Shown: positions 1 through 64,000 of the stretch, one piece after another | How the letters are laid out: each line of letters starts with the position of its first letter | How positions within the stretch are numbered: the stretch's first letter is position 1 | Assembly: GCF_008033235.1 (NCBI RefSeq) | Contig: NZ_CP042432.1 | Location: 2,294,001-2,358,000, forward strand | DNA length: 64,000 nt | Source: Anseongella ginsenosidimutans | GTDB lineage: Bacteria; Bacteroidota; Bacteroidia; Sphingobacteriales; Sphingobacteriaceae | Direction: 5' to 3' | Position numbers and translations under genes: made by a program | Notes under the pieces: generated by a model | The model's input: only the letters and a program-made list of their open reading frames with translations | The model's database searches: none | What the model was told of the DNA's origin: nothing

Positions 1-258
1 GATCTTTTTTGTATCCGAAACTGGTTACTCCACGGATAAAGAAATCCGCATCGTCTGCTCCGGGCTCTCCGCTGCGCTGATAGGCTACCACGCCCGCCAG
101 GCGCCCGGCCAATGCGGTAGTGAGGTTGCTTGAGGGTACTTTCAACTCGGATGGCGTAATCGTGGTTACCGCTCCCACTACCTCTTTTTTCTTCTGCGTT
201 CCAAAGGCTACGACCACGACGTCGTCCAGCTGATCAAAGGACAGGGGTAAGGTGACAT
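1..258 (-). pseudogene. SusC-type TonB-dependent receptor fragment, cut by the IS element
   Basis: Read on the minus strand from base 258 to base 1, the open frame gives the start of a SusC-type plug domain: an LDDVVVVAFGTQKKK Ton-box-like stretch, then VVGAVTTITPSEL, LTTALAGRLAGVVAYQRSGE and DDADFFIRGV. These are hallmark segments of SusC/RagA nutrient receptors. The signal peptide and carboxypeptidase-D-like domain that should precede them are missing because the frame runs straight into the left end of the IS element. The receptor continues beyond base 1, so only its N-terminal loss can be judged here. Identity as a SusC-type receptor is secure; the substrate is unknown. Confidence 0.88.
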
Positions 259-286
259 TATAATTCCCCCCGAAAATCGGACAGTA
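259..286 (+). repeat. left terminal inverted repeat of the IS element
   Basis: This 28-bp end matches the reverse complement of 1610-1637 at 22 of 28 positions, with the outer 15 bp and inner 7 bp perfect. It lies 35 bp before the orfA start. Confidence 0.8.
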
Positions 287-321
287 AGTTAAGTTAGAAT
301 TTTGATTAAATTTACTGTATC

Positions 322-597
322 ATGAGTAGGAGAAAGTTTACTTCGGAGTTTAAAGTCAAGGTGGTCATGGAGGCCTTGAGCGAGCGTTACACGATTCAGG
401 AGCTTGGTCGCAAGTACGAGATCCATCCCACGCAGATCACTACCTGGAAGACTCAGTTTTTGAAAAATGCCAGCGCCGTTTTTGACAAACCAGTAAAGGA
501 TGCCAAAAGCGAGGCCCAGGAGAAGGAAGAGCATTATTTGAAGGTGATCGGCCAGCAAAAGGTCGAGATTGATTTTTTAAAAAAAGCCTTGTCATGA
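322..597 (+). CDS. IS3-family transposase OrfA
   Basis: A 91-aa helix-turn-helix protein that binds the IS ends. The N-terminus has the RRKFTSEFKVKVVMEAL pattern of the transposase_8 family, the middle has the IHPTQITTWKTQFL recognition-helix region, and the C-terminus is a charged coiled-coil-like segment used in these proteins for multimerisation. Seven A residues at 579-585 form an A-AAA-AAA slippery site in the correct phase for a -1 frameshift into orfB, as expected for production of the OrfAB transposase. The stop codon also overlaps the orfB start as ATGA. Confidence 0.92.
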   Translation: MSRRKFTSEFKVKVVMEALSERYTIQELGRKYEIHPTQITTWKTQFLKNASAVFDKPVKDAKSEAQEKEEHYLKVIGQQKVEIDFLKKALS

Positions 598-1460
598 GCC
601 AGGATAAACAGCAACGTCAGCGACATATTGACAAGGCCGGAATGTTGAGTATTGTCCGTCAGTGCGAGCTTCTTGAGGTTCCTCGCAGCAGTTTTTATTA
701 TAAGCCCTTGGGAGAAAGCGAGCTGAATCTGGAGCTTATGCGCCTGATTGATGAAGAATACCTGTTACATCCCTGGCTTGGGGTTCCTCGCATGACCACC
801 TGGCTAAGGAAGGACAAAGGCTATAAGATCAATCCTAAACGCATTGAGCGACTTTACCGGCTGATGGGACTCTCGGCCACAGGCCCTAAGCCCAATACCT
901 CCAAAAAAGGAAAAGGGGCCTTACATAGGGTATACAAATACCTGTTGAAGGGGCTCAAAATTGTGCGCCCTAATCAGGCGTGGGCCATGGACATCACCTA
1001 TATTCCGGTGCAGGGCGGCTACCTGTATCTATGTGCCATTATTGATCTGTACAGTCGCTATGTGGTAGGCTGGTCGCTGAGCAACGCCATGAGCGCGGAT
1101 TGGTGTAAACAGACCCTACAAGGAGCCATCGCCCGGCATGGTTGTCCGGAGATTCTCAATACTGATCAGGGAAGCCAGTTCACCGCTTATGAGTTCTGTG
1201 ATTGGGTTACCCATCCTGAACGGGGAATCAAACTCAGTATGGACGGTAAAGGCCGGGCAATTGACAATATTTTCATAGAACGCCTGTGGAGAAGTGTCAA
1301 GTACGAACACGTATACCTGTTCCCGGCCAGCGACGGACTGGAATGCTACCGAGGCCTACAGGTCTATTTTGAGTATTATAATACCCAGAGACGACATCAG
1401 AGCCTGGATGACCAAGTCCCGTTGACCGTCTACGGGCAAGCACTAAAACAAGTGGCATAG
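594..1460 (+). CDS. IS3-family transposase OrfB, DDE integrase core
   Basis: A 288-aa catalytic subunit, probably made mainly as an OrfAB fusion by -1 slippage at 579-585. Residues 1-110 carry the HTH_21-type region (RSSFYYKPLG, GVPRMTTWL). The rve/RNase H-like core follows. The catalytic triad is visible as D133 in AMDITYIP, D191 in NTDQGSQFT and E229 in NIFIERLWR. The C-terminus YYNTQRRHQSLDDQVPLTVY is the typical IS3 ending. Length and motifs are complete, so it is likely functional. The nearest IS3 subgroup cannot be settled by eye. Confidence 0.94.
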   Translation: MSQDKQQRQRHIDKAGMLSIVRQCELLEVPRSSFYYKPLGESELNLELMRLIDEEYLLHPWLGVPRMTTWLRKDKGYKINPKRIERLYRLMGLSATGPKPNTSKKGKGALHRVYKYLLKGLKIVRPNQAWAMDITYIPVQGGYLYLCAIIDLYSRYVVGWSLSNAMSADWCKQTLQGAIARHGCPEILNTDQGSQFTAYEFCDWVTHPERGIKLSMDGKGRAIDNIFIERLWRSVKYEHVYLFPASDGLECYRGLQVYFEYYNTQRRHQSLDDQVPLTVYGQALKQVA

Positions 1461-1527
1461 TCCGGTAGGGTTATCAACAGCAAGAAGGTGGAAATTAAAA
1501 AGAGAAAGAAGCAAAGAGAAAAAGGGC

Positions 1528-1569
1528 GTGGATTTGTGGAAAACTCAACTGAGTTTACCACAAGCCCAC
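1528..1569 (+). other. long hairpin in the 3' tail of the IS element
   Basis: Two 20-nt arms (1528-1547 and 1550-1569) pair at 17 of 20 positions around a 2-nt loop. The hairpin lies between the orfB stop and the right end of the element, in about 150 noncoding bases. No T-run follows, so it is not an obvious intrinsic terminator. It could shield the transposase gene from outside transcription or act in transposition. Confidence 0.6.
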
Positions 1570-1609
1570 ACCACAACTACAACAAAGAAGCTTATTTATT
1601 TTTACAAAA

Positions 1610-1637
1610 TACTGTCTAAACATCGGGGGGAATTATA
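1610..1637 (-). repeat. right terminal inverted repeat of the IS element
   Basis: Reverse-complement partner of 259-286. Read from 1637 downward it begins TATAATTCCCCCCGA and ends GACAGTA. Confidence 0.8.
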
Positions 1638-1717
1638 CCATGATGCAGAGCGGCATGGAATCAGGGGTCAATGAAGGTTATGAGAAGCTGGACGAAATGC
1701 TGAAAAAAAGTCTGTAA
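1638..1717 (+). pseudogene. SRPBCC/AHSA1-type protein, C-terminal fragment
   Basis: Immediately after the right IS end the plus strand reads MMQSGMESGVNEGYEKLDEM followed by LKKSL and a stop at 1715-1717. This matches the last helix of SRPBCC proteins of the AHSA1/activator-of-Hsp90 type, which commonly end in a GME-x-G-...-LD pattern. Everything upstream of this helix is absent. It is unrelated to the receptor fragment on the other side of the IS element. Confidence 0.6.
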
Positions 1718-1727
1718 GTATAAACCT

Positions 1728-1794
1728 CAGAGGGCGTCCGCTAACGCCAAAGTCTGCAGGAGCTCAGCTTAGCCAGCTTAGCGTACGCCCTCTG
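1728..1794. terminator. large hairpin between convergent genes, possible bidirectional terminator
   Basis: Arms CAGAGGGCGTCCGCTAA (1728-1744) and TTAGCGTACGCCCTCTG (1778-1794) pair at 16 of 17 positions. The 33-nt loop contains the palindromes CTGCAG and GAGCTC. It sits between the SRPBCC fragment on the plus strand and the DUF1801 gene on the minus strand, where a shared terminator would be expected. No T-tract is present, so the function is uncertain. Confidence 0.45.
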
Positions 1795-1807
1795 ATTCTC
1801 GATCCTG

Positions 1808-2167
1808 TCAGGCGTCCATGATTTTTATCCACGCCTTTACGATATTCTGAATGTTCGCTTTGTTATCCTTTATTTCCTTCATAGAGTGGAGTTTCAGGTA
1901 GGCTTTTCCTTTTGAGGCCGGCTCAAGCAAACCGCTATCGTCTTTTATCAGTTCTCCTTTATGGAAAATAAAAACGACATAATCCGTCATTCTCGGATTG
2001 ATCGTTGCCATTGGTTCTTTGTAGTCAAAGCTTGGCCCGCCCCATTTTATGTCCTCTTTTAAATCTTTGCTTGCACCACGGATTATTTTTATTGCCTCTT
2101 CCATTTCCGCTTTCAGCGGGTGTTTGAGTTTGCTTACAAACTCATCTACTTTGTTTGTCTGGCTCAT
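1808..2167 (-). CDS. DUF1801 (YdhG-like) protein
   Basis: A 119-aa soluble protein of the DUF1801 family, whose biochemical role is not established. Family features visible are a helical N-terminus (VDEFVSKLKHPLKAEMEEAI), the central DIKWGGPSF segment, and YVVFIFHKGE followed by SKGKAYLKLHS. Length is normal for the family. It is the last gene of a minus-strand group, 79 bp after the Crp/Fnr gene, but a good TAnnTTTG box just upstream (2189-2196) suggests its own promoter. Nothing appears damaged. Confidence 0.85.
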   Translation of the reverse strand: MSQTNKVDEFVSKLKHPLKAEMEEAIKIIRGASKDLKEDIKWGGPSFDYKEPMATINPRMTDYVVFIFHKGELIKDDSGLLEPASKGKAYLKLHSMKEIKDNKANIQNIVKAWIKIMDA

Positions 2168-2188
2168 GTTTATTTGATTTTATGAAAG

Positions 2189-2196
2189 CAAAAGTA
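2189..2196 (-). promoter_or_regulatory. Bacteroidota -7 box TACTTTTG of the DUF1801 gene
   Basis: The minus strand reads TACTTTTG, an exact match to the phylum's TAnnTTTG consensus, ending 22 bp before the start codon. A start point about 6 nt downstream would leave a leader of roughly 15 nt. No clear -33 TTTG was found at the right distance. Confidence 0.5.
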
Positions 2197-2246
2197 TGCT
2201 GGCAAAATGATCCGTGCATTGATGTATGGTAATAAATGCAAAAAGT

Positions 2247-2840
2247 TTATTTGAAACTTTTTTTTGCTAACGCCCTTCTGACCCGGCTTAAACTTTCTGG
2301 TGTAATACCTAAATAAGAAGCTATCATCCATTGCGGAACACGAAGCGATAGGTTGGGGTATACCTTTAAGAATTCCAGATATCTTTTTTCCGCGGTGGCG
2401 CTAAGCAATAAATTTATACGCTTTTGCAAATTTCTTACGTGATTGTGCAGGGCTCTGTGGTTATTTTCCCGGTATGTTTTACTTATTTCAGAAGCGGCAT
2501 TGATAAATTTTTCGTCCATCACGATAACTTCCGAATCTTCAATAGCATCCACAAAATATTCGCCTGCCTGGTTAAAGTACGAACTGCTTCTGTCACTGAC
2601 GATCCAACTTTCAGGTGCAAAATGAATAATATGCTCTTTGCCCTGTTCATCGATAGTGAACTGTCGGATAAGCCCTTTCTCCACGAAAAAGATGTCTTTA
2701 CATACTTGTCCTTCGCCGATAAGCGACTGTCCTTTTTTGAATCGTTTGGATGCTGGAATATACGGTAGTTGCCTTAACTCGTCATCCGTCAAACCAGCCT
2801 TGTCGTTCAGGTATATTTTGAAATTATTAAAAAGGAGCAT
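2247..2840 (-). CDS. Crp/Fnr-family transcriptional regulator
   Basis: A 197-aa DNA-binding regulator. Residues about 20-120 form a cyclic-nucleotide-binding-type beta-roll (KRFKKGQSLIGEGQVCKDIF, FVEKGLIRQF). Residues about 150-195 form a winged helix-turn-helix (VPQWMIASYLGITPESLSRV). This is the common Bacteroidota Crp-like type, which usually lacks the cAMP-contacting Arg-Ser motif, and none is evident here; the ligand is therefore unknown. It lies 4 bp after the SemiSWEET gene, so the two are probably co-transcribed. No cysteine cluster for an Fnr iron-sulfur centre is seen. Confidence 0.9.
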   Translation of the reverse strand: MLLFNNFKIYLNDKAGLTDDELRQLPYIPASKRFKKGQSLIGEGQVCKDIFFVEKGLIRQFTIDEQGKEHIIHFAPESWIVSDRSSSYFNQAGEYFVDAIEDSEVIVMDEKFINAASEISKTYRENNHRALHNHVRNLQKRINLLLSATAEKRYLEFLKVYPNLSLRVPQWMIASYLGITPESLSRVRRALAKKSFK

Positions 2841-2844
2841 AGAA

Positions 2845-3105
2845 TTAATTCCTGACTTTATAGTACTGATTTAATCCAATCACACAGCAGTTCACGACCA
2901 GAGAAAAGGCATTCGTCGTCATGATCGGCCAATCTTCCTTCTTTATACCATAGATCACCCAAAGTATAAGACCTATCAACAGGCACACGAGCATAATAAT
3001 AGAAATATCCTGCGATCTTTTTTCCTTTAAAAGCTTAATTAATTGCGGCAGCAAGGAAATTCCGGTAAATATACCTGCTGCGATACCTATTGTTTGTACT
3101 CCCAT
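2845..3105 (-). CDS. SemiSWEET-family sugar transporter
   Basis: An 86-aa membrane protein with three transmembrane helices (about residues 4-22, 37-55 and 63-80) and the PQ-loop signature SLLPQLIKLLKEKRSQDIS in the first helix and following loop. This matches bacterial SemiSWEETs, which work as dimers and pass small sugars across the inner membrane by facilitated diffusion. It lies 10 bp after the AlkB-like gene and 4 bp before the Crp/Fnr gene, in a compact operon. The sugar transported cannot be read from the sequence. Confidence 0.88.
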   Translation of the reverse strand: MGVQTIGIAAGIFTGISLLPQLIKLLKEKRSQDISIIMLVCLLIGLILWVIYGIKKEDWPIMTTNAFSLVVNCCVIGLNQYYKVRN

Positions 3106-3115
3106 GTCCTGTGCC

Positions 3116-3696
3116 TTAATGAGTCAATTTATTTCGCAAAGTACGAAGAGTGACAGAGTAACGGGGTTCGGTTACCGGAGCAATGCTATGTTCCCATTCC
3201 GACCTTGCTTCGCCTTGAATTATGTACAGAGAACGCCGTTCCAGATTCATGCGCATGATGTGCTGCCTGCCACGTTTGTTTTTATCATACGGCCGGAAGC
3301 GAAAATCTGCGTTGGACAGTAACGAGACGCCGGCAATAACGTCGAATGGTGGTGCGTCACGGTGCCAGTTGATGACCGCACCCGGCGGGTATTCTGTTAC
3401 CAATACCTCGGCGAAATCTTCAAATGCCATCGATAACCAATCTGCAACTTTTGCAATCAACTGCTTCAGCCCCCGGGTATTTCTTTGCCTTTTTGTATGG
3501 TCCGGCTGTCAAAATTATAATCGTGGCCGTAGCTTTTTACTTTTCTCCTGGCCTCAAAGCCCTGAAATAGGAAGGGGTGAAGTTCCAGGCCGGTTACAGT
3601 TTCCAGTAATTCCGCTTCTTCATGTGGCGAGATAAAGTCGGGAAAATACCTGAAGCCCTCTGGCAATTCCGGAACGGCAGGGAATAGTGAAAGCAT
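3116..3696 (-). pseudogene. AlkB-like 2-oxoglutarate/Fe(II) dioxygenase, frameshifted
   Basis: Two consecutive minus-strand frames together encode one AlkB-type alkylation-repair dioxygenase of about 193 aa. The first (3696-3466) holds the N-terminus (PEGFRYFPDFISPHEEAELL) and ends at a stop just after IPGG. The second, from about 3469 to 3116, holds the catalytic half: the HxD iron motif in INWHRDAPPFDVIAGVSLLS, the distal His in WEHSIAP and the 2-oxoglutarate Arg in RYSVTLRTLR. Adding one base to the C5G3 run at 3470-3477 restores one frame. All catalytic residues survive, so this is either a very young lesion or a sequencing error. The gene would lead the SemiSWEET-Crp operon. Confidence 0.85.
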
Positions 3697-3764
3697 CTGT
3701 TTAAGTTATACGCTATACAGGGATAAAAACCATGCCATGTCAATACGCTGTGCGGGAGAATTGT

Positions 3765-3772
3765 TATATTTG
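3765..3772 (+). promoter_or_regulatory. Bacteroidota -7 box TATATTTG of the HYC_CC_PP-like gene
   Basis: TATATTTG matches the TAnnTTTG consensus and ends 8 bp before the ATG at 3781. The transcript would have almost no leader. The 84-bp gap is shared with the divergent AlkB-like gene. Confidence 0.55.
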
Positions 3773-3780
3773 CAAAAAAA

Positions 3781-4224
3781 ATGAAGCTAGCCCGTTCTAT
3801 AATCGCAATCTGCATGGCTATGCTGATCCTCGTAGTAACAACCGGGTTCAGTATTAGTCAGCATTTTTGCCAGGGAGAGCTTCTTTACTCCTCTGTATTG
3901 GGCAATGCAGCATCCTGCGAAATGGCGAAAAGTAAGGAAACGCTTCCTCCATGCCATAAACAGGATCACACCGGTGATTCTGCAGAGTCCTTTTCGAAAA
4001 TGCCTTGCTGCGAGGATTACCAGGCTGCTATAGCCGGACAGGATATACCCACACCTTTGAAGAAGGGGGATAACCTGCTTCCTTCGGTAAAATTTCTCAC
4101 TGCTTTTTCCTATGTCTTTTTCCATAAAGCGCTTCTTTCTGACAAGGATTTTCATTTTGTCGATTACAGGCCCCCATTGATATCGCGGGACATTCCTGTC
4201 TTTTTTCAGTCATTCCTTATTTAA
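3781..4224 (+). CDS. small exported HYC_CC_PP-like protein
   Basis: A 147-aa exported protein with a signal peptide (residues 1-26, SIIAICMAMLILVVTTGFS), then SQHFCQGE, a PPCHKQDH segment, a CCEDY pair and a late YRPP motif before the tail IPVFFQSFLI. The order His-x-Cys, Cys-Cys, Pro-Pro fits the small HYC_CC_PP family found beside metal-efflux genes in Bacteroidota. Function is not established; the paired cysteines and histidines could bind a soft metal, which is my inference. It is the first gene before the CusA-type pump, 117 bp upstream of the pump start. Confidence 0.72.
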   Translation: MKLARSIIAICMAMLILVVTTGFSISQHFCQGELLYSSVLGNAASCEMAKSKETLPPCHKQDHTGDSAESFSKMPCCEDYQAAIAGQDIPTPLKKGDNLLPSVKFLTAFSYVFFHKALLSDKDFHFVDYRPPLISRDIPVFFQSFLI

Positions 4225-4341
4225 TTCCCGGCCTTTTCATCAATGCACCCCGGGGAGCGCCTTGAATGGAGCTTTCCCTGCATGATTGTGCTGTCTTTCC
4301 ATAAAGCATCGCTTTCACCTATTGGAATTATTAAGGAATAT

Positions 4342-7300
4342 ATGATAGAAAAGCTAATAGATTTTTCATTAAAAAACCGGTTGCTCGTCCTGTTGGTAGC
4401 GGCCGGGCTGTTGGGGTGGGGGCTTTATTCGGTCCGCACCAGCAAGGTAGACGCCATCCCTGATCTTTCGGAAAACCAGGTGATCGTCTTTACCGAATGG
4501 ATGGGGCGCAGCCCGCAGATCATCGAAGACCAGGTGACCTACCCGCTGGTCACCAATCTTCAGGGCCTTCCAGGGGTAAAATACGTTCGGGGCTCTTCCA
4601 TGTTCGGGATGAGCTTCGTATATGTTGTTTTCGAAGACGATAAGGACGTTTACTGGGCGCGCGAGCGTGTGCTGGAAAAGCTGAATTATGCGTCCCGGCT
4701 GCTGCCGGAAGGGGTGCTGCCTACCATCGGCCCCGATGGAACGGGAGTGGGCCATATCCTTTGGTACACCCTGGAGGCGCCGGGCATGGACCTCGGGGAA
4801 CAGCGGGCTATTCAGGACTGGTACGTGAAGTTTGCCCTGCAAAACGTGGAGGGCGTTGCTGAGATCGCCTCCTTTGGAGGATACCAAAAGCAATACGAGG
4901 TAACCATAGATCCGAATAAGCTGAGCTATTACGGTATTTCCCTTCCCCAGGTGGTACAGGCTGTTCGCTCCAATAATAATGAAGTAGGAGGGCGTAAGTT
5001 TGAGATGAGCGATATCGGCTATATCATCAAAACCGATGGCGGATATATCCAGGACATCGATGACCTGGAAAACATTTCTCTTAAAACGGAGAATGCAACA
5101 CCAGTACGGGTAAAAGATGTAGCAACTGTCCAGATGACCGGTGAAAGCCGCCTGGGTATTTTCGATCTGAACGGGGAAGGAGAGGCGGTGGGCGGCATTG
5201 TGGTGATGCGGTACGGGGAAAATGCGGCCGAGGTAATTGAGCATGTCAAAAAGAAAATGACGGAAGTTGGCCGCGGCCTGCCGGAAGGCGTGAAATTCAA
5301 CATAGTCTATGACAGGAGCGGGCTGATCAATGAATCCATTTCTTCCATTAAAAACACGCTTATCGAGGAGATGATCGTGGTTTCCCTGGTGGTGATCGTA
5401 TTCCTGTTTCACTGGCGCAGCGCCGTGAGCATCATCGTCCAGATCCCCATCACGATCGCTGCCAGCTTTATTTTGCTGAACGCGTTTGGGATCACCTCCA
5501 ATATTATGTCGCTTACCGGTATTGCCCTGGCCATCGGGGTGATCGTGGACAACGGGATCATCATGGCGGAAAATTCATATAAACATCTTTCAGAACGTTA
5601 CGCGGAGCTGAACGAAGAGCGGAAAAACAGCTGACATGGTTAAAAAAATCAATGATAAGGCCGAAAGCAGGCACAAACCGCGTCTCATCCCTGATGAAGA
5701 ACGGATGCGTATCATCGCCCGGGCCTGTAAGCAAGTATCAAGGGGCGTCTTCTTTTCCACGGTGATCATTATCACCTCTTTCCTTCCGGTTTTCCTGCTT
5801 ACGGGCCAGGAAGGCAAGCTGTTCCATCCGCTGGCCTATACGAAGACCTTTATTATGATCGTGGATGCTATATTGGTCGTTACCCTGGCCCCGGTGATCA
5901 TTTCCTTCCTTATGAAGGGAAAATTCCGGGGAGAGCAAGCGAATCCGGTGAACCGCGTCCTGGAAAAGGTATATACGCCAATGATCAAATGGGTGTTGAA
6001 ATGGCGCAAAACAACGATCGCCCTCAATACGCTGGCATTGCTTATTTCTATTCCCATGCTCATGCGGATGGGGACCGAATTTATGCCCCCGCTGGACGAA
6101 GGTTCCATTCTTTTTATGCCTGTCACCCTTCCGGACGTGTCCAATACAGAAATAAAGCGCATCCTCCAGGTACAGGACAAGATTATCAAATCGGTCCCCG
6201 AGGTGGAGGAAGTCCTGGGTAAGGCCGGCCGGGCCAGTACCGCTACGGATAATTCCCCGCTGAGCATGATTGAAACGATCATTATGCTCAAGCCTCGTTC
6301 GGAGTGGCGGGAAGGAATTACCAAAGCGGATATTATCAGCGAACTGGACGCAAAGCTGCAGATCCCGGGTGTGGTGAACGGCTGGACACAGCCCATCATT
6401 AACCGTATTAACATGCTGGCCACCGGCATTCGAACTGATGTTGGTGTAAAAGTTTTCGGGCAGGATCTGGACACTATTTACGCGGTTTCCGAGCGGGTAA
6501 AAGCGTCGCTGGAAGGCATTGCAGGTATTAAAGACCTGTATGTGGAACCCGTAACCGGCGGAAAATACCTTGAAATACAAATTAACCGCGATCAGCTGGG
6601 GCGGTATGGATTAAGTGTGGACGATGTGAACATGATCGTTGAAACGGCTGTCGGCGGCACTCCTGTTGCACAGACGATTGAGGGGCGTGAGCGCTTTTCG
6701 GTAAGCGTTCGGCTTCCGCAGGATTACCGCAACAGCATTGACCGGCTGAAGCGAATCCCTATCCAGACCGCTTCTTTCGGTACCGTTCCGCTTTCGGCCG
6801 TAGCCGACATCGCCTTTGTGAATGGCCCGCCGATGATCAATTCCGATAATGCCATGCTGCGGGGAGCCGTGCTTTTCAACGTGCGCGACCGTGATCTGGG
6901 AAGTACAGTACAGGAAGCAATGGAAACGATCAACGGGGAAGTAAGCAGTATGCCCGGGGGTATTACCTGGAATGGAGCGGGCAGTATGAAAACCTGATCC
7001 GCGGGCAGCGGACGCTCAGGCTCATTGCGCCCATCGTACTCATTGTTATTTTTATCTCTTTATACCTGGCCTTCAAATCGGTCCGGGAAGCTATTCTGAG
7101 CCTGATCACGATCCCTTTTGCCCTGATCGGCGGCGCTTATATCGTTTATTTCGCTGGTGTGAACCTTTCAGTTGCTGTTGCGGTAGGCTTCATTGCCCTT
7201 TTCGGCATCGCGGTCATGACCGGGATCGTCATGGTGATCTACCTGAACGATGCCATGCGGCAACTGGTCCGGGAAAAAGGCAATTCCGCCAGCACGATCA

Positions 7301-7578
7301 CCCGGCAGGACCTGAAGGAATATGTGATCCGCGGGGCGGCAGGCAGGCTTCGTCCCAAACTAATGACGGTTTCGGTCGTATTGCTGGGCCTTATTCCCGT
7401 GCTATGGGCCACCGGAGTGGGTACGGACGTGATGAAACCCATTGTGCTTCCCATGATCGGAGGCGTGATCACCTCTTCTATACACATCCTGCTGGTAACG
7501 CCCCTGATCTTTTTGATGACGAAGGAATATGAACTGAAAAAAATTGGAAAACTGGAGGTGTACGATGCAAAGCATTAA
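4342..7578 (+). pseudogene. cusA: CusA-type heavy-metal RND efflux pump with two frameshifts
   Basis: Three successive frames encode one HME-RND inner-membrane pump of about 1080 aa. The start at 4342 (MIEKLIDFSLKNRLLVLLVA) is preceded by an AAGGAA-like site; an in-frame ATG at 4243 adds a non-conserved extension and is rejected. The TM4 region AIGVIVDNGIIMAEN resembles the monovalent Cu/Ag class. Frame 1 ends at 5634, and removing one A from the A5 run at 5623-5627 joins it to frame 2 (GKLFHPLAYTKTFIMIVDA). Frame 2 stops at 6997, and adding one base near 6974-6976 joins it to SGQYENLIRGQR and the last membrane helices. No known programmed frameshift signal fits. Either it is a recent pseudogene or these are indel errors; the intact partners downstream argue for the latter or for very recent loss. 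Confidence 0.88.
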
Positions 7579-8827
7579 TTATAGAAGCAGCTGCGGGGCA
7601 TTGATAATTCTGCTGTTATGCTTTTCCCAGGCCTTGCAGGCACAGCAGGTGCTGACGCTGGAAAATATTCTTGATAGCATCCGCAGCAATAATCCCTTAC
7701 TCGAAAGTTATGAATACCGGATCAACGCGGAACATGCTTATGCCGAAGGCGCCAAAAGCTGGATGGCTCCGATGGTGGGAGCGGGTACCTTCATGACGCC
7801 GTACCCCGGAAGCGAGATCATGAATGAGGGCGATAAAGGAATGTTTATGGTAGGGGCGGAGCAGTCCATTCCCAATCCTGCCAGGCTAAAGGCCCGCGAA
7901 AACTACCTGGAGTCAAAAGCGGCAATTACTGCTGCCGGGCAAAGTGGTACCTATAACCAGCTGCGGGCGCAGGCAAAAGGCCTTTACTACCAGTGGATGG
8001 TACTGGAAAAGAAAAAAGCGGTGCTGGAGGAAAGCCGTCAGATCATGCAAACGATGCTAAAGCTGGCCAGGATCCGCTATCCTTACAGCCAGGGAAGCCT
8101 GGGAAGTATTTACAAGGCAGAGGGCCGGCTGGAGGAAACAGAGAATTTGATCCTGATGACGAACAGCCAGATCATCAAGAAAAATATTATCCTGAATGCG
8201 CTTATGAATATTCCGGACAGTGTACGCTATCACATAGACCTTGGCGAACCGGACGTTGATCCGCTGCTTGCATCAGTTGACAGCGCTTACCTTGTGCAAA
8301 ACCGCAGCGATCTCCTGGGCGTGGAACGCAGCATTGAATCCAAGCAGCTTGGCCTGGAACTGGAGAAAATGGAGCGCAAACCGGGGTTCAGCATCCGCTT
8401 CGAACACATGATGCCCTACGGTTCCATGATGCCCAATCAATATACGCTAATGGGCATGATCAGTATTCCAATAGCTCCCTGGTCTTCCAGGATGTACAAA
8501 TCCAATATAAAAGGGATGCAACTGGAAATTCAGGCCATGGAAAAAGAGCGGGAAGCAATGCTGAAGAGGATGCAGGGCATGATCAGGGGCATGACCCGGG
8601 ATATTCGCATCATGCAGCAGCAGTTAAGGAATTATACCGAAAAGATCCTTCCTGCCCTGAAGAAAAATTATGAGGTGACGCTGCTCTCCTACGAGCAGAG
8701 CCAGGAAGAACTTTCTCTGGTGATCAACGCCTGGGAGACGCTCAATATGGCGCAGATGGAATATCTGGATAAACTGGAAGCATATTATTTAATGGTTGTG
8801 GAGTATGAAAAGGAGATTGAGCAATAA
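7565..8827 (+). CDS. TolC-family outer-membrane efflux factor
   Basis: A 420-aa outer-membrane channel partner of the metal pump. The ATG at 7565 follows a CTGGAGGTG ribosome site and gives a proper signal peptide (ALIILLLCFSQALQAQ); an upstream ATG at 7544 would put seven residues before it. The rest is mostly long alpha-helices with heptad character, as in the CusC/CzcC group, including a Met-rich stretch around residues 260-345 (KMERKPGFSIRFEHMMPYG, then repeated GMxxxMxR). The Met-rich stretch would suit Cu(I)/Ag(I) handling, by inference. It overlaps the pump's end by 14 bp and the next adaptor's start by 23 bp, so translation is probably coupled. Confidence 0.88.
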   Translation: MQSINYRSSCGALIILLLCFSQALQAQQVLTLENILDSIRSNNPLLESYEYRINAEHAYAEGAKSWMAPMVGAGTFMTPYPGSEIMNEGDKGMFMVGAEQSIPNPARLKARENYLESKAAITAAGQSGTYNQLRAQAKGLYYQWMVLEKKKAVLEESRQIMQTMLKLARIRYPYSQGSLGSIYKAEGRLEETENLILMTNSQIIKKNIILNALMNIPDSVRYHIDLGEPDVDPLLASVDSAYLVQNRSDLLGVERSIESKQLGLELEKMERKPGFSIRFEHMMPYGSMMPNQYTLMGMISIPIAPWSSRMYKSNIKGMQLEIQAMEKEREAMLKRMQGMIRGMTRDIRIMQQQLRNYTEKILPALKKNYEVTLLSYEQSQEELSLVINAWETLNMAQMEYLDKLEAYYLMVVEYEKEIEQ

Positions 8828-10073
8828 TATACTGCTGCTGTTGCTGATGGGTGGGGCAGCGCTGCTGACTGTCTCCTGCAACATCGGGAAAAATAAGCAG
8901 GAACATACTTATTCCACGGGTTACATTTGTCCCATGCACCCGGAGATCGTACGGGAAAAGCCGGACGTTTGTCCTATTTGTAGCATGGACCTGGTGCCGG
9001 TGAATAACGGGCATGGCGGAGATCACGCTGCCTTGAGCAAGGACCTCAGGTACCTGCTTAAACCGGTAAATAGTACGGTGGTAGCTGACATCCGTACCAT
9101 AACGCCTTTTAAAAAGGAAATGAAGGTACAAACCGAGGCAAGCGGGATCATCACTTATGATACGCGCCGGTCACATTCCATTCCCCTCCGCTTCGGCGGC
9201 CGGGTTGAACGCCTGTATGTCCATTACAATTTTCAGCCGGTACGTAAAGGGCAAAAGATACTGGAGATATATAGTCCGGAGATCGTCACCGCGCAGAACG
9301 AGTTATTATTTCTGCTGGAATCCGATCCGGATAATCATGTGCTGATCGGAGCCTCCAGGCAAAAGCTGCGCCTGCTGGGCTTAACCGCTGCGCAGCTCAA
9401 CCGTTTGACCGAAACCGGGGAAGCGGCTTATTCATTAGCGATCTATAGCCCCTACAGCGGTTATATTTACGAAGAATCCGCCCGTTCCGCAACGCCGGAG
9501 CCGGCCGGTATGAGCAATACGGAGCCCGGCCAAACCGGGCTAACTACACGTGAAGGTATGTACCTGGCCAAAGGAGAAACCGCTTTTAGGGTAATCAATA
9601 CCAGTCAGGTGCGGGCGGAATTCAATATTTACCCGGAAATGGCTCCCTATATCCGAAAAGGGGACAGCCTTATCCTCATACCTGATTTTAACAAGGATTT
9701 ATTGCTTGGGGCGACCGTGGATTTCCTGCAGCCCTTTTATCAGAACGGAGAAAATTTCGCGAAGGTACGTGTACGTCTTAACAATACGGAAGGCCTTTTC
9801 AGGCCCGGGCAACTTATCACTGCGCGCTTTCAGCATAATACTGACAGCGCCTGGTGGATACCGAAGGCAGCAGTGCTGGACCTGGGAACGAAAAAAGTTG
9901 CGTTCATTAAAGAAAGCGGGGCTTTTCGTCCCCGGCTCATTTCCATAGGCCGTACATCGGGCAATTGGACGGAAGTGGTTTCGGGCCTTTCCGCCACAGA
10001 TACGGTAGCCAGGAACGGGCACTACCTGGTAGACAGCGAAGGATTTGTAAAAATTGAATCGAAGGGACAATGA
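8805..10073 (+). CDS. cusB: RND periplasmic adaptor with heavy-metal-binding domain (first copy)
   Basis: A 422-aa membrane-fusion protein linking the inner-membrane pump to the outer-membrane channel. The start at 8805 gives a lipoprotein signal with lipobox LTVSC (Cys25). Residues 42-63 form a small heavy-metal-binding domain, CPMHPEI then CPICSMDL, with four ligands C42, H45, C56 and C59. The barrel-sandwich and beta-barrel regions follow (RFGGRVERLYVHYNFQPVRK, IYSPEIVTAQNELL). About 25 residues near 225-250 (TPEPAGMSNTEPG) are an unusual loop. It shares a 4-bp ATGA overlap with the next adaptor gene. Confidence 0.9.
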   Translation: MKRRLSNNILLLLLMGGAALLTVSCNIGKNKQEHTYSTGYICPMHPEIVREKPDVCPICSMDLVPVNNGHGGDHAALSKDLRYLLKPVNSTVVADIRTITPFKKEMKVQTEASGIITYDTRRSHSIPLRFGGRVERLYVHYNFQPVRKGQKILEIYSPEIVTAQNELLFLLESDPDNHVLIGASRQKLRLLGLTAAQLNRLTETGEAAYSLAIYSPYSGYIYEESARSATPEPAGMSNTEPGQTGLTTREGMYLAKGETAFRVINTSQVRAEFNIYPEMAPYIRKGDSLILIPDFNKDLLLGATVDFLQPFYQNGENFAKVRVRLNNTEGLFRPGQLITARFQHNTDSAWWIPKAAVLDLGTKKVAFIKESGAFRPRLISIGRTSGNWTEVVSGLSATDTVARNGHYLVDSEGFVKIESKGQ

Positions 10074-11290
10074 CGAAGATCAAATACATGATGAAAGCAG
10101 GGCTTGGGGCTTTACTGATCCTGATCATGGCAGCATGTGCCAGGCAACAACAGGAAACAGGCGACGCCGGCCTTAGCCACACCTGCCCCATGCACCCGCA
10201 GATTGTGCAGGAAAGTTTCGGGACCTGCCCCATCTGCGGAATGGATCTGGTGCCGGTCAATCAAGCCGGCGCTGAACAGGAGATCATGCTCAGCAACCGG
10301 CAAATTGCCCTGGCCAATATCCGGGTGGAGCCCCTGAGTCCCGGTAATCTTGGGAATAATACCTTTGTCACCGGGAAACTGGCTGCGGACCAGGAATTGA
10401 TTGATGTGGTTAGCAGCCGGGTGCCGGGACGCATTGAAAAGTTGTACATAAAAGAAACCGGCCGGCAAATCAGCAAGGGGCAGCCCCTGTATGAAATGTA
10501 CAGTGAGGAGTTATTGACGCTTCAGAACGAGTACCTGCTCACCCTTGAACAATACAGGCAGTTGGGGGACACGGACAAGCGGTACGCCTCTTTTATGGAA
10601 GCCGCCCGGAAAAAGCTGCTGCTGTACGGGATGACCGCAGATCAGGTAAAGCGCCTGGGAGAAACAAAAGCGCGTTCCGCCCTTGTGACATTCGGGTCGC
10701 CGGTTTCGGGCATCGTTACTGAAATAGCCGCTGCGGAGGGTCAATATGTGGCCGAAGGCAGTATCCTGTACCGGATCGAAGGGCTGGACCGTTTGTGGGT
10801 CGAAGCTGAATTGTATCCCCGGGAAGCCGCGCTGGTGAAAGAAGGTGACCAGGTTCGGGTAATAGTAGCGGGCTATGAGCATGAACCCCTCAGCGGTAAA
10901 GTTGTTTTCCTGAACCCGGAATACCGTACCGGCACCCAAATCCTGACCTTGCGGGCACAAATAGCCAATCCGGGTAAGCGCTTCCTGCCTGGCATGCAGG
11001 CCAGCGTGGTACTCAGCAATAACACGAGGACGGTCCTGGCTTTGCCGGTGGACGCGGTAGTGCGGGGAGAACACGGCGCCCACGTTTGGGTGAAGGCCGG
11101 CGAAGGCACCTTTACACCGCGTATGGTCAAGACAGGAATGGAAACCTTTGACCGGGTGGAGATCCTGGAAGGCTTGCAGGAAGGAGATTCCGTAGTGACC
11201 AGCGGAGCGTATCTCCTTTATGGAGAGCTGGTACTGAAAAAGGGCATTGAACCGGCAACCGCCCACCGGTATGAGAGCGATGAACTATAA
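10070..11290 (+). CDS. RND periplasmic adaptor with heavy-metal-binding domain (second copy)
   Basis: A 406-aa adaptor lipoprotein (lipobox IMAAC, Cys23) whose N-terminal metal-binding domain reads CPMHPQI then CPICGMDL (C39, H42, C53, C56). The core follows the CusB pattern: VVSSRVPGRIEKLYIKETG, YEMYSEELLTLQNEYLL, VTFGSPVSGIVTEI, then a C-terminal barrel. It starts inside the stop codon of the first adaptor. The two are clearly paralogous but diverged, so both are likely kept for function. They may form a mixed adaptor ring on the pump, or one may serve the TolC protein in another role; the sequence does not decide. Confidence 0.9.
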   Translation: MTKIKYMMKAGLGALLILIMAACARQQQETGDAGLSHTCPMHPQIVQESFGTCPICGMDLVPVNQAGAEQEIMLSNRQIALANIRVEPLSPGNLGNNTFVTGKLAADQELIDVVSSRVPGRIEKLYIKETGRQISKGQPLYEMYSEELLTLQNEYLLTLEQYRQLGDTDKRYASFMEAARKKLLLYGMTADQVKRLGETKARSALVTFGSPVSGIVTEIAAAEGQYVAEGSILYRIEGLDRLWVEAELYPREAALVKEGDQVRVIVAGYEHEPLSGKVVFLNPEYRTGTQILTLRAQIANPGKRFLPGMQASVVLSNNTRTVLALPVDAVVRGEHGAHVWVKAGEGTFTPRMVKTGMETFDRVEILEGLQEGDSVVTSGAYLLYGELVLKKGIEPATAHRYESDEL

Positions 11291-11331
11291 TAGAATTTCG
11301 ATCATTAAATCATTTATTAAAAACCATTCAA

Positions 11332-11856
11332 ATGAAAAAGAACATCAGATTTGCATGTTTTCTTACCTCAACAGTTTTGGTCGTGGCTTTAAGCGCCTGC
11401 GGGCCCCGGCAACAGCAGAACGCCTCAGGTTCCGAAGTTTCCGCTCCCGTGTTTGACGACGAGCAATTAACAGGTGCTTATGAGCGGTACATTCATCTAA
11501 AAGATGCGCTGGTAACTTCCGACGCCGATAAGGCGAAATCCGAAGCTGCTATGCTCCACGCCGAACTCGGTAAAATCGCGGAAGGCGAAAACGCCGCGGC
11601 GCTTGCGGCCGGAATTGCAGGGACAACAGATCTCCAGGCGCAGCGAACCGCCTTCTCGAAACTAAGCAATGCGATGACTGAACTCGTAAAGGCCGCTGAA
11701 GTAACAGATGGTGAAGTTTATCTCGCATTCTGTCCCATGGCCATGGATGATACCGGGGCATACTGGCTCGCCAATGAGCAAGAGATCCGTAATCCTTATT
11801 TCGGCGATAAAATGATGAGGTGCGGAGAAATAAAAGAACGATGGATGAATCCCTGA
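11332..11856 (+). CDS. DUF3347 lipoprotein
   Basis: A 174-aa lipoprotein (lipobox ALSAC, Cys23) made almost entirely of a DUF3347 domain: a helical segment from ERYIHLKDALVTSDADKAKS, then the signature FCPMAMDDTGAYWLANEQEI, NPYFGDKMMRCGEI. In many Bacteroidota this domain is fused to the end of CusB-type adaptors or occurs alone beside them. The Cys-Pro-Met and Met-Met-Arg-Cys motifs suggest soft-metal binding in the periplasm (inference). It lies 41 bp after the second adaptor and closes the efflux operon. Confidence 0.85.
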   Translation: MKKNIRFACFLTSTVLVVALSACGPRQQQNASGSEVSAPVFDDEQLTGAYERYIHLKDALVTSDADKAKSEAAMLHAELGKIAEGENAAALAAGIAGTTDLQAQRTAFSKLSNAMTELVKAAEVTDGEVYLAFCPMAMDDTGAYWLANEQEIRNPYFGDKMMRCGEIKERWMNP

Positions 11857-11879
11857 TTTCCCGTTCAGGCAGCCGCGGG

Positions 11880-13391
11880 TCAGGGAAAAGGAACGGGCTC
11901 ACCGGTACTTTTAACCGTCGGCATCGGGGCATTCCAAAGGCGGAGCTGCCTGCTTAGCAGCCTTGAAAGGGCTTCGGACTTTCCGGGATATTTCGCCGAC
12001 AAGTCGGTTGTTTCCCCGATGTCCGATCGCAGGTGATAAAGTTCCGTTTTGCCGCTGCGCATATCGTAGATCAGTTTCCATTCGCCCTGCCGGATCGCGC
12101 TTTTATAATTGATGCCCGGTCCGTCCCGGGGTTGCCATTTGTTGGGGAAATGCCAGATAAGCGCTTTTGATGTATCCGGACACCTGCCGGTATTTTTGAG
12201 AAAGGGCACAAAGCTTTTGCCGTCAATGGTTTGTACGGTCTCATAATCCTTGACCTGCGCCATTTCCAGCAGGGTGGGAAAGAAATCTTCGATGATCACG
12301 TACTGATCGCTAACTGAACCCGGCCGGGTGACTCCCGGCCATTTTACCAGCATAGGCTCGCGGATGCCTCCTTCGTAAACTGACCCTTTGCCTGCCCTGA
12401 GGGGCAGGTTTTGAGTGTGCTGCTCCCCGCCCATGGGAGGCGCCATGCTCAGGCCCCCGTTATCGGACATGAACAGAAGAATGGTATTTTCTGCCAGGTC
12501 GTTTTCTTCCAGGTAATCCATCACATCGCCCAGGCTTTGGTCCATGGCCGCAATCATGCTGGCGTACATAGCCTCCTTTTTGCTTAACCCGGCATCGATG
12601 TATTTTTGGTAATAACGCTTGTCGGCCATTAAGGGAACGTGTACGGCATAGTGCGCCAGGTAGAGGAAAAAAGGTTCCTGCCTTGTTACCGGGTGTTCCA
12701 GGGCTTTCAGGGCTTCCAGCGTAAGTGCCTCCGTTAAAAAGGTCTCCGAGCCATAATACTGGACCAGGTCCTGGACCGCGTTAAAGCTCGTTTTCCCGGG
12801 AATATTCCCATAATTTTCCGTACCCAGGTAACTTTGGGGATGCCCGATGGAATTGCCGGCAATATTAACGGTAAACCCTAAATTACGGGGATTGGCGCCC
12901 GGGGTACCGGCCGGGCCCCAATGAGCCTTCCCTGCATGAACGGTAAAATACCCGGCTTCCTTTAACAGTTGAGGCAGGGGCGTCGCATGCACCGTATGCG
13001 GAATGCCTTCCACGGGACTGAGGCCGTTATAATTCCAGGGAGCCGGCCCGAATAAGCTGTCCCGCCGGTCGGTGGGATGATCTTTCAGCGGATGGGTCCA
13101 GTTTGTGACGCCATGATGAGCAGCATTCATTCCTGTTATCAGGCTGATTCTGGTGGGAGTACATACCGGGGTGGAATAAGCATTGCTGAATTTCATTCCT
13201 TCCCTGGCCAGCCGCTCCATATTCGGTGTATGATAACGTTTGTTCAGAGGCATCACGCTATCGGCGAAGGGCACGGAAGTGTCCATCCATCCCATGTCGT
13301 CTACCATGAATACCACAATGTTCGGTTTCTGCTGAGCCTGAACCAGCGGTGAAAGAAGGACGCCGGCGAAAAGTAATATGATTTTTTTCAT
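11880..13391 (-). CDS. exported type I sulfatase
   Basis: A 503-aa sulfatase with a signal peptide ending LVQAQ. It hydrolyses sulfate esters using a formylglycine made from Cys77 in the activation motif CTPTR (type I Cys form), which needs an activating enzyme from elsewhere in the genome. Metal-binding DD at 31-32 (FMVDDMGW), GKAHWG near 155 and MSDNGG near 310 complete the active-site pattern. Its start overlaps the stop of the TonB receptor gene by 4 bp, so the two are translationally coupled. The substrate is unknown; the arrangement suggests it acts on a sulfated compound handled by that receptor. Confidence 0.92.
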   Translation of the reverse strand: MKKIILLFAGVLLSPLVQAQQKPNIVVFMVDDMGWMDTSVPFADSVMPLNKRYHTPNMERLAREGMKFSNAYSTPVCTPTRISLITGMNAAHHGVTNWTHPLKDHPTDRRDSLFGPAPWNYNGLSPVEGIPHTVHATPLPQLLKEAGYFTVHAGKAHWGPAGTPGANPRNLGFTVNIAGNSIGHPQSYLGTENYGNIPGKTSFNAVQDLVQYYGSETFLTEALTLEALKALEHPVTRQEPFFLYLAHYAVHVPLMADKRYYQKYIDAGLSKKEAMYASMIAAMDQSLGDVMDYLEENDLAENTILLFMSDNGGLSMAPPMGGEQHTQNLPLRAGKGSVYEGGIREPMLVKWPGVTRPGSVSDQYVIIEDFFPTLLEMAQVKDYETVQTIDGKSFVPFLKNTGRCPDTSKALIWHFPNKWQPRDGPGINYKSAIRQGEWKLIYDMRSGKTELYHLRSDIGETTDLSAKYPGKSEALSRLLSRQLRLWNAPMPTVKSTGEPVPFP

Positions 13392-15574
13392 AACCTCAGT
13401 TTTATTCCTCCGTTGATCACGAACCCATCCATCGGGGCGTAAATGTCGTTGAACGCCGGATTGGTAATATCACCGGTATAAATGGTGCCAAAACCGGCCT
13501 GACGGGTATCGGTCAGGTTCTCGAAGTTCAAAAATATCGAAAACCCTTCCCATAATTTTTCGAGCATCAGCCCGGCGACCCAGTAACTTTTCCCGCTTGT
13601 TCCATCGTTCAGGGTTTGTTTGCCAAAATAGTAGGCTTCCAAACCGATCTTCCACTCCTCTTCCACTTCGTACATGAGAACGTTGTTCAGCCGGTGTTTG
13701 GAAACCAGCGGGTAGGACATCGTTTTCCCCCCGGTATGCTGGTCTACGTCTGCCAGGGTATAACCTATGAATAATTTAAAATCTCCGTACGTGATTTTTG
13801 CGTTCGTTTCTATTCCCCTTGTGTTAAGATAACCTTCCGGCTGAAGGTAAGCCAAGCTGCCGTTTTCCACCTGTGTCAGGAGGATGGGATCGTTGATGCG
13901 GGTATAGAAAAACAGCTGGTTAATACTGAAGCTACCCTTATCGCCAAACAAGCCCGTGCGGAAATTGATGTCGTAACTGGCGCCGTAAGAGCGTTCCGCT
14001 TCCGTGTTTTTCACGTCCAGGGGAAGCACATTCCGGAACTGGACCCGTTCCGCGTCTTCCGTAAAAACAGTCGGCGCTTTATAGCCCATTCCGCCGCCTA
14101 AACGGGTAGAAAAATGCTCGTTGACCTTCCATAAGGCAGAAACGCGGGGCAAAAAGAAGAAGCCGTAATTATTGTGATAGTCGCCCCGGAGCCCGGACTC
14201 AACCGTAAATTTCCCCGAAGTGTTCCAGGTATTTTGTATAAAGCCCCCAATCGTATGATACTGATAGTCCCTCAATGCGGTGTTTTCAGCCTTATCCTCT
14301 TTAAAATGATCGGTGACGAAATTGACGCCCGCTACCCAGTCCGCGTTGTCTCCCTTGCGGGAATAGTTGGCTTCAGTATAGGTGGAAAGCTGACCGCCGG
14401 AAAACTTGTAGTCCGGCATTCCGATGCTTCGGTCATAGTAGCCGGCGCTGTTGCGGAAAACCAGTTTTTCCCTGCTGTTCAGCTCATGATCAAGTTCTAT
14501 TTGCGTGCTGTAACGCCCCGTTTTATTCTCTTCGAAATACGTATGCCCGGGGCTGCCGTTACCTTTGACGTATTCCAGGTCTCCGCCCACCCGTTTTTCT
14601 ACGGTGGCGTTGATTCCCGCATAGAGCGTGGTCCGGTCCGTAAAATAAAGATATATTTTCGGATTCAGCGTGAAGCGGTCAAATTCGGGGATGGCCGTTA
14701 ATCCGATGTCTGATGGGTCATAAGCGCTGCCGTGATTGTAGGCCGCGTAAATTGTTGTCCCTGTTTTTTTGAATTTCTCCGCATAGAAAGCGTTGGCGTC
14801 CAGGCCTAACGCAGAGGTGCCGTTCAACAGGAGATTAAGCTGACGTTCTTCCGCAGGCTTTTTGGATACCAGGTTTACCAGCCCGGCAATGGCGCCGCCG
14901 CCGTATAGGGTAGAGGAGGATCCTTTGATCACTTCCACCTGCTGCAGGTCCAGCGGGGCGATTTGCAACAGACCCAGTCCCCCGGAAAAACCCGAATACA
15001 AGGGAAAGCCGTCCCGGATCATTTGGGTGTACTTTCCGTCAAGTCCCTGGATACGGATACTGGAATTGCCGCTGGTTGCCGAGGTTTGCTGGGTTTGAAT
15101 ACCCGTACTTTCAGCCAGCAGCATGCGGATATCCCCGGGCTTCATATTACCTTTTTCATCCAGTTCTTCTCCGGCGATCACTTCCACGCGGGTAGGGATA
15201 TTATCAATGGTTCTGCTGCTCCTGGTAGCAGTAATCACCACTTCTTCGAGTTCATGGTCGTCCCCATGTTCCGCCGGAACTAAAGAGATCAGGGCGGGAG
15301 ACGGTTGGTCAAAGGGAAAGATCACCGTATCTGAAAGGGGTTGATAACCAAGGTAGCTGAAAAAAATTACTTGTTCTCCGTCCGGAATGTTTTCCAGCAG
15401 GAGGTTTCCGCCGTGATCGGAAGCTGCTCCCAGGCCGGTTCCCTGAACGGTTACTGTCGCTCCCGGAAGCGGCTCGTCCGTCTCTGCATCTTTAACGATT
15501 GCTTTATAAGTATTTTGCGCATAGCTTGAAACAATACTAAACAGCATTGCCGAAAGCAAAATCAATCTCTTCAT
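13388..15574 (-). CDS. TonB-dependent outer-membrane receptor
   Basis: A 728-aa receptor of normal FecA/CirA size, not the long SusC type. After the signal peptide (LLSAMLFSIVSSYAQ) comes a carboxypeptidase-D-like regulatory domain at residues 22-100 (KAIVKDAETDEPLPGATVTV). A Ton-box-like ELEEVVITATRS follows, then the plug (GNSSIRIQGLDGKYTQMI, VIKGSSSTLYGGGAIAGLVN) and a 22-strand-type barrel ending in FVINGGIKLRL. It takes up a scarce ligand using TonB energy. It is preceded by a DUF6660-like gene, an arrangement common near metal or metallophore uptake genes, and followed by a coupled sulfatase. The ligand cannot be named from sequence. Confidence 0.93.
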   Translation of the reverse strand: MKRLILLSAMLFSIVSSYAQNTYKAIVKDAETDEPLPGATVTVQGTGLGAASDHGGNLLLENIPDGEQVIFFSYLGYQPLSDTVIFPFDQPSPALISLVPAEHGDDHELEEVVITATRSSRTIDNIPTRVEVIAGEELDEKGNMKPGDIRMLLAESTGIQTQQTSATSGNSSIRIQGLDGKYTQMIRDGFPLYSGFSGGLGLLQIAPLDLQQVEVIKGSSSTLYGGGAIAGLVNLVSKKPAEERQLNLLLNGTSALGLDANAFYAEKFKKTGTTIYAAYNHGSAYDPSDIGLTAIPEFDRFTLNPKIYLYFTDRTTLYAGINATVEKRVGGDLEYVKGNGSPGHTYFEENKTGRYSTQIELDHELNSREKLVFRNSAGYYDRSIGMPDYKFSGGQLSTYTEANYSRKGDNADWVAGVNFVTDHFKEDKAENTALRDYQYHTIGGFIQNTWNTSGKFTVESGLRGDYHNNYGFFFLPRVSALWKVNEHFSTRLGGGMGYKAPTVFTEDAERVQFRNVLPLDVKNTEAERSYGASYDINFRTGLFGDKGSFSINQLFFYTRINDPILLTQVENGSLAYLQPEGYLNTRGIETNAKITYGDFKLFIGYTLADVDQHTGGKTMSYPLVSKHRLNNVLMYEVEEEWKIGLEAYYFGKQTLNDGTSGKSYWVAGLMLEKLWEGFSIFLNFENLTDTRQAGFGTIYTGDITNPAFNDIYAPMDGFVINGGIKLRL

Positions 15575-15631
15575 TACTATGTATGAAATTATTTAGTGTA
15601 AGAAATAGCTAATAAAAAAAGCAGGATGGTA

Positions 15632-15952
15632 TTAACCTAATTTGGGCGGCTGCCAGACGGGAATAATTATCTCGCTTAATTTAAAGGGTAAATAACTGCC
15701 GTAGCAGGAAGAATGTTCGAGAGGTAATATAGAAGCAAGAAGTGAAAAGTCGTTTATAATGAATCCCGGGCAACTGCCGCAAACATAGAATGGAGAACAA
15801 TCTTTGCAGCAATCGTCTTTCTTTTCAGGGCAATTATCCGGCGAATCCGCTTGCTGCCCGTTATGGGCATGTGACTGTTCGGCCAGCACGCAGCATGGCA
15901 AACTGGTAAGCGCCAGCACAAACATCGATAATACTAAAACGATCAGCTTCAC
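15632..15952 (-). CDS. small Cys-rich exported protein, DUF6660-like, WQPP tail
   Basis: A 106-aa exported protein. The GTG start gives a signal peptide (LIVLVLSMFVLALTSLPCC). The mature part is rich in Cys and His (SHAHN, CPEKKDDCCKDCSPFYVCG, SCPG) and ends IWQPP-like as IIPVWQPPKLG. The cysteine layout and the WQPPK ending fit DUF6660. Function is unestablished; metal binding is plausible from composition. It lies 57 bp before the receptor gene and heads that operon. A near-leaderless promoter lies just upstream. Confidence 0.72.
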   Translation of the reverse strand: MKLIVLVLSMFVLALTSLPCCVLAEQSHAHNGQQADSPDNCPEKKDDCCKDCSPFYVCGSCPGFIINDFSLLASILPLEHSSCYGSYLPFKLSEIIIPVWQPPKLG

Positions 15953-15956
15953 TTCG

Positions 15957-15964
15957 CAAAAGTA
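15957..15964 (-). promoter_or_regulatory. Bacteroidota -7 box TACTTTTG of the DUF6660-like gene
   Basis: The minus strand reads TACTTTTG, an exact TAnnTTTG match that ends 4 bp before the GTG start. A transcript from here would be leaderless or nearly so. Confidence 0.55.
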
Positions 15965-16050
15965 TTAAAATATTGTAAAGCCATCCAAAAGGAGAATTTT
16001 ATCTTTCTTGGTTTTTTTCGTATCCTTGCAGTAATTTCATCCCAAGGAAA

Positions 16051-16425
16051 ATGCCCGCTTGCACGTTATATAAAAGGATATTCGCACAGCTTCTTTTGCT
16101 GTGTGTCTGCATTGCAGCTGGAAATTCCTGCCCTAACCGGAAATTTATCAAAGCGGAAGCACGGACAGCTGCTTCTCAGCGAATTGATATCGCGGCGGCG
16201 GAAAGCGGTCAATCGATCTGTTCCGCGGAAATTTTACGGGACGGGTTCTATGAAGTTTTTAAAACCGGTGGAAAAGCATCTCCGGCTGCTGTTTTGATCG
16301 GATTTTCCCTGAATTTGCTTAACAATGCTCCGGGTACCGTTTCTTATCTTCCGCCAAAACCGCGGAGCGTACTAGAAACTGATCCCTTTCCTTTGTTCCT
16401 GAAAAACGGGGTGCTGCTCGTTTAG
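16051..16425 (+). CDS. small exported protein with Pro-Pro tail, unknown family
   Basis: A 124-aa protein, not recognised with certainty. It has an N-terminal hydrophobic segment (FAQLLLLCVCIAAGNSCP) that could be a lipoprotein or plain export signal. Three cysteines lie in or near that segment and one at SICSAE. The end reads SYLPPKPRSVLETDPFPLFL then KNGVLLV, which resembles the HYC_CC_PP-like tail in layout (Tyr-x-Pro-Pro, then Pro-x-Phe, then a hydrophobic end). It is 127 bp before the TlpA start, on the same strand, and divergent from the DUF6660-like gene. An accessory role in metal or thiol handling is inference only. Confidence 0.55.
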   Translation: MPACTLYKRIFAQLLLLCVCIAAGNSCPNRKFIKAEARTAASQRIDIAAAESGQSICSAEILRDGFYEVFKTGGKASPAAVLIGFSLNLLNNAPGTVSYLPPKPRSVLETDPFPLFLKNGVLLV

Positions 16426-16552
16426 CCTCCGCCCGGCGTATCAGCAAAGCCCGAACGCATTAGCAAAACGCTATTAACCTTTTCCTTTCAACTATTTATT
16501 CAACCGTGTGTCCGGAAGACCGGATGCCAACATGTTATTTATATTTACAGTC

Positions 16553-17272
16553 ATGAAATCTTTATTTTCGTTTTCCAATATAATTACTGCCATTCTGGTC
16601 ATTTTCGGAGCTGCTTTGTTTTTCAGCCCCGCTTTAAAAGGCGCCGTACTTCGCGGCCTGGTTGAAACGGGATTGTTTCAGCCTTCGGTTCCCGGCACCG
16701 ACCCGGATACGGAGCCAGCGCAGGCTTCTTCAACTCCGTCTTCAGTCCCCGGCACCGACCCGGATACGGAGCCAGCGCAGGCTTCTTCAACTCCGTCTTC
16801 AGTCCCCGGAACCGATACGGAACCAGCGCAGGCTTCTTCAGCGCAGCCTTCTTCAATTCAGCAGGGGTCTGTATTGTTTAAAAGTGCGGAAGGCGAACTC
16901 ATTGACCTTTCCCGGCAGCAGGGCAAGGTGGTGTTCATAAACTTCTGGGCAACCTGGTGCCCGCCCTGTATAGCTGAAATGCCCTCAATACAGAAGCTTT
17001 ACTCAGCTTTTAAGGATGATGAGAAATTCCTCTTCCTGATGGTGGATGTGGATAATAAACCGGAGCGGTCCCTGAAGTTTATGCAGAAAGGTGATTATGA
17101 CCTGCCGGTCCATACACCGGCCAGCGCGATTCCTCCATCTTTTCTTGGCGGCGCCATCCCGACCACCCTGGTACTTGATAAAAAGGGGGAAGTAGTATTT
17201 AAACATGAAGGAATGGGCGACTATTCTGCCCCGGAGTTCCAGTCATTTATGAAGGAACTGGCCGCCAAATAA
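16553..17272 (+). CDS. TlpA-family periplasmic thiol-disulfide oxidoreductase
   Basis: A 239-aa membrane-anchored thioredoxin. I chose the ATG at 16553 because it begins the signal anchor directly (MKSLFSFSNIITAILVIFG); ATGs at 16508 and 16532 would add extensions of 15 and 7 residues. Residues 45-100 are a repetitive Pro/Thr/Glu/Ala-rich linker with three copies of a 19-residue unit. The thioredoxin domain follows, with the active site WATWCPPCIAEMPS and the cis-Pro in GGAIPTTLVLD. It would use electrons supplied by the DsbD encoded 15 bp downstream. Targets are unknown. Confidence 0.9.
   Translation: MKSLFSFSNIITAILVIFGAALFFSPALKGAVLRGLVETGLFQPSVPGTDPDTEPAQASSTPSSVPGTDPDTEPAQASSTPSSVPGTDTEPAQASSAQPSSIQQGSVLFKSAEGELIDLSRQQGKVVFINFWATWCPPCIAEMPSIQKLYSAFKDDEKFLFLMVDVDNKPERSLKFMQKGDYDLPVHTPASAIPPSFLGGAIPTTLVLDKKGEVVFKHEGMGDYSAPEFQSFMKELAAK
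16685..16852 (+). repeat. in-frame 57-bp minisatellite in the TlpA linker
   Basis: Two near-identical 57-bp units (16685-16741, 16742-16798) and a third, shorter one (16799-16852) encode SVPGTDPDTEPAQASSTPS twice and then SVPGTDTEPAQASSAQPS. The DNA identity between the first two is almost complete, pointing to recent expansion. Reading frame is kept. Confidence 0.92.
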
Positions 17273-17287
17273 TAAGGGTTAGCAATA

Positions 17288-19330
17288 ATGAAGAAATTTG
17301 TTTTAGTTCTTTTGCTGCTTGCATGCGGCGGGCTGTCCTTTGCCCAGATCTATGATCCGGTTCAGTGGAGAATAACAGCAGAAGAGATCACTAAGGAGCA
17401 AGCCTCGGTAACGATCACTGCGGAAATTGAGCCGGGATGGCATTTGTACTCCCAGTTTATTCCCGAAGGCGGCCCGCAGGCAACCACGTTTCAATTTGAG
17501 AAAAGCCCGGATTACGAGCTGGCAGGAACAACTGCGGAAAAGCCTGATGCTGTTGCTTCCTACGATCCTAACTTCGATATGGAGATATCCTGGCATACGG
17601 TGAAGGTCCGGTTCGTGCAGCAGGTCCGGCTGAAAAAGCCGGAAGCGATGGTGAAGGGAACCGTTGAATATATGGTTTGCAACGATACCGCCTGCCTGCC
17701 GCCGGAAATAGTGCCTTTTACGCTGAAGATCGATGCTTCTGCTCCTGGAGGCTCGGCTTCAGGGAGCTTTGAAAGGCCGGGCGGGACATCCGGAGCCGCA
17801 TTTAATGCGAGGACCGCGGAAGGCGGTACTGCCGGCGCCCTTGCCAGCGCAGGAACATCAGGCGCAGCCGGCCCTGCAAGCCCGGGTCCGGCACCAGCCG
17901 CCGGCAAAAGCTTTTGGGGTATCTTTCTTGCGGGTCTGCTTGGAGGCTTTGCAGCCTTCCTGATGCCTTGCATTTACCCGATGATCCCATTAACGGCCTC
18001 GTTTTTTACCAGGCAAAGCGGAAGCCGGTCGAAAGGGATCCGGAACGCACTTATCTACGGCCTTTCGATCATCGTCATTTATGTCGGGCTGGGACTTGCT
18101 GTGACGCTGATCTTCGGGGCGTCGGCTCTGAATGCGGCCGCCAGCAGCGCCATATTTAACCTGGTATTCTTTGGCATCATTCTCCTTTTTGCCATTTCCT
18201 TCCTGGGAGGGTTTGAGATAACATTGCCCTCCCGCTTTGTAAATAAGGTCGATGCCCGCTCGCATCAGCGAAACCTCACAGGTATCTTTTTCATGGCCTT
18301 TACCTTAAGCCTGGTTTCTTTTTCCTGCACAGGCCCCATTATTGGCCTGCTGCTGGTGGAAGCGGTCGCAAAAGGCAGCCTGATGGGGCCGGCTGCCGGC
18401 ATGCTGGGGTTTTCGGCGGCCCTGGCTATTCCTTTCGTCTTGTTCGCCATTTTTCCGGCCTTTCTGAAAGAACTCCCCAAATCGGGCAGCTGGCTGAATA
18501 CGGTAAAGGTATCGCTCGGGTTCATTGAGCTGGCGCTGGCTATGAAGTTTCTCTCCAACGTAGACCTGGCCTACCACTGGGGCATTCTCGACCGGGAGGT
18601 ATTCCTCGCCATTTGGATCGTTATATTCGGGCTGCTAGGGCTGTTTCTCCTGGGAAAGCTGAAACTGTTTTCCGAAAACCCCGAAACGTTGTCGCTCCCG
18701 CGTTTACTTTTTGCCGCACTGGCGCTTTCATTTACTATTTACATGGTTCCCGGTATGTGGGGAGCCCCGCTAAAGGCGATCAGTGCATGGCTTCCGCCGC
18801 AGCCTACACAGGACTTCGACCTCCATCGCACCGGTCCGGCCGCGGCTGACGATGCGCAGGTAAGCGGGAAAAAATACGGCGGAATATTTCACGCTCCTCA
18901 CGGCCTGGACGCCTTTTACGATTACGAGGAAGGATTAGCCCATGCCAGGAAGGTGAATAAACCGGTATTGATTGACTTTACCGGCTGGAGCTGTGTAAAC
19001 TGCCGGAAAATGGAAGCCTCTGTCTGGTCGGATCCGGCGGTACTCAGCAGGCTGAAAAACGATTACGTACTGGTATCTCTTTACGTGGACGATAAGACCG
19101 CCCTGGCCGAGGGCGAACAATATACATCTTCTTTCAGCGGCAAAAAGATCACCCGCATCGGGCAAAAGTGGAGCGACCTGCAGGCTTCCACTTTCGGCAC
19201 GAATGCGCAGCCGCATTACGTGATCGCGGATCATGAAGGAGCCCCGCTGGTGCCTCCCAGGGGATTCGACCTTGATATAAGTAATTACGTTGATTTTTTA
19301 GAAACCGGAATTGAGGCATTTAAAAGATGA
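17288..19330 (+). CDS. dsbD: DsbD-type protein-disulfide reductase
   Basis: A 680-aa inner-membrane electron carrier. Order of parts: signal peptide; periplasmic DsbD-alpha-like domain (residues 20-150, EPGWHLYSQFIPEGGPQATT); a Gly/Ala/Ser-rich linker at about 155-205; an eight-helix CcdA-like core with cysteines in FLMPCIYPMIPLT and SFSCTGPIIG; and a C-terminal thioredoxin domain with FTGWSCVNCRKME (C569, C572). It carries cytosolic reducing power to periplasmic partners, here probably the adjacent TlpA. The linker is unusually long and low in complexity. Its stop overlaps the DsrE-like start by 4 bp. Confidence 0.93.
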   Translation: MKKFVLVLLLLACGGLSFAQIYDPVQWRITAEEITKEQASVTITAEIEPGWHLYSQFIPEGGPQATTFQFEKSPDYELAGTTAEKPDAVASYDPNFDMEISWHTVKVRFVQQVRLKKPEAMVKGTVEYMVCNDTACLPPEIVPFTLKIDASAPGGSASGSFERPGGTSGAAFNARTAEGGTAGALASAGTSGAAGPASPGPAPAAGKSFWGIFLAGLLGGFAAFLMPCIYPMIPLTASFFTRQSGSRSKGIRNALIYGLSIIVIYVGLGLAVTLIFGASALNAAASSAIFNLVFFGIILLFAISFLGGFEITLPSRFVNKVDARSHQRNLTGIFFMAFTLSLVSFSCTGPIIGLLLVEAVAKGSLMGPAAGMLGFSAALAIPFVLFAIFPAFLKELPKSGSWLNTVKVSLGFIELALAMKFLSNVDLAYHWGILDREVFLAIWIVIFGLLGLFLLGKLKLFSENPETLSLPRLLFAALALSFTIYMVPGMWGAPLKAISAWLPPQPTQDFDLHRTGPAAADDAQVSGKKYGGIFHAPHGLDAFYDYEEGLAHARKVNKPVLIDFTGWSCVNCRKMEASVWSDPAVLSRLKNDYVLVSLYVDDKTALAEGEQYTSSFSGKKITRIGQKWSDLQASTFGTNAQPHYVIADHEGAPLVPPRGFDLDISNYVDFLETGIEAFKR

Positions 19331-19800
19331 AAAAAATAAAGTTTTTAGCAATTCTTTACCTGGCTGGCCTGCTGTTATTGCCCCGCCTGGTACTGTCCCA
19401 GGACGTTTCTGCACAGGGCCCGGCCCCCTTCACCGGGGCCCGGGCTACGCTCGGCAGTTATAAAGCGCTGTATGTGGTCAACTCATCGGATGATAAGCGG
19501 GTAAAAGCCGCTTTGCGAAATATCCGGAACGCATTGAATGACCCCCGTCTGAAAGGAAAATTGGAAGTCGAACTTATCGTCTTTGGCGACGGCGTGGAAA
19601 TTTACCGGAACGGAAGCCCTTACAGAACCGCCCTGGAAGGCCTGAAAGAAAAAGGCGTCATCCTTGCTCAGTGTGAGAACACGCTAAACGAACGAGGCAT
19701 CAGGAAATCGGAGCTTTATCCCTTCATTTCCTTTGTCCCCTCCGGAAACGGGGAGATCATCATTCGCCAGCACCAGGGTTGGGCAATAGTTTATCCCTGA
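19327..19800 (+). CDS. exported DsrE-family protein
   Basis: A 157-aa protein with a signal peptide (LAILYLAGLLLLPRLVLSQ) and a DsrE-like fold (YKALYVVNSSDDKRVKAALR, LEVELIVFGDGVEIYRNGSP, VILAQCENTLNERG). DsrE proteins are best known for cytosolic sulfur relay; exported members occur but are poorly characterised. One cysteine, in LAQCENT, sits at the usual reactive position. Translation is coupled to dsbD, which suggests that the protein is kept reduced by that system (inference). Confidence 0.85.
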   Translation: MKKIKFLAILYLAGLLLLPRLVLSQDVSAQGPAPFTGARATLGSYKALYVVNSSDDKRVKAALRNIRNALNDPRLKGKLEVELIVFGDGVEIYRNGSPYRTALEGLKEKGVILAQCENTLNERGIRKSELYPFISFVPSGNGEIIIRQHQGWAIVYP

Positions 19801-19882
19801 CGCCGCCCGCGCCGAGGAAGACCCACGGCACGCATGCATTGACCGGTCCGCCCCGTGAGGCCGCAGATAGTTTTTTGTGCGC

Positions 19883-21037
19883 TTAACGGGCCTTTTTTAA
19901 CAGCTTCCGAAGGTCAATTTTCTGGAATACAAGATCCGCCTTGCTTCCTTCGTAAAGAATGCCGATCGTATGTTCATTGACGGATGTCAGGCAGGAGTAG
20001 CCCCGCCCTTCGCCTTCATCAAGCAACAGCCAGGAGACTTCCGGCCAGGTCATGCCCTGGTCTTTGCTGATCTTGACGGTCATATGATGCCTGTCTTCCG
20101 TGGAATTTGGGTTGGAAAAGATCAGCAGGTGTTTTCCCTTGTATTTATGGGTAATGATGCTGGCCATGCAAACCGGTTCAATAAGTGCTTTCCGTGAAGT
20201 TGGATGCGCTGTCCAGGTTTCGCCCAAATCGTCGGTAATGTAGACCGAACGGGCGCCGCCCCGGTTATCCCGCATATTCAGCATCAGGGAGCCGTCCCGG
20301 AGTTGGACCACCTGCGCCTCTGTGGTATTGGACTTGGCGCCTGTGCCCGTGTGCCAGGTCTTTCCGCGGTCCTTACTGTAAATAATGGTAGACCAGGGCA
20401 TGCCGTCCTTGTCTTTGAATTGGGCGGGAAATACGAGCGTACCGTCTTCCAGCGTAATGCCCTTTCCCGGTCCCTGCAGAAATAATGTCCATTCAGGCTT
20501 TTTGACCTGCCCGGTAATATTTACCGGCTCCGACCAGGTGAGGCCGTCGTCCTCGCTTTTTACCAGCAGGAACTGCCCGGTTTCTTCCGGCGACATGCCG
20601 GGTCCGGAAGAAGTCCATGCTCTTTTGCCCGGATAGCCGTGCGTCCACAGGCCGGCCACCCAAATGGTACCGGTCTGCTCATCTACCAGGATCGCGGGAT
20701 CTCCCACACCGTTGGCTGCCTGGGGCAGGCCGCCCCATTCTCCCATATCCATGATCACCTTCATTGGTTCCCAGGTTTCGCCGCCGTCGGTACTCCGGCT
20801 CATCCCAACGTCAATATGTGCCTGCAGGTCTGCTGCATTGTCATAGCGGATATCATAGACAGCTATCAGGGTGCCTTTGCTGGTAGTGGCCAGTCCCGGT
20901 ATCCGGTAGGTATCCACGCCGTCTTCTCCCTGGCTGCGCAGCGCAACACCTTCAGAAACCGTTTGGGCCGTCATCGTTAAACAGGCGAAAAGGAGAAGCA
21001 CGGTAAGGGTCAAAGGGAGCTTTATATTCATTTTCAT
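19883..21037 (-). CDS. exo-alpha-sialidase-like glycoside hydrolase (GH33 type)
   Basis: A 384-aa exported six-bladed propeller. After the signal peptide (LTVLLLFACLTMTAQ), it shows the arginine motif YRIPGLA, five Asp-box repeats (STDGGETW, SEDDGLTW, SKDRGKTW, TDDLGETW, SKDQGMTW), and a late YSCLT region followed by GILYEG. These fit sialidases that release terminal sialic acids. The predicted acid/base Asp lies in the AVYDIRYD segment. No SusC/SusD genes or sialic-acid catabolic genes lie next to it. Some relatives of this family act on other sugars, so the exact specificity is not certain. Confidence 0.88.
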   Translation of the reverse strand: MKMNIKLPLTLTVLLLFACLTMTAQTVSEGVALRSQGEDGVDTYRIPGLATTSKGTLIAVYDIRYDNAADLQAHIDVGMSRSTDGGETWEPMKVIMDMGEWGGLPQAANGVGDPAILVDEQTGTIWVAGLWTHGYPGKRAWTSSGPGMSPEETGQFLLVKSEDDGLTWSEPVNITGQVKKPEWTLFLQGPGKGITLEDGTLVFPAQFKDKDGMPWSTIIYSKDRGKTWHTGTGAKSNTTEAQVVQLRDGSLMLNMRDNRGGARSVYITDDLGETWTAHPTSRKALIEPVCMASIITHKYKGKHLLIFSNPNSTEDRHHMTVKISKDQGMTWPEVSWLLLDEGEGRGYSCLTSVNEHTIGILYEGSKADLVFQKIDLRKLLKKAR

Positions 21038-21313
21038 CGTTTATTATCACATCGGTCCTTCTTAAAACCCGGAGTAACCGGATTTTGTTCCAGGGCGCGA
21101 TTTATATTTTGCCGGCGGGTTTTGCCCGGGCATCGCTTCCGGCGGTCGCAAATTACCCCCTGATTGTCGTATTCCGCCTCGTTCAATACTGAATTTTACC
21201 CCCACCTTTGTGAAAGAAAGATTGTTAAAAACAACTCCCATGTGGAGCAGCGACCACGTAAACGGGCGGAACCGAAAAGCCATACGAGTAGGATACGATC
21301 AAAAACTAATGTT

Positions 21314-21763
21314 ATGTCTGACAACAAAGTTTCATTGCACCGGGTACTGAAAGCATCGCCTGAAAAAGTATACCGTGCTTTTACCGAAGCCCTGGCGATA
21401 AGCTCATGGCTACCACCTTATGGTTTTCTTTGCACGGTACACGAGATGAACGTAAAGGTAGGCGGTACCTATAAAATGTCGTTCCAAAACTTTACAACCG
21501 GGAATGGCCACTCGTTCGGCGGGGAGTATGTAGCGATCAAGCCCAATGAATACCTGCAGTACACGGATCAGTTTGACGATCCTGGCATGCCGGATGTGAT
21601 GACTACTTCTGTCTGGCTTCAAAAGACAATGGTAGGTACAGAGCTGAAAGTGCTGCAGGAAGGGATACCTTCGGCGATACCCGTTGAAATGTGTTACCTG
21701 GGCTGGCAGGAATCCCTGGAAAAGCTGGCTAAGCTGGTAGAACCCGAAATACCGGATGCTTAA
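21314..21763 (+). CDS. SRPBCC-family protein (AHSA1-like)
   Basis: A 149-aa soluble START-like domain. The ATG at 21314 is chosen because MSDNKVSLHRVLKASPEKVYRAF begins the conserved fold; the frame upstream is open to 21164 but unconserved. Further landmarks are WLPPYGFLCTVHEMNVKVGG, GGEYVAIKPNEYL and the last helix GWQESLEKLAKLVEP. The family forms a hydrophobic cavity for small ligands; the ligand is unknown. A strong hairpin terminator follows at once, so it is probably a single-gene unit. Confidence 0.87.
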   Translation: MSDNKVSLHRVLKASPEKVYRAFTEALAISSWLPPYGFLCTVHEMNVKVGGTYKMSFQNFTTGNGHSFGGEYVAIKPNEYLQYTDQFDDPGMPDVMTTSVWLQKTMVGTELKVLQEGIPSAIPVEMCYLGWQESLEKLAKLVEPEIPDA

Positions 21764-21794
21764 AAAGGACCAGATTTTTCAGCAATACAAATAG

Positions 21795-21827
21795 ATACCG
21801 GTAGCGTGTTGCTGCCGGTATTTGTTT
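21795..21827 (+). terminator. intrinsic terminator after the SRPBCC gene
   Basis: Stem ATACCGGTAGC / GCTGCCGGTAT (one G-T pair), loop GTGTT, followed by TTGTTT. It starts 32 bp after the stop codon. Confidence 0.75.
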
Positions 21828-21879
21828 AATCGGATACCCGCTTCGGTGTTTTGGCTGGAAAGTTGATTTATCACCAGGC

Positions 21880-22914
21880 ATGACTTCAAAAATGCCATCC
21901 GGGGAAAAGCAGTATTCTTTTGTTCAAAAAATATGGATCGCAGGCGGTATACTTGCCTTGATCACCATACTGCTGCTATTGATAAAAGCGACATTTAGCG
22001 TTCTTTTACTGGTGCTTGCCGCTGTAATGGTGGCCACGTTCTTCCGCGGCGTGTCAGGCTTTCTGCACCGCAAAACAGGATGGAACAATAAACTGTGCCT
22101 CACACTTTCAGTGGCAAGCACTTTTGTGCTGCTTGGGCTTTTCTTCTGGTTAATGGGGGCTAAAGTACAGGAACAGATGGTAAAGCTCTCCGAAATCCTG
22201 CCTTCTACCATACAAAATGCCAGGTCCCGGATAAACCAGTCGCCTATGGGGCAAAAGATTTTACAGCAGGCCTCTTCACCGGAGACGATGGACAAAGCCA
22301 AAGGCTTGTTAAGCACCATCTTCAGTTCCACTTTCGGCATACTGGGCGATATGTACGTGATTCTTTTCATAGGCATTTTCTTTACTGTGTCCCCTTTTCA
22401 ATATAAAAGCGGCATTGTGAAGCTGGTGCCGGAGGCCGGTAAAGACAAGGCAAACGATGTGCTGAATAAAGTAGGAGCGAACCTCAAAAAGTGGCTGAAA
22501 GGCAAACTTTTCGCAATGCTGGTAGTGGCGGTGCTTACTGGTATCGGGCTGGCTGTAATCGGCGTGCCTATGTGGCTGGTGCTGGCATTGATAGCGGGAC
22601 TGCTCAACTTTATTCCTAACTTTGGCCCGCTGATAGCGATGGTGCCGGCGGTACTCATAGCGCTTATGCAAGGCCCGGCAACGGCGGGCATGGTAGCAGG
22701 GCTTTACATACTGGTGCAGGTACTGGAAAGCAATTTTATCACCCCGGTGGTGCAGAAAAAGCTGGTGCAGGTGCCGCCGGCGCTCATCATTATCGCACAG
22801 GTGCTAATAGCGCCCTTAACAGGTGTGTGGGGTATTATCCTGGCTACCCCCTTGCTTGTAATCGTTATGGTACTTGTAAAACAATTATATATTAACCGCA
22901 AATACGTTGGCTGA
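21880..22914 (+). CDS. AI-2E-family transporter
   Basis: A 344-aa inner-membrane protein with about eight helices, of the AI-2E/YdiK/PerM family. Landmarks: a first helix pair (WIAGGILALITILLLLIKA, FSVLLLVLAAVMVATFF), a periplasmic loop at about 90-140, the YVILFIGIFFTVSP region and the conserved ending FIPNFGPLIAMVPAVLIALM, LVQVLESNFITPVVQKKLV. Members include sodium/proton antiporters and putative signal exporters, so the cargo is open. A second ATG five codons in could also be the start. The stop overlaps the DedA start. Confidence 0.9.
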   Translation: MTSKMPSGEKQYSFVQKIWIAGGILALITILLLLIKATFSVLLLVLAAVMVATFFRGVSGFLHRKTGWNNKLCLTLSVASTFVLLGLFFWLMGAKVQEQMVKLSEILPSTIQNARSRINQSPMGQKILQQASSPETMDKAKGLLSTIFSSTFGILGDMYVILFIGIFFTVSPFQYKSGIVKLVPEAGKDKANDVLNKVGANLKKWLKGKLFAMLVVAVLTGIGLAVIGVPMWLVLALIAGLLNFIPNFGPLIAMVPAVLIALMQGPATAGMVAGLYILVQVLESNFITPVVQKKLVQVPPALIIIAQVLIAPLTGVWGIILATPLLVIVMVLVKQLYINRKYVG

Positions 22915-23506
22915 CTGGATCATAAACACCATTGAAGCAATAGGCTACCTGGGTATTTTTCTTTTAATGGCCCTTGAAAATATTTTTCCTCCCTTACCTT
23001 CGGAATTTATCATGCCGCTGGCCGGTTATATGGCAACCGAAAAGAAGTTCACGCTCTTCGGTGTGATCCTTAGCGGTACCCTGGGAAGCCTGGCCGGAAA
23101 CCTGCCTCTTTATTACCTTGGAAGCCGGTTGGGGAAAGACAGATTGAAGCGGTTCATCAGCAAAAATGGCAGATGGCTCGCGCTCTCTCCTCCGGATATT
23201 GACAGGGCAAACGACTGGTTCTCCAGGCAAGGGCACAGGGCAGTTATGCTTTGCCGTCTCGTGCCGGGCATTCGTTCCCTGATCTCTATTCCCGCGGGTT
23301 TCAATAACATGAACCTTTTCCGGTTCCTTTTATTCAGTTTCGCAGGGACCGTTGTCTGGATCAGCTTCCTGGCTTGTGTTGGCTTTTTCCTCGGAAAGAA
23401 TTTCAGCGAACTTGACCGTTACCTGGACGCGATCCTTTACGTGATTATCGGCCTGGCCATATTTCTGTACCTGCGCCGGATTATCCTTATTGAACGCCGG
23501 CGCTAA
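22907..23506 (+). CDS. DedA-family membrane protein
   Basis: A 199-aa inner-membrane protein of the DedA/VTT superfamily, associated with lipid-carrier recycling and membrane homeostasis. The TTG at 22907 is the only start that keeps the first helix (WIINTIEAIGYLGIFLLMAL); it overlaps the AI-2E gene end by 8 bp. Family motifs are ENIFPPLPSEFIMPLAGYMA, GNLPLYYLGSRLGKDRL and the RLVPGIRSLISIPAGFNNM re-entrant loop with its key arginine. Confidence 0.9.
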   Translation: MADWIINTIEAIGYLGIFLLMALENIFPPLPSEFIMPLAGYMATEKKFTLFGVILSGTLGSLAGNLPLYYLGSRLGKDRLKRFISKNGRWLALSPPDIDRANDWFSRQGHRAVMLCRLVPGIRSLISIPAGFNNMNLFRFLLFSFAGTVVWISFLACVGFFLGKNFSELDRYLDAILYVIIGLAIFLYLRRIILIERRR

Positions 23507-23527
23507 ATACCCTTAACCCAAACCCAT

Positions 23528-25666
23528 ATGATTGCAAAACTTCTTACGCAATGTGCTTTCTTGTTGTTGTTTACCTCATGCGCGCTGGCAAAAGACCCGG
23601 TGATTGCCTTCTGCGGCAGCAGTAAAAACGATTTATATATTCTTTTAAAGCAGGAAGGATATAAGATTAAGCATTATGAATCACTACAATCCGCCATTCA
23701 ATCGTCTTCACCCGGTACCCCTGTTTTCGTTGTGTCGGACTCTTATCCGGAGACGGACAGTAAACAAAGGATCAGCGAAGCGATGCTTAAAGCGATTAAC
23801 CGCAAAGAGTTGAATGTATATATTGAATACCCGGCTTTTTTTCCCGGCTTAGCGATGGAGCAGGAGCCGTTGGAAACGCGGCTGGAACGCGGGGTAGTGA
23901 CCAGTAACGCTTTTGGAGAAAGCTTGCCGCCAATGAGTTTATTAGGTATTCATAATTGTCATATTCTGCCGGTGCGGGAAGAAAATCCTCTGATCGTACT
24001 GGCGAAAGTGGTAGGCTTTGATAAAGCGGAGTATGGCCTGGATAGCACCAAAACCTATCCCTTGTTATTTAAGCGGGGGAGAGTATTTCTATCCATGACC
24101 AAGCTCAGCAATTTTGCCACTGCAAGATATGGACCCATTGCGTCGATCAAGCGAGTATGGACCTGGCTTTTAGCTGAAATGACCCGGCAGCCGGGGTTAA
24201 AGATTGACAACTGGTTAACTTATGTCAGGCCCATGTACCAGAAAGATGAACCCTTGCCTGCAAACGCAAGGCTGCAAAGTGTCAGGAGGGGAGTAGAATG
24301 GTTTGATAATGCCAATTTGTTCGTACATCCTGAATGGAAGGACCTCTGGTTAAAGTATCAGGGTGACGGGCTAATGCCTGTAGGTCCTCCCTTGCCTTCG
24401 GAGCTGCCAAACGGGGATGGCACACTTGGGATAATAGAAGGACATACCTCCTCCATTAATTACGACGGCAGTCAGTTATATCGTTACTGGATGAGGGCAG
24501 ACGTGCAGGGAGAAGTAAGCATGGCATTGGCAGCAGCGGGGAATGCGTTTAACGATAAAGGATATCGTGAAAAGGCGGCCAACCTGATCAACTATCTTTT
24601 TGAGACATCCAATATGCGGGCCGGCGCCAAGGATGACAGATCCAGTCCTGCTTACGGGTTGATAGGGTGGTCCGTCACCCAACCGGGATCGTTTTACGGG
24701 GATGACAATGCCCGGGCAATTTTAGGAATTATTGGTGCATCAGCCTACCTGGAGTCAACAGAATGGGATACGGAGATAGTGGAAGCGATCATGGCCAACT
24801 TCCGTACCACCGGAAAGCAAGGTTTTAGGAGTTCGCGCCTGGAAGAAGGCGACATTGTGGCAAACGGTTTGAAATTTTATGAGGAGCGCGATCTTTTTTA
24901 TCCTTCGCCACATTTTGAGTCCTGGATGTGGGCCTGTTATTTATGGTTGTATAACAAAACCGGGTATGAACCGCTTCTTGAGAAAACAAAAACAGCTATC
25001 AAACTGACTATGGAGGCTTATCCGAAGAAGTGGTTGTGGGGAAGCAGCCTTCAGACCCAGCGGGCGCGTATGGTGCTGCCGCTGGCCTGGCTGGTACGGA
25101 TTGAAGATACGGAAGAACACCGCCGTTGGCTGGATATAGTAGCTGCCGATCTTTTAAAAGCCCAGGTGGAAAGCGGCGGTATCCGCGAGGAGATCGGCGA
25201 TGGTCCGGGACTTTTCAGGGAATTAAAGTCAAATAGCGATTATGGGGTGGATGAAAGCTCGCTGATCTTTGAGAATGGAGATCCCGTGGCGGAAATGCTT
25301 TACACCTGCAACTTTGCGATATTTAGCCTTAATGAAGCCGCTCATGCCACCGGTAACCCCAGTTACAGGAAAGCGGCCGAAAAGCTGTCCGACTTTCTGG
25401 TCCGTATCCAGGTGGAGAGCGAAAAGCACAAAGATATTGATGGTGCCTGGTTCAGGGCCTTTGAATACGACCGTTGGGATTACTGGGCGTCCAATGCTGA
25501 TAAAGGGTGGGGAGCCTGGTGTACACTTAGCGGCTGGTCGCAAAGCTGGATCGTGACCAGTCTGCTTCAGATTGAACAGGACGAGAGTTACTGGGACCTG
25601 ACAGCAGGCACCCGGCCGGACGGCTCCCTTAAAAAAACGGTTGATTTTATGAGCAAAAAAAGGTAA
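23528..25666 (+). CDS. exported protein of unknown function with (alpha/alpha)-barrel-like body
   Basis: A 712-aa exported protein I cannot assign to a named family. The signal peptide is LLTQCAFLLLFTSCALA. Residues 25-130 look like a Rossmann or class-I-amidotransferase-like domain (PVIAFCGSSKNDLYILLKQE, PVFVVSDSYPETDS). From about 265 on it is rich in helical pairs with aromatic residues (YRYWMRADVQGEVSMALAAA, YGLIGWSVTQPGSFYGDDNA, HFESWMWACYLWLYNKTGYE, WGAWCTLSGWSQSWIVTSLL), as in six-hairpin glycosidases and epimerases. Conserved-looking acidic sites include GDDNAR and EEIGDG. A role in carbohydrate processing is inference. It stands alone between DedA and the P-ATPase operon. Confidence 0.6.
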   Translation: MIAKLLTQCAFLLLFTSCALAKDPVIAFCGSSKNDLYILLKQEGYKIKHYESLQSAIQSSSPGTPVFVVSDSYPETDSKQRISEAMLKAINRKELNVYIEYPAFFPGLAMEQEPLETRLERGVVTSNAFGESLPPMSLLGIHNCHILPVREENPLIVLAKVVGFDKAEYGLDSTKTYPLLFKRGRVFLSMTKLSNFATARYGPIASIKRVWTWLLAEMTRQPGLKIDNWLTYVRPMYQKDEPLPANARLQSVRRGVEWFDNANLFVHPEWKDLWLKYQGDGLMPVGPPLPSELPNGDGTLGIIEGHTSSINYDGSQLYRYWMRADVQGEVSMALAAAGNAFNDKGYREKAANLINYLFETSNMRAGAKDDRSSPAYGLIGWSVTQPGSFYGDDNARAILGIIGASAYLESTEWDTEIVEAIMANFRTTGKQGFRSSRLEEGDIVANGLKFYEERDLFYPSPHFESWMWACYLWLYNKTGYEPLLEKTKTAIKLTMEAYPKKWLWGSSLQTQRARMVLPLAWLVRIEDTEEHRRWLDIVAADLLKAQVESGGIREEIGDGPGLFRELKSNSDYGVDESSLIFENGDPVAEMLYTCNFAIFSLNEAAHATGNPSYRKAAEKLSDFLVRIQVESEKHKDIDGAWFRAFEYDRWDYWASNADKGWGAWCTLSGWSQSWIVTSLLQIEQDESYWDLTAGTRPDGSLKKTVDFMSKKR

Positions 25667-25673
25667 TTGCCCT

Positions 25674-25699
25674 CCGGAGTGCCGAAGTAAACGCTCCGG
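25674..25699. terminator. short hairpin between convergent genes
   Basis: CCGGAGTG (25674-25681) pairs with CGCTCCGG (25692-25699), one pair being G-T, around a 10-nt loop. It fills the 35-bp gap between two converging genes. No T-tract follows on either strand, so termination is only possible. Confidence 0.35.
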
Positions 25700-25701
25700 G
25701 A

Positions 25702-27597
25702 TTAGCGGTCAAAATCTTTATGCTGGATGCGGACCGCGTTGGCAATTGCCAACAGGGCAACTCCTACATCGGCAAATACTGCTCCCCACATGCTGGCCAG
25801 GCCGGCTGCGCCCAATAGGAGTACAAGCGCTTTCACGCCAAATGCAAGGCTAATATTTTGCCATACAATACGCTTGGTGGCTTTCCCGATCCGGATGGCA
25901 GTCGCAATGCGGGAAGGCTGGTCCGTCTGGATAACGACGTCGGCAGTTTCTATGGCGGCGTCACTTCCAAGGCCCCCCATTGCAATGCCTACATCGCTGA
26001 GCGCAAGGGCGGGGGCATCATTAATGCCATCGCCGGCAAAGGCGATCACGCGCGAAGGGTCTTTTTTGAGCGCTTCTATTTGCCGGACCTTTTCGTCCGG
26101 AAGCAGGTCCCCGTAATACCGGTCAATGCCCAGCCGGGCAGCCACGTCCGCTGCTACGGAGGCGCGATCACCGGACAGCATGATCGTTTCTTTTATCCCT
26201 GCGGAACGAAGCGCACGAATAGCAGCCGGGGCGTCTTCCTTTATCTTGTCGTCCACCAGCAGGTATCCCGCATATTGCCTGTTAATGGCAACTACCACCA
26301 CCGAACCTTTTATATCCTCCAGGGCAGGATCTGCAGCAATGCCGTGGTTTCTCAGCAAAGCAGTATTCCCGGCAAGTATTTCTGATCCGTTCGCAAGGCC
26401 TTTTAAACCCTGGCCGGGTATTTCTTCCACGGATTCTACCCTTATGGTTGAAAAGTCCGCTCCGTTTTCCTTTCCGTAGCGGGTAACCGCCAGCGCAACG
26501 GGATGATTAGAATGGCTTTCCAGTGCTGTTACCAGCTGAAGGAATCCGGGAGCCTGCTGATCTGCGCCTGCTGCCGCTGCTGCCGGTTCGCCGGTTTTAA
26601 CTACCATTTCGCGAACCCCGAAAACACCTTCGGTAAGGGTTCCCGTTTTGTCCAGTATAACAGTGTTCACGTTGGTAATCCGGTCCAGGTAGGCCGATCC
26701 TTTGAACAGGATGCCCCTGCGGGAGGCTGCCCCGATCCCCCCGAAATAGCCAAGGGGAATGGAAACTACGAGGGCGCAGGGACAGGAAATGACCAGAAAG
26801 ATCAGCCCCCGGTACAGCCAGTCCTCAAACTCATAGTCCGGTACGAAAAACCAGGGAAGGAAGACCAGGGCAATGGCCATACATGTAACAATTGGCGTAT
26901 AAACCCTGGCAAAGCGCCGGATGAATTGCTCTGTCTTTGCTTTGCGGGCAATGGCATTCTTTACCATTTCGAGGATCCGTGAAATGGAACTATCCTCGAA
27001 TTTCCGGTTGGCCTGCATTTCTATGACCTGGTTCATATTGATCATCCCGGCCAGCACCTGCCCGCCTTCGCGAATGGTCCTGGGTTTGCTTTCTCCTGTT
27101 AAGGCAACGGTATTAAAAGAGGAGACCGGGGACAGCAATGAACCGTCCAGGGGTACCCGTTCTCCGACTTTGACCTGCAGGGTTTCTCCAATAGCTACTT
27201 CTTCCGGGTTCACCGTCGAATATGCGCCTTCCCGGAAGACCGTGGCGCTGGCTGACCGTACATCGAGCAGGGCGGAAATGCTGCGTTTCGCTTTGCCTAC
27301 AGCTGCGTCCTGGAATAATTCCCCGACAGTATAGAAGAGCATGACGGCCACTCCTTCGGGATATTCGCCAATGGCGAATGCGCCTAATGTAGCAATGCTC
27401 ATCAGGAAGAACTCGGTGAACAGATCTCCTTTCAGGAGGGTTTTCACCGCTTTCCGGATGACCGGGAGGCCAACCGGTAAATAGGCCAGCAGGTACCAGG
27501 CCAGACGCAGAAAGCCGGTGAAGAAAGCCGGCTGCCAGAGATGGTCAGCGATCATGCCGGCAGCCAGGAGCAGGAAACTTATAATTGGTCTTAGCAT
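25702..27597 (-). CDS. heavy-metal P-type ATPase (P1B, CPC type)
   Basis: A 631-aa exporter. Visible motifs are the metal-binding SCPCALV in the membrane (C272, C274), phosphorylation site DKTGTL (D316), SNHPVA of the nucleotide domain, and AGDGINDAPALALSDVGIAM. It has no N-terminal heavy-metal-associated domain, and only about two or three short helices precede the first long cytosolic loop, which is why it is shorter than many homologues. CPC with a downstream SDVGIAMGGLGSDAAIETAD pattern fits Zn/Cd/Pb exporters. It is the last gene of the czc-like operon, 79 bp after the adaptor. Confidence 0.92.
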   Translation of the reverse strand: MLRPIISFLLLAAGMIADHLWQPAFFTGFLRLAWYLLAYLPVGLPVIRKAVKTLLKGDLFTEFFLMSIATLGAFAIGEYPEGVAVMLFYTVGELFQDAAVGKAKRSISALLDVRSASATVFREGAYSTVNPEEVAIGETLQVKVGERVPLDGSLLSPVSSFNTVALTGESKPRTIREGGQVLAGMINMNQVIEMQANRKFEDSSISRILEMVKNAIARKAKTEQFIRRFARVYTPIVTCMAIALVFLPWFFVPDYEFEDWLYRGLIFLVISCPCALVVSIPLGYFGGIGAASRRGILFKGSAYLDRITNVNTVILDKTGTLTEGVFGVREMVVKTGEPAAAAAGADQQAPGFLQLVTALESHSNHPVALAVTRYGKENGADFSTIRVESVEEIPGQGLKGLANGSEILAGNTALLRNHGIAADPALEDIKGSVVVVAINRQYAGYLLVDDKIKEDAPAAIRALRSAGIKETIMLSGDRASVAADVAARLGIDRYYGDLLPDEKVRQIEALKKDPSRVIAFAGDGINDAPALALSDVGIAMGGLGSDAAIETADVVIQTDQPSRIATAIRIGKATKRIVWQNISLAFGVKALVLLLGAAGLASMWGAVFADVGVALLAIANAVRIQHKDFDR

Positions 27598-27676
27598 CTT
27601 CTTTCTTTACCTGAAGTCAATATTAGCGATTTTTTTTGAACCATCTTGTTCCGGAAAAGGGCCGGTAAGGGCGGGA

Positions 27677-28879
27677 TCAGTGATGATGCCCTGCTTCGCC
27701 CTTTTTCATTTCAGCGAGTAAATAATAGGCGCCGCTGGTGACCACAATGGCGTCTTCGGGAAGTTGCTCTGCCGGTTTGATCGCGATGAGGCCGCCTTCC
27801 TGCACGCCGGTGCCGACTTCAACCATCCGGAACCGGCGAATACGTTCGCCTTTACCTTCTGTCTTCTTGCCTTGTTCTGCAAGGAAAATAAAGGTTTTAT
27901 CGCCTTCCCGGGCAATCCCGTCTTCCGGCAAGGCGAGGGTTTCTGTTTCTTCTGTGATGATCCTTCCCTGAACGTACATGCCCGGGATAAGATCTTCCGT
28001 GCTGCCGGTGATCTCTGCATGGACATGCACCGCCCTTGGGTCCTCTTCCAGCACCTTTCCGATGGAAAAAATGCGGGCTTCAAACGTTTCTCCCAGCATA
28101 TTTCCTACGGTAAAGAAGATTTTCTGGCCTTGTCGCAGCTTTTCCATGTCCTTCTGGAAAACCATGAGGTCGGCATGTATATGGCTATTGTCGACTATTT
28201 CGAATAATTCCTGCTGCGGCGGTACGTATTGGCCGGTAAGGACTTTTACCTTTTTGACAAAGCCGCCTATTGGCGTTGTTACGGGGATAGAAACGGAGAT
28301 TTTTCCGGAGGCCACCGCTTCGGGATCCAGGTGCAGCATGTGTAGCTTAGCCTTTAGGGCCGCAACCCTTGACTGCATTGTTTTATGATCTGCATCCGCT
28401 TGCTGAAATTGCCTGCCGGAACTGACGCCTTCTTTATACAACTGCTGTTTGCGGGTATATTCTTCTTCCAGGAAGGACAGTTCATTCAATGCTTCCTGGT
28501 AATCCTGCTGGATGGCAATCAGGTCGGGATGCGAGAGGGTAGCCAGCGTCTGGCCCTTTTTTACCTTATCTCCCTCTATTACCAGGATCCGGTTAACGTT
28601 TCCTCCCAGGTAGGCGCTTACCCGGGCTTCATTCTGGGGTGGTACTTCCAGTTGACCGTTCGCTTTAATACCGGCCCCAAGCGGATAGGCGCGGAGTGTA
28701 TCGGTTTGAATATGAACGGCATCTGCCTGCTGCCCGGTCAGCTCCACCCATCCTTCTTCATGGGATGCGGTTTCTTCCTGCTCCGTATGACCCTCATGGC
28801 CTTCTTCATGCGGCGCTGCACCCTGGCAGGCGGCCAGCAGAAAGGGCAGGAACAATAGATATTTATTTATAGTGTTCAT
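27677..28879 (-). CDS. czcB: CzcB-like RND periplasmic adaptor
   Basis: A 400-aa lipoprotein adaptor (lipobox LLAAC, Cys18). Residues 22-45 are His/Glu-rich (PHEEGHEGHTEQEETASHEE) and the C-terminus ends GHHH, both plausible Zn-binding sites. The core shows YLGGNVNRILVIEGDKVKKG, a coiled-coil hairpin at about 130-185 (EALNELSFLEEEYTRKQQLY) and TTPIGGFVKKVKVLTG. Unlike the two adaptors near 9-11 kb it lacks the Cys-type metal-binding domain. It starts 10 bp after the pump gene, in the same operon. Confidence 0.92.
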   Translation of the reverse strand: MNTINKYLLFLPFLLAACQGAAPHEEGHEGHTEQEETASHEEGWVELTGQQADAVHIQTDTLRAYPLGAGIKANGQLEVPPQNEARVSAYLGGNVNRILVIEGDKVKKGQTLATLSHPDLIAIQQDYQEALNELSFLEEEYTRKQQLYKEGVSSGRQFQQADADHKTMQSRVAALKAKLHMLHLDPEAVASGKISVSIPVTTPIGGFVKKVKVLTGQYVPPQQELFEIVDNSHIHADLMVFQKDMEKLRQGQKIFFTVGNMLGETFEARIFSIGKVLEEDPRAVHVHAEITGSTEDLIPGMYVQGRIITEETETLALPEDGIAREGDKTFIFLAEQGKKTEGKGERIRRFRMVEVGTGVQEGGLIAIKPAEQLPEDAIVVTSGAYYLLAEMKKGEAGHHH

Positions 28880-28889
28880 TTTGATCGTT

Positions 28890-31800
28890 TTAGAATTGTC
28901 CGGAAATAAACTGGAGTTCGTTCTTTGCCTGGAAGTAATTGTTGAGGCTTTCGAGAAAGGCTGTGCGTGTCCGGACGGCTTCGTCCGTTAATTGAATGTA
29001 GGCCGTATAGTCTATTTCCCCGTAACGGTAGCTTTTGGCTGCCGCAGTTACCTGCTCTGTGGCCAGGGGGAGCCCTTCCTCCAGGTAAAAATCAATGGAG
29101 GCCCGCGTCTTTTGCAGTTCTGCCTCCAGTTTCCTTAGCTGCCACTGCAATCTGGACGCTTCCAGGAGGAGGCGGTTTTCGGCAATCTTCTTTTCCGTCT
29201 TTGCGGCCTTTATGTTGCCTTTTTGAGGGATGAACCAAAGTGGGATTTGTATGCCCACCTGCCAGGAATAAAATCCTTTTTGTCCACCGGCCTGCTGCCA
29301 GGCATATTCTCCGCTGAAGGAGGGAAGCAGCTCCGCACGTGCCATTCTTATGCGTGCCTGCTGCACGCGAATGTCCTGCCGGAATGGTTCCAGGAGCGGG
29401 TTGCTTTTTAGAACCAGGGAGTCAGCCGCGTTTCCTGAATCAGCGGCGTTTCCTGAATTCGCCCCCTTTCCCGAATTTGCCCCCTTTCCCGGGTTTGTCC
29501 CTTTTCCCGGGTTCGCCCCCTTCCCCGGCGGGCCCGGCTTGTTTGCCCCGCTATCCTGCAGAATGTTTTGTCCGGCCGGAATCGACATTTCCTCCAGGTA
29601 ATGCACGCCGAACCGTTTTTCAATGCCCGTCCATCGCACGAGGGCGGCAAGGGCAATTTCATAGTCCTCGGTTGCCTGCCGGAGCGCCAGCTTTACCTTT
29701 TGATATTTTCCCCTTGCGGCCAGGTATTCCAGCCGGGGTGATTCGCCTGTTTCAAACCGAAGGAGGGCGGCTTCTTCAAAGCGGCGGTAAATACTGTCCA
29801 GTTCGCGGGTTACTCTTAAACGGCTCCGTGCAAAAGCGGCATGATAATAAGCCGAAGAGGTATTTTTTGTGACTTCCAGCCCGCTAAGATCCCGGTTGAT
29901 CTTGCTGAGCCGGATAAGTTCGCTTCTCCATTTGCTGCGGCTGAAGCTGCCGAAAATATCCACGTTTTGCTGCCCAATCCCTACCAGCGTCTGCACTCCC
30001 GGCCCACTACCGCCTGCTTCTTCCATACCGGTAAATACACGAGTGTCTCCAAGTTGCCAGGCGGTTTCCTTTAATTCATTTTGCTTCACTACAGACAGTT
30101 CGGCGAGCTTCATCGAAGGATGATAGGCGCGGGCCTTTTCCCGGGCTTCCTGCAGGCTTATCAGGGAATCCGTTTGCGGAAGCGGGTCCTCTGTAAACTC
30201 AGGAGTCCCGTTGGGGATTTCAGGAGCGTTGGAAGCCGCAGCATTGCCGGGCCGGGACAGGCCGGTCAGTATCCCGGTAAGGCAGAATGCGATCAGGAAA
30301 GATTTCATTGTTTTTAGTTTTGAACGATTAAGGGAACGCTGTTCCGTCCACTGGTAGAGCAGGGGTAAAACCAGCAGCGTGAGAAGGGTAGAGGTTAATA
30401 GCCCTCCGATGACCACGGTGGCAAGCGGCCGCTGTACTTCGGCGCCCGCCGAGGTGGAAATGGCCATGGGAAGAAAGCCGGTAATGGCAGCCAGGGCGGT
30501 GAGCAGTACCGGGCGAAGGCGTTCACCTGCGCCCTGCCGGATGCGTTCCCCGAGCGGGACGCCCTCGGTTTTGAGGGAATTAAAGCGGCTTACCAGCACC
30601 AGCCCGTTGAGAACGGCCACCCCGAAAAGTACCACGAATCCGACGCCGGCTGAGATGCTGAAGGGCATTCCCCGCAGCCACAGGGCCATAACTCCTCCGA
30701 TGGCTGCCAGCGGGATGGCCATATAGATCATCAGCGTTTGACTCAGTGAATGCAGGGCGAAATAAAGCAGCAGGAAGATCAGCGCCAGGGCCAGCGGAAC
30801 AACCAGTGAAAGCCGCTTTCCCGCCCGTTCAAGGTTTTCGAACGCTCCCCCGTACTCGATATAATAGCCTGGGGGAAGTTCCAGTTCCGCCTGCAGTTTT
30901 TCCCGGATCTCTTCCACAAGGCTTTCAATGTCCCGGTCGCGCACATTAATACCCACATAGGTCCTTCGCCGGGTATCATCGCGTGAGATCTGTATGGGAG
31001 CAGGCTGGTATTCAATAGTGGCAAGGGCCGAGATAGGCACCTGGCTTCCGTCCGGGAGGCTGACGTAGAGATTTTGCAGGTCCCGGATATTCGCCCGGTA
31101 CTGTTCGTCCAGGCGGATAACCAGGTCAAACCGCTTTTCCCCTTCAAAGATCACACCCGCGGCGGCGCCGGCGAAGGCGGCATTGACCATTTTGTTCAGG
31201 GCTTCAACATTCATTCCGTATTCTGCCAGCTTTGCCCGGTCGTAGGCGACAACCAGCTGGGGAAGGCCGCTGGTGGCTTCCACGCGCATATCGGCAACGC
31301 CGTCGATGCCGGAGATGAGCGAGCCCATTTCCGCGGCTTTGGCAGCCAGCACCTCCAGATCTTCTCCGTAAAGCTTCACGGCAATGTCCTCCCGGACACC
31401 GCTTATCAGTTCGTTAAAGCGCATTTCTATGGGCTGGGTGAATTCATAGTTCACACCGGGAATAAGCGCAAGCGTTTCTTTTATTTTTTCGATCAGCTCT
31501 TCTTTGGAACCTGCCGAAACCCAGTCCTTTTCCGGTTTAAGAATGACGAACACATCCGCCATATCCATGGGCATAGGGTCGGTAGGTACGTCGGATACCC
31601 CTATCCGGCTTAAGACATGTTCGGCTTCCGGGAAGTTTTCAAGGATCAGCTTTTCGATCCTGGTAGTTGCTTCCACGGTCTCTGTAAGGGAACTGCCTGG
31701 TTTCAGGATGGCGTGAAAAGCGATGTCCCCTTCGTCCAGCTGCGGCATAAATTCTCCGCCCATCCGCGTAAAGATAGCTATGGTGGCGGCCAGTAAGACC

Positions 31801-33452
31801 AGGGAGATAATAATCGTGGCCTTGGCATGATCCAGCGCGCGCCGCAGCAAAGGAATGTATATTCCCCGCAGGAATTCCATCAGGCGTTCGCTGCTGCGCC
31901 GGACCCATGCGGAGAATTTCCCCCTTTCCCTCCTGGGATGGAGGAACAAGGCCGACATGCAGGGTATATAAGTAAGGCAAAGCAGGATAGCTCCCAATAC
32001 AGCAAACCCGAAAGTATAAGCCATGGGCCGGAACATTTTTCCTTCCACACCTTCCAGCGCCAGGATAGGCATGAAGACGATCAGGATGATCAGCTGACCG
32101 AAAAAGGCCGTGTTCATCAGGCTGCCGGAGGATGTTAGTACAACTTTGTCCATTTGCTGCCTGCTCAGGCTTCGCCCGGAAGCTGTTTGCCCGGACAGCT
32201 GAAAAGCGACCCCTTCCACGATAATTACCGCGCCGTCTATAATAATGCCGAAGTCAATAGCTCCAAGGCTCATCAGGTTAGCCCATACGCCGAATATGCG
32301 CATTAAAATAAAAGCGAAAAGCAGGGATAGCGGAATGATGGATGCGATAATAAGCCCGCCGCGCAGGTTGCCAAGCAGCAATACAAGTACCAGGACAACG
32401 ATCAGCGCGCCTTCCGCCAGGTTTTTCCCAATTGTAAAAGAGGTTCTTTCTATCAGGTCGCTTCTGTCCAGGAAGGCATGAATATCCAGCCCTTCAGGCA
32501 GCGATTCCCTGACTTGTTCCATGCGTTCCTTTACATTGGCGATCACTTTATTTGAGTTGGCGCCTTTAAGCATCATGATGGTGCCTCCCACGGCTTCCCC
32601 TTTCCCGTCTTTGGTGAAAGCGCCATAGCGGACTGCGGAGCCCAGCCGGACGCTGGCCAGGTCCCGGATAAGTACCGGCGCGTTTCCGCCGGTTTTGACG
32701 GGAATGTTTTCGATATCTCTGAGCGAACGGAGAATGCCCTCGCCCCGGATAAAGACCGCCTGGTGGTTTCGTTCAATATAGGCTCCTCCGGTATTCCGGT
32801 TGCCGGCTTCCAGCGCACGGTAAACGTCCAGGATGTCAATGTTCAGGCTGTTCAGGCGATCCGGGTCCAGCGCGACCTCGTATTGTTTTACCGAACCGCC
32901 GAAACTGTTTACTTCCACTACCCCGGGAAGCATGGCCATCTGGCGCTTTACGATCCAGTCCTGGATCGTGCGGAGTTCCCTGCCGGAATAAACCGTATCG
33001 TAACCGGGAAGCGGGTCAATGGTATATTGATATATTTCTCCCAGGCCGGTGCTGATAGGCCCCATAAAAGGCTTTCCAAAGCCTTCCGGTATTTTTTCTT
33101 CTACTTCATTCAACTGTTCGGATACCAGCTGGCGGGGCAGGTAGGTGCCCATATTTTCTTCAAATACAATGGTGACCACCGAAAGCCCGAAACGGGATAT
33201 GGAACGAATTTCCATCACTCCGGGAAGATTGGCCATTGCCAGTTCCACGGGATAAGTAACAAACTGTTCGATATCTTCGGTGGACAGGCTGGGAGCGGTC
33301 GTGATCACCTGCACCTGGTTATTGGTGATATCCGGGATAGCGTCAAGCGGCACCCGGGTCATGGACCAGCCACCCGCGATAACCAGGGCAATGGTCATCA
33401 GGATAATGAACAGTTTGTTTTTTATTGAAAATGCAATAATACTGCCGATCAT
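28890..33452 (-). CDS. czcA: CzcA heavy-metal RND pump fused to a TolC-type outer-membrane factor
   Basis: A 1520-aa fusion. Residues 1-1045 are a complete HME-RND pump: IIAFSIKNKLFIILMTIALV start, proton-relay DFGIIIDGAVIIVE of the HME1 Co/Zn/Cd class in TM4, GGEFMPQLDEGDIAF, and a last helix ending near LLVLPLLYQWTEQ. Residues 1049-1520 are a TolC/CzcC-like factor. The join contains Met1049 and an apparent signal peptide (KSFLIAFCLTGILTGLSRPG, then NAAAS), as if two adjacent genes had lost the stop between them. Fused CzcA-TolC proteins of this size are known in Bacteroidota. A hexapeptide repeat lies at 1309-1344. No frameshift is seen. The adaptor gene follows. Confidence 0.93.
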   Translation of the reverse strand: MIGSIIAFSIKNKLFIILMTIALVIAGGWSMTRVPLDAIPDITNNQVQVITTAPSLSTEDIEQFVTYPVELAMANLPGVMEIRSISRFGLSVVTIVFEENMGTYLPRQLVSEQLNEVEEKIPEGFGKPFMGPISTGLGEIYQYTIDPLPGYDTVYSGRELRTIQDWIVKRQMAMLPGVVEVNSFGGSVKQYEVALDPDRLNSLNIDILDVYRALEAGNRNTGGAYIERNHQAVFIRGEGILRSLRDIENIPVKTGGNAPVLIRDLASVRLGSAVRYGAFTKDGKGEAVGGTIMMLKGANSNKVIANVKERMEQVRESLPEGLDIHAFLDRSDLIERTSFTIGKNLAEGALIVVLVLVLLLGNLRGGLIIASIIPLSLLFAFILMRIFGVWANLMSLGAIDFGIIIDGAVIIVEGVAFQLSGQTASGRSLSRQQMDKVVLTSSGSLMNTAFFGQLIILIVFMPILALEGVEGKMFRPMAYTFGFAVLGAILLCLTYIPCMSALFLHPRRERGKFSAWVRRSSERLMEFLRGIYIPLLRRALDHAKATIIISLVLLAATIAIFTRMGGEFMPQLDEGDIAFHAILKPGSSLTETVEATTRIEKLILENFPEAEHVLSRIGVSDVPTDPMPMDMADVFVILKPEKDWVSAGSKEELIEKIKETLALIPGVNYEFTQPIEMRFNELISGVREDIAVKLYGEDLEVLAAKAAEMGSLISGIDGVADMRVEATSGLPQLVVAYDRAKLAEYGMNVEALNKMVNAAFAGAAAGVIFEGEKRFDLVIRLDEQYRANIRDLQNLYVSLPDGSQVPISALATIEYQPAPIQISRDDTRRRTYVGINVRDRDIESLVEEIREKLQAELELPPGYYIEYGGAFENLERAGKRLSLVVPLALALIFLLLYFALHSLSQTLMIYMAIPLAAIGGVMALWLRGMPFSISAGVGFVVLFGVAVLNGLVLVSRFNSLKTEGVPLGERIRQGAGERLRPVLLTALAAITGFLPMAISTSAGAEVQRPLATVVIGGLLTSTLLTLLVLPLLYQWTEQRSLNRSKLKTMKSFLIAFCLTGILTGLSRPGNAAASNAPEIPNGTPEFTEDPLPQTDSLISLQEAREKARAYHPSMKLAELSVVKQNELKETAWQLGDTRVFTGMEEAGGSGPGVQTLVGIGQQNVDIFGSFSRSKWRSELIRLSKINRDLSGLEVTKNTSSAYYHAAFARSRLRVTRELDSIYRRFEEAALLRFETGESPRLEYLAARGKYQKVKLALRQATEDYEIALAALVRWTGIEKRFGVHYLEEMSIPAGQNILQDSGANKPGPPGKGANPGKGTNPGKGANSGKGANSGNAADSGNAADSLVLKSNPLLEPFRQDIRVQQARIRMARAELLPSFSGEYAWQQAGGQKGFYSWQVGIQIPLWFIPQKGNIKAAKTEKKIAENRLLLEASRLQWQLRKLEAELQKTRASIDFYLEEGLPLATEQVTAAAKSYRYGEIDYTAYIQLTDEAVRTRTAFLESLNNYFQAKNELQFISGQF
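29421..29528 (-). repeat. six 18-bp in-frame repeats in the TolC part of the fusion
   Basis: Read on the minus strand from 29528, six consecutive 18-bp units encode PGKGAN, PGKGTN, PGKGAN, SGKGAN, SGNAAD, SGNAAD (residues 1309-1344). They lie in a loop between two helical segments of the outer-membrane factor. Confidence 0.93.
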
Positions 33453-33551
33453 AAAATTTATTTATAGCCGGAGGCAGGGCGAATTGACAGCCGTCAGCCT
33501 GCGGTTTTATCCATAAAAAAATAGTAATTCAGAAAGAGGGGAAGGTGCGAA

Positions 33552-33944
33552 TCAGGAAAATTGCGGAGGCTGCCAGATGCTGGCGGAGAAGCGTGAAGGA
33601 AGATGAGCCTGGTAAGGGCTGTATAACTGCCGGACAGGTACCGCCAGCCGGAATTCTACCATTACCGGCTGGATTAACACCGTGAGCGTATGTCCCGTCG
33701 GGCAACAATTGTGTTCTTTGAAAGGCAGGGAATGATCGTCTGCAGGTTCTTTGTTTTCTTCTGCGTAATGAAAAGTAATGAATTCGGCCAGGTTCATGCC
33801 GTCCGGATCCGCCTGGTGTTCCAGGTAATGTTCAACCAGGTCAGGTATCCTGGCAAGGTCGCAAAAACCCATATTGGGCATGAGCCCCGCAGAAAGGAGG
33901 TAAAGTGCAAGTATTATGGATATGAATGACCTCATTCCCTGCAA
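33552..33944 (-). CDS. small exported protein with WQPP tail heading the czc-like operon
   Basis: A 130-aa protein with a signal peptide (residues 5-24, SFISIILALYLLSAGLMP), three later cysteines (GFCDL, HNCCPTGH) and several His and acidic residues (VEHYLEHQADPDG, DDHS). The end, SRFSASIWQPPQFS, closely matches the WQPPK tail of the DUF6660-like protein at 15.6-15.95 kb, although the body shares little. It lies 99 bp upstream of the pump fusion on the same strand. A family name is not certain and the function is unknown. Confidence 0.65.
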   Translation of the reverse strand: MQGMRSFISIILALYLLSAGLMPNMGFCDLARIPDLVEHYLEHQADPDGMNLAEFITFHYAEENKEPADDHSLPFKEHNCCPTGHTLTVLIQPVMVEFRLAVPVRQLYSPYQAHLPSRFSASIWQPPQFS

Positions 33945-34010
33945 ACTTACGGGAATTTAGCTGAATAGTTTAAATTTACCGTTTGGAATTTTTCATACCG
34001 GCAAAGCAAA

Positions 34011-35195
34011 ATGAACCTACAAAAGAGAACTGCAGCTATCCTGACACTTGCCCTGGTTCTGTGGCAGAGCCTTGCAGGTGGGCAATCCCACCCATTAAAA
34101 GACACGGTAAATTTTCATTTTTCGGTTGAAACCGCGCCGGAATGGGATGCGCTCTTTAACCGTACTTCGGGCTGGTTTGGGGCTGACGGAATTTTTTCCA
34201 TTCCCCTCAGCGGCACAGACCGGGGGGAAAAAAGGGACAGCGTCCTGTTCATATTCAGCGATACCATGATCGGGGAGATTGCAGGCGGAAAGCTCCAGCC
34301 GGGTTGGAGCATGGTGAATAACTCCGTGGCTTACCTGCCGGGCAGCAAACCTGATGAAAAGCGGATCCGTTTTTTCTGGAAACAAGACGAAAACGGAAAG
34401 CCGGCTACCTTTTTCGTTCCATCTACGCCTTCAGCTGAAAAGGGAGATTATTATTGGCTGGGAGACGGCTTTGTAAATCAGGAAATGGATAACGCGACCT
34501 ATATTTTTGCTTACCGAATGCGGAATCTCAGCGACGAAGCCTGGTCCTTCTCCGAAATGGGCAATGTGCTTATCAAACTTCCTGCCGGCAGCAGGCCCCC
34601 TTTTAAGGACCAGCAGCAGATAGAAACGCCGCTGTCTTTCTCCGGGCCGGAGGGGAAAGGTTCCTTTGGGGCGGGGATATTCGTGAACACGGAAAGCGCC
34701 GGCGCTCCCCGGCCGGACGGCTATGTGTATGTCTACGGGATTAGGGGAAAAGCAAAAAACCTGGTGGTTGCCAGGGTATTGCCGGAGAATTTCGAGGATT
34801 TCTCCCGTTGGAAGTATTGGGACGGGAAAGGATGGAATGCGGATATGCAAAAATCGGCAATGGTGGCGCATCGTCTTTCCAACGAGCTTAGCGTATCTGC
34901 GCTTCCTGACGGCCGTTATGCCCTGGTATTCCAGCAAGACGGAATAGGACGGGTAGTTGGCCTTCGCCTGGGGCTTCGGCCGGAAGGCCCTTTTGGCCCG
35001 GTGATTAAATTATGGGAATGTACTGAATCACAGCAAAAGAATATAATTGTGTACAATGCCAAAGTCCATCCTGCATTGTCGAAGCCGGGAGAATTATTGA
35101 TAAGCTACAATGTAAACGCCTTTGATTTTATGAACGAGATAAAAAAGCAGCCGAACCTTTACCGGCCCAGGTTTATCAGGGTGAAATTAAAATAG
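34011..35195 (+). CDS. exported DUF4185/DUF5005-like protein
   Basis: A 394-aa exported protein, most likely a five-bladed propeller of the DUF4185/DUF5005 type often seen in glycan-related loci. Visible features are a signal peptide ending SLAGGQS, RTSGWFGADGIFSIPL, VLFIFSDTMIGEI, MVNNSVAYLPG, YYWLGDGFVNQ, and late LLISYNVNAFDFMNE. The repeated aromatic-Gly-Asp strands resemble GH43-like propellers, but I see no certain catalytic triad. The Tm-1-like gene starts 10 bp after its stop, so the two are probably in one operon. Confidence 0.65.
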   Translation: MNLQKRTAAILTLALVLWQSLAGGQSHPLKDTVNFHFSVETAPEWDALFNRTSGWFGADGIFSIPLSGTDRGEKRDSVLFIFSDTMIGEIAGGKLQPGWSMVNNSVAYLPGSKPDEKRIRFFWKQDENGKPATFFVPSTPSAEKGDYYWLGDGFVNQEMDNATYIFAYRMRNLSDEAWSFSEMGNVLIKLPAGSRPPFKDQQQIETPLSFSGPEGKGSFGAGIFVNTESAGAPRPDGYVYVYGIRGKAKNLVVARVLPENFEDFSRWKYWDGKGWNADMQKSAMVAHRLSNELSVSALPDGRYALVFQQDGIGRVVGLRLGLRPEGPFGPVIKLWECTESQQKNIIVYNAKVHPALSKPGELLISYNVNAFDFMNEIKKQPNLYRPRFIRVKLK

Positions 35196-35205
35196 AAGCC
35201 GTTCA

Positions 35206-36477
35206 ATGAGCAGGAGTAAACCAGCTGAAGCAGAAAAATCCATCGTAATCCTGGGTTGTTTCGATACCAAGGGAGAAGACTTCGCCTTTCTTCGCTCCTG
35301 TGTACTGGAGCATGGGGAGCAGGTAATTGCCATCAATACCGGTATCAGGGGGACTACCGCAGCATTCCCGGTGACAATTGAATCCGAAGAGGTGGCCCTT
35401 GCCGGAGGGCAGTCAATTTCCGCGCTGCGCGAAAAAGACGACCGGGGATGGGCGGTAGAGGTAATGGGAAAGGGGGCTGCGAGTGTACTTGCCGGCCTCC
35501 TGGCGGAAGGAAAGGTGAAGGGGATTGTCGGAATGGGCGGAGGAGGCGGCACATTTATTTCGCTCTGCGCCATGCAGGAAGCGCCATTGGGCATTCCCAA
35601 GCTATGCCTGAGTACGATAGCGGCGAAGGACCTGTCCAGGCAGATGGGGAGCAAGGATATTGTACTCATGCCATCCATAGTGGATGTGGCAGGCCTTAAC
35701 AGCATTAGCAGGCAATTGATCAGGCAGGCCGCTGCAGCCATTTGCGCCATGGCCCGGCTGCCTTCAACGGACGTGCCGGGAGGTCAGAGAAGAATAGCGA
35801 TCAGCATGTTTGGGAACACCACGGCCTGCGTGGATCATTGCCGGGAAATGCTGGAGGCGCGGGGCTATGAAGTATTTATCTTTCACGCTACCGGGGTGGG
35901 CGGGCGTACCATGGAATCCCTTATCCGGGAGGGCTGTTTTGACGGCGTCCTGGATATTACCACCACCGAGCTGGCCGATGAATTATGCGGAGGGATCTGC
36001 AGCGCCGGGCCTTCCCGCCTTACCGCTGCCGCCGAAATGGGGATTCCCCAGGTGGTGGCTCCCGGCTGCCTTGATATGGTAAATTTCGCGCAGCCGGATA
36101 CCGTGCCTGCGCATTATCGCAACAGGGAGCTTTACAGCTGGGCGCCGGATGTGACCTTAATGCGCACTAATGAAGCGGAAAACAGGCAGTTGGGTAAAGA
36201 ACTCGCCATAAAATTGAATAAAGCGGCGGCCGAGGTTTTGCTGCCGCTCAAGGGGATTTCCCAGATAGCCGCCCCGGGCGGTGTTTTTTACCGGCCGGCA
36301 GTCGACCAGGCTTTGTTCGAGGCAGTAAAGGCACATGCCGGTCCGGGCCTGCCGGTCAGGGAGGTGGACGCGCATATCAATGACCAGGCCTTTTCCCGCC
36401 ACCTGGTGGATGCCTTACTGGGCCTGATGGAGCGCCGGGAAAGGATAGATGAAGGGAATCCGGAAAGTTTGAATTAA
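35206..36477 (+). CDS. Tm-1-like (UPF0261) ATP-binding protein
   Basis: A 423-aa cytosolic protein of the Tm-1-like/UPF0261 family, homologous to the N-terminal half of the tomato Tm-1 tobamovirus-resistance protein. Landmarks: IVILGCFDTKGEDFAFLRSC, NTGIRGTTAAFPVTIESEEV, VKGIVGMGGGGGTFIS, TACVDHCREMLEARGYEVFI and DGVLDITTTELADELCGG. The native bacterial role is not established. It is 27 bp upstream of a PEP-hydrolase-family gene that corresponds to the C-terminal half of Tm-1. Confidence 0.92.
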   Translation: MSRSKPAEAEKSIVILGCFDTKGEDFAFLRSCVLEHGEQVIAINTGIRGTTAAFPVTIESEEVALAGGQSISALREKDDRGWAVEVMGKGAASVLAGLLAEGKVKGIVGMGGGGGTFISLCAMQEAPLGIPKLCLSTIAAKDLSRQMGSKDIVLMPSIVDVAGLNSISRQLIRQAAAAICAMARLPSTDVPGGQRRIAISMFGNTTACVDHCREMLEARGYEVFIFHATGVGGRTMESLIREGCFDGVLDITTTELADELCGGICSAGPSRLTAAAEMGIPQVVAPGCLDMVNFAQPDTVPAHYRNRELYSWAPDVTLMRTNEAENRQLGKELAIKLNKAAAEVLLPLKGISQIAAPGGVFYRPAVDQALFEAVKAHAGPGLPVREVDAHINDQAFSRHLVDALLGLMERRERIDEGNPESLN

Positions 36478-36504
36478 TTTTGACATCTTAACAAGCATAT
36501 TTTT

Positions 36505-37362
36505 ATGGCAAATCCATGGACCGGCAAAGGAAATCCTTATACAAGACAGGAAGTCAGGGACCGGCTGCAGCAAACACTGAATGGCGGGAAGGCGATTATC
36601 GCAGCGGGAGCGGGAACAGGCATCAGCGCCAAATTTATTGAAAAGGGGGGCGCTGACCTTATCATCATTTATAATTCAGGACGCTTCCGGATGGCGGGGC
36701 ATGGTTCAACCGCGGGCCTGATGGCCTATGGCGACGCCAATGCCGAAGCCATGGAAATAGGCGAGTTCGAAGTACTGCCGGTCGTGGAGGAAATCCCGGT
36801 GATCTGCGGTGTGCATGCCTCAGATCCCCGGCGAAGAATGTGGCATCATCTGCTGAAGGTAAAGGATATGGGCTTTTCGGGGGTGAACAATTTTCCCACG
36901 CATTGCATCGTGGACGGGCACTTCAGGAATGTACTGGAGGAAACCGGGATGGGTTTTGAGAAGGAAGTGGAAATGATCCGGCTGGCTTCGAAAATGGACT
37001 TGTTCTCTATCGTGTACGTGGCTACCGCCGACGAAGCCCGGAGGATGGCCGAAGCCGGAGCGGACGCTATTATTTCACATGTAGGCACTACCGTAGGCGG
37101 ATCTGTGGGAGTTGTCGGCGCTACCTGTACGATGGATGATGCCATTGAACGCACGAACAAGATCATTGAAGCAGGCCGGAACGTAAACCCGGCGATCTTT
37201 TTCCTGGCGCACGGCGGCCCGGTCAACACCCCGGAAGATGTTCGTCTTATCCTGGACAAAACCGCCGCAAAAGGCTTTGTGGGCGCTTCTTCTCTTGAGC
37301 GGATGGGCGTGGAAGAATCGCTGACCGATCTTACGCGGAGATTTAAGTCACTCACTATTTAA
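36505..37362 (+). CDS. phosphoenolpyruvate hydrolase family TIM-barrel protein
   Basis: A 285-aa TIM-barrel protein of the PEP-hydrolase-like family. Characteristic segments are AIIAAGAGTGISAKFIEKGG, DLIIIYNSGRFRMAGHGSTA, GVNNFPTHCIVDGHFRNVLE, ISHVGTTVGGSVGVVG and FLAHGGPVNTPEDVRLIL. The family name comes from similarity to PEP-mutase-related enzymes; the reaction is not firmly known. It follows the Tm-1-like gene in the usual order, and the two proteins probably work together. Confidence 0.92.
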   Translation: MANPWTGKGNPYTRQEVRDRLQQTLNGGKAIIAAGAGTGISAKFIEKGGADLIIIYNSGRFRMAGHGSTAGLMAYGDANAEAMEIGEFEVLPVVEEIPVICGVHASDPRRRMWHHLLKVKDMGFSGVNNFPTHCIVDGHFRNVLEETGMGFEKEVEMIRLASKMDLFSIVYVATADEARRMAEAGADAIISHVGTTVGGSVGVVGATCTMDDAIERTNKIIEAGRNVNPAIFFLAHGGPVNTPEDVRLILDKTAAKGFVGASSLERMGVEESLTDLTRRFKSLTI

Positions 37363-37424
37363 ATGCGATGTGTTAACGCGAATGTGAACATTCGAAATAA
37401 TAATTTTCTTATTATCTTCAACGC

Positions 37425-38579
37425 ATGAAAAGAGCAGTACTTATCGCAGCGGTTGCTTTTACGGCGGCCGCCTGCACCAATACAAAGCAAACGAAAGAAG
37501 CAACAACAACTATGGAGCATATTCAGCTGGATACAGCCGCGTTTTCGCAGGAAGTGGACGGGAAACAGGTGGGCCTGTATTTCCTGAAGAATAAGAACGG
37601 AATTGAAATGGCCGTCACCAATTACGGGGCAAAAGTGGTTGCCCTGGCCGTGCCGGATAAGAACGGATCTTTCGAGGATATTGTCCTTGGCTTTGATAAC
37701 CTGGAGGATTACCTCAATACCTCTGAAAAATATTTCGGATCGGTCATCGGGCGTTACGGGAACCGCATAGCGGGCGGAAAATTCACCCTGAACGGAAAGG
37801 AATATACGCTGGTGACCAATAATGGCCCTAACCATCTGCACGGAGGCAATAAAGGCTTTGAGTCAGTAGTATGGGACGTTAAGCAACCTGACAGCCAGCA
37901 CCTGGAATTCCATTATCTTTCCAAAGACGGGGAAGAAGGTTATCCCGGCAACCTGGACGTGATAATGACCTATGAGTTAAGCGATGACAATGAATTCAAG
38001 ATCAGCTATAAAGCGGAAACGGATGACACAACCATCCTGAACCTCACTCATCATTCTTTCTTCAACCTGCACGGGGCCGGGAATGGAACCGTCAACGATC
38101 ATGTACTGATGATCAATGCCGGGCAATATACCCCGGTTGACAGCACCCTGATCCCTACCGGCGAACTGGCTGCCGTAAGCGGTACGCCCATGGACTTTCA
38201 GCAGCCCACGGAAATCGGCTCCAGGATCGACGCGGATTTTGAGCAGTTGAAATTCGGGAACGGCTACGACCATAATTATGTATTGAGCCGGGGAGAGGGA
38301 ACTGACAGCCTTATGCTTGCCGCAAGCATATTAGAACCGCAAAGCGGCCGTTACATGGAGGTTTACACGACAGAACCGGGTATACAATTTTACGGAGGTA
38401 ATTTCCTTAACGGTTCGGTAAGTGGAAAAGGAGGAAAGGCATATGATTTCCGGGCAGCCTTTTGCCTGGAAACGCAGCATTTCCCCAATTCTCCCAACCA
38501 GGAAAACTTCCCAAGCGTTGTACTGAACCCCGGGGAAACCTATACGCATACCTGTATCTATAAATTTTCGACAAGGTAG
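37425..38579 (+). CDS. galM: aldose 1-epimerase (galactose mutarotase), lipoprotein
   Basis: A 384-aa GalM-family enzyme that interconverts alpha and beta anomers of aldoses. A lipobox FTAAAC (Cys17) places it in the periplasm or outer membrane rather than the cytosol. Motifs: YFGSVIGRYGNRIAGGKFTL, NNGPNHLHGGNKGFE with the substrate His, LTHHSFFNLHG with the catalytic His, the Glu in FCLETQHFPNSPNQENFPS. It starts 62 bp after the PEP-hydrolase-like gene and may be co-transcribed. Confidence 0.93.
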   Translation: MKRAVLIAAVAFTAAACTNTKQTKEATTTMEHIQLDTAAFSQEVDGKQVGLYFLKNKNGIEMAVTNYGAKVVALAVPDKNGSFEDIVLGFDNLEDYLNTSEKYFGSVIGRYGNRIAGGKFTLNGKEYTLVTNNGPNHLHGGNKGFESVVWDVKQPDSQHLEFHYLSKDGEEGYPGNLDVIMTYELSDDNEFKISYKAETDDTTILNLTHHSFFNLHGAGNGTVNDHVLMINAGQYTPVDSTLIPTGELAAVSGTPMDFQQPTEIGSRIDADFEQLKFGNGYDHNYVLSRGEGTDSLMLAASILEPQSGRYMEVYTTEPGIQFYGGNFLNGSVSGKGGKAYDFRAAFCLETQHFPNSPNQENFPSVVLNPGETYTHTCIYKFSTR

Positions 38580-38588
38580 CCGCGGGCG

Positions 38589-40037
38589 TTAAGACAGGTC
38601 AAAGCAAAGCGGCATAATGAACTTAGCGAACAGGCCGATAAGCAGAATGGCCAGCAGGTTCAGGAAGAAGCCCGCTTTTACCATTTGTTTGATGGAAATA
38701 TGACCGCTGGCAAATACGATGGCATTCGGCGGCGTGCCCATGGGAAGCATAAAAGCGGCGCTGGCAGCCAGCGTTACCGGTGCTGCAAGCGCCAGCGGAT
38801 GCATGCCCAGGCCGGTTGCAATACTACCCGCCAGGGGCACCATGATCGTGGCCAGCGCGGTATTTGACATCAGCTCTGACAGGAATACGGAGGCAAACCC
38901 GATCATCAGTACAATCAGGAGATAAGGCTGCGAATCGCTTTGTGAAAAGTACGCCGCTGTCCTTTCCAGTATGCCGCTTGTTTCCATGGCTGCCGCCAGG
39001 GCCAGTCCTCCGCCGAAAAGCAGTAATATCCCCCAGGGAATGCCCTGTGCGTCGCTCCAGTCAAGCAAAGGCCGTTTTTCAGTAACCCCGGCCGGAACAA
39101 GATACATCAGGAAACCGCCGAATATGGCAATCTGGGTGTCGCTCAACCCCTGGAGCCCGGGAAGCAACTGCAGCTGCTGGCGGAAGATCCACAGAAGAGC
39201 GGTAACGGAGAAGATCGCAAGCACTCTTTTTTCGGCCTGGCTGATCCTGCCCATCCCGGCCAGTTCCTGCCGGATCACGTCTTTGGAAAAACTAAGCGCA
39301 TCCCGCTTTACGGGTACCAGTACATATACCAGGAGAAAATAAGAACCGGAAAGGAGCAGGATGCTGAAAGGTACCCCCATCAGCATCCAGTTACTGAACC
39401 CGACTTCATACCCGAAGGTGTTTTCAAGGATCCCTGCCATAACCGTATTCGGCGGCGTGCCGATCAGGGTGGCTATTCCGCCGATATTGGCCCCGTAAGC
39501 AACCGCCAGCATCATGACGGTGGCAAAATTCCGTTTGTTGACATCAGGCGAAAGGCCGGCCAGGTTTTCCTGTGTGAACAAGTTTACTACAGAAAGGGCA
39601 ATGGGGAGCATCATCATCGCCGTGGCGGTGTTGCTGATCCACATACTCAGGACCGCTGTCGCTAACAAAGTGCCTAAAATGATCTTCCTGGGGCCGGTGC
39701 CAGTGATATTCAGGATCGAAAGGGCGATTCGCCGGTGCAAATTCCATTTTTCCAGCGATCTGGCAAGCAGGAAGCCGCCGAAGAACAGGAAAATAATATT
39801 GTTTCCGTAATTGACCGTGGTTTCCTGGATGGACATAATGCTCAGAAGGGGAAACAGTATCATGGGAAGCAGGGCCGTCATATAAATAGGCACGGCCTCG
39901 GTGATCCACCAGAAGACCATTAACAAGGCTACCGCCAGGACGTTAGCCATATCCTTGTCCAGCCCAAGAGCAGGCAGCAGCAGGGTGGCAAACAGGAAGA
40001 GAAGCAGCCCGCCGGCAAGGAAGAGTAGTTTTTTCAT
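38589..40037 (-). CDS. SLC13 (DASS) family sodium-coupled permease
   Basis: A 482-aa inner-membrane transporter with about eleven helices. Two SNT-type signatures are visible: AVLSMWISNTATAMMMLPIA near residue 130 and LSELMSNTALATIMVPLAGS near 380-400. The N-terminal WWITEAVPIYMTALLPMI is typical of the divalent-anion:Na+ symporters, which carry dicarboxylates or sulfate. The substrate cannot be fixed from sequence. It is read toward galM with a 9-bp gap, and lies after the sigma-factor terminator. Confidence 0.92.
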   Translation of the reverse strand: MKKLLFLAGGLLLFLFATLLLPALGLDKDMANVLAVALLMVFWWITEAVPIYMTALLPMILFPLLSIMSIQETTVNYGNNIIFLFFGGFLLARSLEKWNLHRRIALSILNITGTGPRKIILGTLLATAVLSMWISNTATAMMMLPIALSVVNLFTQENLAGLSPDVNKRNFATVMMLAVAYGANIGGIATLIGTPPNTVMAGILENTFGYEVGFSNWMLMGVPFSILLLSGSYFLLVYVLVPVKRDALSFSKDVIRQELAGMGRISQAEKRVLAIFSVTALLWIFRQQLQLLPGLQGLSDTQIAIFGGFLMYLVPAGVTEKRPLLDWSDAQGIPWGILLLFGGGLALAAAMETSGILERTAAYFSQSDSQPYLLIVLMIGFASVFLSELMSNTALATIMVPLAGSIATGLGMHPLALAAPVTLAASAAFMLPMGTPPNAIVFASGHISIKQMVKAGFFLNLLAILLIGLFAKFIMPLCFDLS

Positions 40038-40070
40038 CCACCTAAGATAATACTTTGGCCAAAAGAAAAT

Positions 40071-40097
40071 AAAAAACCCCGCCGGCAGGCGGGGTTT
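40071..40097 (-). terminator. intrinsic terminator after the sigma-factor gene
   Basis: On the minus strand a 7-bp G/C stem (CCCCGCC / GGCGGGG, 40077-40083 and 40088-40094) with loop GGCA-type sequence is followed by TTTTTT at 40076-40071. It lies 28 bp downstream of the sigma-factor stop and separates that gene from the SLC13 gene. Confidence 0.85.
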
Positions 40098-40124
40098 CAG
40101 CAGAATACGTCAAAAATTACACAA

Positions 40125-40709
40125 TTATTGCTTCAAGCTCAGCTCCTTCAATTTGAGCATTTTGCGTAGATTATTAAGCGCATAACGCATCCTGCCAAGA
40201 GCAGTATTAATGCTGACATCTGTGATATCTGCAATTTCTTTAAAACTGAGGTCGGCATAGTGCCGCATGATCAATACTTCCCTTTGCTCGCCGGGCAGCT
40301 TTAGAATAAGCTTCCGCAAATCACTGCAAGCCTGGTCATGGAGTATCTTATCTTCTACATTCCCGTCGGTAAAATGAAGAACCTTGAAAATATCAAACCC
40401 GTCAGAGGTAGTGATTACCGGCGTGCGTTTTTCCTTCCGGAAATGATCGATCACCAGGTTTTGCGCGATGCGGATTACCCAGGGAAGGAATTTCCCTTCT
40501 TCATTGTATTTACCGGCACGTAAAGTATTGATCACTTTGATGAATGCATCCTGGAAAATATCTTCCGCGATGCTGGAATCCTTAACCTGAAGAAGAATGG
40601 TCGTATAGATTTTCGATCTGTAGCGCTTTACCAATTCCTCCAACGCATTCTCGTCCCCTCTGGTATATAGCGCGACCAATTCCTGGTCGCTGATAGTATT
40701 GCGTGACAT
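40125..40709 (-). CDS. ECF-type sigma-70 family RNA polymerase sigma factor
   Basis: A 194-aa sigma factor with region 2 (YRSKIYTTILLQVKDSSIAE, DIFQDAFIKVINTL, FLPWVIRIAQNLVIDHFRKE) and region 4 helix-turn-helix (LPGEQREVLIMRHYADLSFK, EIADITDVSINTALGRMRYA). No anti-sigma gene lies beside it, which fits the free-standing housekeeping-like ECF sigma factors common in Bacteroidota rather than the FecI/R type that controls glycan loci. It is divergent from uvrA. Confidence 0.93.
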   Translation of the reverse strand: MSRNTISDQELVALYTRGDENALEELVKRYRSKIYTTILLQVKDSSIAEDIFQDAFIKVINTLRAGKYNEEGKFLPWVIRIAQNLVIDHFRKEKRTPVITTSDGFDIFKVLHFTDGNVEDKILHDQACSDLRKLILKLPGEQREVLIMRHYADLSFKEIADITDVSINTALGRMRYALNNLRKMLKLKELSLKQ

Positions 40710-40714
40710 ATATT

Positions 40715-40761
40715 ATTTCTACTTTAAAAAGCTTGTTTACCGTATATTTTACAGTAGAAAT
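40715..40761. repeat. 9-bp inverted repeat upstream of the sigma-factor gene
   Basis: ATTTCTACT (40715-40723) is perfectly repeated in inverted form as AGTAGAAAT (40753-40761), with a 29-bp spacer. It begins 5 bp upstream of the sigma-factor start codon. It could be an operator or chance in an AT-rich gap; no regulator can be named. Confidence 0.3.
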
Positions 40762-40874
40762 TTTCTATAAATCACCCTCCTATATGTTGTTTTTGCCGCT
40801 ACTTTTTTTCAAAAGTAATTAATTATGTTTCTAAAATACGAAAAACTTTTAAAAAAAAGACGGCCTGCATTTTG

Positions 40875-40882
40875 TAATTTTG
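40875..40882 (+). promoter_or_regulatory. Bacteroidota -7 box TAATTTTG of uvrA
   Basis: TAATTTTG matches TAnnTTTG and ends 5 bp before the ATG at 40888, implying a leaderless or nearly leaderless message. This also supports the 40888 start over the upstream in-frame ATG at 40825, which would lie before the promoter. Confidence 0.55.
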
Positions 40883-40887
40883 CATTA

Positions 40888-43707
40888 ATGGACAAAGCGA
40901 TCACTGCAGGAACTCATATCATCATAAAAGGCGCCCGGGAACACAATCTGAAGAACATCGACGTCGCAATTCCTAAAAACAAGCTGGTGGTTATTACCGG
41001 CCTCTCCGGCTCCGGGAAATCAAGCCTCGCTTTTGACACCCTGTATGCCGAAGGTCAGCGAAGATACGTGGAAAGCCTTTCTTCTTATGCCCGGCAATTC
41101 ATGGGCCGGATGAATAAACCTGACGTAGATTTTATTAAGGGAATTGCTCCCGCTATCGCCATTGAACAAAAGGTGATCGCTTCCAATCCGCGCTCTACTG
41201 TGGGTACTTCCACAGAGATTTACGACTACCTCAAATTGCTTTTCGCGCGTATAGGAAAGACGTATTCTCCTGTCTCGGGACAGGTCGTAAAAAAACACAG
41301 TGTCAGCGATGTAGTCGATTTTATGGTGTCCGGCGCAGGAGAAGACCGCGATTTTACGGTTCTATGCCCGCTGTACCCTCATAACAAGCGGACATTGAAA
41401 GAGGAGCTGGCCGTATTGCTCCAGAAAGGTTTCCGGCGGGTAAGGTATAAGGAAAAGATGGTAAAGATAGAAAGCCTGCTTGAAGACAGCACTATCATAA
41501 ACAGCCAGGTAAAGGACGCGGGCGAAGTGCAGATCGTGATTGACCGGGTTTTGATGGAGAGCCCGGACGAAGAAACCCTGAACCGCCTTTCCGACTCCGT
41601 GCAGACGGCTTTTTTTGAAGGAAAGGGCGATTGCCTGGTTATTGATTCCCACGGGAAAATGCATCATTTCTGCGACCGGTTTGAGCTGGATGGCATGAGG
41701 TTCGAAGAACCGACTCCCCAGTTTTTTAGCTTTAACAGCCCTTATGGGGCCTGCACGACCTGTGAAGGCTATGGAAAGGTGATCGGCATTGATGAAGACC
41801 TGGTCATCCCTGACAAGAGCCGTTCGGTGTACGATGAAGCCGTAGCGCCTTGGCGCGGGGAGAAAATGAAAGAATGGCGGACCGAATTCATCCGGAAGAC
41901 CAGGGAACTGGACTTTCCCATACACCGGGCCTATTACGAGCTGGATGCGGCGCACAAGGAACTGCTGTGGAAAGGAAAGGGAAGCATCAAGGGCATCGAT
42001 GCTTTCTTCAGGAACCTGGAAGAACAGACCTATAAAATACAATACCGGGTAATGCTTTCCCGGTACCGGGGGAAAACAGCTTGCCCGGATTGCCGGGGCA
42101 CCCGCTTGCGGAAGGACGCTGCTTACGTGAAGATCAACGGGACTTCGATCATTGAACTGGTACTTATGCCGGTAGACCGGCTGCTAGCTTTTTTCGACGA
42201 ATTCAAACCTGCGGAGTTCGAAGAAAAAGTGGCTAAACGGCTGCTCGTCGAGATCAGGAACCGGCTTCGCTATTTAACGGATGTGGGGCTGGGTTACCTC
42301 ACCCTTAACCGTTTGTCCAATACACTTTCGGGCGGTGAATCTCAGCGGATCAACCTGGCCACTTCCCTGGGCAGCAGCCTGGTAGGCTCTTTATACGTGC
42401 TGGACGAGCCGAGCATCGGTTTGCATCCCCGCGATACACAGCGGCTTATCAGCGTGCTGCAATCATTGAGGAATGCGGGGAACACCGTCATCGTGGTGGA
42501 ACATGAAGAAGAGATCATTCGCGCGGCCAACCATATTATCGATATCGGACCCTATGCCGGCACGCATGGCGGCCAGCTGATGTTTGACGGAGATTTTGAT
42601 GAACTCCTGAACAAGGGGGAAAGTCTTACCGCCCTTTACCTGCAGGGCAGGGAAGAAATGCCGCTTCCCGCCAGCAGGAGAAAATGGTCAGATCATATTG
42701 AGATAAAGGGTGCGCGTGAAAATAACCTGAAGCATATTGATGTGAAATTCCCGCTTCATGTCCTGACGGTGATTACCGGGGTGAGCGGCTCCGGCAAGAC
42801 CAGCCTGGTGAAGCAGATCCTTTGCCCGGCGCTGGTGAAGGCAACCGGAGGTTATGCCGCCGGTCATACAGGCGCCTTTGATATGCTCGGCGGCGACCTG
42901 TCAAAAATTAAGCAGGTGGAACTGGTAGACCAGAATCCCATAGGCCGGTCGTCCCGTTCCAATCCCGCCACTTATGTCAAGGCTTACGATGATATCCGGC
43001 AGTTATTTGCTTCGCGTCCCGCGGCCAGGGCAGCCGGCCTCAAACCGGCCCATTTTTCATTCAACGTGGACGGCGGCCGCTGCGAAACCTGCCAGGGGGA
43101 AGGCGAGCAGAAGATAGAAATGCAGTTCATGGCCGATATCTACCTGACCTGCGAAACCTGCAAAGGAAAGCGCTTCAAGGAACATGTCCTGGAGGTGAAA
43201 TACGAAGAAAAGGACATTGCCGAAGTGCTTGACCTGACCATAGACGAAGCGCTGGAGTTTTTTGCCGGTGAAAAAAAGATCATCAACAAGATACAGCCCC
43301 TTGCCGACGTAGGCCTGGGTTATGTAAAATTAGGCCAGTCTTCCAATACGCTTTCCGGCGGAGAGGCGCAGCGTATTAAGCTGGCTTCTTTCCTGATAAA
43401 AGGGCATCATCCCCATCATACCCTCTTTGTTTTTGACGAGCCGACTACCGGCCTGCATTTTCATGACATCAAGAAGTTGCTGGAATCTATTAATGCGCTG
43501 ATTGACCAGGGCAATACCGTCATCATCATTGAACATAACATGGACGTTATCAAGTCAGCCGACTGGGTGATCGATCTGGGCCCGGAAGGGGGCGAAAAAG
43601 GAGGGGAGCTGCTGTACGAAGGCACTCCCGAGGGGCTGACCAATGTGGAACGGTCTTATACAGGCCAGTTTTTGAAACGGCACATTCATACCGGAAATTC
43701 CAGGTGA
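40888..43707 (+). CDS. uvrA: excinuclease ABC subunit A
   Basis: A 939-aa DNA-damage-recognition ATPase of nucleotide excision repair. Two ABC domains are complete: Walker [11 protein letters not shown] (residues 38-47) and [10 protein letters not shown], signature [14 protein letters not shown] and [14 protein letters not shown], Walker [12 protein letters not shown] and [11 protein letters not shown]. Zinc-binding pairs are seen as CTTCEGYG / CPDCRGTR and CETCQGEG / CETCKGKR. The start at 40888 matches the family N-terminus ([19 protein letters not shown]) and the promoter position. Nothing is unusual. Confidence 0.97.
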
Positions 43708-43770
43708 TTGCAGCCCGGAAATTCCCGGAGATCCAATTTAACCGGGGGCCAGGTTTGCAGTCTGTCCACA

Positions 43771-43910
43771 CTTCAGATGCCTGGAACAGTCCTGTTTTTA
43801 ATCATCCTGCTGCTCTTTAGCAATCCCCGGAAGAAGTATAACTTCCAATACTTCAGAGCCTGTGGCCGACCTGCCTTTTAATCATCTTGCTCCCTTTCGG
43901 CAATAACCTG
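43771..43910. repeat. degenerate duplication of the beta-helix gene's 3' end, 80-bp period
   Basis: About 60 bp at 43851-43910, which contain the last codons and stop of the minus-strand beta-helix gene, recur imperfectly at 43771-43830. Both copies begin CTTCAGA and share TTTTAATCATC. Translated on the minus strand the gene ends VIAEREQDD-stop and the outer copy reads GIAKEQQDD-stop. The 80-bp spacing is not a multiple of three, so the outer copy is out of frame. The rest of the 43708-43877 gap holds no gene that I can see. Confidence 0.7.
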
Positions 43911-46058
43911 GTCGAACCTGGCCGCCCGCTGCGGATCGAAGAGCGCCAGCTTTTTCCATTCTTTATCCCCGTAAACGCCGGCTGCTGAATAATCGAAGGG
44001 CTTAAAGCCGATCTTCGAAATGTTTTTTTTATTCTTGAAACGGAAATCATAACCGGCAGCATCTTTAAACCCGGGGTTGGCAATAATAGAATGCCGGTCC
44101 TTTCCGGTGGAATCCTGCCATTCGCTGAACGAACAATTCCCAAAGCGGATATCCTGGCTGCGGGTATCCCAGTAGCAATTGTTGTCGGCCTCGAAGCGGG
44201 CATTTACCCAGCCGGGCTTGCCGATCAGGATGCCGCTGTCAAAATAAACTATATTGTTGTTGAACGTAAAGGAACGGTGATCTTCCACCCGGGTGGCTTC
44301 CAGCTGCGCTTTGACCTGGGAAGCGAATATATTGTTCCTGATCATATTGTCTTTGCCATAGTGCTGATGAAAGCCGGAACTTTTGCAGCGGTATACCAGG
44401 TTGTTCTCCATAAGAATGCCGGTGGAGCCCTCGTCGGTATAAAGCCCCCAGCCGCCGTAGCCGTAGGAATAAATATGGTGGATCACGTTATTGCTTACCA
44501 CCGTTCCTTCCGAGGGGCCGAGCGTATAAACTCCGCCCATATCGCTTAGCTCTCCCCAGCCCAGGTGATGGATATGGTTGTAAACGATCTTGTTCCGTTT
44601 GGACACGCTGTGCGAATAACCCCAAACCCAGCCCACGGAAACACCCGAATAACGAAAGTCCGCGATCTCATTATGCGAAATAGTATTATCACTCGCGTTG
44701 AAAATGATCACGCCCACTCCCGTCGGGAATTCATGGCCGCCGGAGCGAATGATATTATTATCTACCGTAATGTGTTTTGTGACCAGTTCTTTTCCATCTT
44801 CGCTGCCTGAAGGCTGGTGCAAGGGGCCGATCTTTATTCCGCCAATGCCCAGGTCATGCAGGTAACTCCGCCTGATCGCGCTGTTGCTGCAAGCGGTCCT
44901 GAACCAAATGGCGTTGTTCCCTGTATGCGCAATCCCGCAATTTCTGAACTCAATATTTTCCGCGTAATCCAGCATTACCGCAGCGCCGGTAGGAGCTGCC
45001 GCCTGGGCGGGTTCATTTCCGCGGAAATCCATCAGGTAGCGGGAGAACTTAAAGGAAATGTTTTCAAACTGTATATGGCTTGCTTTCCTTTTTTCGGTCC
45101 CCCGGATAAGCAGCAGCTGGTCCAGCACTGGCGTAACGGCCTTGCTGTTTTCAATGGTTTCTCCCTGGCGGGGCACGTAATAGAGGGTGCCCGAAGGATC
45201 CAGGTACCATTCACCCGGAGCATCCAGGAATGCTTTTGCATTTTCAAAGTAGAACTGGGAACTGTTCTCCAGGGTATTCCAGGGATGCATAGGCCTGCCG
45301 GCAATATATACCGAGGCGTTTTCTGCATCAAAGGACTGAAGGTATTTCCGGGTCCTGTCCCAGGCATGCTGCACGGAAATGATCACTTGCTGAAGATCAG
45401 ACGGCGGCAATCCTTTCAATACCCCGGCCTGTTCTTCTGTCAGGTCAATCTTCTGTATGGCTACCGATGGGGAACGCCGGTCCGTATCAATAATGATTTC
45501 GCCGGCCGATCTTGTTTTAAAAAGCCGACCCGCATCCGGGCTGCGCGCACGTATAGCTCTTTGTCCGTTTACAAATAATTGACCGATATTCCCCCCGAAC
45601 CGCTCAATAGCGGGGAGCTGTATTTTCCAGAGCTTTTCCGAAACCTCTTCAAAAGGCGGAAGTTCCACGCCTCCGGAAAGGACCGGTTTTTCGGCTTCCG
45701 CGTCTTTTGCGGTTCCGGCCCCTTTTGCGGGCACGGCGCCATTTGCGGCTCCCGCGCCTTTTATAATAAGGGGGAACTCGCCGGTTCCCGAGTCTTCGCC
45801 CGTCAATTCCAGCGGCTTTTTCAGAAAATAGGTTCCCGGTGCAATAATTATTTCAAGTGGCCCGGAAAGCTTGTTTTGTTTTCGCATCAAGCGGATGCGT
45901 TCCAGGGCTGCTTCCACGGTGGCAAGGGGTTGTGCGGATGTTCCCGCATTTCCGTCACTTCCGGTAGCCGCTACGTGAAGTTGCTGGGAATGAACCCGGG
46001 GCGTACAGGCCAGGGCCAGTAAAAACAGGAAAAAGGTGCCGCGTATCTGATTGGCCAT
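43878..46058 (-). CDS. exported right-handed parallel beta-helix protein
   Basis: A 726-aa exported protein with signal peptide TFFLFLLALACTPRVHS. Residues 27-90 form the usual cap (LHVAATGSDGNAGTSAQPLA). From about 330 to 640 short asparagine-rich turns repeat: NIEFRNCGIAHTGNNAIWF, ITVDNNIIRSGGHEFPTG, ASDNTISHNEIADFRYSGVS, VVSNNVIHHIYSYGYGGWGL, MIRNNIFASQ. This is the Pbl/beta-helix fold shared by polysaccharide lyases and some glycosidases; the catalytic class cannot be assigned. A repeat-derived insert lies at 100-123. It is divergent from susC1 across a 149-bp gap and is plausibly part of the same locus. Confidence 0.85.
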   Translation of the reverse strand: MANQIRGTFFLFLLALACTPRVHSQQLHVAATGSDGNAGTSAQPLATVEAALERIRLMRKQNKLSGPLEIIIAPGTYFLKKPLELTGEDSGTGEFPLIIKGAGAANGAVPAKGAGTAKDAEAEKPVLSGGVELPPFEEVSEKLWKIQLPAIERFGGNIGQLFVNGQRAIRARSPDAGRLFKTRSAGEIIIDTDRRSPSVAIQKIDLTEEQAGVLKGLPPSDLQQVIISVQHAWDRTRKYLQSFDAENASVYIAGRPMHPWNTLENSSQFYFENAKAFLDAPGEWYLDPSGTLYYVPRQGETIENSKAVTPVLDQLLLIRGTEKRKASHIQFENISFKFSRYLMDFRGNEPAQAAAPTGAAVMLDYAENIEFRNCGIAHTGNNAIWFRTACSNSAIRRSYLHDLGIGGIKIGPLHQPSGSEDGKELVTKHITVDNNIIRSGGHEFPTGVGVIIFNASDNTISHNEIADFRYSGVSVGWVWGYSHSVSKRNKIVYNHIHHLGWGELSDMGGVYTLGPSEGTVVSNNVIHHIYSYGYGGWGLYTDEGSTGILMENNLVYRCKSSGFHQHYGKDNMIRNNIFASQVKAQLEATRVEDHRSFTFNNNIVYFDSGILIGKPGWVNARFEADNNCYWDTRSQDIRFGNCSFSEWQDSTGKDRHSIIANPGFKDAAGYDFRFKNKKNISKIGFKPFDYSAAGVYGDKEWKKLALFDPQRAARFDQVIAEREQDD
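45700..45771 (-). repeat. 18-bp in-frame repeats in the beta-helix gene
   Basis: Four diverged 18-bp units encode KGAGAA, NGAVPA, KGAGTA and KDAEAE (residues 100-123), inserted between the cap region and the LSGGVELPP segment. Confidence 0.75.
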
Positions 46059-46207
46059 ATACGGGACAAGTTACTAATTTGTCAACTAATTGTTAACTGT
46101 CCTGCAGTATCCTGCAGGATGGTTCCGCGGAGCTGCCTCGTTAAACTTGTGAAAAGAAAATAATGCACCTGCTTTTTCAGGCGCACCTAAACTAAATAAA
46201 ATCACAT
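46059..46207. promoter_or_regulatory. divergent control region between the beta-helix and susC1 genes
   Basis: The 149-bp gap must hold promoters for both directions. It contains two direct repeats: ACTAATT at 46073 and 46085 (12-bp period) and CCTGCAG at 46101 and 46111 (10-bp period, each containing the palindrome CTGCAG). The helical spacing would suit a regulator binding one DNA face. A TAAACTTG at 46142-46149 is one mismatch from the -7 consensus. Assignment is tentative. Confidence 0.4.
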
Positions 46208-49200
46208 ATGAGGGATCTTAACTTTCGCTGTTTATTTGCAGTGGTATGTTGCCTGTTCGTGTGTTCCGGTACAGCTTATGCACAAAAAGTGATAAGCGGT
46301 ACGGTAACCGACAGCCTCAGCGGAGCGACGCTGCCCGGCGTTTCGGTAAACGTCCGGGGAACGCTGGAGGGGGTATCTACAGATATAGACGGTAACTTCG
46401 AATTACAAACAGAACAGGAAGAAGTAGTGCTGGTGTTCAGTTACATCGGCTACGCAGAGAAGCAGGTAACCCTGAGCGAAGGGCAGTCGACCGTGAATGT
46501 GCAATTGACTTCTTCCAGCGAATCGTTGGATCAGGTGGTTGTAGTAGGATACGGACAGCAAAAGAAGATTTCGGTAACAGGCGCTGTTAGTTCGGTTCAG
46601 ACCGAAGAACTCCGGCAAAGCTCTTCGGCCACGCTGGCCAGCGCATTGGCCGGACGTTTGCCGGGCCTGACTTCCATCCAGTCGGGAGGAGGACAGCCGG
46701 GACGGGATGATGCTACCATGTACCTTCGCGGTGCGGCTACCACCAACGGGCAAAACCCGCTTATTCTTATTGACGGAGTTCCCCGTGATAATATCCGGAC
46801 CATCGATGCCAGCGAGGTCGCCTCGGTTACAGTTCTGAAGGATGCTTCCGCTACTGCCGTTTTCGGGGTTCGCGGGGCCAATGGGGTAATCCTGATCACT
46901 ACCAAAAGAGGGGAGAAAGGGAAAACCGAATTGAATATCAGCCTGGACCAAAGCTATGCATCCTTCACCCGGGAACCAGAACGCCTGCATTCCCTGGAAT
47001 ATATGGCGCTTAGAAATGAAGCGGCCCTCAATGACGGTATTACCACGCCGCCTTTCAGCGAAGAGGTCATGGCCAAGTACGCCAACCCGCTCCTGGGGCT
47101 GGATCCCAATGACCCCGATTATGAAGAAAAGGCCAGGATCCGGCGCTATATGTATCCTGATCACGACTATTACCGGGAATACATTGACCGTTATACTCCC
47201 CAGACCCGGATCAACGTAAACGCCAGCGGCGGAACGGACAAAGTATCCTTCTTCGTCAATGCCGCCTTTCTTCACCAGGGCGGAAACCTGAACACGGAAC
47301 CGGAATCCGAACTAGGGTACGATCCTTCTTCCTGGATGAACCGCTATAATTTTCGCGCAAACCTGGACTATAATATTACGCCAAGGCTGAAATCATTTTT
47401 GAACTTAGGAAGCTATATCGAACAGGTGAATATGCCGGCTGCCTGGCTGTATGGAGGCGGGGATACCAACTGGATGATGCGCGACCTGCTCTACCAGGCG
47501 CAAACTATTCTTCCCATCACACCAGGCCCGACCACCATTGAAGGCTTTGGGGTGGAGCCGGGTCAGATCGTGGATCCCGGATATATGGACCGTTCAGCCT
47601 TTGAGATCATGAACCGTATGGGGTACCGGAATGAACTCCGTTCCAACCTGAATTCCACGCTGGGTTTGGAATGGGACCTTAGTGGAGCGATTACTCCCGG
47701 CCTGAGTGTAAAGGGGATGATTTCCTATGATTCCAAAGCAACTACCGCCATGCAGGGAGAAAAATCCGAGCGGCTTTACCTGGCACAGGTAAACTATGAG
47801 ACAGATGAACTGAGTTATGCTACTAAACGTTCTGACGAAAGGCTGCTTACATTGGTAAAGGGCGCCGATTCCCGGTATAATATTAACCTGCAGGCGTCTG
47901 CCAATTATGCCCGCACCTTTAATGAAAAGCATGATGTAGGTGGAATGATTCTTTTCCAGCGGGATAATTGGGAAACAACTGCCGGAGAAATACCATTTAA
48001 TGTGGTCGGCATCGCTGCCAGGGCCACTTACGGTTACGATAACCGTTACCTGGCGGAAGTCAATATCGGTTACAACGGATCCGAGCAGTTTGCACCGGAT
48101 AAGCGTTTTGGCTTCTTTCCTGCAGTTTCGGCGGGTTGGGTGATCAGCAATGAAGAGTTTATGGCCGGCAATCCCATTATTACCAGCCTCAAATTAAGGG
48201 CTTCTTACGGAAAGGTGGGGAATGACAAGATGGGGAATGCCCGCTTCCTTTACCAGGATAATATTACCATGGGCGGAGGCCCGCTGGGCAGCCTGAGCAG
48301 GGGCCAGGGTGTGAATCAGGGCCTGTTGGGTAACCCGGCGATCACCTGGGAAGTGGCCGAAAAGCAAAACTATGGTATTGATATGTCACTCTTCCAGGAT
48401 CTTACGATCGCTGTTGATTATTTCGTTGAAAACCGAAGCAAGATCCTGATCAGTCGCAATACTGTTCCTGAATTCCAGGGCGTGCCGCTTGGGAATATCC
48501 CGAAGGTGAACTGGGGAATCGTGGATAATTCAGGTTTCGAAATAGAGTTGAGTTATAATAAAATGCTTAATAAGGACCTGAGCCTCCAGGTGAACGGCAA
48601 TTATGGTTACAACCATAACACGGTTAAGTTCATGGATGAACCTATACGGAATGATGCTTATGCCTACCGTTACCGGAATACCGGCTATTCGCTGGGTCAG
48701 GCCTGGGGATATAAGATTGATTACAGCAACGGAAACGGGTATTTCAATTCGCAGGAAGAACTGGATGCCTACCTGGCCAACACGGAATACGGGTTTGGAA
48801 CGCCGCGGGTCGGGGACTTTATCTACCAGGACCTTACCGGGGACGGGGTTGTGAATGATATGGATATTGCGCCCATTGGTTATTCCAATATTCCAAGGGA
48901 AACCTACGGTTTTGCCCTTTCGCTAGGCTATAAAGCCTTTGATTTCAGCGCTTTTTTCCAGGGAGTGGGTAAATATTCCAGTAATTATGGCGCCCAGGGT
49001 GTGTATGAATACATTATCCAGGGAACCTATTTTGATTACCACAAGAGTGCCTGGACACCGGAACGCTACCAGAACGGCGAAGAGATTACCTATCCCGCCC
49101 TGAGTACCCACAGTACCACCAATCATACGGCCAATGATTTCTTCATAATGAACCGGTCTTACCTGCGGTTGCGAAATATCGAGCTAGCCTATACGGTTTC

Positions 49201-49372
49201 GGCCGATCTGCTGAAAAAGGTGGGTGTCCGGTCCATGAGGATCTATGCCGGAGGCCAGAACCTCTTTACCTGGGACAAGCTGCGGATGGGCCATCTGGAT
49301 CCCGAGAATAACGATCCAATCGGTTACCCGGTGACCAAGATGATGACCTTCGGAATAAATGCTTCCTTTTAA
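46208..49372 (+). CDS. susC: SusC/RagA-type TonB-linked outer-membrane transporter (first pair)
   Basis: A 1054-aa glycan importer barrel. Signal peptide LFAVVCCLFVCSGTAYAQ; carboxypeptidase-D-like domain (residues 25-110, VISGTVTDSLSGATLPGVSV); Ton-box/plug start LDQVVVVGYGQQKKISVTGA; plug motifs ALAGRLPGLTSIQSGGGQPG, LILIDGVPRDNI, VLKDASATAVFGVRGANGVI; then the barrel, ending MMTFGINASF. It passes oligosaccharides bound by its SusD partner, encoded 18 bp downstream. Size and motifs are fully typical. The substrate is unknown. Confidence 0.96.
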   Translation: MRDLNFRCLFAVVCCLFVCSGTAYAQKVISGTVTDSLSGATLPGVSVNVRGTLEGVSTDIDGNFELQTEQEEVVLVFSYIGYAEKQVTLSEGQSTVNVQLTSSSESLDQVVVVGYGQQKKISVTGAVSSVQTEELRQSSSATLASALAGRLPGLTSIQSGGGQPGRDDATMYLRGAATTNGQNPLILIDGVPRDNIRTIDASEVASVTVLKDASATAVFGVRGANGVILITTKRGEKGKTELNISLDQSYASFTREPERLHSLEYMALRNEAALNDGITTPPFSEEVMAKYANPLLGLDPNDPDYEEKARIRRYMYPDHDYYREYIDRYTPQTRINVNASGGTDKVSFFVNAAFLHQGGNLNTEPESELGYDPSSWMNRYNFRANLDYNITPRLKSFLNLGSYIEQVNMPAAWLYGGGDTNWMMRDLLYQAQTILPITPGPTTIEGFGVEPGQIVDPGYMDRSAFEIMNRMGYRNELRSNLNSTLGLEWDLSGAITPGLSVKGMISYDSKATTAMQGEKSERLYLAQVNYETDELSYATKRSDERLLTLVKGADSRYNINLQASANYARTFNEKHDVGGMILFQRDNWETTAGEIPFNVVGIAARATYGYDNRYLAEVNIGYNGSEQFAPDKRFGFFPAVSAGWVISNEEFMAGNPIITSLKLRASYGKVGNDKMGNARFLYQDNITMGGGPLGSLSRGQGVNQGLLGNPAITWEVAEKQNYGIDMSLFQDLTIAVDYFVENRSKILISRNTVPEFQGVPLGNIPKVNWGIVDNSGFEIELSYNKMLNKDLSLQVNGNYGYNHNTVKFMDEPIRNDAYAYRYRNTGYSLGQAWGYKIDYSNGNGYFNSQEELDAYLANTEYGFGTPRVGDFIYQDLTGDGVVNDMDIAPIGYSNIPRETYGFALSLGYKAFDFSAFFQGVGKYSSNYGAQGVYEYIIQGTYFDYHKSAWTPERYQNGEEITYPALSTHSTTNHTANDFFIMNRSYLRLRNIELAYTVSADLLKKVGVRSMRIYAGGQNLFTWDKLRMGHLDPENNDPIGYPVTKMMTFGINASF

Positions 49373-49390
49373 CCAATAGAACAGGAAATT

Positions 49391-51283
49391 ATGAAACTGA
49401 AAATACTTTCACTGCTGTTGATGGCAGCCTGCCTGGCTTCCTGTAATAAGGCGCTGGATATGGCGCCCGACGGCAAACTCAGCATGGACGAAATATTCGC
49501 CGATAACGATAAGGTGGCAGCATTTCTAAACAGCTGTTATACGAATATGCCGGCCAAGGGAACACGCTATTTTTTCTGGAGCCGCGGGCCGGTCGTGTGG
49601 AGCGACGAAGCCTGGGATACCGACGCCGAAGCTGAATCCTGGATTATGGCGGGACGCATGTACAACGGCGATGCTTCTGCCGGGAATCATCCGATCGTCA
49701 ATATCAGCGCGGACGCCGGGAACGGCGACTACTGGGCCCGATACTGGAGCGCTATTCGCAATTGTACCATCTTTATCAACCGGATTGATGATGCAACGGT
49801 TAATAGTGCCGAAGACAAGAATCGCTGGAAAGCGGAAGCGCACCTGCTCAGGGCCTATTATTATTCGGAATTGCTTAAATGGTACGGCTGCGGACTCCCC
49901 ATTATGCGGGAGCCCTTTGATTTAAACGGGGACTTTTCTGGTGTAACGAGAGGCAGTTATTACGAGGTAGTAAAATTCATTATGGAAGATTGCGATGCGG
50001 CCCTTGCTACCGAAGAGCTTCCCTGGAGAATTACGACAGACGCTGAGGCGGGCCGCGTAAACAGGGCTATGGCCGAAGCTATCAAGTCAAAAATGATCCT
50101 CTTTGCCGCCAGCCCATTATATAATGAAGGACAAGACTATTGGCAGGAAGCCTACGAGGTGAATAAAACCTCTCTAGCCAACCTGAGGGCGAATGGTTAT
50201 GCGTTATATAACCAGGTGAATTTTCCCCAGACCTATCTTTCCGACGTGGCTTTTATAGGCCCCGATAAGAATGAAAAAGCGGCTTTGTATAACGAATACT
50301 TTAACCAGAACATGGCCTATTCCGCCAACCCGGTTGACAGGGAAACCATTTATCAAAGCCGGGACGGACAGGGGAATATCTGGAATATAGACGGCATCGG
50401 GGCCCAGGACGGGTATAAATCCGGTACCTGCCCTTCCCAGGAAATAGTGGATGCCTACGAGACCATCAACGGGATGACCGTACTTAACCTGGCGGATCCC
50501 TACCTGGACGAAAAGCACCTGCAGCCGAATTATAATACGGCTAATGCGCTTTATGACCCGAATGATCCTTATGCCAACCGGGATCCGCGTTTTTATGCTT
50601 CCATTTATTATAACGGTTCCAAAAGAAAAGCTTTCTGGAATTTTGCCGAATCCGAAGAATCCTACGAGAATTACCCGGCGCCCATCGGCAACCGGACGCG
50701 GGTAATTGCGACCTATGTGGGTGAGCCGCAGACGGGCTTGCATGAAACCACGCGGAAAGCCACCCGAACGGGCTATTTCCAGCGGAAATTCCTGCATCCC
50801 AATTCAGGAAGCGATAACCCTGTCGGCGGAGCCAACTGGAAGCTATTCCGCCTGGGAGAAGTGATCCTCAATTTTGCGGAAGCCGCTGCCGAAGCGGGCC
50901 ACCTGGATGAAGCGGCTGCTGCTGTGAACGAGATCCGGGCCCGTGTGGGAATGCCCGCTATTCCTCTTTCGCTGACACAGGAAGAACTGATCCTGCGGGT
51001 GCGCCATGAGCGCCGGGTGGAACTGGCTTTTGAGGAGAACCGCTACTTTGATGTACGCAGGTGGTCTTCGCCTGAGGGAGATCTTTCTGAAACCGACAAG
51101 TGGATCACGGCGGCGTTGATTACCCGGAATAGTGATGGCACCTATACATACGACCGCAAAACGGTGAGGGAAGTGGAACGCCGCTGCTATACCAATAAAT
51201 TCCTGAAAGTACCCATCCCCCTGAATGAAGCCAACCGTATTTTAAGTATTACGGGAGAGAACTGGCAAAACCCGGGATGGTAA
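49391..51283 (+). CDS. susD: SusD/RagB-type glycan-binding lipoprotein (first pair)
   Basis: A 630-aa surface lipoprotein (lipobox LASC, then NKALDMAPDGKLSMDEIF). Tetratricopeptide-like helices are visible in WKAEAHLLRAYYYSELLKWY and YYEVVKFIMEDCDAALATEE, and the C-terminal RagB/SusD motifs in RLGEVILNFAEAAAEAGHLD and RHERRVELAFEENRYFDVRR. It caps the SusC barrel and binds the glycan. It is somewhat longer than many SusD proteins. It ends with GENWQNPGW, an ending shared with the second SusD. Confidence 0.95.
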   Translation: MKLKILSLLLMAACLASCNKALDMAPDGKLSMDEIFADNDKVAAFLNSCYTNMPAKGTRYFFWSRGPVVWSDEAWDTDAEAESWIMAGRMYNGDASAGNHPIVNISADAGNGDYWARYWSAIRNCTIFINRIDDATVNSAEDKNRWKAEAHLLRAYYYSELLKWYGCGLPIMREPFDLNGDFSGVTRGSYYEVVKFIMEDCDAALATEELPWRITTDAEAGRVNRAMAEAIKSKMILFAASPLYNEGQDYWQEAYEVNKTSLANLRANGYALYNQVNFPQTYLSDVAFIGPDKNEKAALYNEYFNQNMAYSANPVDRETIYQSRDGQGNIWNIDGIGAQDGYKSGTCPSQEIVDAYETINGMTVLNLADPYLDEKHLQPNYNTANALYDPNDPYANRDPRFYASIYYNGSKRKAFWNFAESEESYENYPAPIGNRTRVIATYVGEPQTGLHETTRKATRTGYFQRKFLHPNSGSDNPVGGANWKLFRLGEVILNFAEAAAEAGHLDEAAAAVNEIRARVGMPAIPLSLTQEELILRVRHERRVELAFEENRYFDVRRWSSPEGDLSETDKWITAALITRNSDGTYTYDRKTVREVERRCYTNKFLKVPIPLNEANRILSITGENWQNPGW

Positions 51284-51307
51284 TAAACAGATTTGAAGGA
51301 AATAACG

Positions 51308-54300
51308 ATGAATCATATGATACCGCATATAGTAATAAAATTCAGGCTGTGCCTTATGGTGGCGCTTCTGTGTCCCGCGGGGAGCCTGCTTGCCCAGGGC
51401 ATGACCGATACCCTGCGGGGTAGGGTCAGCGACGAATGGGGAAACCCGCTGGGGGGAATTCTTGTTCATTCCGAGAACGGGAAGAACGGATCTTCTACTG
51501 ACCTGGAAGGCTTGTTCAGCATTGCCATTAATGACGGGAGCAGTTACCTGGTCTTTTCCGGCGACGGCTACCTGAGTCAACAGGTGCCGCTGGCGCAGGA
51601 AACGGATTTCCAGGTTGAAATGCAAAGGGATGCTCACAGGAAAGATGAGATCGTACACCTGGGATATAGTTCCCAGCGAAGGGAAGCGCTTTCGGGCGCT
51701 GTAGCTACAGTGACCGGAGAAGAACTGGAACGATCCCCGGTAGCTAACCTCAGCCAGGCTTTTGCCGGCCGGCTGCCAGGTTTGTTTACCCAGGAAACCT
51801 TTTCGGAGCTTTCCCGGGCCAATACCGACCTTTTTGTAAGAGGAATTTCGGCGGCCAGGGCTACTGAACCGCTGGTGGTGATCGATGGAATTGTCTGCTC
51901 TTATCAAAGTAATGAAACACTGGAATATATTTCAGCGAATGAAATTGAATCGATTTCCATCCTGAAGGATGCTGCTTCACAGGCGCTGTACGGCATTCAG
52001 GGAGCAAACGGGGTGATTGTGATCACGACCAAGCGCGGACGGAAAGGAAAGCTGCAGATCAATGGCCGGCTTGACCAGTCCATGCAGGAAGTAACCACGC
52101 AACCCACTTTCTATAACTCGGCGGAATATGCGGAAATGCGGAACCAGGCAGCATTGAATGATGGCGAAGCCCTTCTGTTTTCGGCCGAAGATATTGCGCA
52201 TTATCGTAACGGTGATCAACCCGATCTGTTTCCTAACAATAACTGGTATAACCGGTACATAAAGGACTTTGCTTCCATGCAGCGCCTGGGAGTGAACCTG
52301 AACGGCGGCAATGACAAGGTTCAGTTCTTTTCGAACGTCAATTTTATGCACCAGGGAGGGCAGTTCAATACGGAGCAGACCAGTTATGACCCGGCTCCCA
52401 ACAACCTTTGGTTCAATTACCGCTCCAATGTCGATATGAACCTTAATGACTACCTGCGGGCTTTCGTCAGGTTAAGCGGGAATGTAAAAAGAGAACACAC
52501 AGCCGGCGTAGGAAATGCAGATATTTACGGCAGTATTTTCCAGCTGCCTCCTACCATGTACGGCCCGCTTACTCCGGAGGGCCAGGTGGTTACGACCCAG
52601 CTTGTCGGGGCGCCCACCTACGGGATGCTGAACCGGACCGGTTATATTAATCATACGGTCACCAATACCACTTCCCAGTTCGGACTGGACCTGAATATGG
52701 ACTTTCTTACCAAAGGCCTGAACCTGACAGGGATCTTTGCTTATCAGACCAATTCCGTAGGAAGTTTAAGAACGATCCAGAATTACGAGCGCTGGTTGAG
52801 GAATGACGAATCGGAAGAACTTGCATTTATAAAAAAGGGCGATGAACTCAATACGCCCCTTGCTTACACCAAAGGTCATCTCTTTTATTACCGTCTTACT
52901 TACCGGGCTACGCTGGATTACCAGCGGGATTTTGGCAAACACAATATAGGCGGAATGGCCTACATGTTTTACCAGAATCTTACAAAGAGTAATACGAACA
53001 GCCCGGAGCTGCTTCCTTATAACCGGGTAAGTTCCGGAGCCGAGATCAGGTACGGGTACGATAACCGGTATTTCCTGAAAGGCGATATTGGTTATTCCGG
53101 TTCGGAACAGTATGCCAGGAATACCCGCTATACGACTACTCCTGCTGTTTCGGCCGCCTGGGTGATTTCTAACGAGGAATTTATGCAGGAGGCTGCCTGG
53201 CTAAGCCAGCTGAAACTGCGCGCTGCCTGGGGAAAAACGGCGAATGATCAAAGCGGATTGGGACGTTACGCTTACCTGGATAATGTTACGGTGCAGGGCG
53301 GCGGGCCTATCGGCTACTTGCAGTACCTTGTCAATGAGAACCAGATTGGAAACCCGAACATTGCCGCTGAAGTATCCACCAAGCAGAACCTGGGGCTGGA
53401 TATAGGCTTGTTCAATGCCGTATCTCTTTCCGTGGATGTCTTTAAGGAGCGAATGGAGAACATGGTGGTGGACGCCGCCGGCTCCATTCCCCAATACCAG
53501 GGAGTACCCTTACTGAATTACCCTGCCTTGAATGCCGGCGTATTTGAGAACAAAGGCTATGAAATCACGGCTGACTTTGTGAAGCGGCTGAACCGCGACC
53601 TGAGCATTCAGCTTGGAGGTGCGTTTACCTATGCAAAAAATACCGTCATCAGTCGGGGCGAAGCGCTGCGTACCGAAGATTACGCTTACCGGAAATGGGA
53701 GGAAGGATATTCTTTCGGGCAGCAGTTTGGTTACCTGGTGGATTACAGCAACGGGAACGGCTTCTTTAATTCAGCGGAAGAACTGGCAAACAGCGGCCTT
53801 ACGTATGACTTCGGTGATCCACGTGTGGGAGACCTGATTTACCAGGACCTGAACCAGGACGGCAGCATTGACGAGCGGGATAAGGCGCCTGTTGGTCACG
53901 GCGCTGTTCCCCGCATTGTCTACGGGTTTTCCGGGGGGCTTACTTACCGCGCTTTTGATTTGAACTTCCTGTTCCAGGGGCTTGGCCAGTATGAGACCAT
54001 GCTGGGCGGAACCGGCATCTGGGAAACGGCTTTCGATGGCGTTTTCGGCGCTCTGCATCGGAACGCCTGGACCGCCGAACGCTATGCAAACGGAGAAGCG
54101 ATCAGCTGGCCGGCGCTTTCCCTGGAGAAGACGGTGAATCATGAAATGAGCGATTTTGTGAATTACGATCGTTCCTACCTTCGCCTGAAGAATCTTGAAC
54201 TGGGCTATACATTACCGATGCAAACCGCAAAAGCGATATCGGCGGAAAAGATCAGGTTTGTCCTGAGCGGGCAGAACCTGCTTACCTGGGATAATATGAA

Positions 54301-54388
54301 GTCGGATGATTTCGGGCCGGAGGGCGCCGGATACACCTCTTTCCCGGTGTACAGGGTATATAGTCTGGGTGTTAACGTAATATTCTAA
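51308..54388 (+). CDS. susC: SusC/RagA-type TonB-linked outer-membrane transporter (second pair)
   Basis: A 1026-aa barrel paralogous to the first SusC. The ATG at 51308 follows GAAGGA by 7 bp and gives a signal peptide (FRLCLMVALLCPAGSLLAQ); a TTG at 51293 is rejected. The usual VVVGYG is replaced by DEIVHLGYSSQRREALSGAV, so the Ton-box region is divergent. The plug retains SQAFAGRLPGLFTQ, LFVRGISAARATEPLVVIDG and ILKDAASQALYGIQGANGVI. The pair follows susD1 by only 24 bp, so the four genes are probably one operon. Confidence 0.95.
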   Translation: MNHMIPHIVIKFRLCLMVALLCPAGSLLAQGMTDTLRGRVSDEWGNPLGGILVHSENGKNGSSTDLEGLFSIAINDGSSYLVFSGDGYLSQQVPLAQETDFQVEMQRDAHRKDEIVHLGYSSQRREALSGAVATVTGEELERSPVANLSQAFAGRLPGLFTQETFSELSRANTDLFVRGISAARATEPLVVIDGIVCSYQSNETLEYISANEIESISILKDAASQALYGIQGANGVIVITTKRGRKGKLQINGRLDQSMQEVTTQPTFYNSAEYAEMRNQAALNDGEALLFSAEDIAHYRNGDQPDLFPNNNWYNRYIKDFASMQRLGVNLNGGNDKVQFFSNVNFMHQGGQFNTEQTSYDPAPNNLWFNYRSNVDMNLNDYLRAFVRLSGNVKREHTAGVGNADIYGSIFQLPPTMYGPLTPEGQVVTTQLVGAPTYGMLNRTGYINHTVTNTTSQFGLDLNMDFLTKGLNLTGIFAYQTNSVGSLRTIQNYERWLRNDESEELAFIKKGDELNTPLAYTKGHLFYYRLTYRATLDYQRDFGKHNIGGMAYMFYQNLTKSNTNSPELLPYNRVSSGAEIRYGYDNRYFLKGDIGYSGSEQYARNTRYTTTPAVSAAWVISNEEFMQEAAWLSQLKLRAAWGKTANDQSGLGRYAYLDNVTVQGGGPIGYLQYLVNENQIGNPNIAAEVSTKQNLGLDIGLFNAVSLSVDVFKERMENMVVDAAGSIPQYQGVPLLNYPALNAGVFENKGYEITADFVKRLNRDLSIQLGGAFTYAKNTVISRGEALRTEDYAYRKWEEGYSFGQQFGYLVDYSNGNGFFNSAEELANSGLTYDFGDPRVGDLIYQDLNQDGSIDERDKAPVGHGAVPRIVYGFSGGLTYRAFDLNFLFQGLGQYETMLGGTGIWETAFDGVFGALHRNAWTAERYANGEAISWPALSLEKTVNHEMSDFVNYDRSYLRLKNLELGYTLPMQTAKAISAEKIRFVLSGQNLLTWDNMKSDDFGPEGAGYTSFPVYRVYSLGVNVIF

Positions 54389-54392
54389 CGAT

Positions 54393-56162
54393 ATGAAGCG
54401 ATTTAAAATACTTTTGATGTCCCTCGTTACATTGGCGATGCTTTTTTCCTGTAACGAGCAGCTGGACCTGCCAACAGACGGACGCATTACCATGGACCAG
54501 GTTTTCAGCGATTATAACAGGACCAGGGGCTACCTTAACTCCTGTTACGGACACCTTCCCGCTCCTTATATGGACCGGGCTTCCTTTACGGACGAAGCCC
54601 AGGATGTCGATGATATTAATCCAGGTTCCAAGTTCAGCAACTGGTACAACGGAAATGTCACTGCCGTTAACTACCCGGCCAACTCAGCGGATGGCAGCCC
54701 CTGGGGACAGCTTTTCGAGGGTATCCGCAAATGCAATGTATTCCTTGAAAACATCCAGACCGCTACTGTCCGCGCTTCGGAGGAAGAAAAAGCGGGCTGG
54801 GTAGCCCAAGCGCGCACCCTGAGGGCGCTGTATTACCTTCAGCTGATCAAACGCTACGGCGGAGTGCCCATTTTTGACAAGCCGCTGGGAACCGATCACG
54901 ATTTCTCGCAGGATCGCCGGGCTTCCTTTTCCGAAGTAGTGCAGTTTATCCTGGCCGATTGTGACGCCGCGCTTGCGGTCCCGAATACCCGCGAAGGTTT
55001 TCATTGGGAAATTTATGATAATCAATACGGTATTATGACACGGGCGGTGGCTTATGCAATAAAGTCACAGGCGGTTACCTATGCGGCCAGCCCGCTGTGG
55101 TCGGACGGCACCTTTACCTGGGAAGACGCAACCCGTATCAATGCGGAAGCGCTGTCGCAATGCCTTGCCAATGATTACCAGCTGTTTGACGAAACGCCTT
55201 CGCCGGACATTGCCCAAAACGCTTATGCGCTTTACTTTTTTACCTCCTCCAATGATCAGCGCGCCTCGGATAAGGAAACGATCTACCAGGCGGGCACCCA
55301 GATGGCGGTATGGAGAGATGCGGGCCTACCCAGCAATGAAGGCATGGTCAGCGCCGGCCCCAATCCTACGCAGGACCTGGTGGATAGCTATGAAATGGCA
55401 AACGGGGAAGCTCCCATTACGGGTTATACAGATGGGAACCGGCTGGAGCCCATAATTAACCCGGCTTCCGGATACGATCCGGAAAATCCCTACATGGGCC
55501 GCGATCCGCGCTTCTATGCGTCTGTTTATTATAACGGGGCGGTAAGGTTCCTGGACCAGCCCGACGGGAAAAAAGTGGAAACTTTTGTGGGCGGTGCGGA
55601 AGGCATTTCGGCCCAGGATTTTCAGCATACCCGTACCGGCTATTACCTGAGGAAGTTCAATAATTTCCGTTCTGGTGTAAATAACCAGGCCGACGGCGCC
55701 ATCCGGTTATTTCGCCTGGCGGAATTGTACCTCAATTTTGCTGAATCGGCTTACCAGTCGGCAGGGCCTGACGTACCGGTTACGGCAGGTGATTTCTCTA
55801 TGAGCGCAAGAGAGGCCGTAAGTGCGGTACGGGCACGGGCGGGTATGCCGCCTTTCCCGGCCGGCATGTCAAAAGAAGATTTTGAAATAAAATACCGGAA
55901 CGAGCGGCGGGTGGAGCTGGCTTTTGAGGAACACCGGTTCTTTGACGTTCGCCGGTGGAAGATTCTTAGCGAAACAGGTCAATTCGTGACCGGCATGCGT
56001 ATTACGCAAAATGGCGGCGCATTGGATTACGAGCGCTTTAAATTTGATAACCGCGGCAGTTCAGCGGATAAATTCCTGATGTACCCTATTGACCAGGCGG
56101 AAGTAAACAAAATTGTCGGGCTCACAGGTGAGAACTGGCAGAACCCGGGCTGGCTGGATTAA
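54393..56162 (+). CDS. susD: SusD/RagB-type glycan-binding lipoprotein (second pair)
   Basis: A 589-aa lipoprotein (lipobox LFSC, then NEQLDLPTDGRITMDQVF) that starts 4 bp after susC2. SusD motifs: GWVAQARTLRALYYLQLIKR, SEVVQFILADCDAALAVPN, YRNERRVELAFEEHRFFDVR and the ending GENWQNPGWLD. It should pair with the second SusC. The stop codon lies within a 15-bp tandem duplication. It is clearly related to the first SusD but shorter. Confidence 0.95.
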   Translation: MKRFKILLMSLVTLAMLFSCNEQLDLPTDGRITMDQVFSDYNRTRGYLNSCYGHLPAPYMDRASFTDEAQDVDDINPGSKFSNWYNGNVTAVNYPANSADGSPWGQLFEGIRKCNVFLENIQTATVRASEEEKAGWVAQARTLRALYYLQLIKRYGGVPIFDKPLGTDHDFSQDRRASFSEVVQFILADCDAALAVPNTREGFHWEIYDNQYGIMTRAVAYAIKSQAVTYAASPLWSDGTFTWEDATRINAEALSQCLANDYQLFDETPSPDIAQNAYALYFFTSSNDQRASDKETIYQAGTQMAVWRDAGLPSNEGMVSAGPNPTQDLVDSYEMANGEAPITGYTDGNRLEPIINPASGYDPENPYMGRDPRFYASVYYNGAVRFLDQPDGKKVETFVGGAEGISAQDFQHTRTGYYLRKFNNFRSGVNNQADGAIRLFRLAELYLNFAESAYQSAGPDVPVTAGDFSMSAREAVSAVRARAGMPPFPAGMSKEDFEIKYRNERRVELAFEEHRFFDVRRWKILSETGQFVTGMRITQNGGALDYERFKFDNRGSSADKFLMYPIDQAEVNKIVGLTGENWQNPGWLD

Positions 56163-56180
56163 TTTCTGGCTGGATTAATT
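56150..56180 (+). repeat. tandem duplication across the susD2 stop codon
   Basis: CTGGCTGGATTAATT occurs at 56150-56164 and again at 56166-56180 (16-bp period). The first copy holds the last codons and the TAA stop at 56160-56162. Confidence 0.9.
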
Positions 56181-56248
56181 CATTGTCTCCGATGCGGGCA
56201 GATTGACGAGGCTTCAGGCCGAAGGAGGCTTATTAAATTTACTGATTA

Positions 56249-57976
56249 ATGATACGAGCAGGTATAGCTACATTTTTTTCAACCGCATTACTCCTGGCGG
56301 CCGGCGCGCTGAGCGCTCAGCCACTCTCCGGGGTGGACGGACTAGGCCGGGTCTTGCCGGGATATGAAGAGGTGGGCGGCCCTAAAGAAGGGAAGCATGT
56401 GGCCATGTTTTATTTTCTGTGGCATGGCGACGGTACTTCTCCGCATAGATGGGACCTTCATAAGATCATTAACAGCCACCCCGAGGTGCTGAATGATTTC
56501 GACAACCCCCACTGGGGCGGGGGTGGCATGTATTACTGGGCAGAACCAATCTACGGCTACTACCGGGCGGATGATTACTGGGTGCATTTGAGAAGCATGC
56601 AGCTGCTCAGCGATGCCGGGGTGGATATGGTAGTGATCGACGCGACCAACCGGCTTACCTATCCAAAACAAGCTGATGCGCTGATGAAAGCGATGGACGC
56701 ATTACGTGCCCAGGGCAGGAAACCGCCGAAGATCGTGTTCTATACCAATACGGCTTCGGGCGAGACCATGCAGGAAGTGTATGATAATTTTTATAAGGAA
56801 GGCGCGCCCTACCGGCATCCCGAATGCTGGTTCTACCTGGAAGGGAAGCCGCTTGTCATCGGCCATTCAAAGGAAGCCGAAGGAACGGACTATAGGAAAT
56901 TCTTTACCATCCGGGAGTCGCAATGGCCGAACGAGCCGCAAAAAGTGAACGGCTGGCCATGGATATCCTTTACAAGGCCTCAAAAGGTACATTATAACCA
57001 TAAGGGGGAAGCGGAGATCATCAACGTTTCCGTGGCTCAGCATCCCAATCCCACAGCGGGGATGGGAGGCGCGGCTTTTTACGGGAATACCGATAACTGG
57101 GGCAGGAGTTACCGCGACGGCTCTCCCGGCAACCCCGTGGCGGATATCATCCACGGGTATAATTTCCAGGAACAATGGGACTTTGCCCTGAAGCAGGATG
57201 TGCCCTTTATTTATGTGACCGGCTGGAATGAATGGGTAGCCGGAAAGTTCGCCAGTCATGACGATAACCCCGAACATTCCTGGTTCTGCGACCAGGCCAG
57301 CCCCGAGTATAGCAGGGACATTGAGCCTACCCGCACCGCGGGGATCCAGGACCACTACTACATGCAGCTGGTGAGTAATATCCGGAAATATAAAGGAGTC
57401 GCTGCCAACCCGCCTCTGGGTAAGCCGCTGGCAATCCGCCGGATGGATGACTGGAAGAAAGTGAAGGTGCTTTACCGCGATTATACGGGGGATACCCGGG
57501 AACGCAATCATCCTGGCGCCCAGTCAGAGCCTCCGACTGTGTATACAAATAAGACCGGCCGCAACGATTTTGACTTGCTTAAAGTGGCCAGGGATGAAGA
57601 AAATGTGTATTTCTATGCCCAAACGGTTGATCCGCTGAGCCCGTCGGAAGGCAGCAACTGGATGCGGTTGTACCTGGATGCAGATAATGATCCCGCAACC
57701 GGCTGGAATGGCTATGACTTCAGGATAAACGGCGGAAATAGCCTGGAGCAATACTCCGGTGGAACCTGGAAAGAAACCGCAAAAACAACTTACCTGGCGG
57801 AGGGTGACCAGCTCATGATCACCGTGCCCAGAAAACTGATCCCCGCTTTTGCCGGCGAATTGAATTTCGAATTCAAGTGGTCGGACAATATGCAGGATGA
57901 CAAGGATCCGCTGGACTGGTACATAAACGGTGACGCCGCTCCCGGGGGCCGTTTTAATTTCATGGTTAATGAATAA
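56249..57976 (+). CDS. GH99/GH71-like exported protein with C-terminal CBM9-like domain (copy 1)
   Basis: A 575-aa exported protein. Signal peptide FFSTALLLAAGALSAQ. Residues about 45-400 look like a TIM barrel related to the GH71/GH99/WbsX group: HVAMFYFLWHGDGTS, GYYRADDYWVHLRSMQLLSD, AGVDMVVIDATN, and FIYVTGWNEWVAGKF with the WNEW motif. Residues about 440-575 resemble a CBM9/DOMON-type module (YLDADNDPATGWNGYDFRIN, NFEFKWSDNMQ). The catalytic residues and substrate are not assigned; GH99 enzymes act on alpha-mannans, but that cannot be transferred safely. It overlaps the DUF5722 gene by 8 bp. Confidence 0.72.
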   Translation: MIRAGIATFFSTALLLAAGALSAQPLSGVDGLGRVLPGYEEVGGPKEGKHVAMFYFLWHGDGTSPHRWDLHKIINSHPEVLNDFDNPHWGGGGMYYWAEPIYGYYRADDYWVHLRSMQLLSDAGVDMVVIDATNRLTYPKQADALMKAMDALRAQGRKPPKIVFYTNTASGETMQEVYDNFYKEGAPYRHPECWFYLEGKPLVIGHSKEAEGTDYRKFFTIRESQWPNEPQKVNGWPWISFTRPQKVHYNHKGEAEIINVSVAQHPNPTAGMGGAAFYGNTDNWGRSYRDGSPGNPVADIIHGYNFQEQWDFALKQDVPFIYVTGWNEWVAGKFASHDDNPEHSWFCDQASPEYSRDIEPTRTAGIQDHYYMQLVSNIRKYKGVAANPPLGKPLAIRRMDDWKKVKVLYRDYTGDTRERNHPGAQSEPPTVYTNKTGRNDFDLLKVARDEENVYFYAQTVDPLSPSEGSNWMRLYLDADNDPATGWNGYDFRINGGNSLEQYSGGTWKETAKTTYLAEGDQLMITVPRKLIPAFAGELNFEFKWSDNMQDDKDPLDWYINGDAAPGGRFNFMVNE

Positions 57977-60221
57977 TAGCCTTTTCCGCTGCGTGGCAGC
58001 CATTACTTTGCTTTTTGAAGCGTTATTTTTATTCCCCGGACAGGCGCTTGCGCAGGACGGTTATTTGCAGCTTTCTGCTGAAAATGCCAACGATATCGAA
58101 CTTTCGGAAGCAGGGGCGGGCGCCTGCCGGGTGGAAGCAACCGGAGGCGATCCCTATTTGTTTACCGCGCCTCTTTCAGCTCCGCTCGAAAAAGGCCGCA
58201 GCGTACTTACTTTCGAATATTTCTCTGCCGGTTACCTGGACAAGTTTCAGGTGTTTTTTGGCCCACCAATTTCTGAAAATAACAGCCTTAGCGGCGAACT
58301 CGGCGTACGGGAAGGCTGGACGAGTTACTCACTGGACCTCAGCCGTGTATTGAATGACTGGGGAAAGAAAGGCGATTTTCTAAGGCTGGATCTTGGAAGC
58401 ACGCCAGGTTACCAGCTGCAGATCCGGAATATCCATTTCAGGAAACCGAATGCGGAGGAACAAGCCCGTGCGGCCAATTACGAAAAAAATAAGCGCCGGC
58501 AAGCTGTGCAAAAGGTGGCGCTGAAGAAATACCTTTACAATGATTATCCGCTGGAACTCACCCGGGTTTCGGTAAAGACGGACTCGATAATTATAGAAGG
58601 CACGTTGTTCAAGACCGGAGGCAAGCTTTTTCTGGCCGAAGTGCCGTTACATGAAGATATTGCCTGGGAGGCTTCCTTCGAATATCTTTTTGATATCCCC
58701 GCTGAATTTCAGTTTGACATTCCTGCCGGGAAATCGAAGGTTTTCGCAGGAACGCCGGAAAGCACGGCGGAGCATTCCGGCGTTAAGAGAAATGCCTCAG
58801 CACCTGTGGCAAAAACTGGCATGACGGCGGGTAAAACCGGGTTCCGGATGGCAATTCCGCGTTACCGGCTTGCAGACGATCACCAGGCTGATCGTCTGCT
58901 ATCCAAATGGGTCATTGTTGAGAAGGAGGGCAAGGACGTCCGGCTATTATCTCATGCGCGATATGCGGATCATATCGAATCGCTATACGACCTGCCTGAA
59001 AAACACCTGGCGGGTAAGAAGGGCATAGGCGGCTTTCATGCCGGTAAATATACCAGCGACCTCGATTCCCTGGGCATTACCAGTGTCACGGTGAACATGT
59101 GGATATCGAAAATGCTGCGTTCTCAGCCCTCAGACAATACCATTTCCTTTGAATACGGCGGAAAAACTTACTATGCCGACAAAAACTGGGTGGAACGCCA
59201 TGACCGTACCCTGCAGGAGACGGCCAAACGGGACATACTGGTTTCGTCCATTGTCCTGATCGATAAAGCGGTAAATACCCCTGATAAGACAATCGGGGCT
59301 ATTATGGAGCATCCGGACTGCGATCCTGCGGGTATTTACAGCATGGCGAATATGACTTCGGCTGAAGGAGTGGAATATTACGCGGCGGCCATGGACTTCC
59401 TGGCAAAGCGTTACAGCCGCCCGGATAAACAATTTGGGCGGATCCACCACTGGATCGTTCATAATGAAGTGGACGCCGGCTGGGTATGGACGAATATGGG
59501 AGAGGCTGATACATTGCTTTTCATGGATACCTATCATAAATCCATGCGCCTGGTGCAGAATATAGCCCGGCAATACAACCCTCATTCAAAAGCTTTTATT
59601 ACGCTTACTCATTACTGGAACTGGACCCTGGATAAACATTTCTACCTTTCCAAAGACCTGCTGGAAATACTGCTGGAATATTCTTCGCTGGAAGGAGATT
59701 TTGACTGGGGAATTGCTCATCATCCTTACCCGGAATCGCTTTTCGAGCCTAAAAGCTGGGAAGACGAAAAAGTGGATTACACCTTTGATACCCCGCTGAT
59801 CACGTTCAAAAACATTGAGGTGCTTGACGCCTGGGTAAAGCAGCCTTTCACCATGTACCTGGGAAAGCATAAACGGACAGTTTTTCTTTCCGAGCAAGGT
59901 CCTAATTCCAGGGACTATAGCGCAAAGAGTTTAGCCGAACAGGCCGCAAGTATGGCTTACGTCTGGAAAAAGATGGAAGTACTGGATGGCATTGAGGCTT
60001 TTCAGTTTCATAACTGGATGGATAACAGGGGAGAAGGAGGGCTGCGTATCGGGCTGCGGCGGTTCCCGGATGATGAAGAGGATCCGGCAGGCAAAAAGCC
60101 GGTTTGGTATGTGTTCCGTGACCTTGGCACGCCGGCGCAGGAAAAAGCCATTGAATTTGCGAAGGACGTTATTGGGATTGATGATTGGGAAGAGGTTCGG
60201 TATCGGAAGGCTGTTGAATGA
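57969..60221 (+). CDS. exported DUF5722 protein, TIM-barrel glycosidase-like
   Basis: A 750-aa exported protein. The ATG at 57969 gives a signal peptide (VAAITLLFEALFLFPGQALA); the upstream frame start at 57930 lies inside the preceding gene. Residues 25-170 resemble a carbohydrate-binding beta-sandwich. The rest matches DUF5722: IGGFHAGKYTSDLDSLGITS, ILVSSIVLIDKAVNTP, MEHPDCDPAGIYSMANMTSA, FGRIHHWIVHNEVDAGWVWT with a likely acid/base Asn-Glu pair, and TVFLSEQGPNSRDYS with a candidate nucleophile Glu. This layout suggests a retaining clan-A-type hydrolase (inference). Two GH99-like paralogues flank it. Confidence 0.78.
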   Translation: MNNSLFRCVAAITLLFEALFLFPGQALAQDGYLQLSAENANDIELSEAGAGACRVEATGGDPYLFTAPLSAPLEKGRSVLTFEYFSAGYLDKFQVFFGPPISENNSLSGELGVREGWTSYSLDLSRVLNDWGKKGDFLRLDLGSTPGYQLQIRNIHFRKPNAEEQARAANYEKNKRRQAVQKVALKKYLYNDYPLELTRVSVKTDSIIIEGTLFKTGGKLFLAEVPLHEDIAWEASFEYLFDIPAEFQFDIPAGKSKVFAGTPESTAEHSGVKRNASAPVAKTGMTAGKTGFRMAIPRYRLADDHQADRLLSKWVIVEKEGKDVRLLSHARYADHIESLYDLPEKHLAGKKGIGGFHAGKYTSDLDSLGITSVTVNMWISKMLRSQPSDNTISFEYGGKTYYADKNWVERHDRTLQETAKRDILVSSIVLIDKAVNTPDKTIGAIMEHPDCDPAGIYSMANMTSAEGVEYYAAAMDFLAKRYSRPDKQFGRIHHWIVHNEVDAGWVWTNMGEADTLLFMDTYHKSMRLVQNIARQYNPHSKAFITLTHYWNWTLDKHFYLSKDLLEILLEYSSLEGDFDWGIAHHPYPESLFEPKSWEDEKVDYTFDTPLITFKNIEVLDAWVKQPFTMYLGKHKRTVFLSEQGPNSRDYSAKSLAEQAASMAYVWKKMEVLDGIEAFQFHNWMDNRGEGGLRIGLRRFPDDEEDPAGKKPVWYVFRDLGTPAQEKAIEFAKDVIGIDDWEEVRYRKAVE

Positions 60222-60535
60222 AGTTTATAGTTTTAGTTTTTAGTTTAAGGTTTAAAGTTCAAGGTTCAAAGAGTTTATAGTTTTTAGTTCAAGGTTTAAA
60301 GTTAAAGGTTCAAAAAGTTTATAGTTTTTAGTTCAAGGTTTAAAGTTCAAGGTTTAAAGAGTTTATAGTTATAGTTTAAGGTTTAAAGAGTTTATAGTTA
60401 TAGTTTAAGGTTTAAAGAGTTTATAGTTTTTAGAGTTCAAAGTTTTTCAAGGTTCAAAGAGTTTATAGTTTATCGTTTTTTGGAGCTTAAGATTCGACGT
60501 TTAAGGTTTAAAGGGTTTTTAGTTTTTAGTTTTTG
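60222..60535 (+). repeat. AT-rich tandem repeat block made of GTTTATAG / TTCAAGG / TTTAAAG words
   Basis: Begins directly after the DUF5722 stop. Variations on GAGTTTATAGTTTTTAG, TTCAAGG and TTTAAAG recur throughout. The cleanest part is two perfect 29-bp units at 60359-60387 and 60388-60416, with a third starting at 60417. Almost no C occurs on the plus strand except in TTCAAGG. It contains no open frame, no palindromic CRISPR-type repeat and no unique spacers. From 60536 to the next start the sequence remains C-poor and I see no gene. Confidence 0.92.
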
Positions 60536-60582
60536 GGGGAGAGGGTTGTGTTGGGTGGAAATCAGAATGTAGAAATTAGAAT

Positions 60583-60590
60583 AAGGAGGT
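60583..60590 (+). promoter_or_regulatory. consensus Shine-Dalgarno AAGGAGGT before the second GH99-like gene
   Basis: A full match to the anti-SD sequence, ending 3 nt before a GTG at 60594. Such strong sites are rare in this phylum and nothing comparable stands before the other genes here. It decides for the GTG start, though the short spacing leaves the ATG at 60642 as an alternative. Confidence 0.55.
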
Positions 60591-60593
60591 AAT

Positions 60594-62450
60594 GTGAAAA
60601 TAGTTGATGGAAGAATTGTTAGTGCTGGCCGGGGCGCGAGAATGTTTGCTGCTGTTGGGGTGGTTTTTTTGTTGTTGACGGTGTTTTCTGGTGATTTGTG
60701 GGCGCAGCGGGACGGGGCGAATTATGGGAACGGGTTGCCGGCTACGGATGCTTTGGGGCGGGAACTTCCGGATGTGGAAGAGGTTGGGCCGGCGCGCAAG
60801 GATAAGTTTATTGGCTTGTTTTACTGGACCTGGCATACCCGGCTGTCTGAAAACAGCGATGCGCCTTACAATGTGTCTGAAATACTTGCTAAAAAGCCGG
60901 AGGCGATCAACGATTATAATGATCCAATCTGGCCTTCGCCGAAACAGGCAGGCTCCTTTTTCTGGGATGAGCCGCTGTTTGGCTATTACCTGGATACCGA
61001 TCGATGGGTGCTTTACAAGCATGCCGAAATGCTGGCTGCGGCTGGCGTGGACATGATCATGTTTGATTGTACCAATGGTGATCTTACCTGGCCGGAATCC
61101 TATGAGGCGCTCTGCGAAGTGTTCACGGAAGCTCGTAAAAACGGAATTAAAACGCCGAAGATCGCGTTTATGCTGGCTTTCGGCCCTTCCGAAGGCAGTC
61201 TGCAGGCCATGAAGGATATTTACACGAATCTTTATCAGCCGGAACGTTACAAAGATCTGTGGTTTTACTGGAAGGGCAAGCCCCTGATCATGGCCTATCC
61301 GGAAACGCTGACGGATGTTCCGGGAGACGAGAAGGAAACAGGGCTTCGCCGGGAGATGCGTAACTTCTTTACTTTCCGCCCGGGTCAACCCGTATACAAT
61401 AAAGGTCCGCAACGCCCGGATCACTGGGGATGGCTGGAGATAAGCCCGCAGCACGGCTTTGTGAAAAAGCCGGACGGCAGCTTTGAACAGGTAACGGTAG
61501 GGGTTTCCCAAAACTGGTCGGCGGAAAGAGGCCTAACCGCCATGAATGCACCCGGATCTTTCGGAAGAAGCTATACGAACGCCAACGGACATTCTGATAA
61601 ACCGGAGGCCGTAAATTATGGCCTGAATTTCCAGGAACAATGGGAACGGGCGCTGGAAATTGATCCTGAGCTTGTTTTTATCACTGGCTGGAACGAATGG
61701 ATCGCCGGCCGTTACGAGGAATGGCAGCAGCAGCATAATGCATTCCCCGATCAGTACAACCAGGAACATAGCCGGGATATAGAACCGATGAAGGGCGGTC
61801 ACGGAGACAATTACTACTATCAGATGGTTGCGAATATCCGCCGCTTTAAGGGAATGCCGCCGGAGCCGGAAGTTTCTCCTTCCCTTAAGGTTTCCGTAGA
61901 CGGTAAGTTTGACGAATGGCAGCAGGTAACGCCAGGGTTCAAGGCCCATACAGGCAACACGCTGCACCGGGATAGCCCCGGATGGAAAGGGAAGCATTAT
62001 ACGAACACTACTGGCCGGAACGATATTGTTCTGACGAAAGTAGCCCGCGATAAACGAAATATCTATTTTTATGTAGAAACCGCCGATGATCTGAGCCCTG
62101 CCGGCCAGCCCGGCTGGATGCGCCTGTTCATCGATACGGACCGCGATAAGAAAACCGGCTGGGAAGGCTACGACTATGTAGTGAACCGGGTAAGCCCGGG
62201 CAAAAAGGCCGTAGTGGAGAAGAGCAAAGAAGGCTGGAATTGGGAAAAGGCCGGCGAGATCAGTTATGCGGTCAAAGGCAGGCAGCTGGAGATCGCCATC
62301 CCCAGGTCTTTACTCGGCCAGCGCGGGCATGTTGACCTGGAATTCAAATGGTCGGATAATATGCAGGAAGAGGGAAATATTACCGATTTTCTCCTGAACG
62401 GCGACGTAGCGCCCATGGGCCGCTTTAACTATCATTACCACGCAGACTGA
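60594..62450 (+). CDS. GH99/GH71-like exported protein with C-terminal CBM9-like domain (copy 2)
   Basis: A 618-aa paralogue of the protein at 56.2-58.0 kb with the same architecture. GTG start at 60594, or ATG at 60642, which would begin the signal peptide (FAAVGVVFLLLTVFSGDLWA). TIM-barrel landmarks: FIGLFYWTWHTRLSEN, EPLFGYYLDTDRWVLYKHAE, AGVDMIMFDCTN, VFITGWNEWIAGRYEEW. The C-terminal module has FIDTDRDKKTGWEGYDYVVN and EFKWSDNMQ and ends GRFNYHYHAD. The first 60-70 codons use TTG, GTT and GGG far more than the rest of the gene and its paralogue. The last codons lie in an 18-bp repeat array. Confidence 0.72.
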   Translation: MKIVDGRIVSAGRGARMFAAVGVVFLLLTVFSGDLWAQRDGANYGNGLPATDALGRELPDVEEVGPARKDKFIGLFYWTWHTRLSENSDAPYNVSEILAKKPEAINDYNDPIWPSPKQAGSFFWDEPLFGYYLDTDRWVLYKHAEMLAAAGVDMIMFDCTNGDLTWPESYEALCEVFTEARKNGIKTPKIAFMLAFGPSEGSLQAMKDIYTNLYQPERYKDLWFYWKGKPLIMAYPETLTDVPGDEKETGLRREMRNFFTFRPGQPVYNKGPQRPDHWGWLEISPQHGFVKKPDGSFEQVTVGVSQNWSAERGLTAMNAPGSFGRSYTNANGHSDKPEAVNYGLNFQEQWERALEIDPELVFITGWNEWIAGRYEEWQQQHNAFPDQYNQEHSRDIEPMKGGHGDNYYYQMVANIRRFKGMPPEPEVSPSLKVSVDGKFDEWQQVTPGFKAHTGNTLHRDSPGWKGKHYTNTTGRNDIVLTKVARDKRNIYFYVETADDLSPAGQPGWMRLFIDTDRDKKTGWEGYDYVVNRVSPGKKAVVEKSKEGWNWEKAGEISYAVKGRQLEIAIPRSLLGQRGHVDLEFKWSDNMQEEGNITDFLLNGDVAPMGRFNYHYHAD

Positions 62451-62562
62451 AAGGTCGCGAAGACAGAACTATCGCGCGGACCGGACTGTCTCGCGCAGAC
62501 CGGACTGTCGCGCAGGCTGGAAGGTCTCGCGCAGACTGAACTGTCCGGGAGAGCGAACTGTC
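62438..62562 (+). repeat. seven degenerate 17-19-bp repeats crossing the gene's stop codon
   Basis: Units approximate TCGCGCAGACCGGACTGTC. The first (from 62438) contains the last three codons and TGA stop of the second GH99-like gene, and the array ends GAACTGTC at 62562. The remaining 62563-62683 has no gene that I can see and no clear promoter. Confidence 0.8.
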
Positions 62563-62683
62563 AATCAAAGTGTGCTGTTTTTATCCTGGGAGTTCGGGTC
62601 TACAGGAAAGCACAGGATGCCGCTTTCTTTCTATTAGCTGAAATTGCGTTTTTAATTTCCAACCGGATTAACCTTTATTGACC

Positions 62684-64000
62684 ATGATAAAAAGAATGAT
62701 CATTATTGCTCTTGTGTGGGGTTCCCTGCTTTCTTATGATGTCCTTGCTCAGCTTCCTCCTGTGTTTGGAGAAAAGTATGAAGAGCTGACCCAGGATGAT
62801 CCGAGGGTCAGGAAATATATCAGCCCGCTGCGTATCGTATGGCAGTCGGATGAAAGCGGAAAAACCATTGAAAATGCCGCCAAATTGCTGAAACCGGGAA
62901 ACGGGCAGGCGGAACTCATTAATAATGATCTCTGTATTCTCAGGAGTACGGATACGGAAAAGCCGGGCATTCTCCTGGATTTTGGAAAAGAGCTTCACGG
63001 AGGGCTGCAGCTGGTTACCGGCATGATGGCCAGCAAGGACCCGGTAAAAGTACGTATCCGTTTCGGTGAGTCGGTGAGCGAGGCGATGTCGGATATCGAC
63101 ACGATTAACGGAGCTACCAATGACCATGCCATGCGGGACTTTATCGTGGAACTTCCCTGGCTGGGTTCCCTGCAGGTAGGGAATTCCGGGTTTCGCTTCG
63201 TGAGGATAGACCTGGTGGACCCGAATGTGGAATTACTGCTGAAAGAGGCAAGGGCGGTTTTTATTTATCGTGATGTTCCCTACCTGGGCTCATTTAAGAG
63301 CAATGACGAGCGGCTGAACCAGATATGGGAAACGGGGGCTTACACCGTGCATCTGAACATGCAGCAATATCTCTGGGACGGTATCAAGCGCGACCGCCTG
63401 GTATGGGTAGGAGACCTGCATCCCGAGGTAATGACGGTGAATGCCGTTTTTGGCTATAATGAAGTGGTGCCGAAAAGCCTGGACCTGATCCGGGACGCCA
63501 CTCCTTTGCCGCAATGGATGAACGGGATCAGCTCTTATTCCCTCTGGTGGATTATCATTCACCGCGACTGGTACAATTACCACGGTGACCTGGAATACCT
63601 GAAAGAACAGGAAGAATACCTCAAGGGACTGCTGTCCCTGTTGCTGACCAAAATTGACGGCAACAAGGAAGCGCTGGACGGCATGCGCTTCCTGGACTGG
63701 CCTTCCAGCGAAAATGAGAAGGCTATTCACGCCGGTTTGCAGGCGCTCATGGTAATGGCCCTGGATGCGGGCGCTGAGCTGAGCCAGGTGTTGGGAGAGA
63801 ATACGACCGCCGGGCAATGTGAAGACGCGGTGGCCCGTTTGCGGAAACACGTACCGGATCACGGCGATTCGAAGCAGGCTGCTGCCATGCTTACCCTGGC
63901 GGGAATGATGGATGGTAAAAAAGCGAACAAGCAAGTGATCGCCGTAGGCGGTGCGGAGAATTTTTCCACCTTCTATGGATATTATATGCTTCACGCAAAA
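62684..64000 (+). CDS. alpha-L-rhamnosidase-like (GH78 type) protein, 3' end outside window
   Basis: An open frame of 439 codons running off the right edge. Signal peptide MIIIALVWGSLLSYDVLAQ; an N-terminal beta-domain (LLDFGKELHGGLQLVTG, VRIRFGESVSEAM); then the six-hairpin catalytic region, starting LGSFKSNDERLNQIWETGAY and NMQQYLWDGIKRDRLVWVGD, with SSYSLWWIIIHRDWYNYHGD. The WDG-IKRDR-WVGD pattern is typical of GH78-like and related alpha/alpha-barrel hydrolases, with D/E residues there being candidate catalytic acids. It suggests that the locus handles a rhamnose-containing glycan, but not all relatives are rhamnosidases. Confidence 0.75.
   Translation, partial: MIKRMIIIALVWGSLLSYDVLAQLPPVFGEKYEELTQDDPRVRKYISPLRIVWQSDESGKTIENAAKLLKPGNGQAELINNDLCILRSTDTEKPGILLDFGKELHGGLQLVTGMMASKDPVKVRIRFGESVSEAMSDIDTINGATNDHAMRDFIVELPWLGSLQVGNSGFRFVRIDLVDPNVELLLKEARAVFIYRDVPYLGSFKSNDERLNQIWETGAYTVHLNMQQYLWDGIKRDRLVWVGDLHPEVMTVNAVFGYNEVVPKSLDLIRDATPLPQWMNGISSYSLWWIIIHRDWYNYHGDLEYLKEQEEYLKGLLSLLLTKIDGNKEALDGMRFLDWPSSENEKAIHAGLQALMVMALDAGAELSQVLGENTTAGQCEDAVARLRKHVPDHGDSKQAAAMLTLAGMMDGKKANKQVIAVGGAENFSTFYGYYMLHAK

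Follow-up and report, generated by a model that had tools for sequence, protein, structure and literature searches.

Which glycan is degraded by a locus in which two SusC/SusD pairs are joined to enzymes of families that have no assigned function? The question is raised by a gene cluster at the right-hand end of the window, the 64,000-nucleotide stretch of DNA analysed here (positions 2,294,001-2,358,000 of a contig of 4.32 Mb). In the original prediction, made from the sequence alone, the cluster was described as a glycan utilisation locus for an undescribed, possibly rhamnose- and mannose-containing glycan, with two receptors for different fragments. Taken as a whole, the locus is best explained as a PUL for a rhamnose-rich glycan, a reading to which a probability of roughly 0.7 is assigned.

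Gene content and borders of the locus

The locus spans positions 46208-64447, and all of its genes lie on the plus strand. It begins with SusC1 (46208..49372), a TonB-dependent importer of 1054 amino acids that matches TIGR04056 with 864 bits and, in Pfam, Plug and CarbopepD_reg_2 only. SusC1 is followed by SusD1 (49391..51283), a surface glycan-binding lipoprotein of 630 amino acids (PF07980, 2e-51) whose orthologues, at 60-86% identity, are adjoined by the same genes. The second importer, SusC2 (51293..54388; TIGR04056, 719 bits), and SusD2 (54393..56162; 589 amino acids; PF07980, 3.6e-46) come next. The enzyme genes comprise GH99-like A (56249..57976), a protein of 575 amino acids with the motif NEWVA and a signal peptide recognised by eye; a DUF5722 protein of approx. 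750 amino acids (57969..60221; PF18989, 415.6 bits), whose open reading frame was listed from a GTG at 57930 and whose likelier start is the ATG at 57969; and GH99-like B (60594..62450), a protein of 618 amino acids that is 36% identical to GH99-like A and consists of a GH99-fold catalytic domain and a C-terminal beta-rich domain. The last gene (62678..64447) encodes a short GH78-type alpha-L-rhamnosidase of 589 amino acids, in which the Bac_rhamnosid6H domain (PF17389) scores 74.7 bits vs a cut-off of 24.5 and PF17390 scores 31.6 bits; the protein also matches the putative alpha-rhamnosidase 3cih (2e-47). The genes are tightly packed, with two exceptions: DUF5722 is followed by a 372-bp repeat spacer, whose AT-rich tandem repeats occupy 60222..60560 and which is the fusion point in the closest relative (see below), and a gap of approx. 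230 bp lies ahead of GH78. All of the genes listed originally are present in the positions given.

When the window was extended to the right, as the original prediction had proposed, the GH78 gene was found to end 447 bp beyond the window edge. Next come a convergent gene for a YhcG-type nuclease and then the housekeeping genes RibF, TruB, UppP, FtsX, and LeuS; because these are unrelated to the locus, the latter stops at 64447. Tandem SusC/SusD pairs with co-directional carbohydrate-active genes, in an order kept in relatives, constitute an ordinary PUL architecture, here carrying two enzyme families without assigned function.

Conservation of the locus as a unit

The DUF5722 alignment was scanned against 84,980 species genomes, which yielded 347 relatives, and 80 loci were kept. 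With 88% over the DUF5722 domain, the closest relative proved to be a MAG that bears the label Anseongella ginsenosidimutans (Sphingobacteriaceae). Its block from SusC1 to GH78 is likewise flanked by a UvrA-like gene to the left and RibF/TruB to the right and is 70-87% identical gene by gene, and its DUF5722 and GH99-like B genes are fused into one. The order SusC1-SusD1-SusC2-SusD2-GH99A-DUF5722-GH99B is shared by Lunatibacter and Cyclobacterium; Dyadobacter has it with a single additional gene, and looser versions are found in Parapedobacter and several Bacteroidales. DUF5722 is fused to a GH99-like domain in 11 of these 80 loci, one of them from an Acidobacteriota genome.

DUF5722 is rare: 2 genomes out of 395 sampled across the phylum have it, as do 6 out of 151 in the family, one of which gives a weak match. 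Among the 151 family genomes, SusD1 orthologues of at least 60% identity are present in seven and GH99-like B of at least 53% in nine; all seven genomes with such a SusD1 also contain GH99-like B (7/7; naive P 1e-10, n=151), and five of them contain DUF5722. The order that recurs in Bacteroidota, the 7/7 co-occurrence of SusD1 and GH99-like B, and the fusions in 11 loci show that the locus is a real unit, as expected of the coherent glycan utilisation locus originally proposed. Moreover, since two genomes (G437 and G479) possess two SusCD pairs and two GH99-like genes without DUF5722, the core consists of the two SusCD pairs and the GH99-like pair, and DUF5722 is an optional member present in a subset.

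The original prediction also counted a divergent beta-helix protein in the locus. The gene is indeed present (43878-46058); its product carries a GH141 insertion domain (GH141_M, 41.6 vs a cut-off of 27 bits) and matches BT_1002 in the PDB (5mqp, 9e-51). Its membership, however, is not upheld: at the corresponding position in the Anseongella MAG the gene is absent and another SusCD locus is found instead, and in other relatives its best matches do not adjoin the SusC1-to-GH78 locus. The GH141-like gene was therefore rejected as a component and is regarded as a neighbour.

Receptors and regulation

Identity is 39% between the two SusC proteins and likewise between the two SusD proteins. The second SusC had been said to lack the usual VVVGYG segment, and this is correct: SusC2 has DEIVHLGYSSQ in its place. 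In every SusC2 orthologue examined the segment is likewise replaced, usually by (I/V)(Q/H)LGY(S/T). Because the orthologues share the loss, decay of SusC2 was rejected as its cause, and the replacement is considered a property of the receptor. Given that the two pairs are 39% identical and stay side by side in relatives, it is plausible that they serve as receptors for different fragments.

As originally noted, no hybrid two-component or ECF/anti-sigma regulator lies next to the locus in the window. In particular, a Pfam search of the window revealed no HTCS, FecR, or STN domain adjoining it, and SusC1 carries no STN domain. The one ECF sigma gene (40125-40709) is located beyond the intervening UvrA-like gene, beside a sodium:sulfate symporter. 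A local HTCS or ECF/anti-sigma regulator is common in PULs but not essential. Among the relatives, Dyadobacter combines an ECF sigma factor and a FecR anti-sigma factor with a SusC1 that bears an STN domain, and in one genome (G543) a hybrid two-component regulator is encoded upstream in place of ECF/FecR; in Lunatibacter and two further genomes (G545 and G542), the upstream open reading frames and SusC1 are suspected, from size only, to represent the ECF/FecR/STN arrangement. The window locus has no such regulators and is therefore controlled from elsewhere or by unrecognised means. Promoter and terminator scans returned hits at chance level only.

GH99-like proteins

GH99-like A has no match in Pfam, and GH99-like B scores 21.1 bits against PF16317, vs a cut-off of 33. 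A profile of 41 GH99-like members finds GH99 structures in the PDB (E 8e-9), and the AlphaFold model of GH99-like B (pLDDT 90.6) matches 28 GH99 entries with Z of 18.4-19.5, GH71 being next at approx. 15. In GH99, the catalytic glutamates sit in the motif NEWHEG. All 41 GH99-like members carry NE[WYF]xA, which means that the first GH99 glutamate is kept and the second is alanine; in GH99-like B, these positions correspond to E368 and A371, respectively. A DxTN motif, placed where one of the early barrel strands ends, is also invariant (41/41) and includes D158 of GH99-like B; this residue is a candidate replacement acid. The scaffold is thus of the GH99 type, but the proteins should not be called GH99, because two defining features of the family, a score above the cut-off and the two catalytic glutamates (NE-x-x-E), are missing. 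Another GH99-like gene, adjoining GH78 and a SusCD pair, is found near 278 kb in the same genome.

The GH99-like proteins might constitute a new hydrolase family that uses another acid, with D158 as the candidate, and cleaves rhamnosyl instead of mannosyl bonds, and DUF5722 might accompany them as a new clan GH-A family. This proposal is tentative, the odds being somewhat against it; if it were true, the gene set would open a rhamnose-rich polysaccharide for which enzymes are undescribed. No enzyme of clan GH-A or with the GH99 fold is known to us to act on alpha-L-rhamnosides, which counts against the preferred rhamnose-rich reading.

DUF5722

The AlphaFold model of DUF5722 (pLDDT 89) shows a TIM barrel preceded by N-terminal beta domains. 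The best match of the barrel is a Bacteroides GH39 enzyme (Z 25.8, 3.3 Å, 310 residues, 15% identity); PslG and GH1 are close behind, GH1 and others lie within 1-3 Z of GH39, and GH10 is also among the best matches. Searches of PDB sequences with DUF5722 alone or with a 52-row profile returned nothing meaningful. According to DSSP of the model, an Asn-Glu pair follows strand 4 and a glutamate is positioned on strand 7, which is the pattern of a retaining clan GH-A hydrolase. Both glutamates are invariant in 52 of 52 sequences (N488/E489/E631 in alignment numbering), and the candidate catalytic residues in the window protein are E513 and E655, numbered on the open reading frame from 57930 (codons 59466-59468 and 59892-59894). 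DUF5722 is thus predicted to be a clan GH-A hydrolase. As retaining enzymes of this clan usually cut equatorial bonds, DUF5722 probably cuts a bond other than an alpha-L-rhamnosyl one.

The link to rhamnose

A GH78 or GH106 gene is located within 10 kb of 24 of 38 Bacteroidota DUF5722 loci vs 2 of 40 control SusD loci drawn from eight DUF5722-bearing genomes (Fisher 2.7e-8; the P values are too small, because some of the loci tested had contributed to the HMMs and the loci are not phylogenetically independent). With a looser threshold, a rhamnosidase is found near 3 of the 40 controls. GH99-like genes lie within 10 kb of 28/38 DUF5722 loci and 0/40 controls. Moreover, when GH99-like loci of the family were chosen regardless of DUF5722, 13 of 17 had GH78 or GH106 nearby, as counted by hand from gene tables over stretches of approx. 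20 kb.

The most telling individual example is G479, in which RhaT-RhaD-RhaI-RhaB, with RhaD an aldolase-dehydrogenase, directly precedes SusC1-SusD1-SusC2-SusD2-GH99B-GH99A on one strand. A rhamnose operon also adjoins DUF5722 in Algibacter, Leeuwenhoekiella, Ulvibacterium, and one further genome (G103), and several Flavobacteriia have both a rhamnose operon and several sulfatases next to the DUF5722 gene. In the genome under study, homologues of RhaB, RhaI, and RhaD are encoded near 682-687 kb. Taken alone, RhaB/RhaI/RhaD are not significantly enriched near DUF5722 (8/38 vs 3/40, P 0.11); it is the enrichment of rhamnosidases that carries the weight. Within the window locus, GH78 is the sole rhamnose-specific gene, and the other support for rhamnose comes from relatives. 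The rhamnose part of the original prediction has therefore gained support: the substrate very probably contains rhamnose, and a rhamnose-rich substrate is the leading hypothesis for the two enzyme families.

Candidate substrates

A narrower version of the rhamnose-rich reading holds that ulvan or green-algal rhamnan sulfate was the original substrate, as reflected in the marine relatives, and that the soil form of the locus acts on an unsulfated relative. Sulfatases occur near 14/38 DUF5722 loci vs 4/40 controls, and the marine Algibacter, Ulvibacterium, Echinicola, and Arenibacter have several sulfatases together with, variously, a rhamnose operon, GH78, and GH106. Other isolates of Algibacter and Echinicola degrade ulvan (PMC9182395), which also speaks for this version. 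The window locus, however, contains no sulfatase, and single-query BLAST searches detected neither GH88/GH105 adjoining DUF5722 (with one GH88 query) nor an ulvan-lyase-type (BNR_4) relative in DUF5722 loci. This narrower version is rather doubtful.

A rhamnose-capped plant glycan or glycoside, such as pectin side chains, arabinogalactan-protein caps, or plant saponins, is unlikely. The genus name, taken from the nearest MAG, does refer to ginsenoside conversion, and a GH88-like gene with a LacI regulator lies approx. 11 kb rightward in the same genome. In three relatives (G426, G518, and G531), GH106, short GH78, and GH99-like genes are followed by a gene for a BNR_4 protein, a Pfam family that we take to cover ulvan and Rha-GlcA lyases. 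On the other hand, no GH28, PL1, PL9, or PL11 is among the families listed for the neighbourhoods, in lists of 25 families at most, and the marine and lake relatives suggest non-plant glycans.

A mannan or rhamno-mannan locus, with the GH99-like proteins as endo-alpha-mannanases as in known GH99 loci, is highly improbable: GH99 is the closest solved fold and GH92 and GH130-like genes occur near some relatives, but the missed Pfam cut-off and the catalytic glutamate lost in 41/41 members leave the predicted mannose unsupported, the window locus contains no GH92 or GH76, and the relatives' neighbours are mostly rhamnosidases.

Proposed mechanism and significance

According to the preferred reading, a PUL for a rhamnose-rich glycan, the two SusC/SusD importers would act as a pair of pairs that capture fragments at the cell surface and transport them to the periplasm. 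In that compartment, the two paralogous GH99-fold enzymes may cut internal axial (alpha) bonds, and DUF5722 would attack an equatorial bond as a retaining hydrolase of the clan GH-A type. The short GH78 would release alpha-L-rhamnose, which would enter the RhaB/RhaI/RhaD pathway, whose genes lie at another place in the genome. The gene content, its conservation as one block, the predicted folds, the invariant residues, and the link to rhamnose come from the computations, whereas the bonds cut, the periplasmic site (signal peptides recognised by eye), the order of action, and the exact glycan are inferred.

Rhamnose-rich polysaccharides occur in algae and in bacterial exopolymers, and, to our knowledge, few enzymes are known for the internal cleavage of rhamnose-rich chains. 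The locus would therefore mark bacteria able to use such polysaccharides. For two enzyme families whose substrates were hitherto unassigned, there is now one that can be put to the test, and the absence of the customary second catalytic residue from a family with the GH99 fold raises a direct mechanistic question. The suggestion that the system is undescribed is consistent with a literature search that had most subscription journals outside its scope: it returned no publication on DUF5722, no paper calling such a PUL 'GH99-like', and no characterised equivalent in the literature on GH99-like or rhamnan PULs. The endo-rhamnosidase literature found in the same way deals mainly with phage tailspikes and includes no PUL of this kind.

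Comparison with known systems

The GH99-like proteins share with GH99 (BtGH99 4acy, BxGH99 4ad1) a TIM barrel, which aligns over 260-280 residues with a Z of approx. 19, and the first catalytic glutamate within its NEW motif. They differ in the invariant alanine at the second NEWHEG glutamate, the additional invariant DxTN motif, the extra C-terminal domain, an identity of only 14-18%, and a Pfam score under the cut-off. Similarly, DUF5722 resembles the enzymes of clan GH-A, of which GH39 (5jvk from Bacteroides cellulosilyticus; PslG, 4zn2) is nearest, in its TIM barrel, strand-4 Asn-Glu, and strand-7 glutamate, but identity is 10-15%, PDB sequence matches are lacking, DUF5722 has extra N-terminal beta domains, and several clan GH-A families are close in Z to GH39. 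The rhamnosidase has the 6-hairpin barrel, the C-terminal domain, and the DGIKRDR-VW-GD motif of GH78 (3cih), although at 589 amino acids it is short and does not carry the N-terminal modules of long GH78 proteins. At the level of the whole locus, the ulvan PULs of Formosa and the RG-II PULs of B. thetaiotaomicron likewise combine SusC/D pairs with GH78/GH106 and the release of rhamnose. In contrast to these systems, with their ulvan lyase or RG-II signature enzymes, the window locus contains neither and is built on GH99-like proteins and DUF5722.

Repeats in the locus, a gene fusion in the closest relative and a neighbouring beta-helix gene

The DUF5722 gene and GH99-like B are separated by an AT-rich array of GTTTAAAGTTCAAGG-like units (window 60222-60560) with periods of 14, 29 and 44, the 15-mer of which has no further occurrence elsewhere in the window. 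At the site of this array, the closest relative, a MAG also labelled Anseongella ginsenosidimutans, carries DUF5722 and GH99-like B as a single fused frame. The interval that leads from GH99-like B to the GH78 gene holds a GC-rich 36-bp tandem repeat in three copies (62441-62545). A GH141-like beta-helix protein (43878-46058) is encoded divergently from SusC1; the closest relative has no such gene in the syntenic position.

Rhamnose-related genes in this and other genomes

Elsewhere in the same genome, rhamnulose-phosphate aldolase/dehydrogenase is encoded in two overlapping frames (10053-13246 of the extracted stretch L130; ~685.0-688.2 kb of the window's contig, G000:C1), and the adjacent membrane protein, which occupies the RhaT position, is likewise divided into two ORFs. 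In the Anseongella MAG, the aldolase/dehydrogenase is one frame. The split may represent real fission, decay or a sequencing error.

A further SusCD locus of this genome (L203, ~270-290 kb of G000:C1) contains a GH78 gene (945 aa) adjoining a more distantly related GH99-like gene (34%). Approximately 8.5 kb to the right of the end of the window locus's own GH78 gene, a LacI-type regulator is followed by a GH88-like gene (L002, 11983-14243); these apparently form a separate carbohydrate cluster.

In another Bacteroidota genome, an 80-kb region (G103:C1 2838000-2918000, L015-L018) combines four DUF5722 genes and many sulfatases with GH78, GH106, GH43 and a rhamnose operon, and is probably a cluster for a sulfated rhamnose glycan. 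A cassette of GH106, short GH78, GH99-like, BNR_4 protein and DUF2264 recurs in the stretches L205, L207 (4009-13486) and L208, hinting at Rha-GlcA linkages.

Follow-up and report, generated by a model that had tools for sequence, protein, structure and literature searches.

The C-poor block at positions 60222-60535 of the window, by which we mean the whole analyzed stretch of 64,000 nucleotides of the Anseongella ginsenosidimutans genome, is an array of tandem 7-base words of the GTT type and is probably a gene-less, single-arm member of a heptad-repeat insertion family. The block starts with the base directly following the stop codon of one gene and ends 58 bases 5' of a second gene in the same orientation, and its repeats and neighbors are laid out as follows:

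57930..60221, + strand: upstream gene with a C-terminal DUF5722 domain (PF18989); its stop TGA at 60219-60221 adjoins the arm
60222..60535, + strand (the sense strand of the upstream gene): GTT-heptad arm with 40 GTT words, 4% C and no partner AAC arm
60229..60388, + strand: higher-order repeat of 44 bp (six heptads plus two bases), 3.7 copies with 91% matches by Tandem Repeats Finder
60340..60428, + strand: higher-order repeat of 29 bp (four heptads plus one base), 3.1 copies with 96% matches by Tandem Repeats Finder
60594..62450, + strand: downstream gene with a weak Glyco_hydro_99 match (21.1 bits, under the curated cut-off of 33)

Structure of the repeat block

The main heptads of the block are GTTYAAR, GTTTTTA and GTTTATA, and the autocorrelation of its 314 bases is highest at a lag of 7 (0.59), compared with 0.38-0.43 at lags 6, 8, 9 and 14 and 0.16-0.21 at lags 3-5. 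A preliminary description had drawn attention to a C-poor, strongly strand-asymmetric tandem repeat at these coordinates, and all of this was confirmed, with 4.1% C, 20.4% G and 40 GTT versus 0 AAC triplets. Equally C-poor stretches of 314 bases were found at 11 of the 6369 sliding positions of the window, all 11 of them overlapping the block, and the nine matches to GTTYAAGGTTYAAAG in the window (at most one mismatch) likewise all lie inside it, whereas 0.04 would be expected from shuffled sequences. We also agree that the block has neither coding nor CRISPR structure: none of the listed open reading frames of at least 80 aa is confined to it (one frame of 85 aa enters it by 21 bases), and a CRISPR array was rejected, the heptads being contiguous without unique spacers. 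A search for an inverted repeat inside the block found none, and its predicted RNA fold was not better than that of shuffles (z -0.5). The period of 7, the low C content, the sense orientation and an AG at the heptad boundary (AGTTY words), which recur in the arms described below, are all present in the block, and no complementary second arm occurs in its gap; single arms are common in this genome. Neither the period of 7 nor facing partner arms, which are found at other loci, had been mentioned in the preliminary description.

The 44-bp and 29-bp periods are higher-order forms of one 7-base word. Such units show local duplication, which favors a rival explanation under which a short AG-containing seed behind a stop codon grows in place by replication slippage, the arms are neutral and facing pairs of arms arise via fold-back copying. 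Weighing this point against those given in the following sections, we consider growth in place unlikely.

Other repeats were also seen in the window. In the next intergenic gap, directly after the stop, positions 62441-62545 hold a C-rich tandem repeat of about 17-19 bp and 36 bp of the CGCAGACCGGACTGTC type, possibly a second family of words that behaves in the same way, and further tandem repeats lie at 16683-16840 (57 bp) and 29422-29528 (18 bp). When the window and nine loci were searched with Rfam at the gathering threshold, the sole match was a DUF805 RNA (RF03081) elsewhere in the window, at 21237-21298 (56.2 bits versus a gathering score of 51.1).

A dispersed heptad family in the genome

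A BLAST search of the block against the genome, a single contig of 4.32 Mb, gave 58 matches including the block itself (40 of 92 candidates were scored) and thus excluded that it is a single occurrence, a point on which the preliminary description had made its idea of a mobile repeat depend. The exact word GTTYAAGGTTYAA occurs 172 times in the genome, compared with 1 + 1 occurrences of the reversed control pattern, and its distribution (82 forward versus 90 reverse) reveals no preference for one genome strand. In order to count arms, we sampled 40 regularly spaced stretches of 20 kb (800 kb) and 20 stretches around known arrays; the regular stretches contained 24 arms, leading to an estimate of about 130 arms per genome.

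The periodicity was specific to 7 bases. Across 464 kb, made up of the window and the first 20 stretches, we found 13 arrays of at least four chained GTT at period 7 and not a single one at periods 4-6 and 8-12, while seven other triplets gave 0-3 period-7 arrays each. In the heptad that precedes an anchor word, conservation was G.87, T.88, T.90, Y.90, A.70, A.67 and R.95, measured in arrays picked by GTT, so that the first three positions are partly ascertained. Neutral slippage does not predict that period 7 alone is used, nor that GTT is conserved while positions 5-6 are freer, and the recurrence of the same words in this genome at dozens of sites unrelated to each other further argues against growth in place. 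Within or before many arms we also observed a small hairpin, GTTGCTTCGCAAC (e.g. L106 5258-5612 and L077 17985-18145), which in the form followed by GTTYRA is present in 56 copies in this genome and in none of nine other genomes.

Placement, orientation and folding of the arms

The position of the arms was assessed for 66 of them, drawn from the sample, the window and targeted stretches. A gene on the same strand lies upstream of 55 of these arms, in 37 cases with its stop no more than 50 nt away. The remaining 11 arms comprise eight second arms opposite a sense arm in one gap, two arms of the rRNA operon and a solitary antisense arm (L077). Divergent gaps carried no arm (0/97) compared with 16/326 other gaps in the sample and window (p 0.014). 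The arms thus track the stop codon of the preceding gene, which lends no support to the suggestion in the preliminary description of a regulatory element for the downstream gene. As for their strand relative to genes, another point raised there, 15 of 16 lone arms in tandem gaps are sense. When a gap holds two arms, GTT stands left and AAC right in 18 of 18 simple cases, and a single mixed case was seen in the rRNA region; lowering the threshold to three words gave 20 facing gaps and two mixed ones, and gaps with the reverse order alone were not found. Facing regions are predicted to fold (median z -4.7, n=18, one positive), compared with a median z of -1.7 for single arm sequences of at least 60 nt (40 of the 66) and of -0.7 for array-less convergent gaps (n=15).

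Arms also occur inside operons. In the first nuo operon (names by NCBIfam) the order is nuoD, a GTT arm of 137 bp, nuoE, an arm, a PF05635 gene, a second arm and nuoF. In the second nuo operon, the D/E junction holds a facing pair whose GTT arm consists of three chained words, and a further GTT arm separates H from I. In the rRNA operon, facing heptad arms occupy the 23S-5S and tRNA-Ala/tRNA-Ile spacers (L062 6712-6793 and 10148-10276), and a further arm lies between tRNA-Gly and tRNA-Thr (L071).

The location of sense arms right after stops, their tendency to be more frequent in convergent than in tandem gaps (7/75 versus 9/251, p 0.06) and the folding of facing arms would fit a host device at the 3' end of chosen genes, either a terminator or an mRNA-stabilizing 3' UTR. 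However, arms also sit in rRNA/tRNA spacers and inside the nuo operons, places at which a terminator would be expected to do harm, and this indicates that they are not simply terminators. In addition, three or more chained words were found in sense at just 16 of 408 gene ends (antisense at 3), and the arms are therefore not a general 3' signal of the genome. The window arm, moreover, is without structure, and the matching places in a genome of the same genus (G001) are repeat-free, which together make such a device quite improbable.

Comparison with a genome of the same genus

In G001, which is 92% complete, all five comparable sites are without repeats, and GTTYAAGGTTYAA was not found. The nuoD-nuoE gap of the first nuo operon measures 4 bases there and nuoE overlaps nuoF; in the second nuo operon the D/E junction is 125 bp in A. 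ginsenosidimutans versus 4 in G001, and the H-I spacing 186 versus 44. At the window locus the array is absent from G001 and a single frame of about 1355 codons, joined by a short linker, covers both the DUF5722 gene and its neighbor (G001:C10:34801-41000; L355, L362), possibly as the result of a fusion, or as the ancestral state prior to a split by the array. The site in G001 is an in-frame linker rather than a clean empty site, and a target duplication is not visible. At nuoE/nuoF the G001 string AAATACAAATGAAACC corresponds in A. ginsenosidimutans to AAATACAAAT, the element and (T)ACAAATGAAACC, an arrangement that has the appearance of a 6-7-bp target duplication; at the other sites compared with G001 none was evident. 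As far as sequence goes, this comparison supports the mobile or expanding intergenic repeat of the preliminary description, in that the family is dispersed and the five sites are repeat-free in G001, without cleanly separating insertion from growth in place.

PF05635 genes and their flanks

The sole PF05635 (23S rRNA IVP, S23) gene of the genome, as compared with about 130 arms, is the one at nuoE/nuoF, where it stands between facing arms of the same words. A general rule that arrays flank PF05635 genes was rejected, given this one gene here and, in a search with a profile built from the genome's own protein, the absence of PF05635 from the DNA examined around 115 of 120 pattern loci listed in many genomes; it stood between the arms in three loci (L174, L188, L189) and in two (L217, L261) it was over 2 kb away from the array that had been matched. 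The converse, that PF05635 genes are flanked by heptads, appears to hold in general, judging from the flanks described below.

PF05635 was present in 122 of 149 Bacteroidia genomes searched, and 67 loci of the class were analyzed (30 first, of which 3 at contig ends were dropped, and 40 further ones), chosen among the strongest matches and hence not a random sample. In their 200-bp flanks the best 45-base score at lag 7 averaged 0.589, whereas the two control sets, 296 flanks of small A. ginsenosidimutans genes and 54 distant flanks taken from these loci, averaged 0.402 and 0.385; similarly, the lag-14 score was 0.584 versus 0.420 and 0.409. A score of 0.70 was reached by 44 of 134 flanks (18 at lag 7, 17 at lag 14, 6 at lag 8 and 3 at others) and at no lag by the other 90, while it was reached by 7 of the 296 (4 at lag 14, 0 at lag 7) and 0 of the 54 control flanks.

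The two flanks of one locus are mostly complementary to each other. Complementarity between left and right flank averaged 36.7, compared with 19.8 for mismatched pairs with other PF05635 loci of the same genome (n=154) and 18.7 with other genomes (n=4268), and exceeded the 99th percentile of mismatched pairs in 40 of 67 loci, with 27 not doing so. Direct similarity of the two flanks averaged 22.6, and 7 of 67 loci, L275 being the clearest, were above the 99th percentile of that measure, in place of complementarity or in addition to it. Since an arm is complementary to its own partner without matching other loci, the words are mostly those of the element and not those of the genome, and the idea of genome-specific words was not borne out. 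The words recognized by eye at these loci include GTATCAG, AGCTTGT, AGATNNG and GTACNNR among others, and this use of other words by other elements accounts for the low yield of a GTT-only detection, which found a left arm in just 2 of 30 cases. Common to the arms are 8% C and an AG at the heptad boundary, counted in those flanks whose lag-7 score was at least 0.6 (66 of 134), with the phase of the G picked by maximum and the preceding A not so picked. That arms match within an element far better than across elements is also what fold-back copying, and thus growth in place, predicts; the placement behind stop codons and the presence of PF05635 between arms are not predicted by neutral slippage.

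With 13 ambiguous loci set aside, the neighbors of the gene were co-directional in 50 of 54 clear loci (47 sense and 3 antisense), convergent in 3 and divergent in 1, compared with 251 tandem gaps among 423 in the A. ginsenosidimutans sample (p 3e-7). The junctions occupied, named by NCBIfam, include groES/groEL (L299), sufB/sufC (L333), kdpA/kdpB (L300) and sucB/lpd (L270). The PDB entries that match the PF05635 protein of the genome, 2gsc and 2rld, contain five chains each.

Heptad arms in other genomes

In a survey of the phylum, 119 of 395 genomes had at least one run of four GTTYNNR, some of these counts being simple repeats according to the control columns, and 276 had none. In named genomes, a search for five GTTYAAR gave at least 120 loci, and among the matches listed (80 record titles) are Bacteroidota, Chlorobi, Desulfobacterales and other deltaproteobacteria, Verrucomicrobia, Acidobacteria, beta- and gammaproteobacteria, cyanobacteria and others. 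Opposite neighboring arms less than 600 bp apart were facing in 30 of 31 cases among the 120 listed loci, which come from many phyla. Twenty regions chosen from G048, G041 and G057 carry heptad arms, in the first two genomes often as short-loop hairpins.

The spacer between groES and groEL was compared among 30 related species, selected by closest GroES from a search of 121 genomes. It contained a PF05635-like gene between arms in four of them and, in one (L373), a facing pair made of other words and lacking the gene, while many of the rest had, by eye, short sense heptads such as GTATTAA GTACGAA. The words in this spacer, again by eye, vary by species (GCTTTAA, TTTTGGC or GTATTAA), as growth in place would lead one to expect, and such differences at one site could reflect either repeated insertion or rapid drift. 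In two species (L393, L394) the same spacer holds an unrelated C-rich hairpin pair (CTCCCC...GGGGAG).

Proposed explanation

Our reading as a whole, towards which we lean slightly, is that the window block is a gene-less, single-arm insertion behind a stop codon that is tolerated as spare RNA or as RNA cut by RNase III. A full element would consist of a C-poor sense arm with an AG every 7 bases, a loop or a PF05635 gene, and a complementary antisense arm; in the window block the boundary AG would be that of AGTTY. The elements would settle directly behind stop codons, copies being inserted and not grown in place, and we see roughly even chances that the family spreads by insertion. Tolerance may be due to an inter-cistron RNA that is either unstructured, in the case of a single arm, or a long hairpin cleavable by RNase III, similar to the intervening sequences (IVS) of 23S rRNA. 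The ring-shaped, pentameric S23 protein might read the AG-heptad arm in a TRAP-like manner, with gene-less arms as passengers, and that this protein recognizes such arms, a notion drawn from analogy, seems doubtful. Points that weigh against the reading are the lack of a partner arm and of a gene in the window copy, the in-frame linker at its place in G001, a target duplication seen at one site, the rarity of PF05635 at the 120 pattern loci and, relative to the number of arms, in this genome, the 27 loci and 90 flanks below the thresholds given above, the low yield of the GTT-only detection, and the lack of GTTYNNR runs in 276 of 395 genomes of the phylum as opposed to the wide presence of PF05635 in the class.

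More broadly, and as a tentative possibility, heptad arms and PF05635 might form one class of insertions across Bacteroidota and beyond, each with private AGNNNNN words and its own second arm, in which the S23 homopentamer would read the AG spacing of 7 in its own RNA and either regulate the element or copy it into cistron junctions, the hairpin making it harmless there; the window block would then be an arm multiplied by the nuoE/nuoF element. If true, PF05635 proteins would gain a rule for their nucleic-acid target, as might their relatives, the Avd proteins of diversity-generating retroelements, and the 7-base period of the flanks with element-private words provides a concrete clue to what PF05635 binds. 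Likewise, the IVS of rRNA, intergenic heptamer repeats and insertions at operon junctions would be joined as one testable class, and the spacers of core operons (nuo, groE, suf, kdp, sucB-lpd) would have been reshaped by such elements.

Comparison with known systems

Among the open-licence papers listed in our searches, taken without their supplements, none joined PF05635 genes to heptad arms or described facing arms, element-private words or PF05635 between arms. The nearest counterparts are the intergenic direct repeats of the heptamer TAACTGA (MacGregor, 2015; PMC4679880) and the IVS of 23S rRNA described below. The TAACTGA repeats consist of one fixed word located mostly just before start codons, for which translational control was proposed, and one set in reverse orientation lies behind a stop codon; other heptamer repeats occur alongside in Bacteroidetes, and close relatives are without them. 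The window block shares with the TAACTGA repeats the intergenic, tandem direct repetition of 7 bases but differs in its words (GTTYAAR, GTTTTTA and GTTTATA) and in adjoining a stop and not a start codon, while facing arms and a PF05635 gene are not described for the TAACTGA repeats in the accessible text (PMC4679880). The reverse complement of TAACTGA, TCAGTTA, equals AGTTATC in another phase and thus fits the rule of an AG every 7 bases.

The IVS of 23S rRNA contain an S23p open reading frame bordered by complementary, stem-forming sequences, measure about 430 nt and are excised by RNase III, and the S23p of Xanthomonas is a homopentameric ring, the function of S23p in general being stated there as not known (Warrier, 2016; PMC4990558). 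While IVS lie in rRNA genes, heptad arms lie between genes, are mostly gene-less and are built of heptad repeats. The window block in particular stands between two protein genes without a stem and without an S23p (PF05635) reading frame, and IVS-like features are found elsewhere in the genome, where facing pairs fold and PF05635 is present at nuoE/nuoF. Because the rRNA location, the stem and the reading frame all fail, we group the block with the intergenic heptamer repeats, as a variant of them, rather than with the IVS. PF05635 was also noted to resemble Avd of diversity-generating retroelements (PMC10053308). In Flavobacterium columnare, a four helix bundle gene lies, with intervening gaps of 33 to 88 bases, between the genes for guanylate kinase and nicotinate nucleotide adenylyltransferase (PMC5524665), and is possibly another example of such an element.

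In comparing the arms with other dispersed repeats, we also weighed whether they are REP/BIME-like and mobilized by a RAYT (Y1) transposase. REP/BIME and MITE elements are short, palindromic, extragenic and dispersed, often near gene ends, and the heptad arms resemble them in being extragenic, dispersed and palindromic as pairs, with the small hairpin embedded in some arms. The arms differ from these elements in being tandem heptads without fixed ends, and no RAYT match (PF01797, E 0.001) occurs in the A. ginsenosidimutans genome or in G045, despite 13 GTTYAAGGTTYAA matches and heptad-flanked PF05635 genes in the latter; PF01797 is present in the arm-bearing genomes G041, G048 and G057. Taken together, movement by a RAYT transposase appears highly improbable. 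As for traits of MITEs, paired arms are inverted, and an apparent 6-7-bp duplication was seen once (nuoE/nuoF) and was not evident elsewhere. Finally, TRAP is a ring protein that binds RNA with spaced NAG triplets. TRAP and the proposed reading by S23 have in common a ring and a regularly spaced AG, with a spacing of 7 and a different protein fold in the case of S23, so that the likeness between the two is one of analogy alone.
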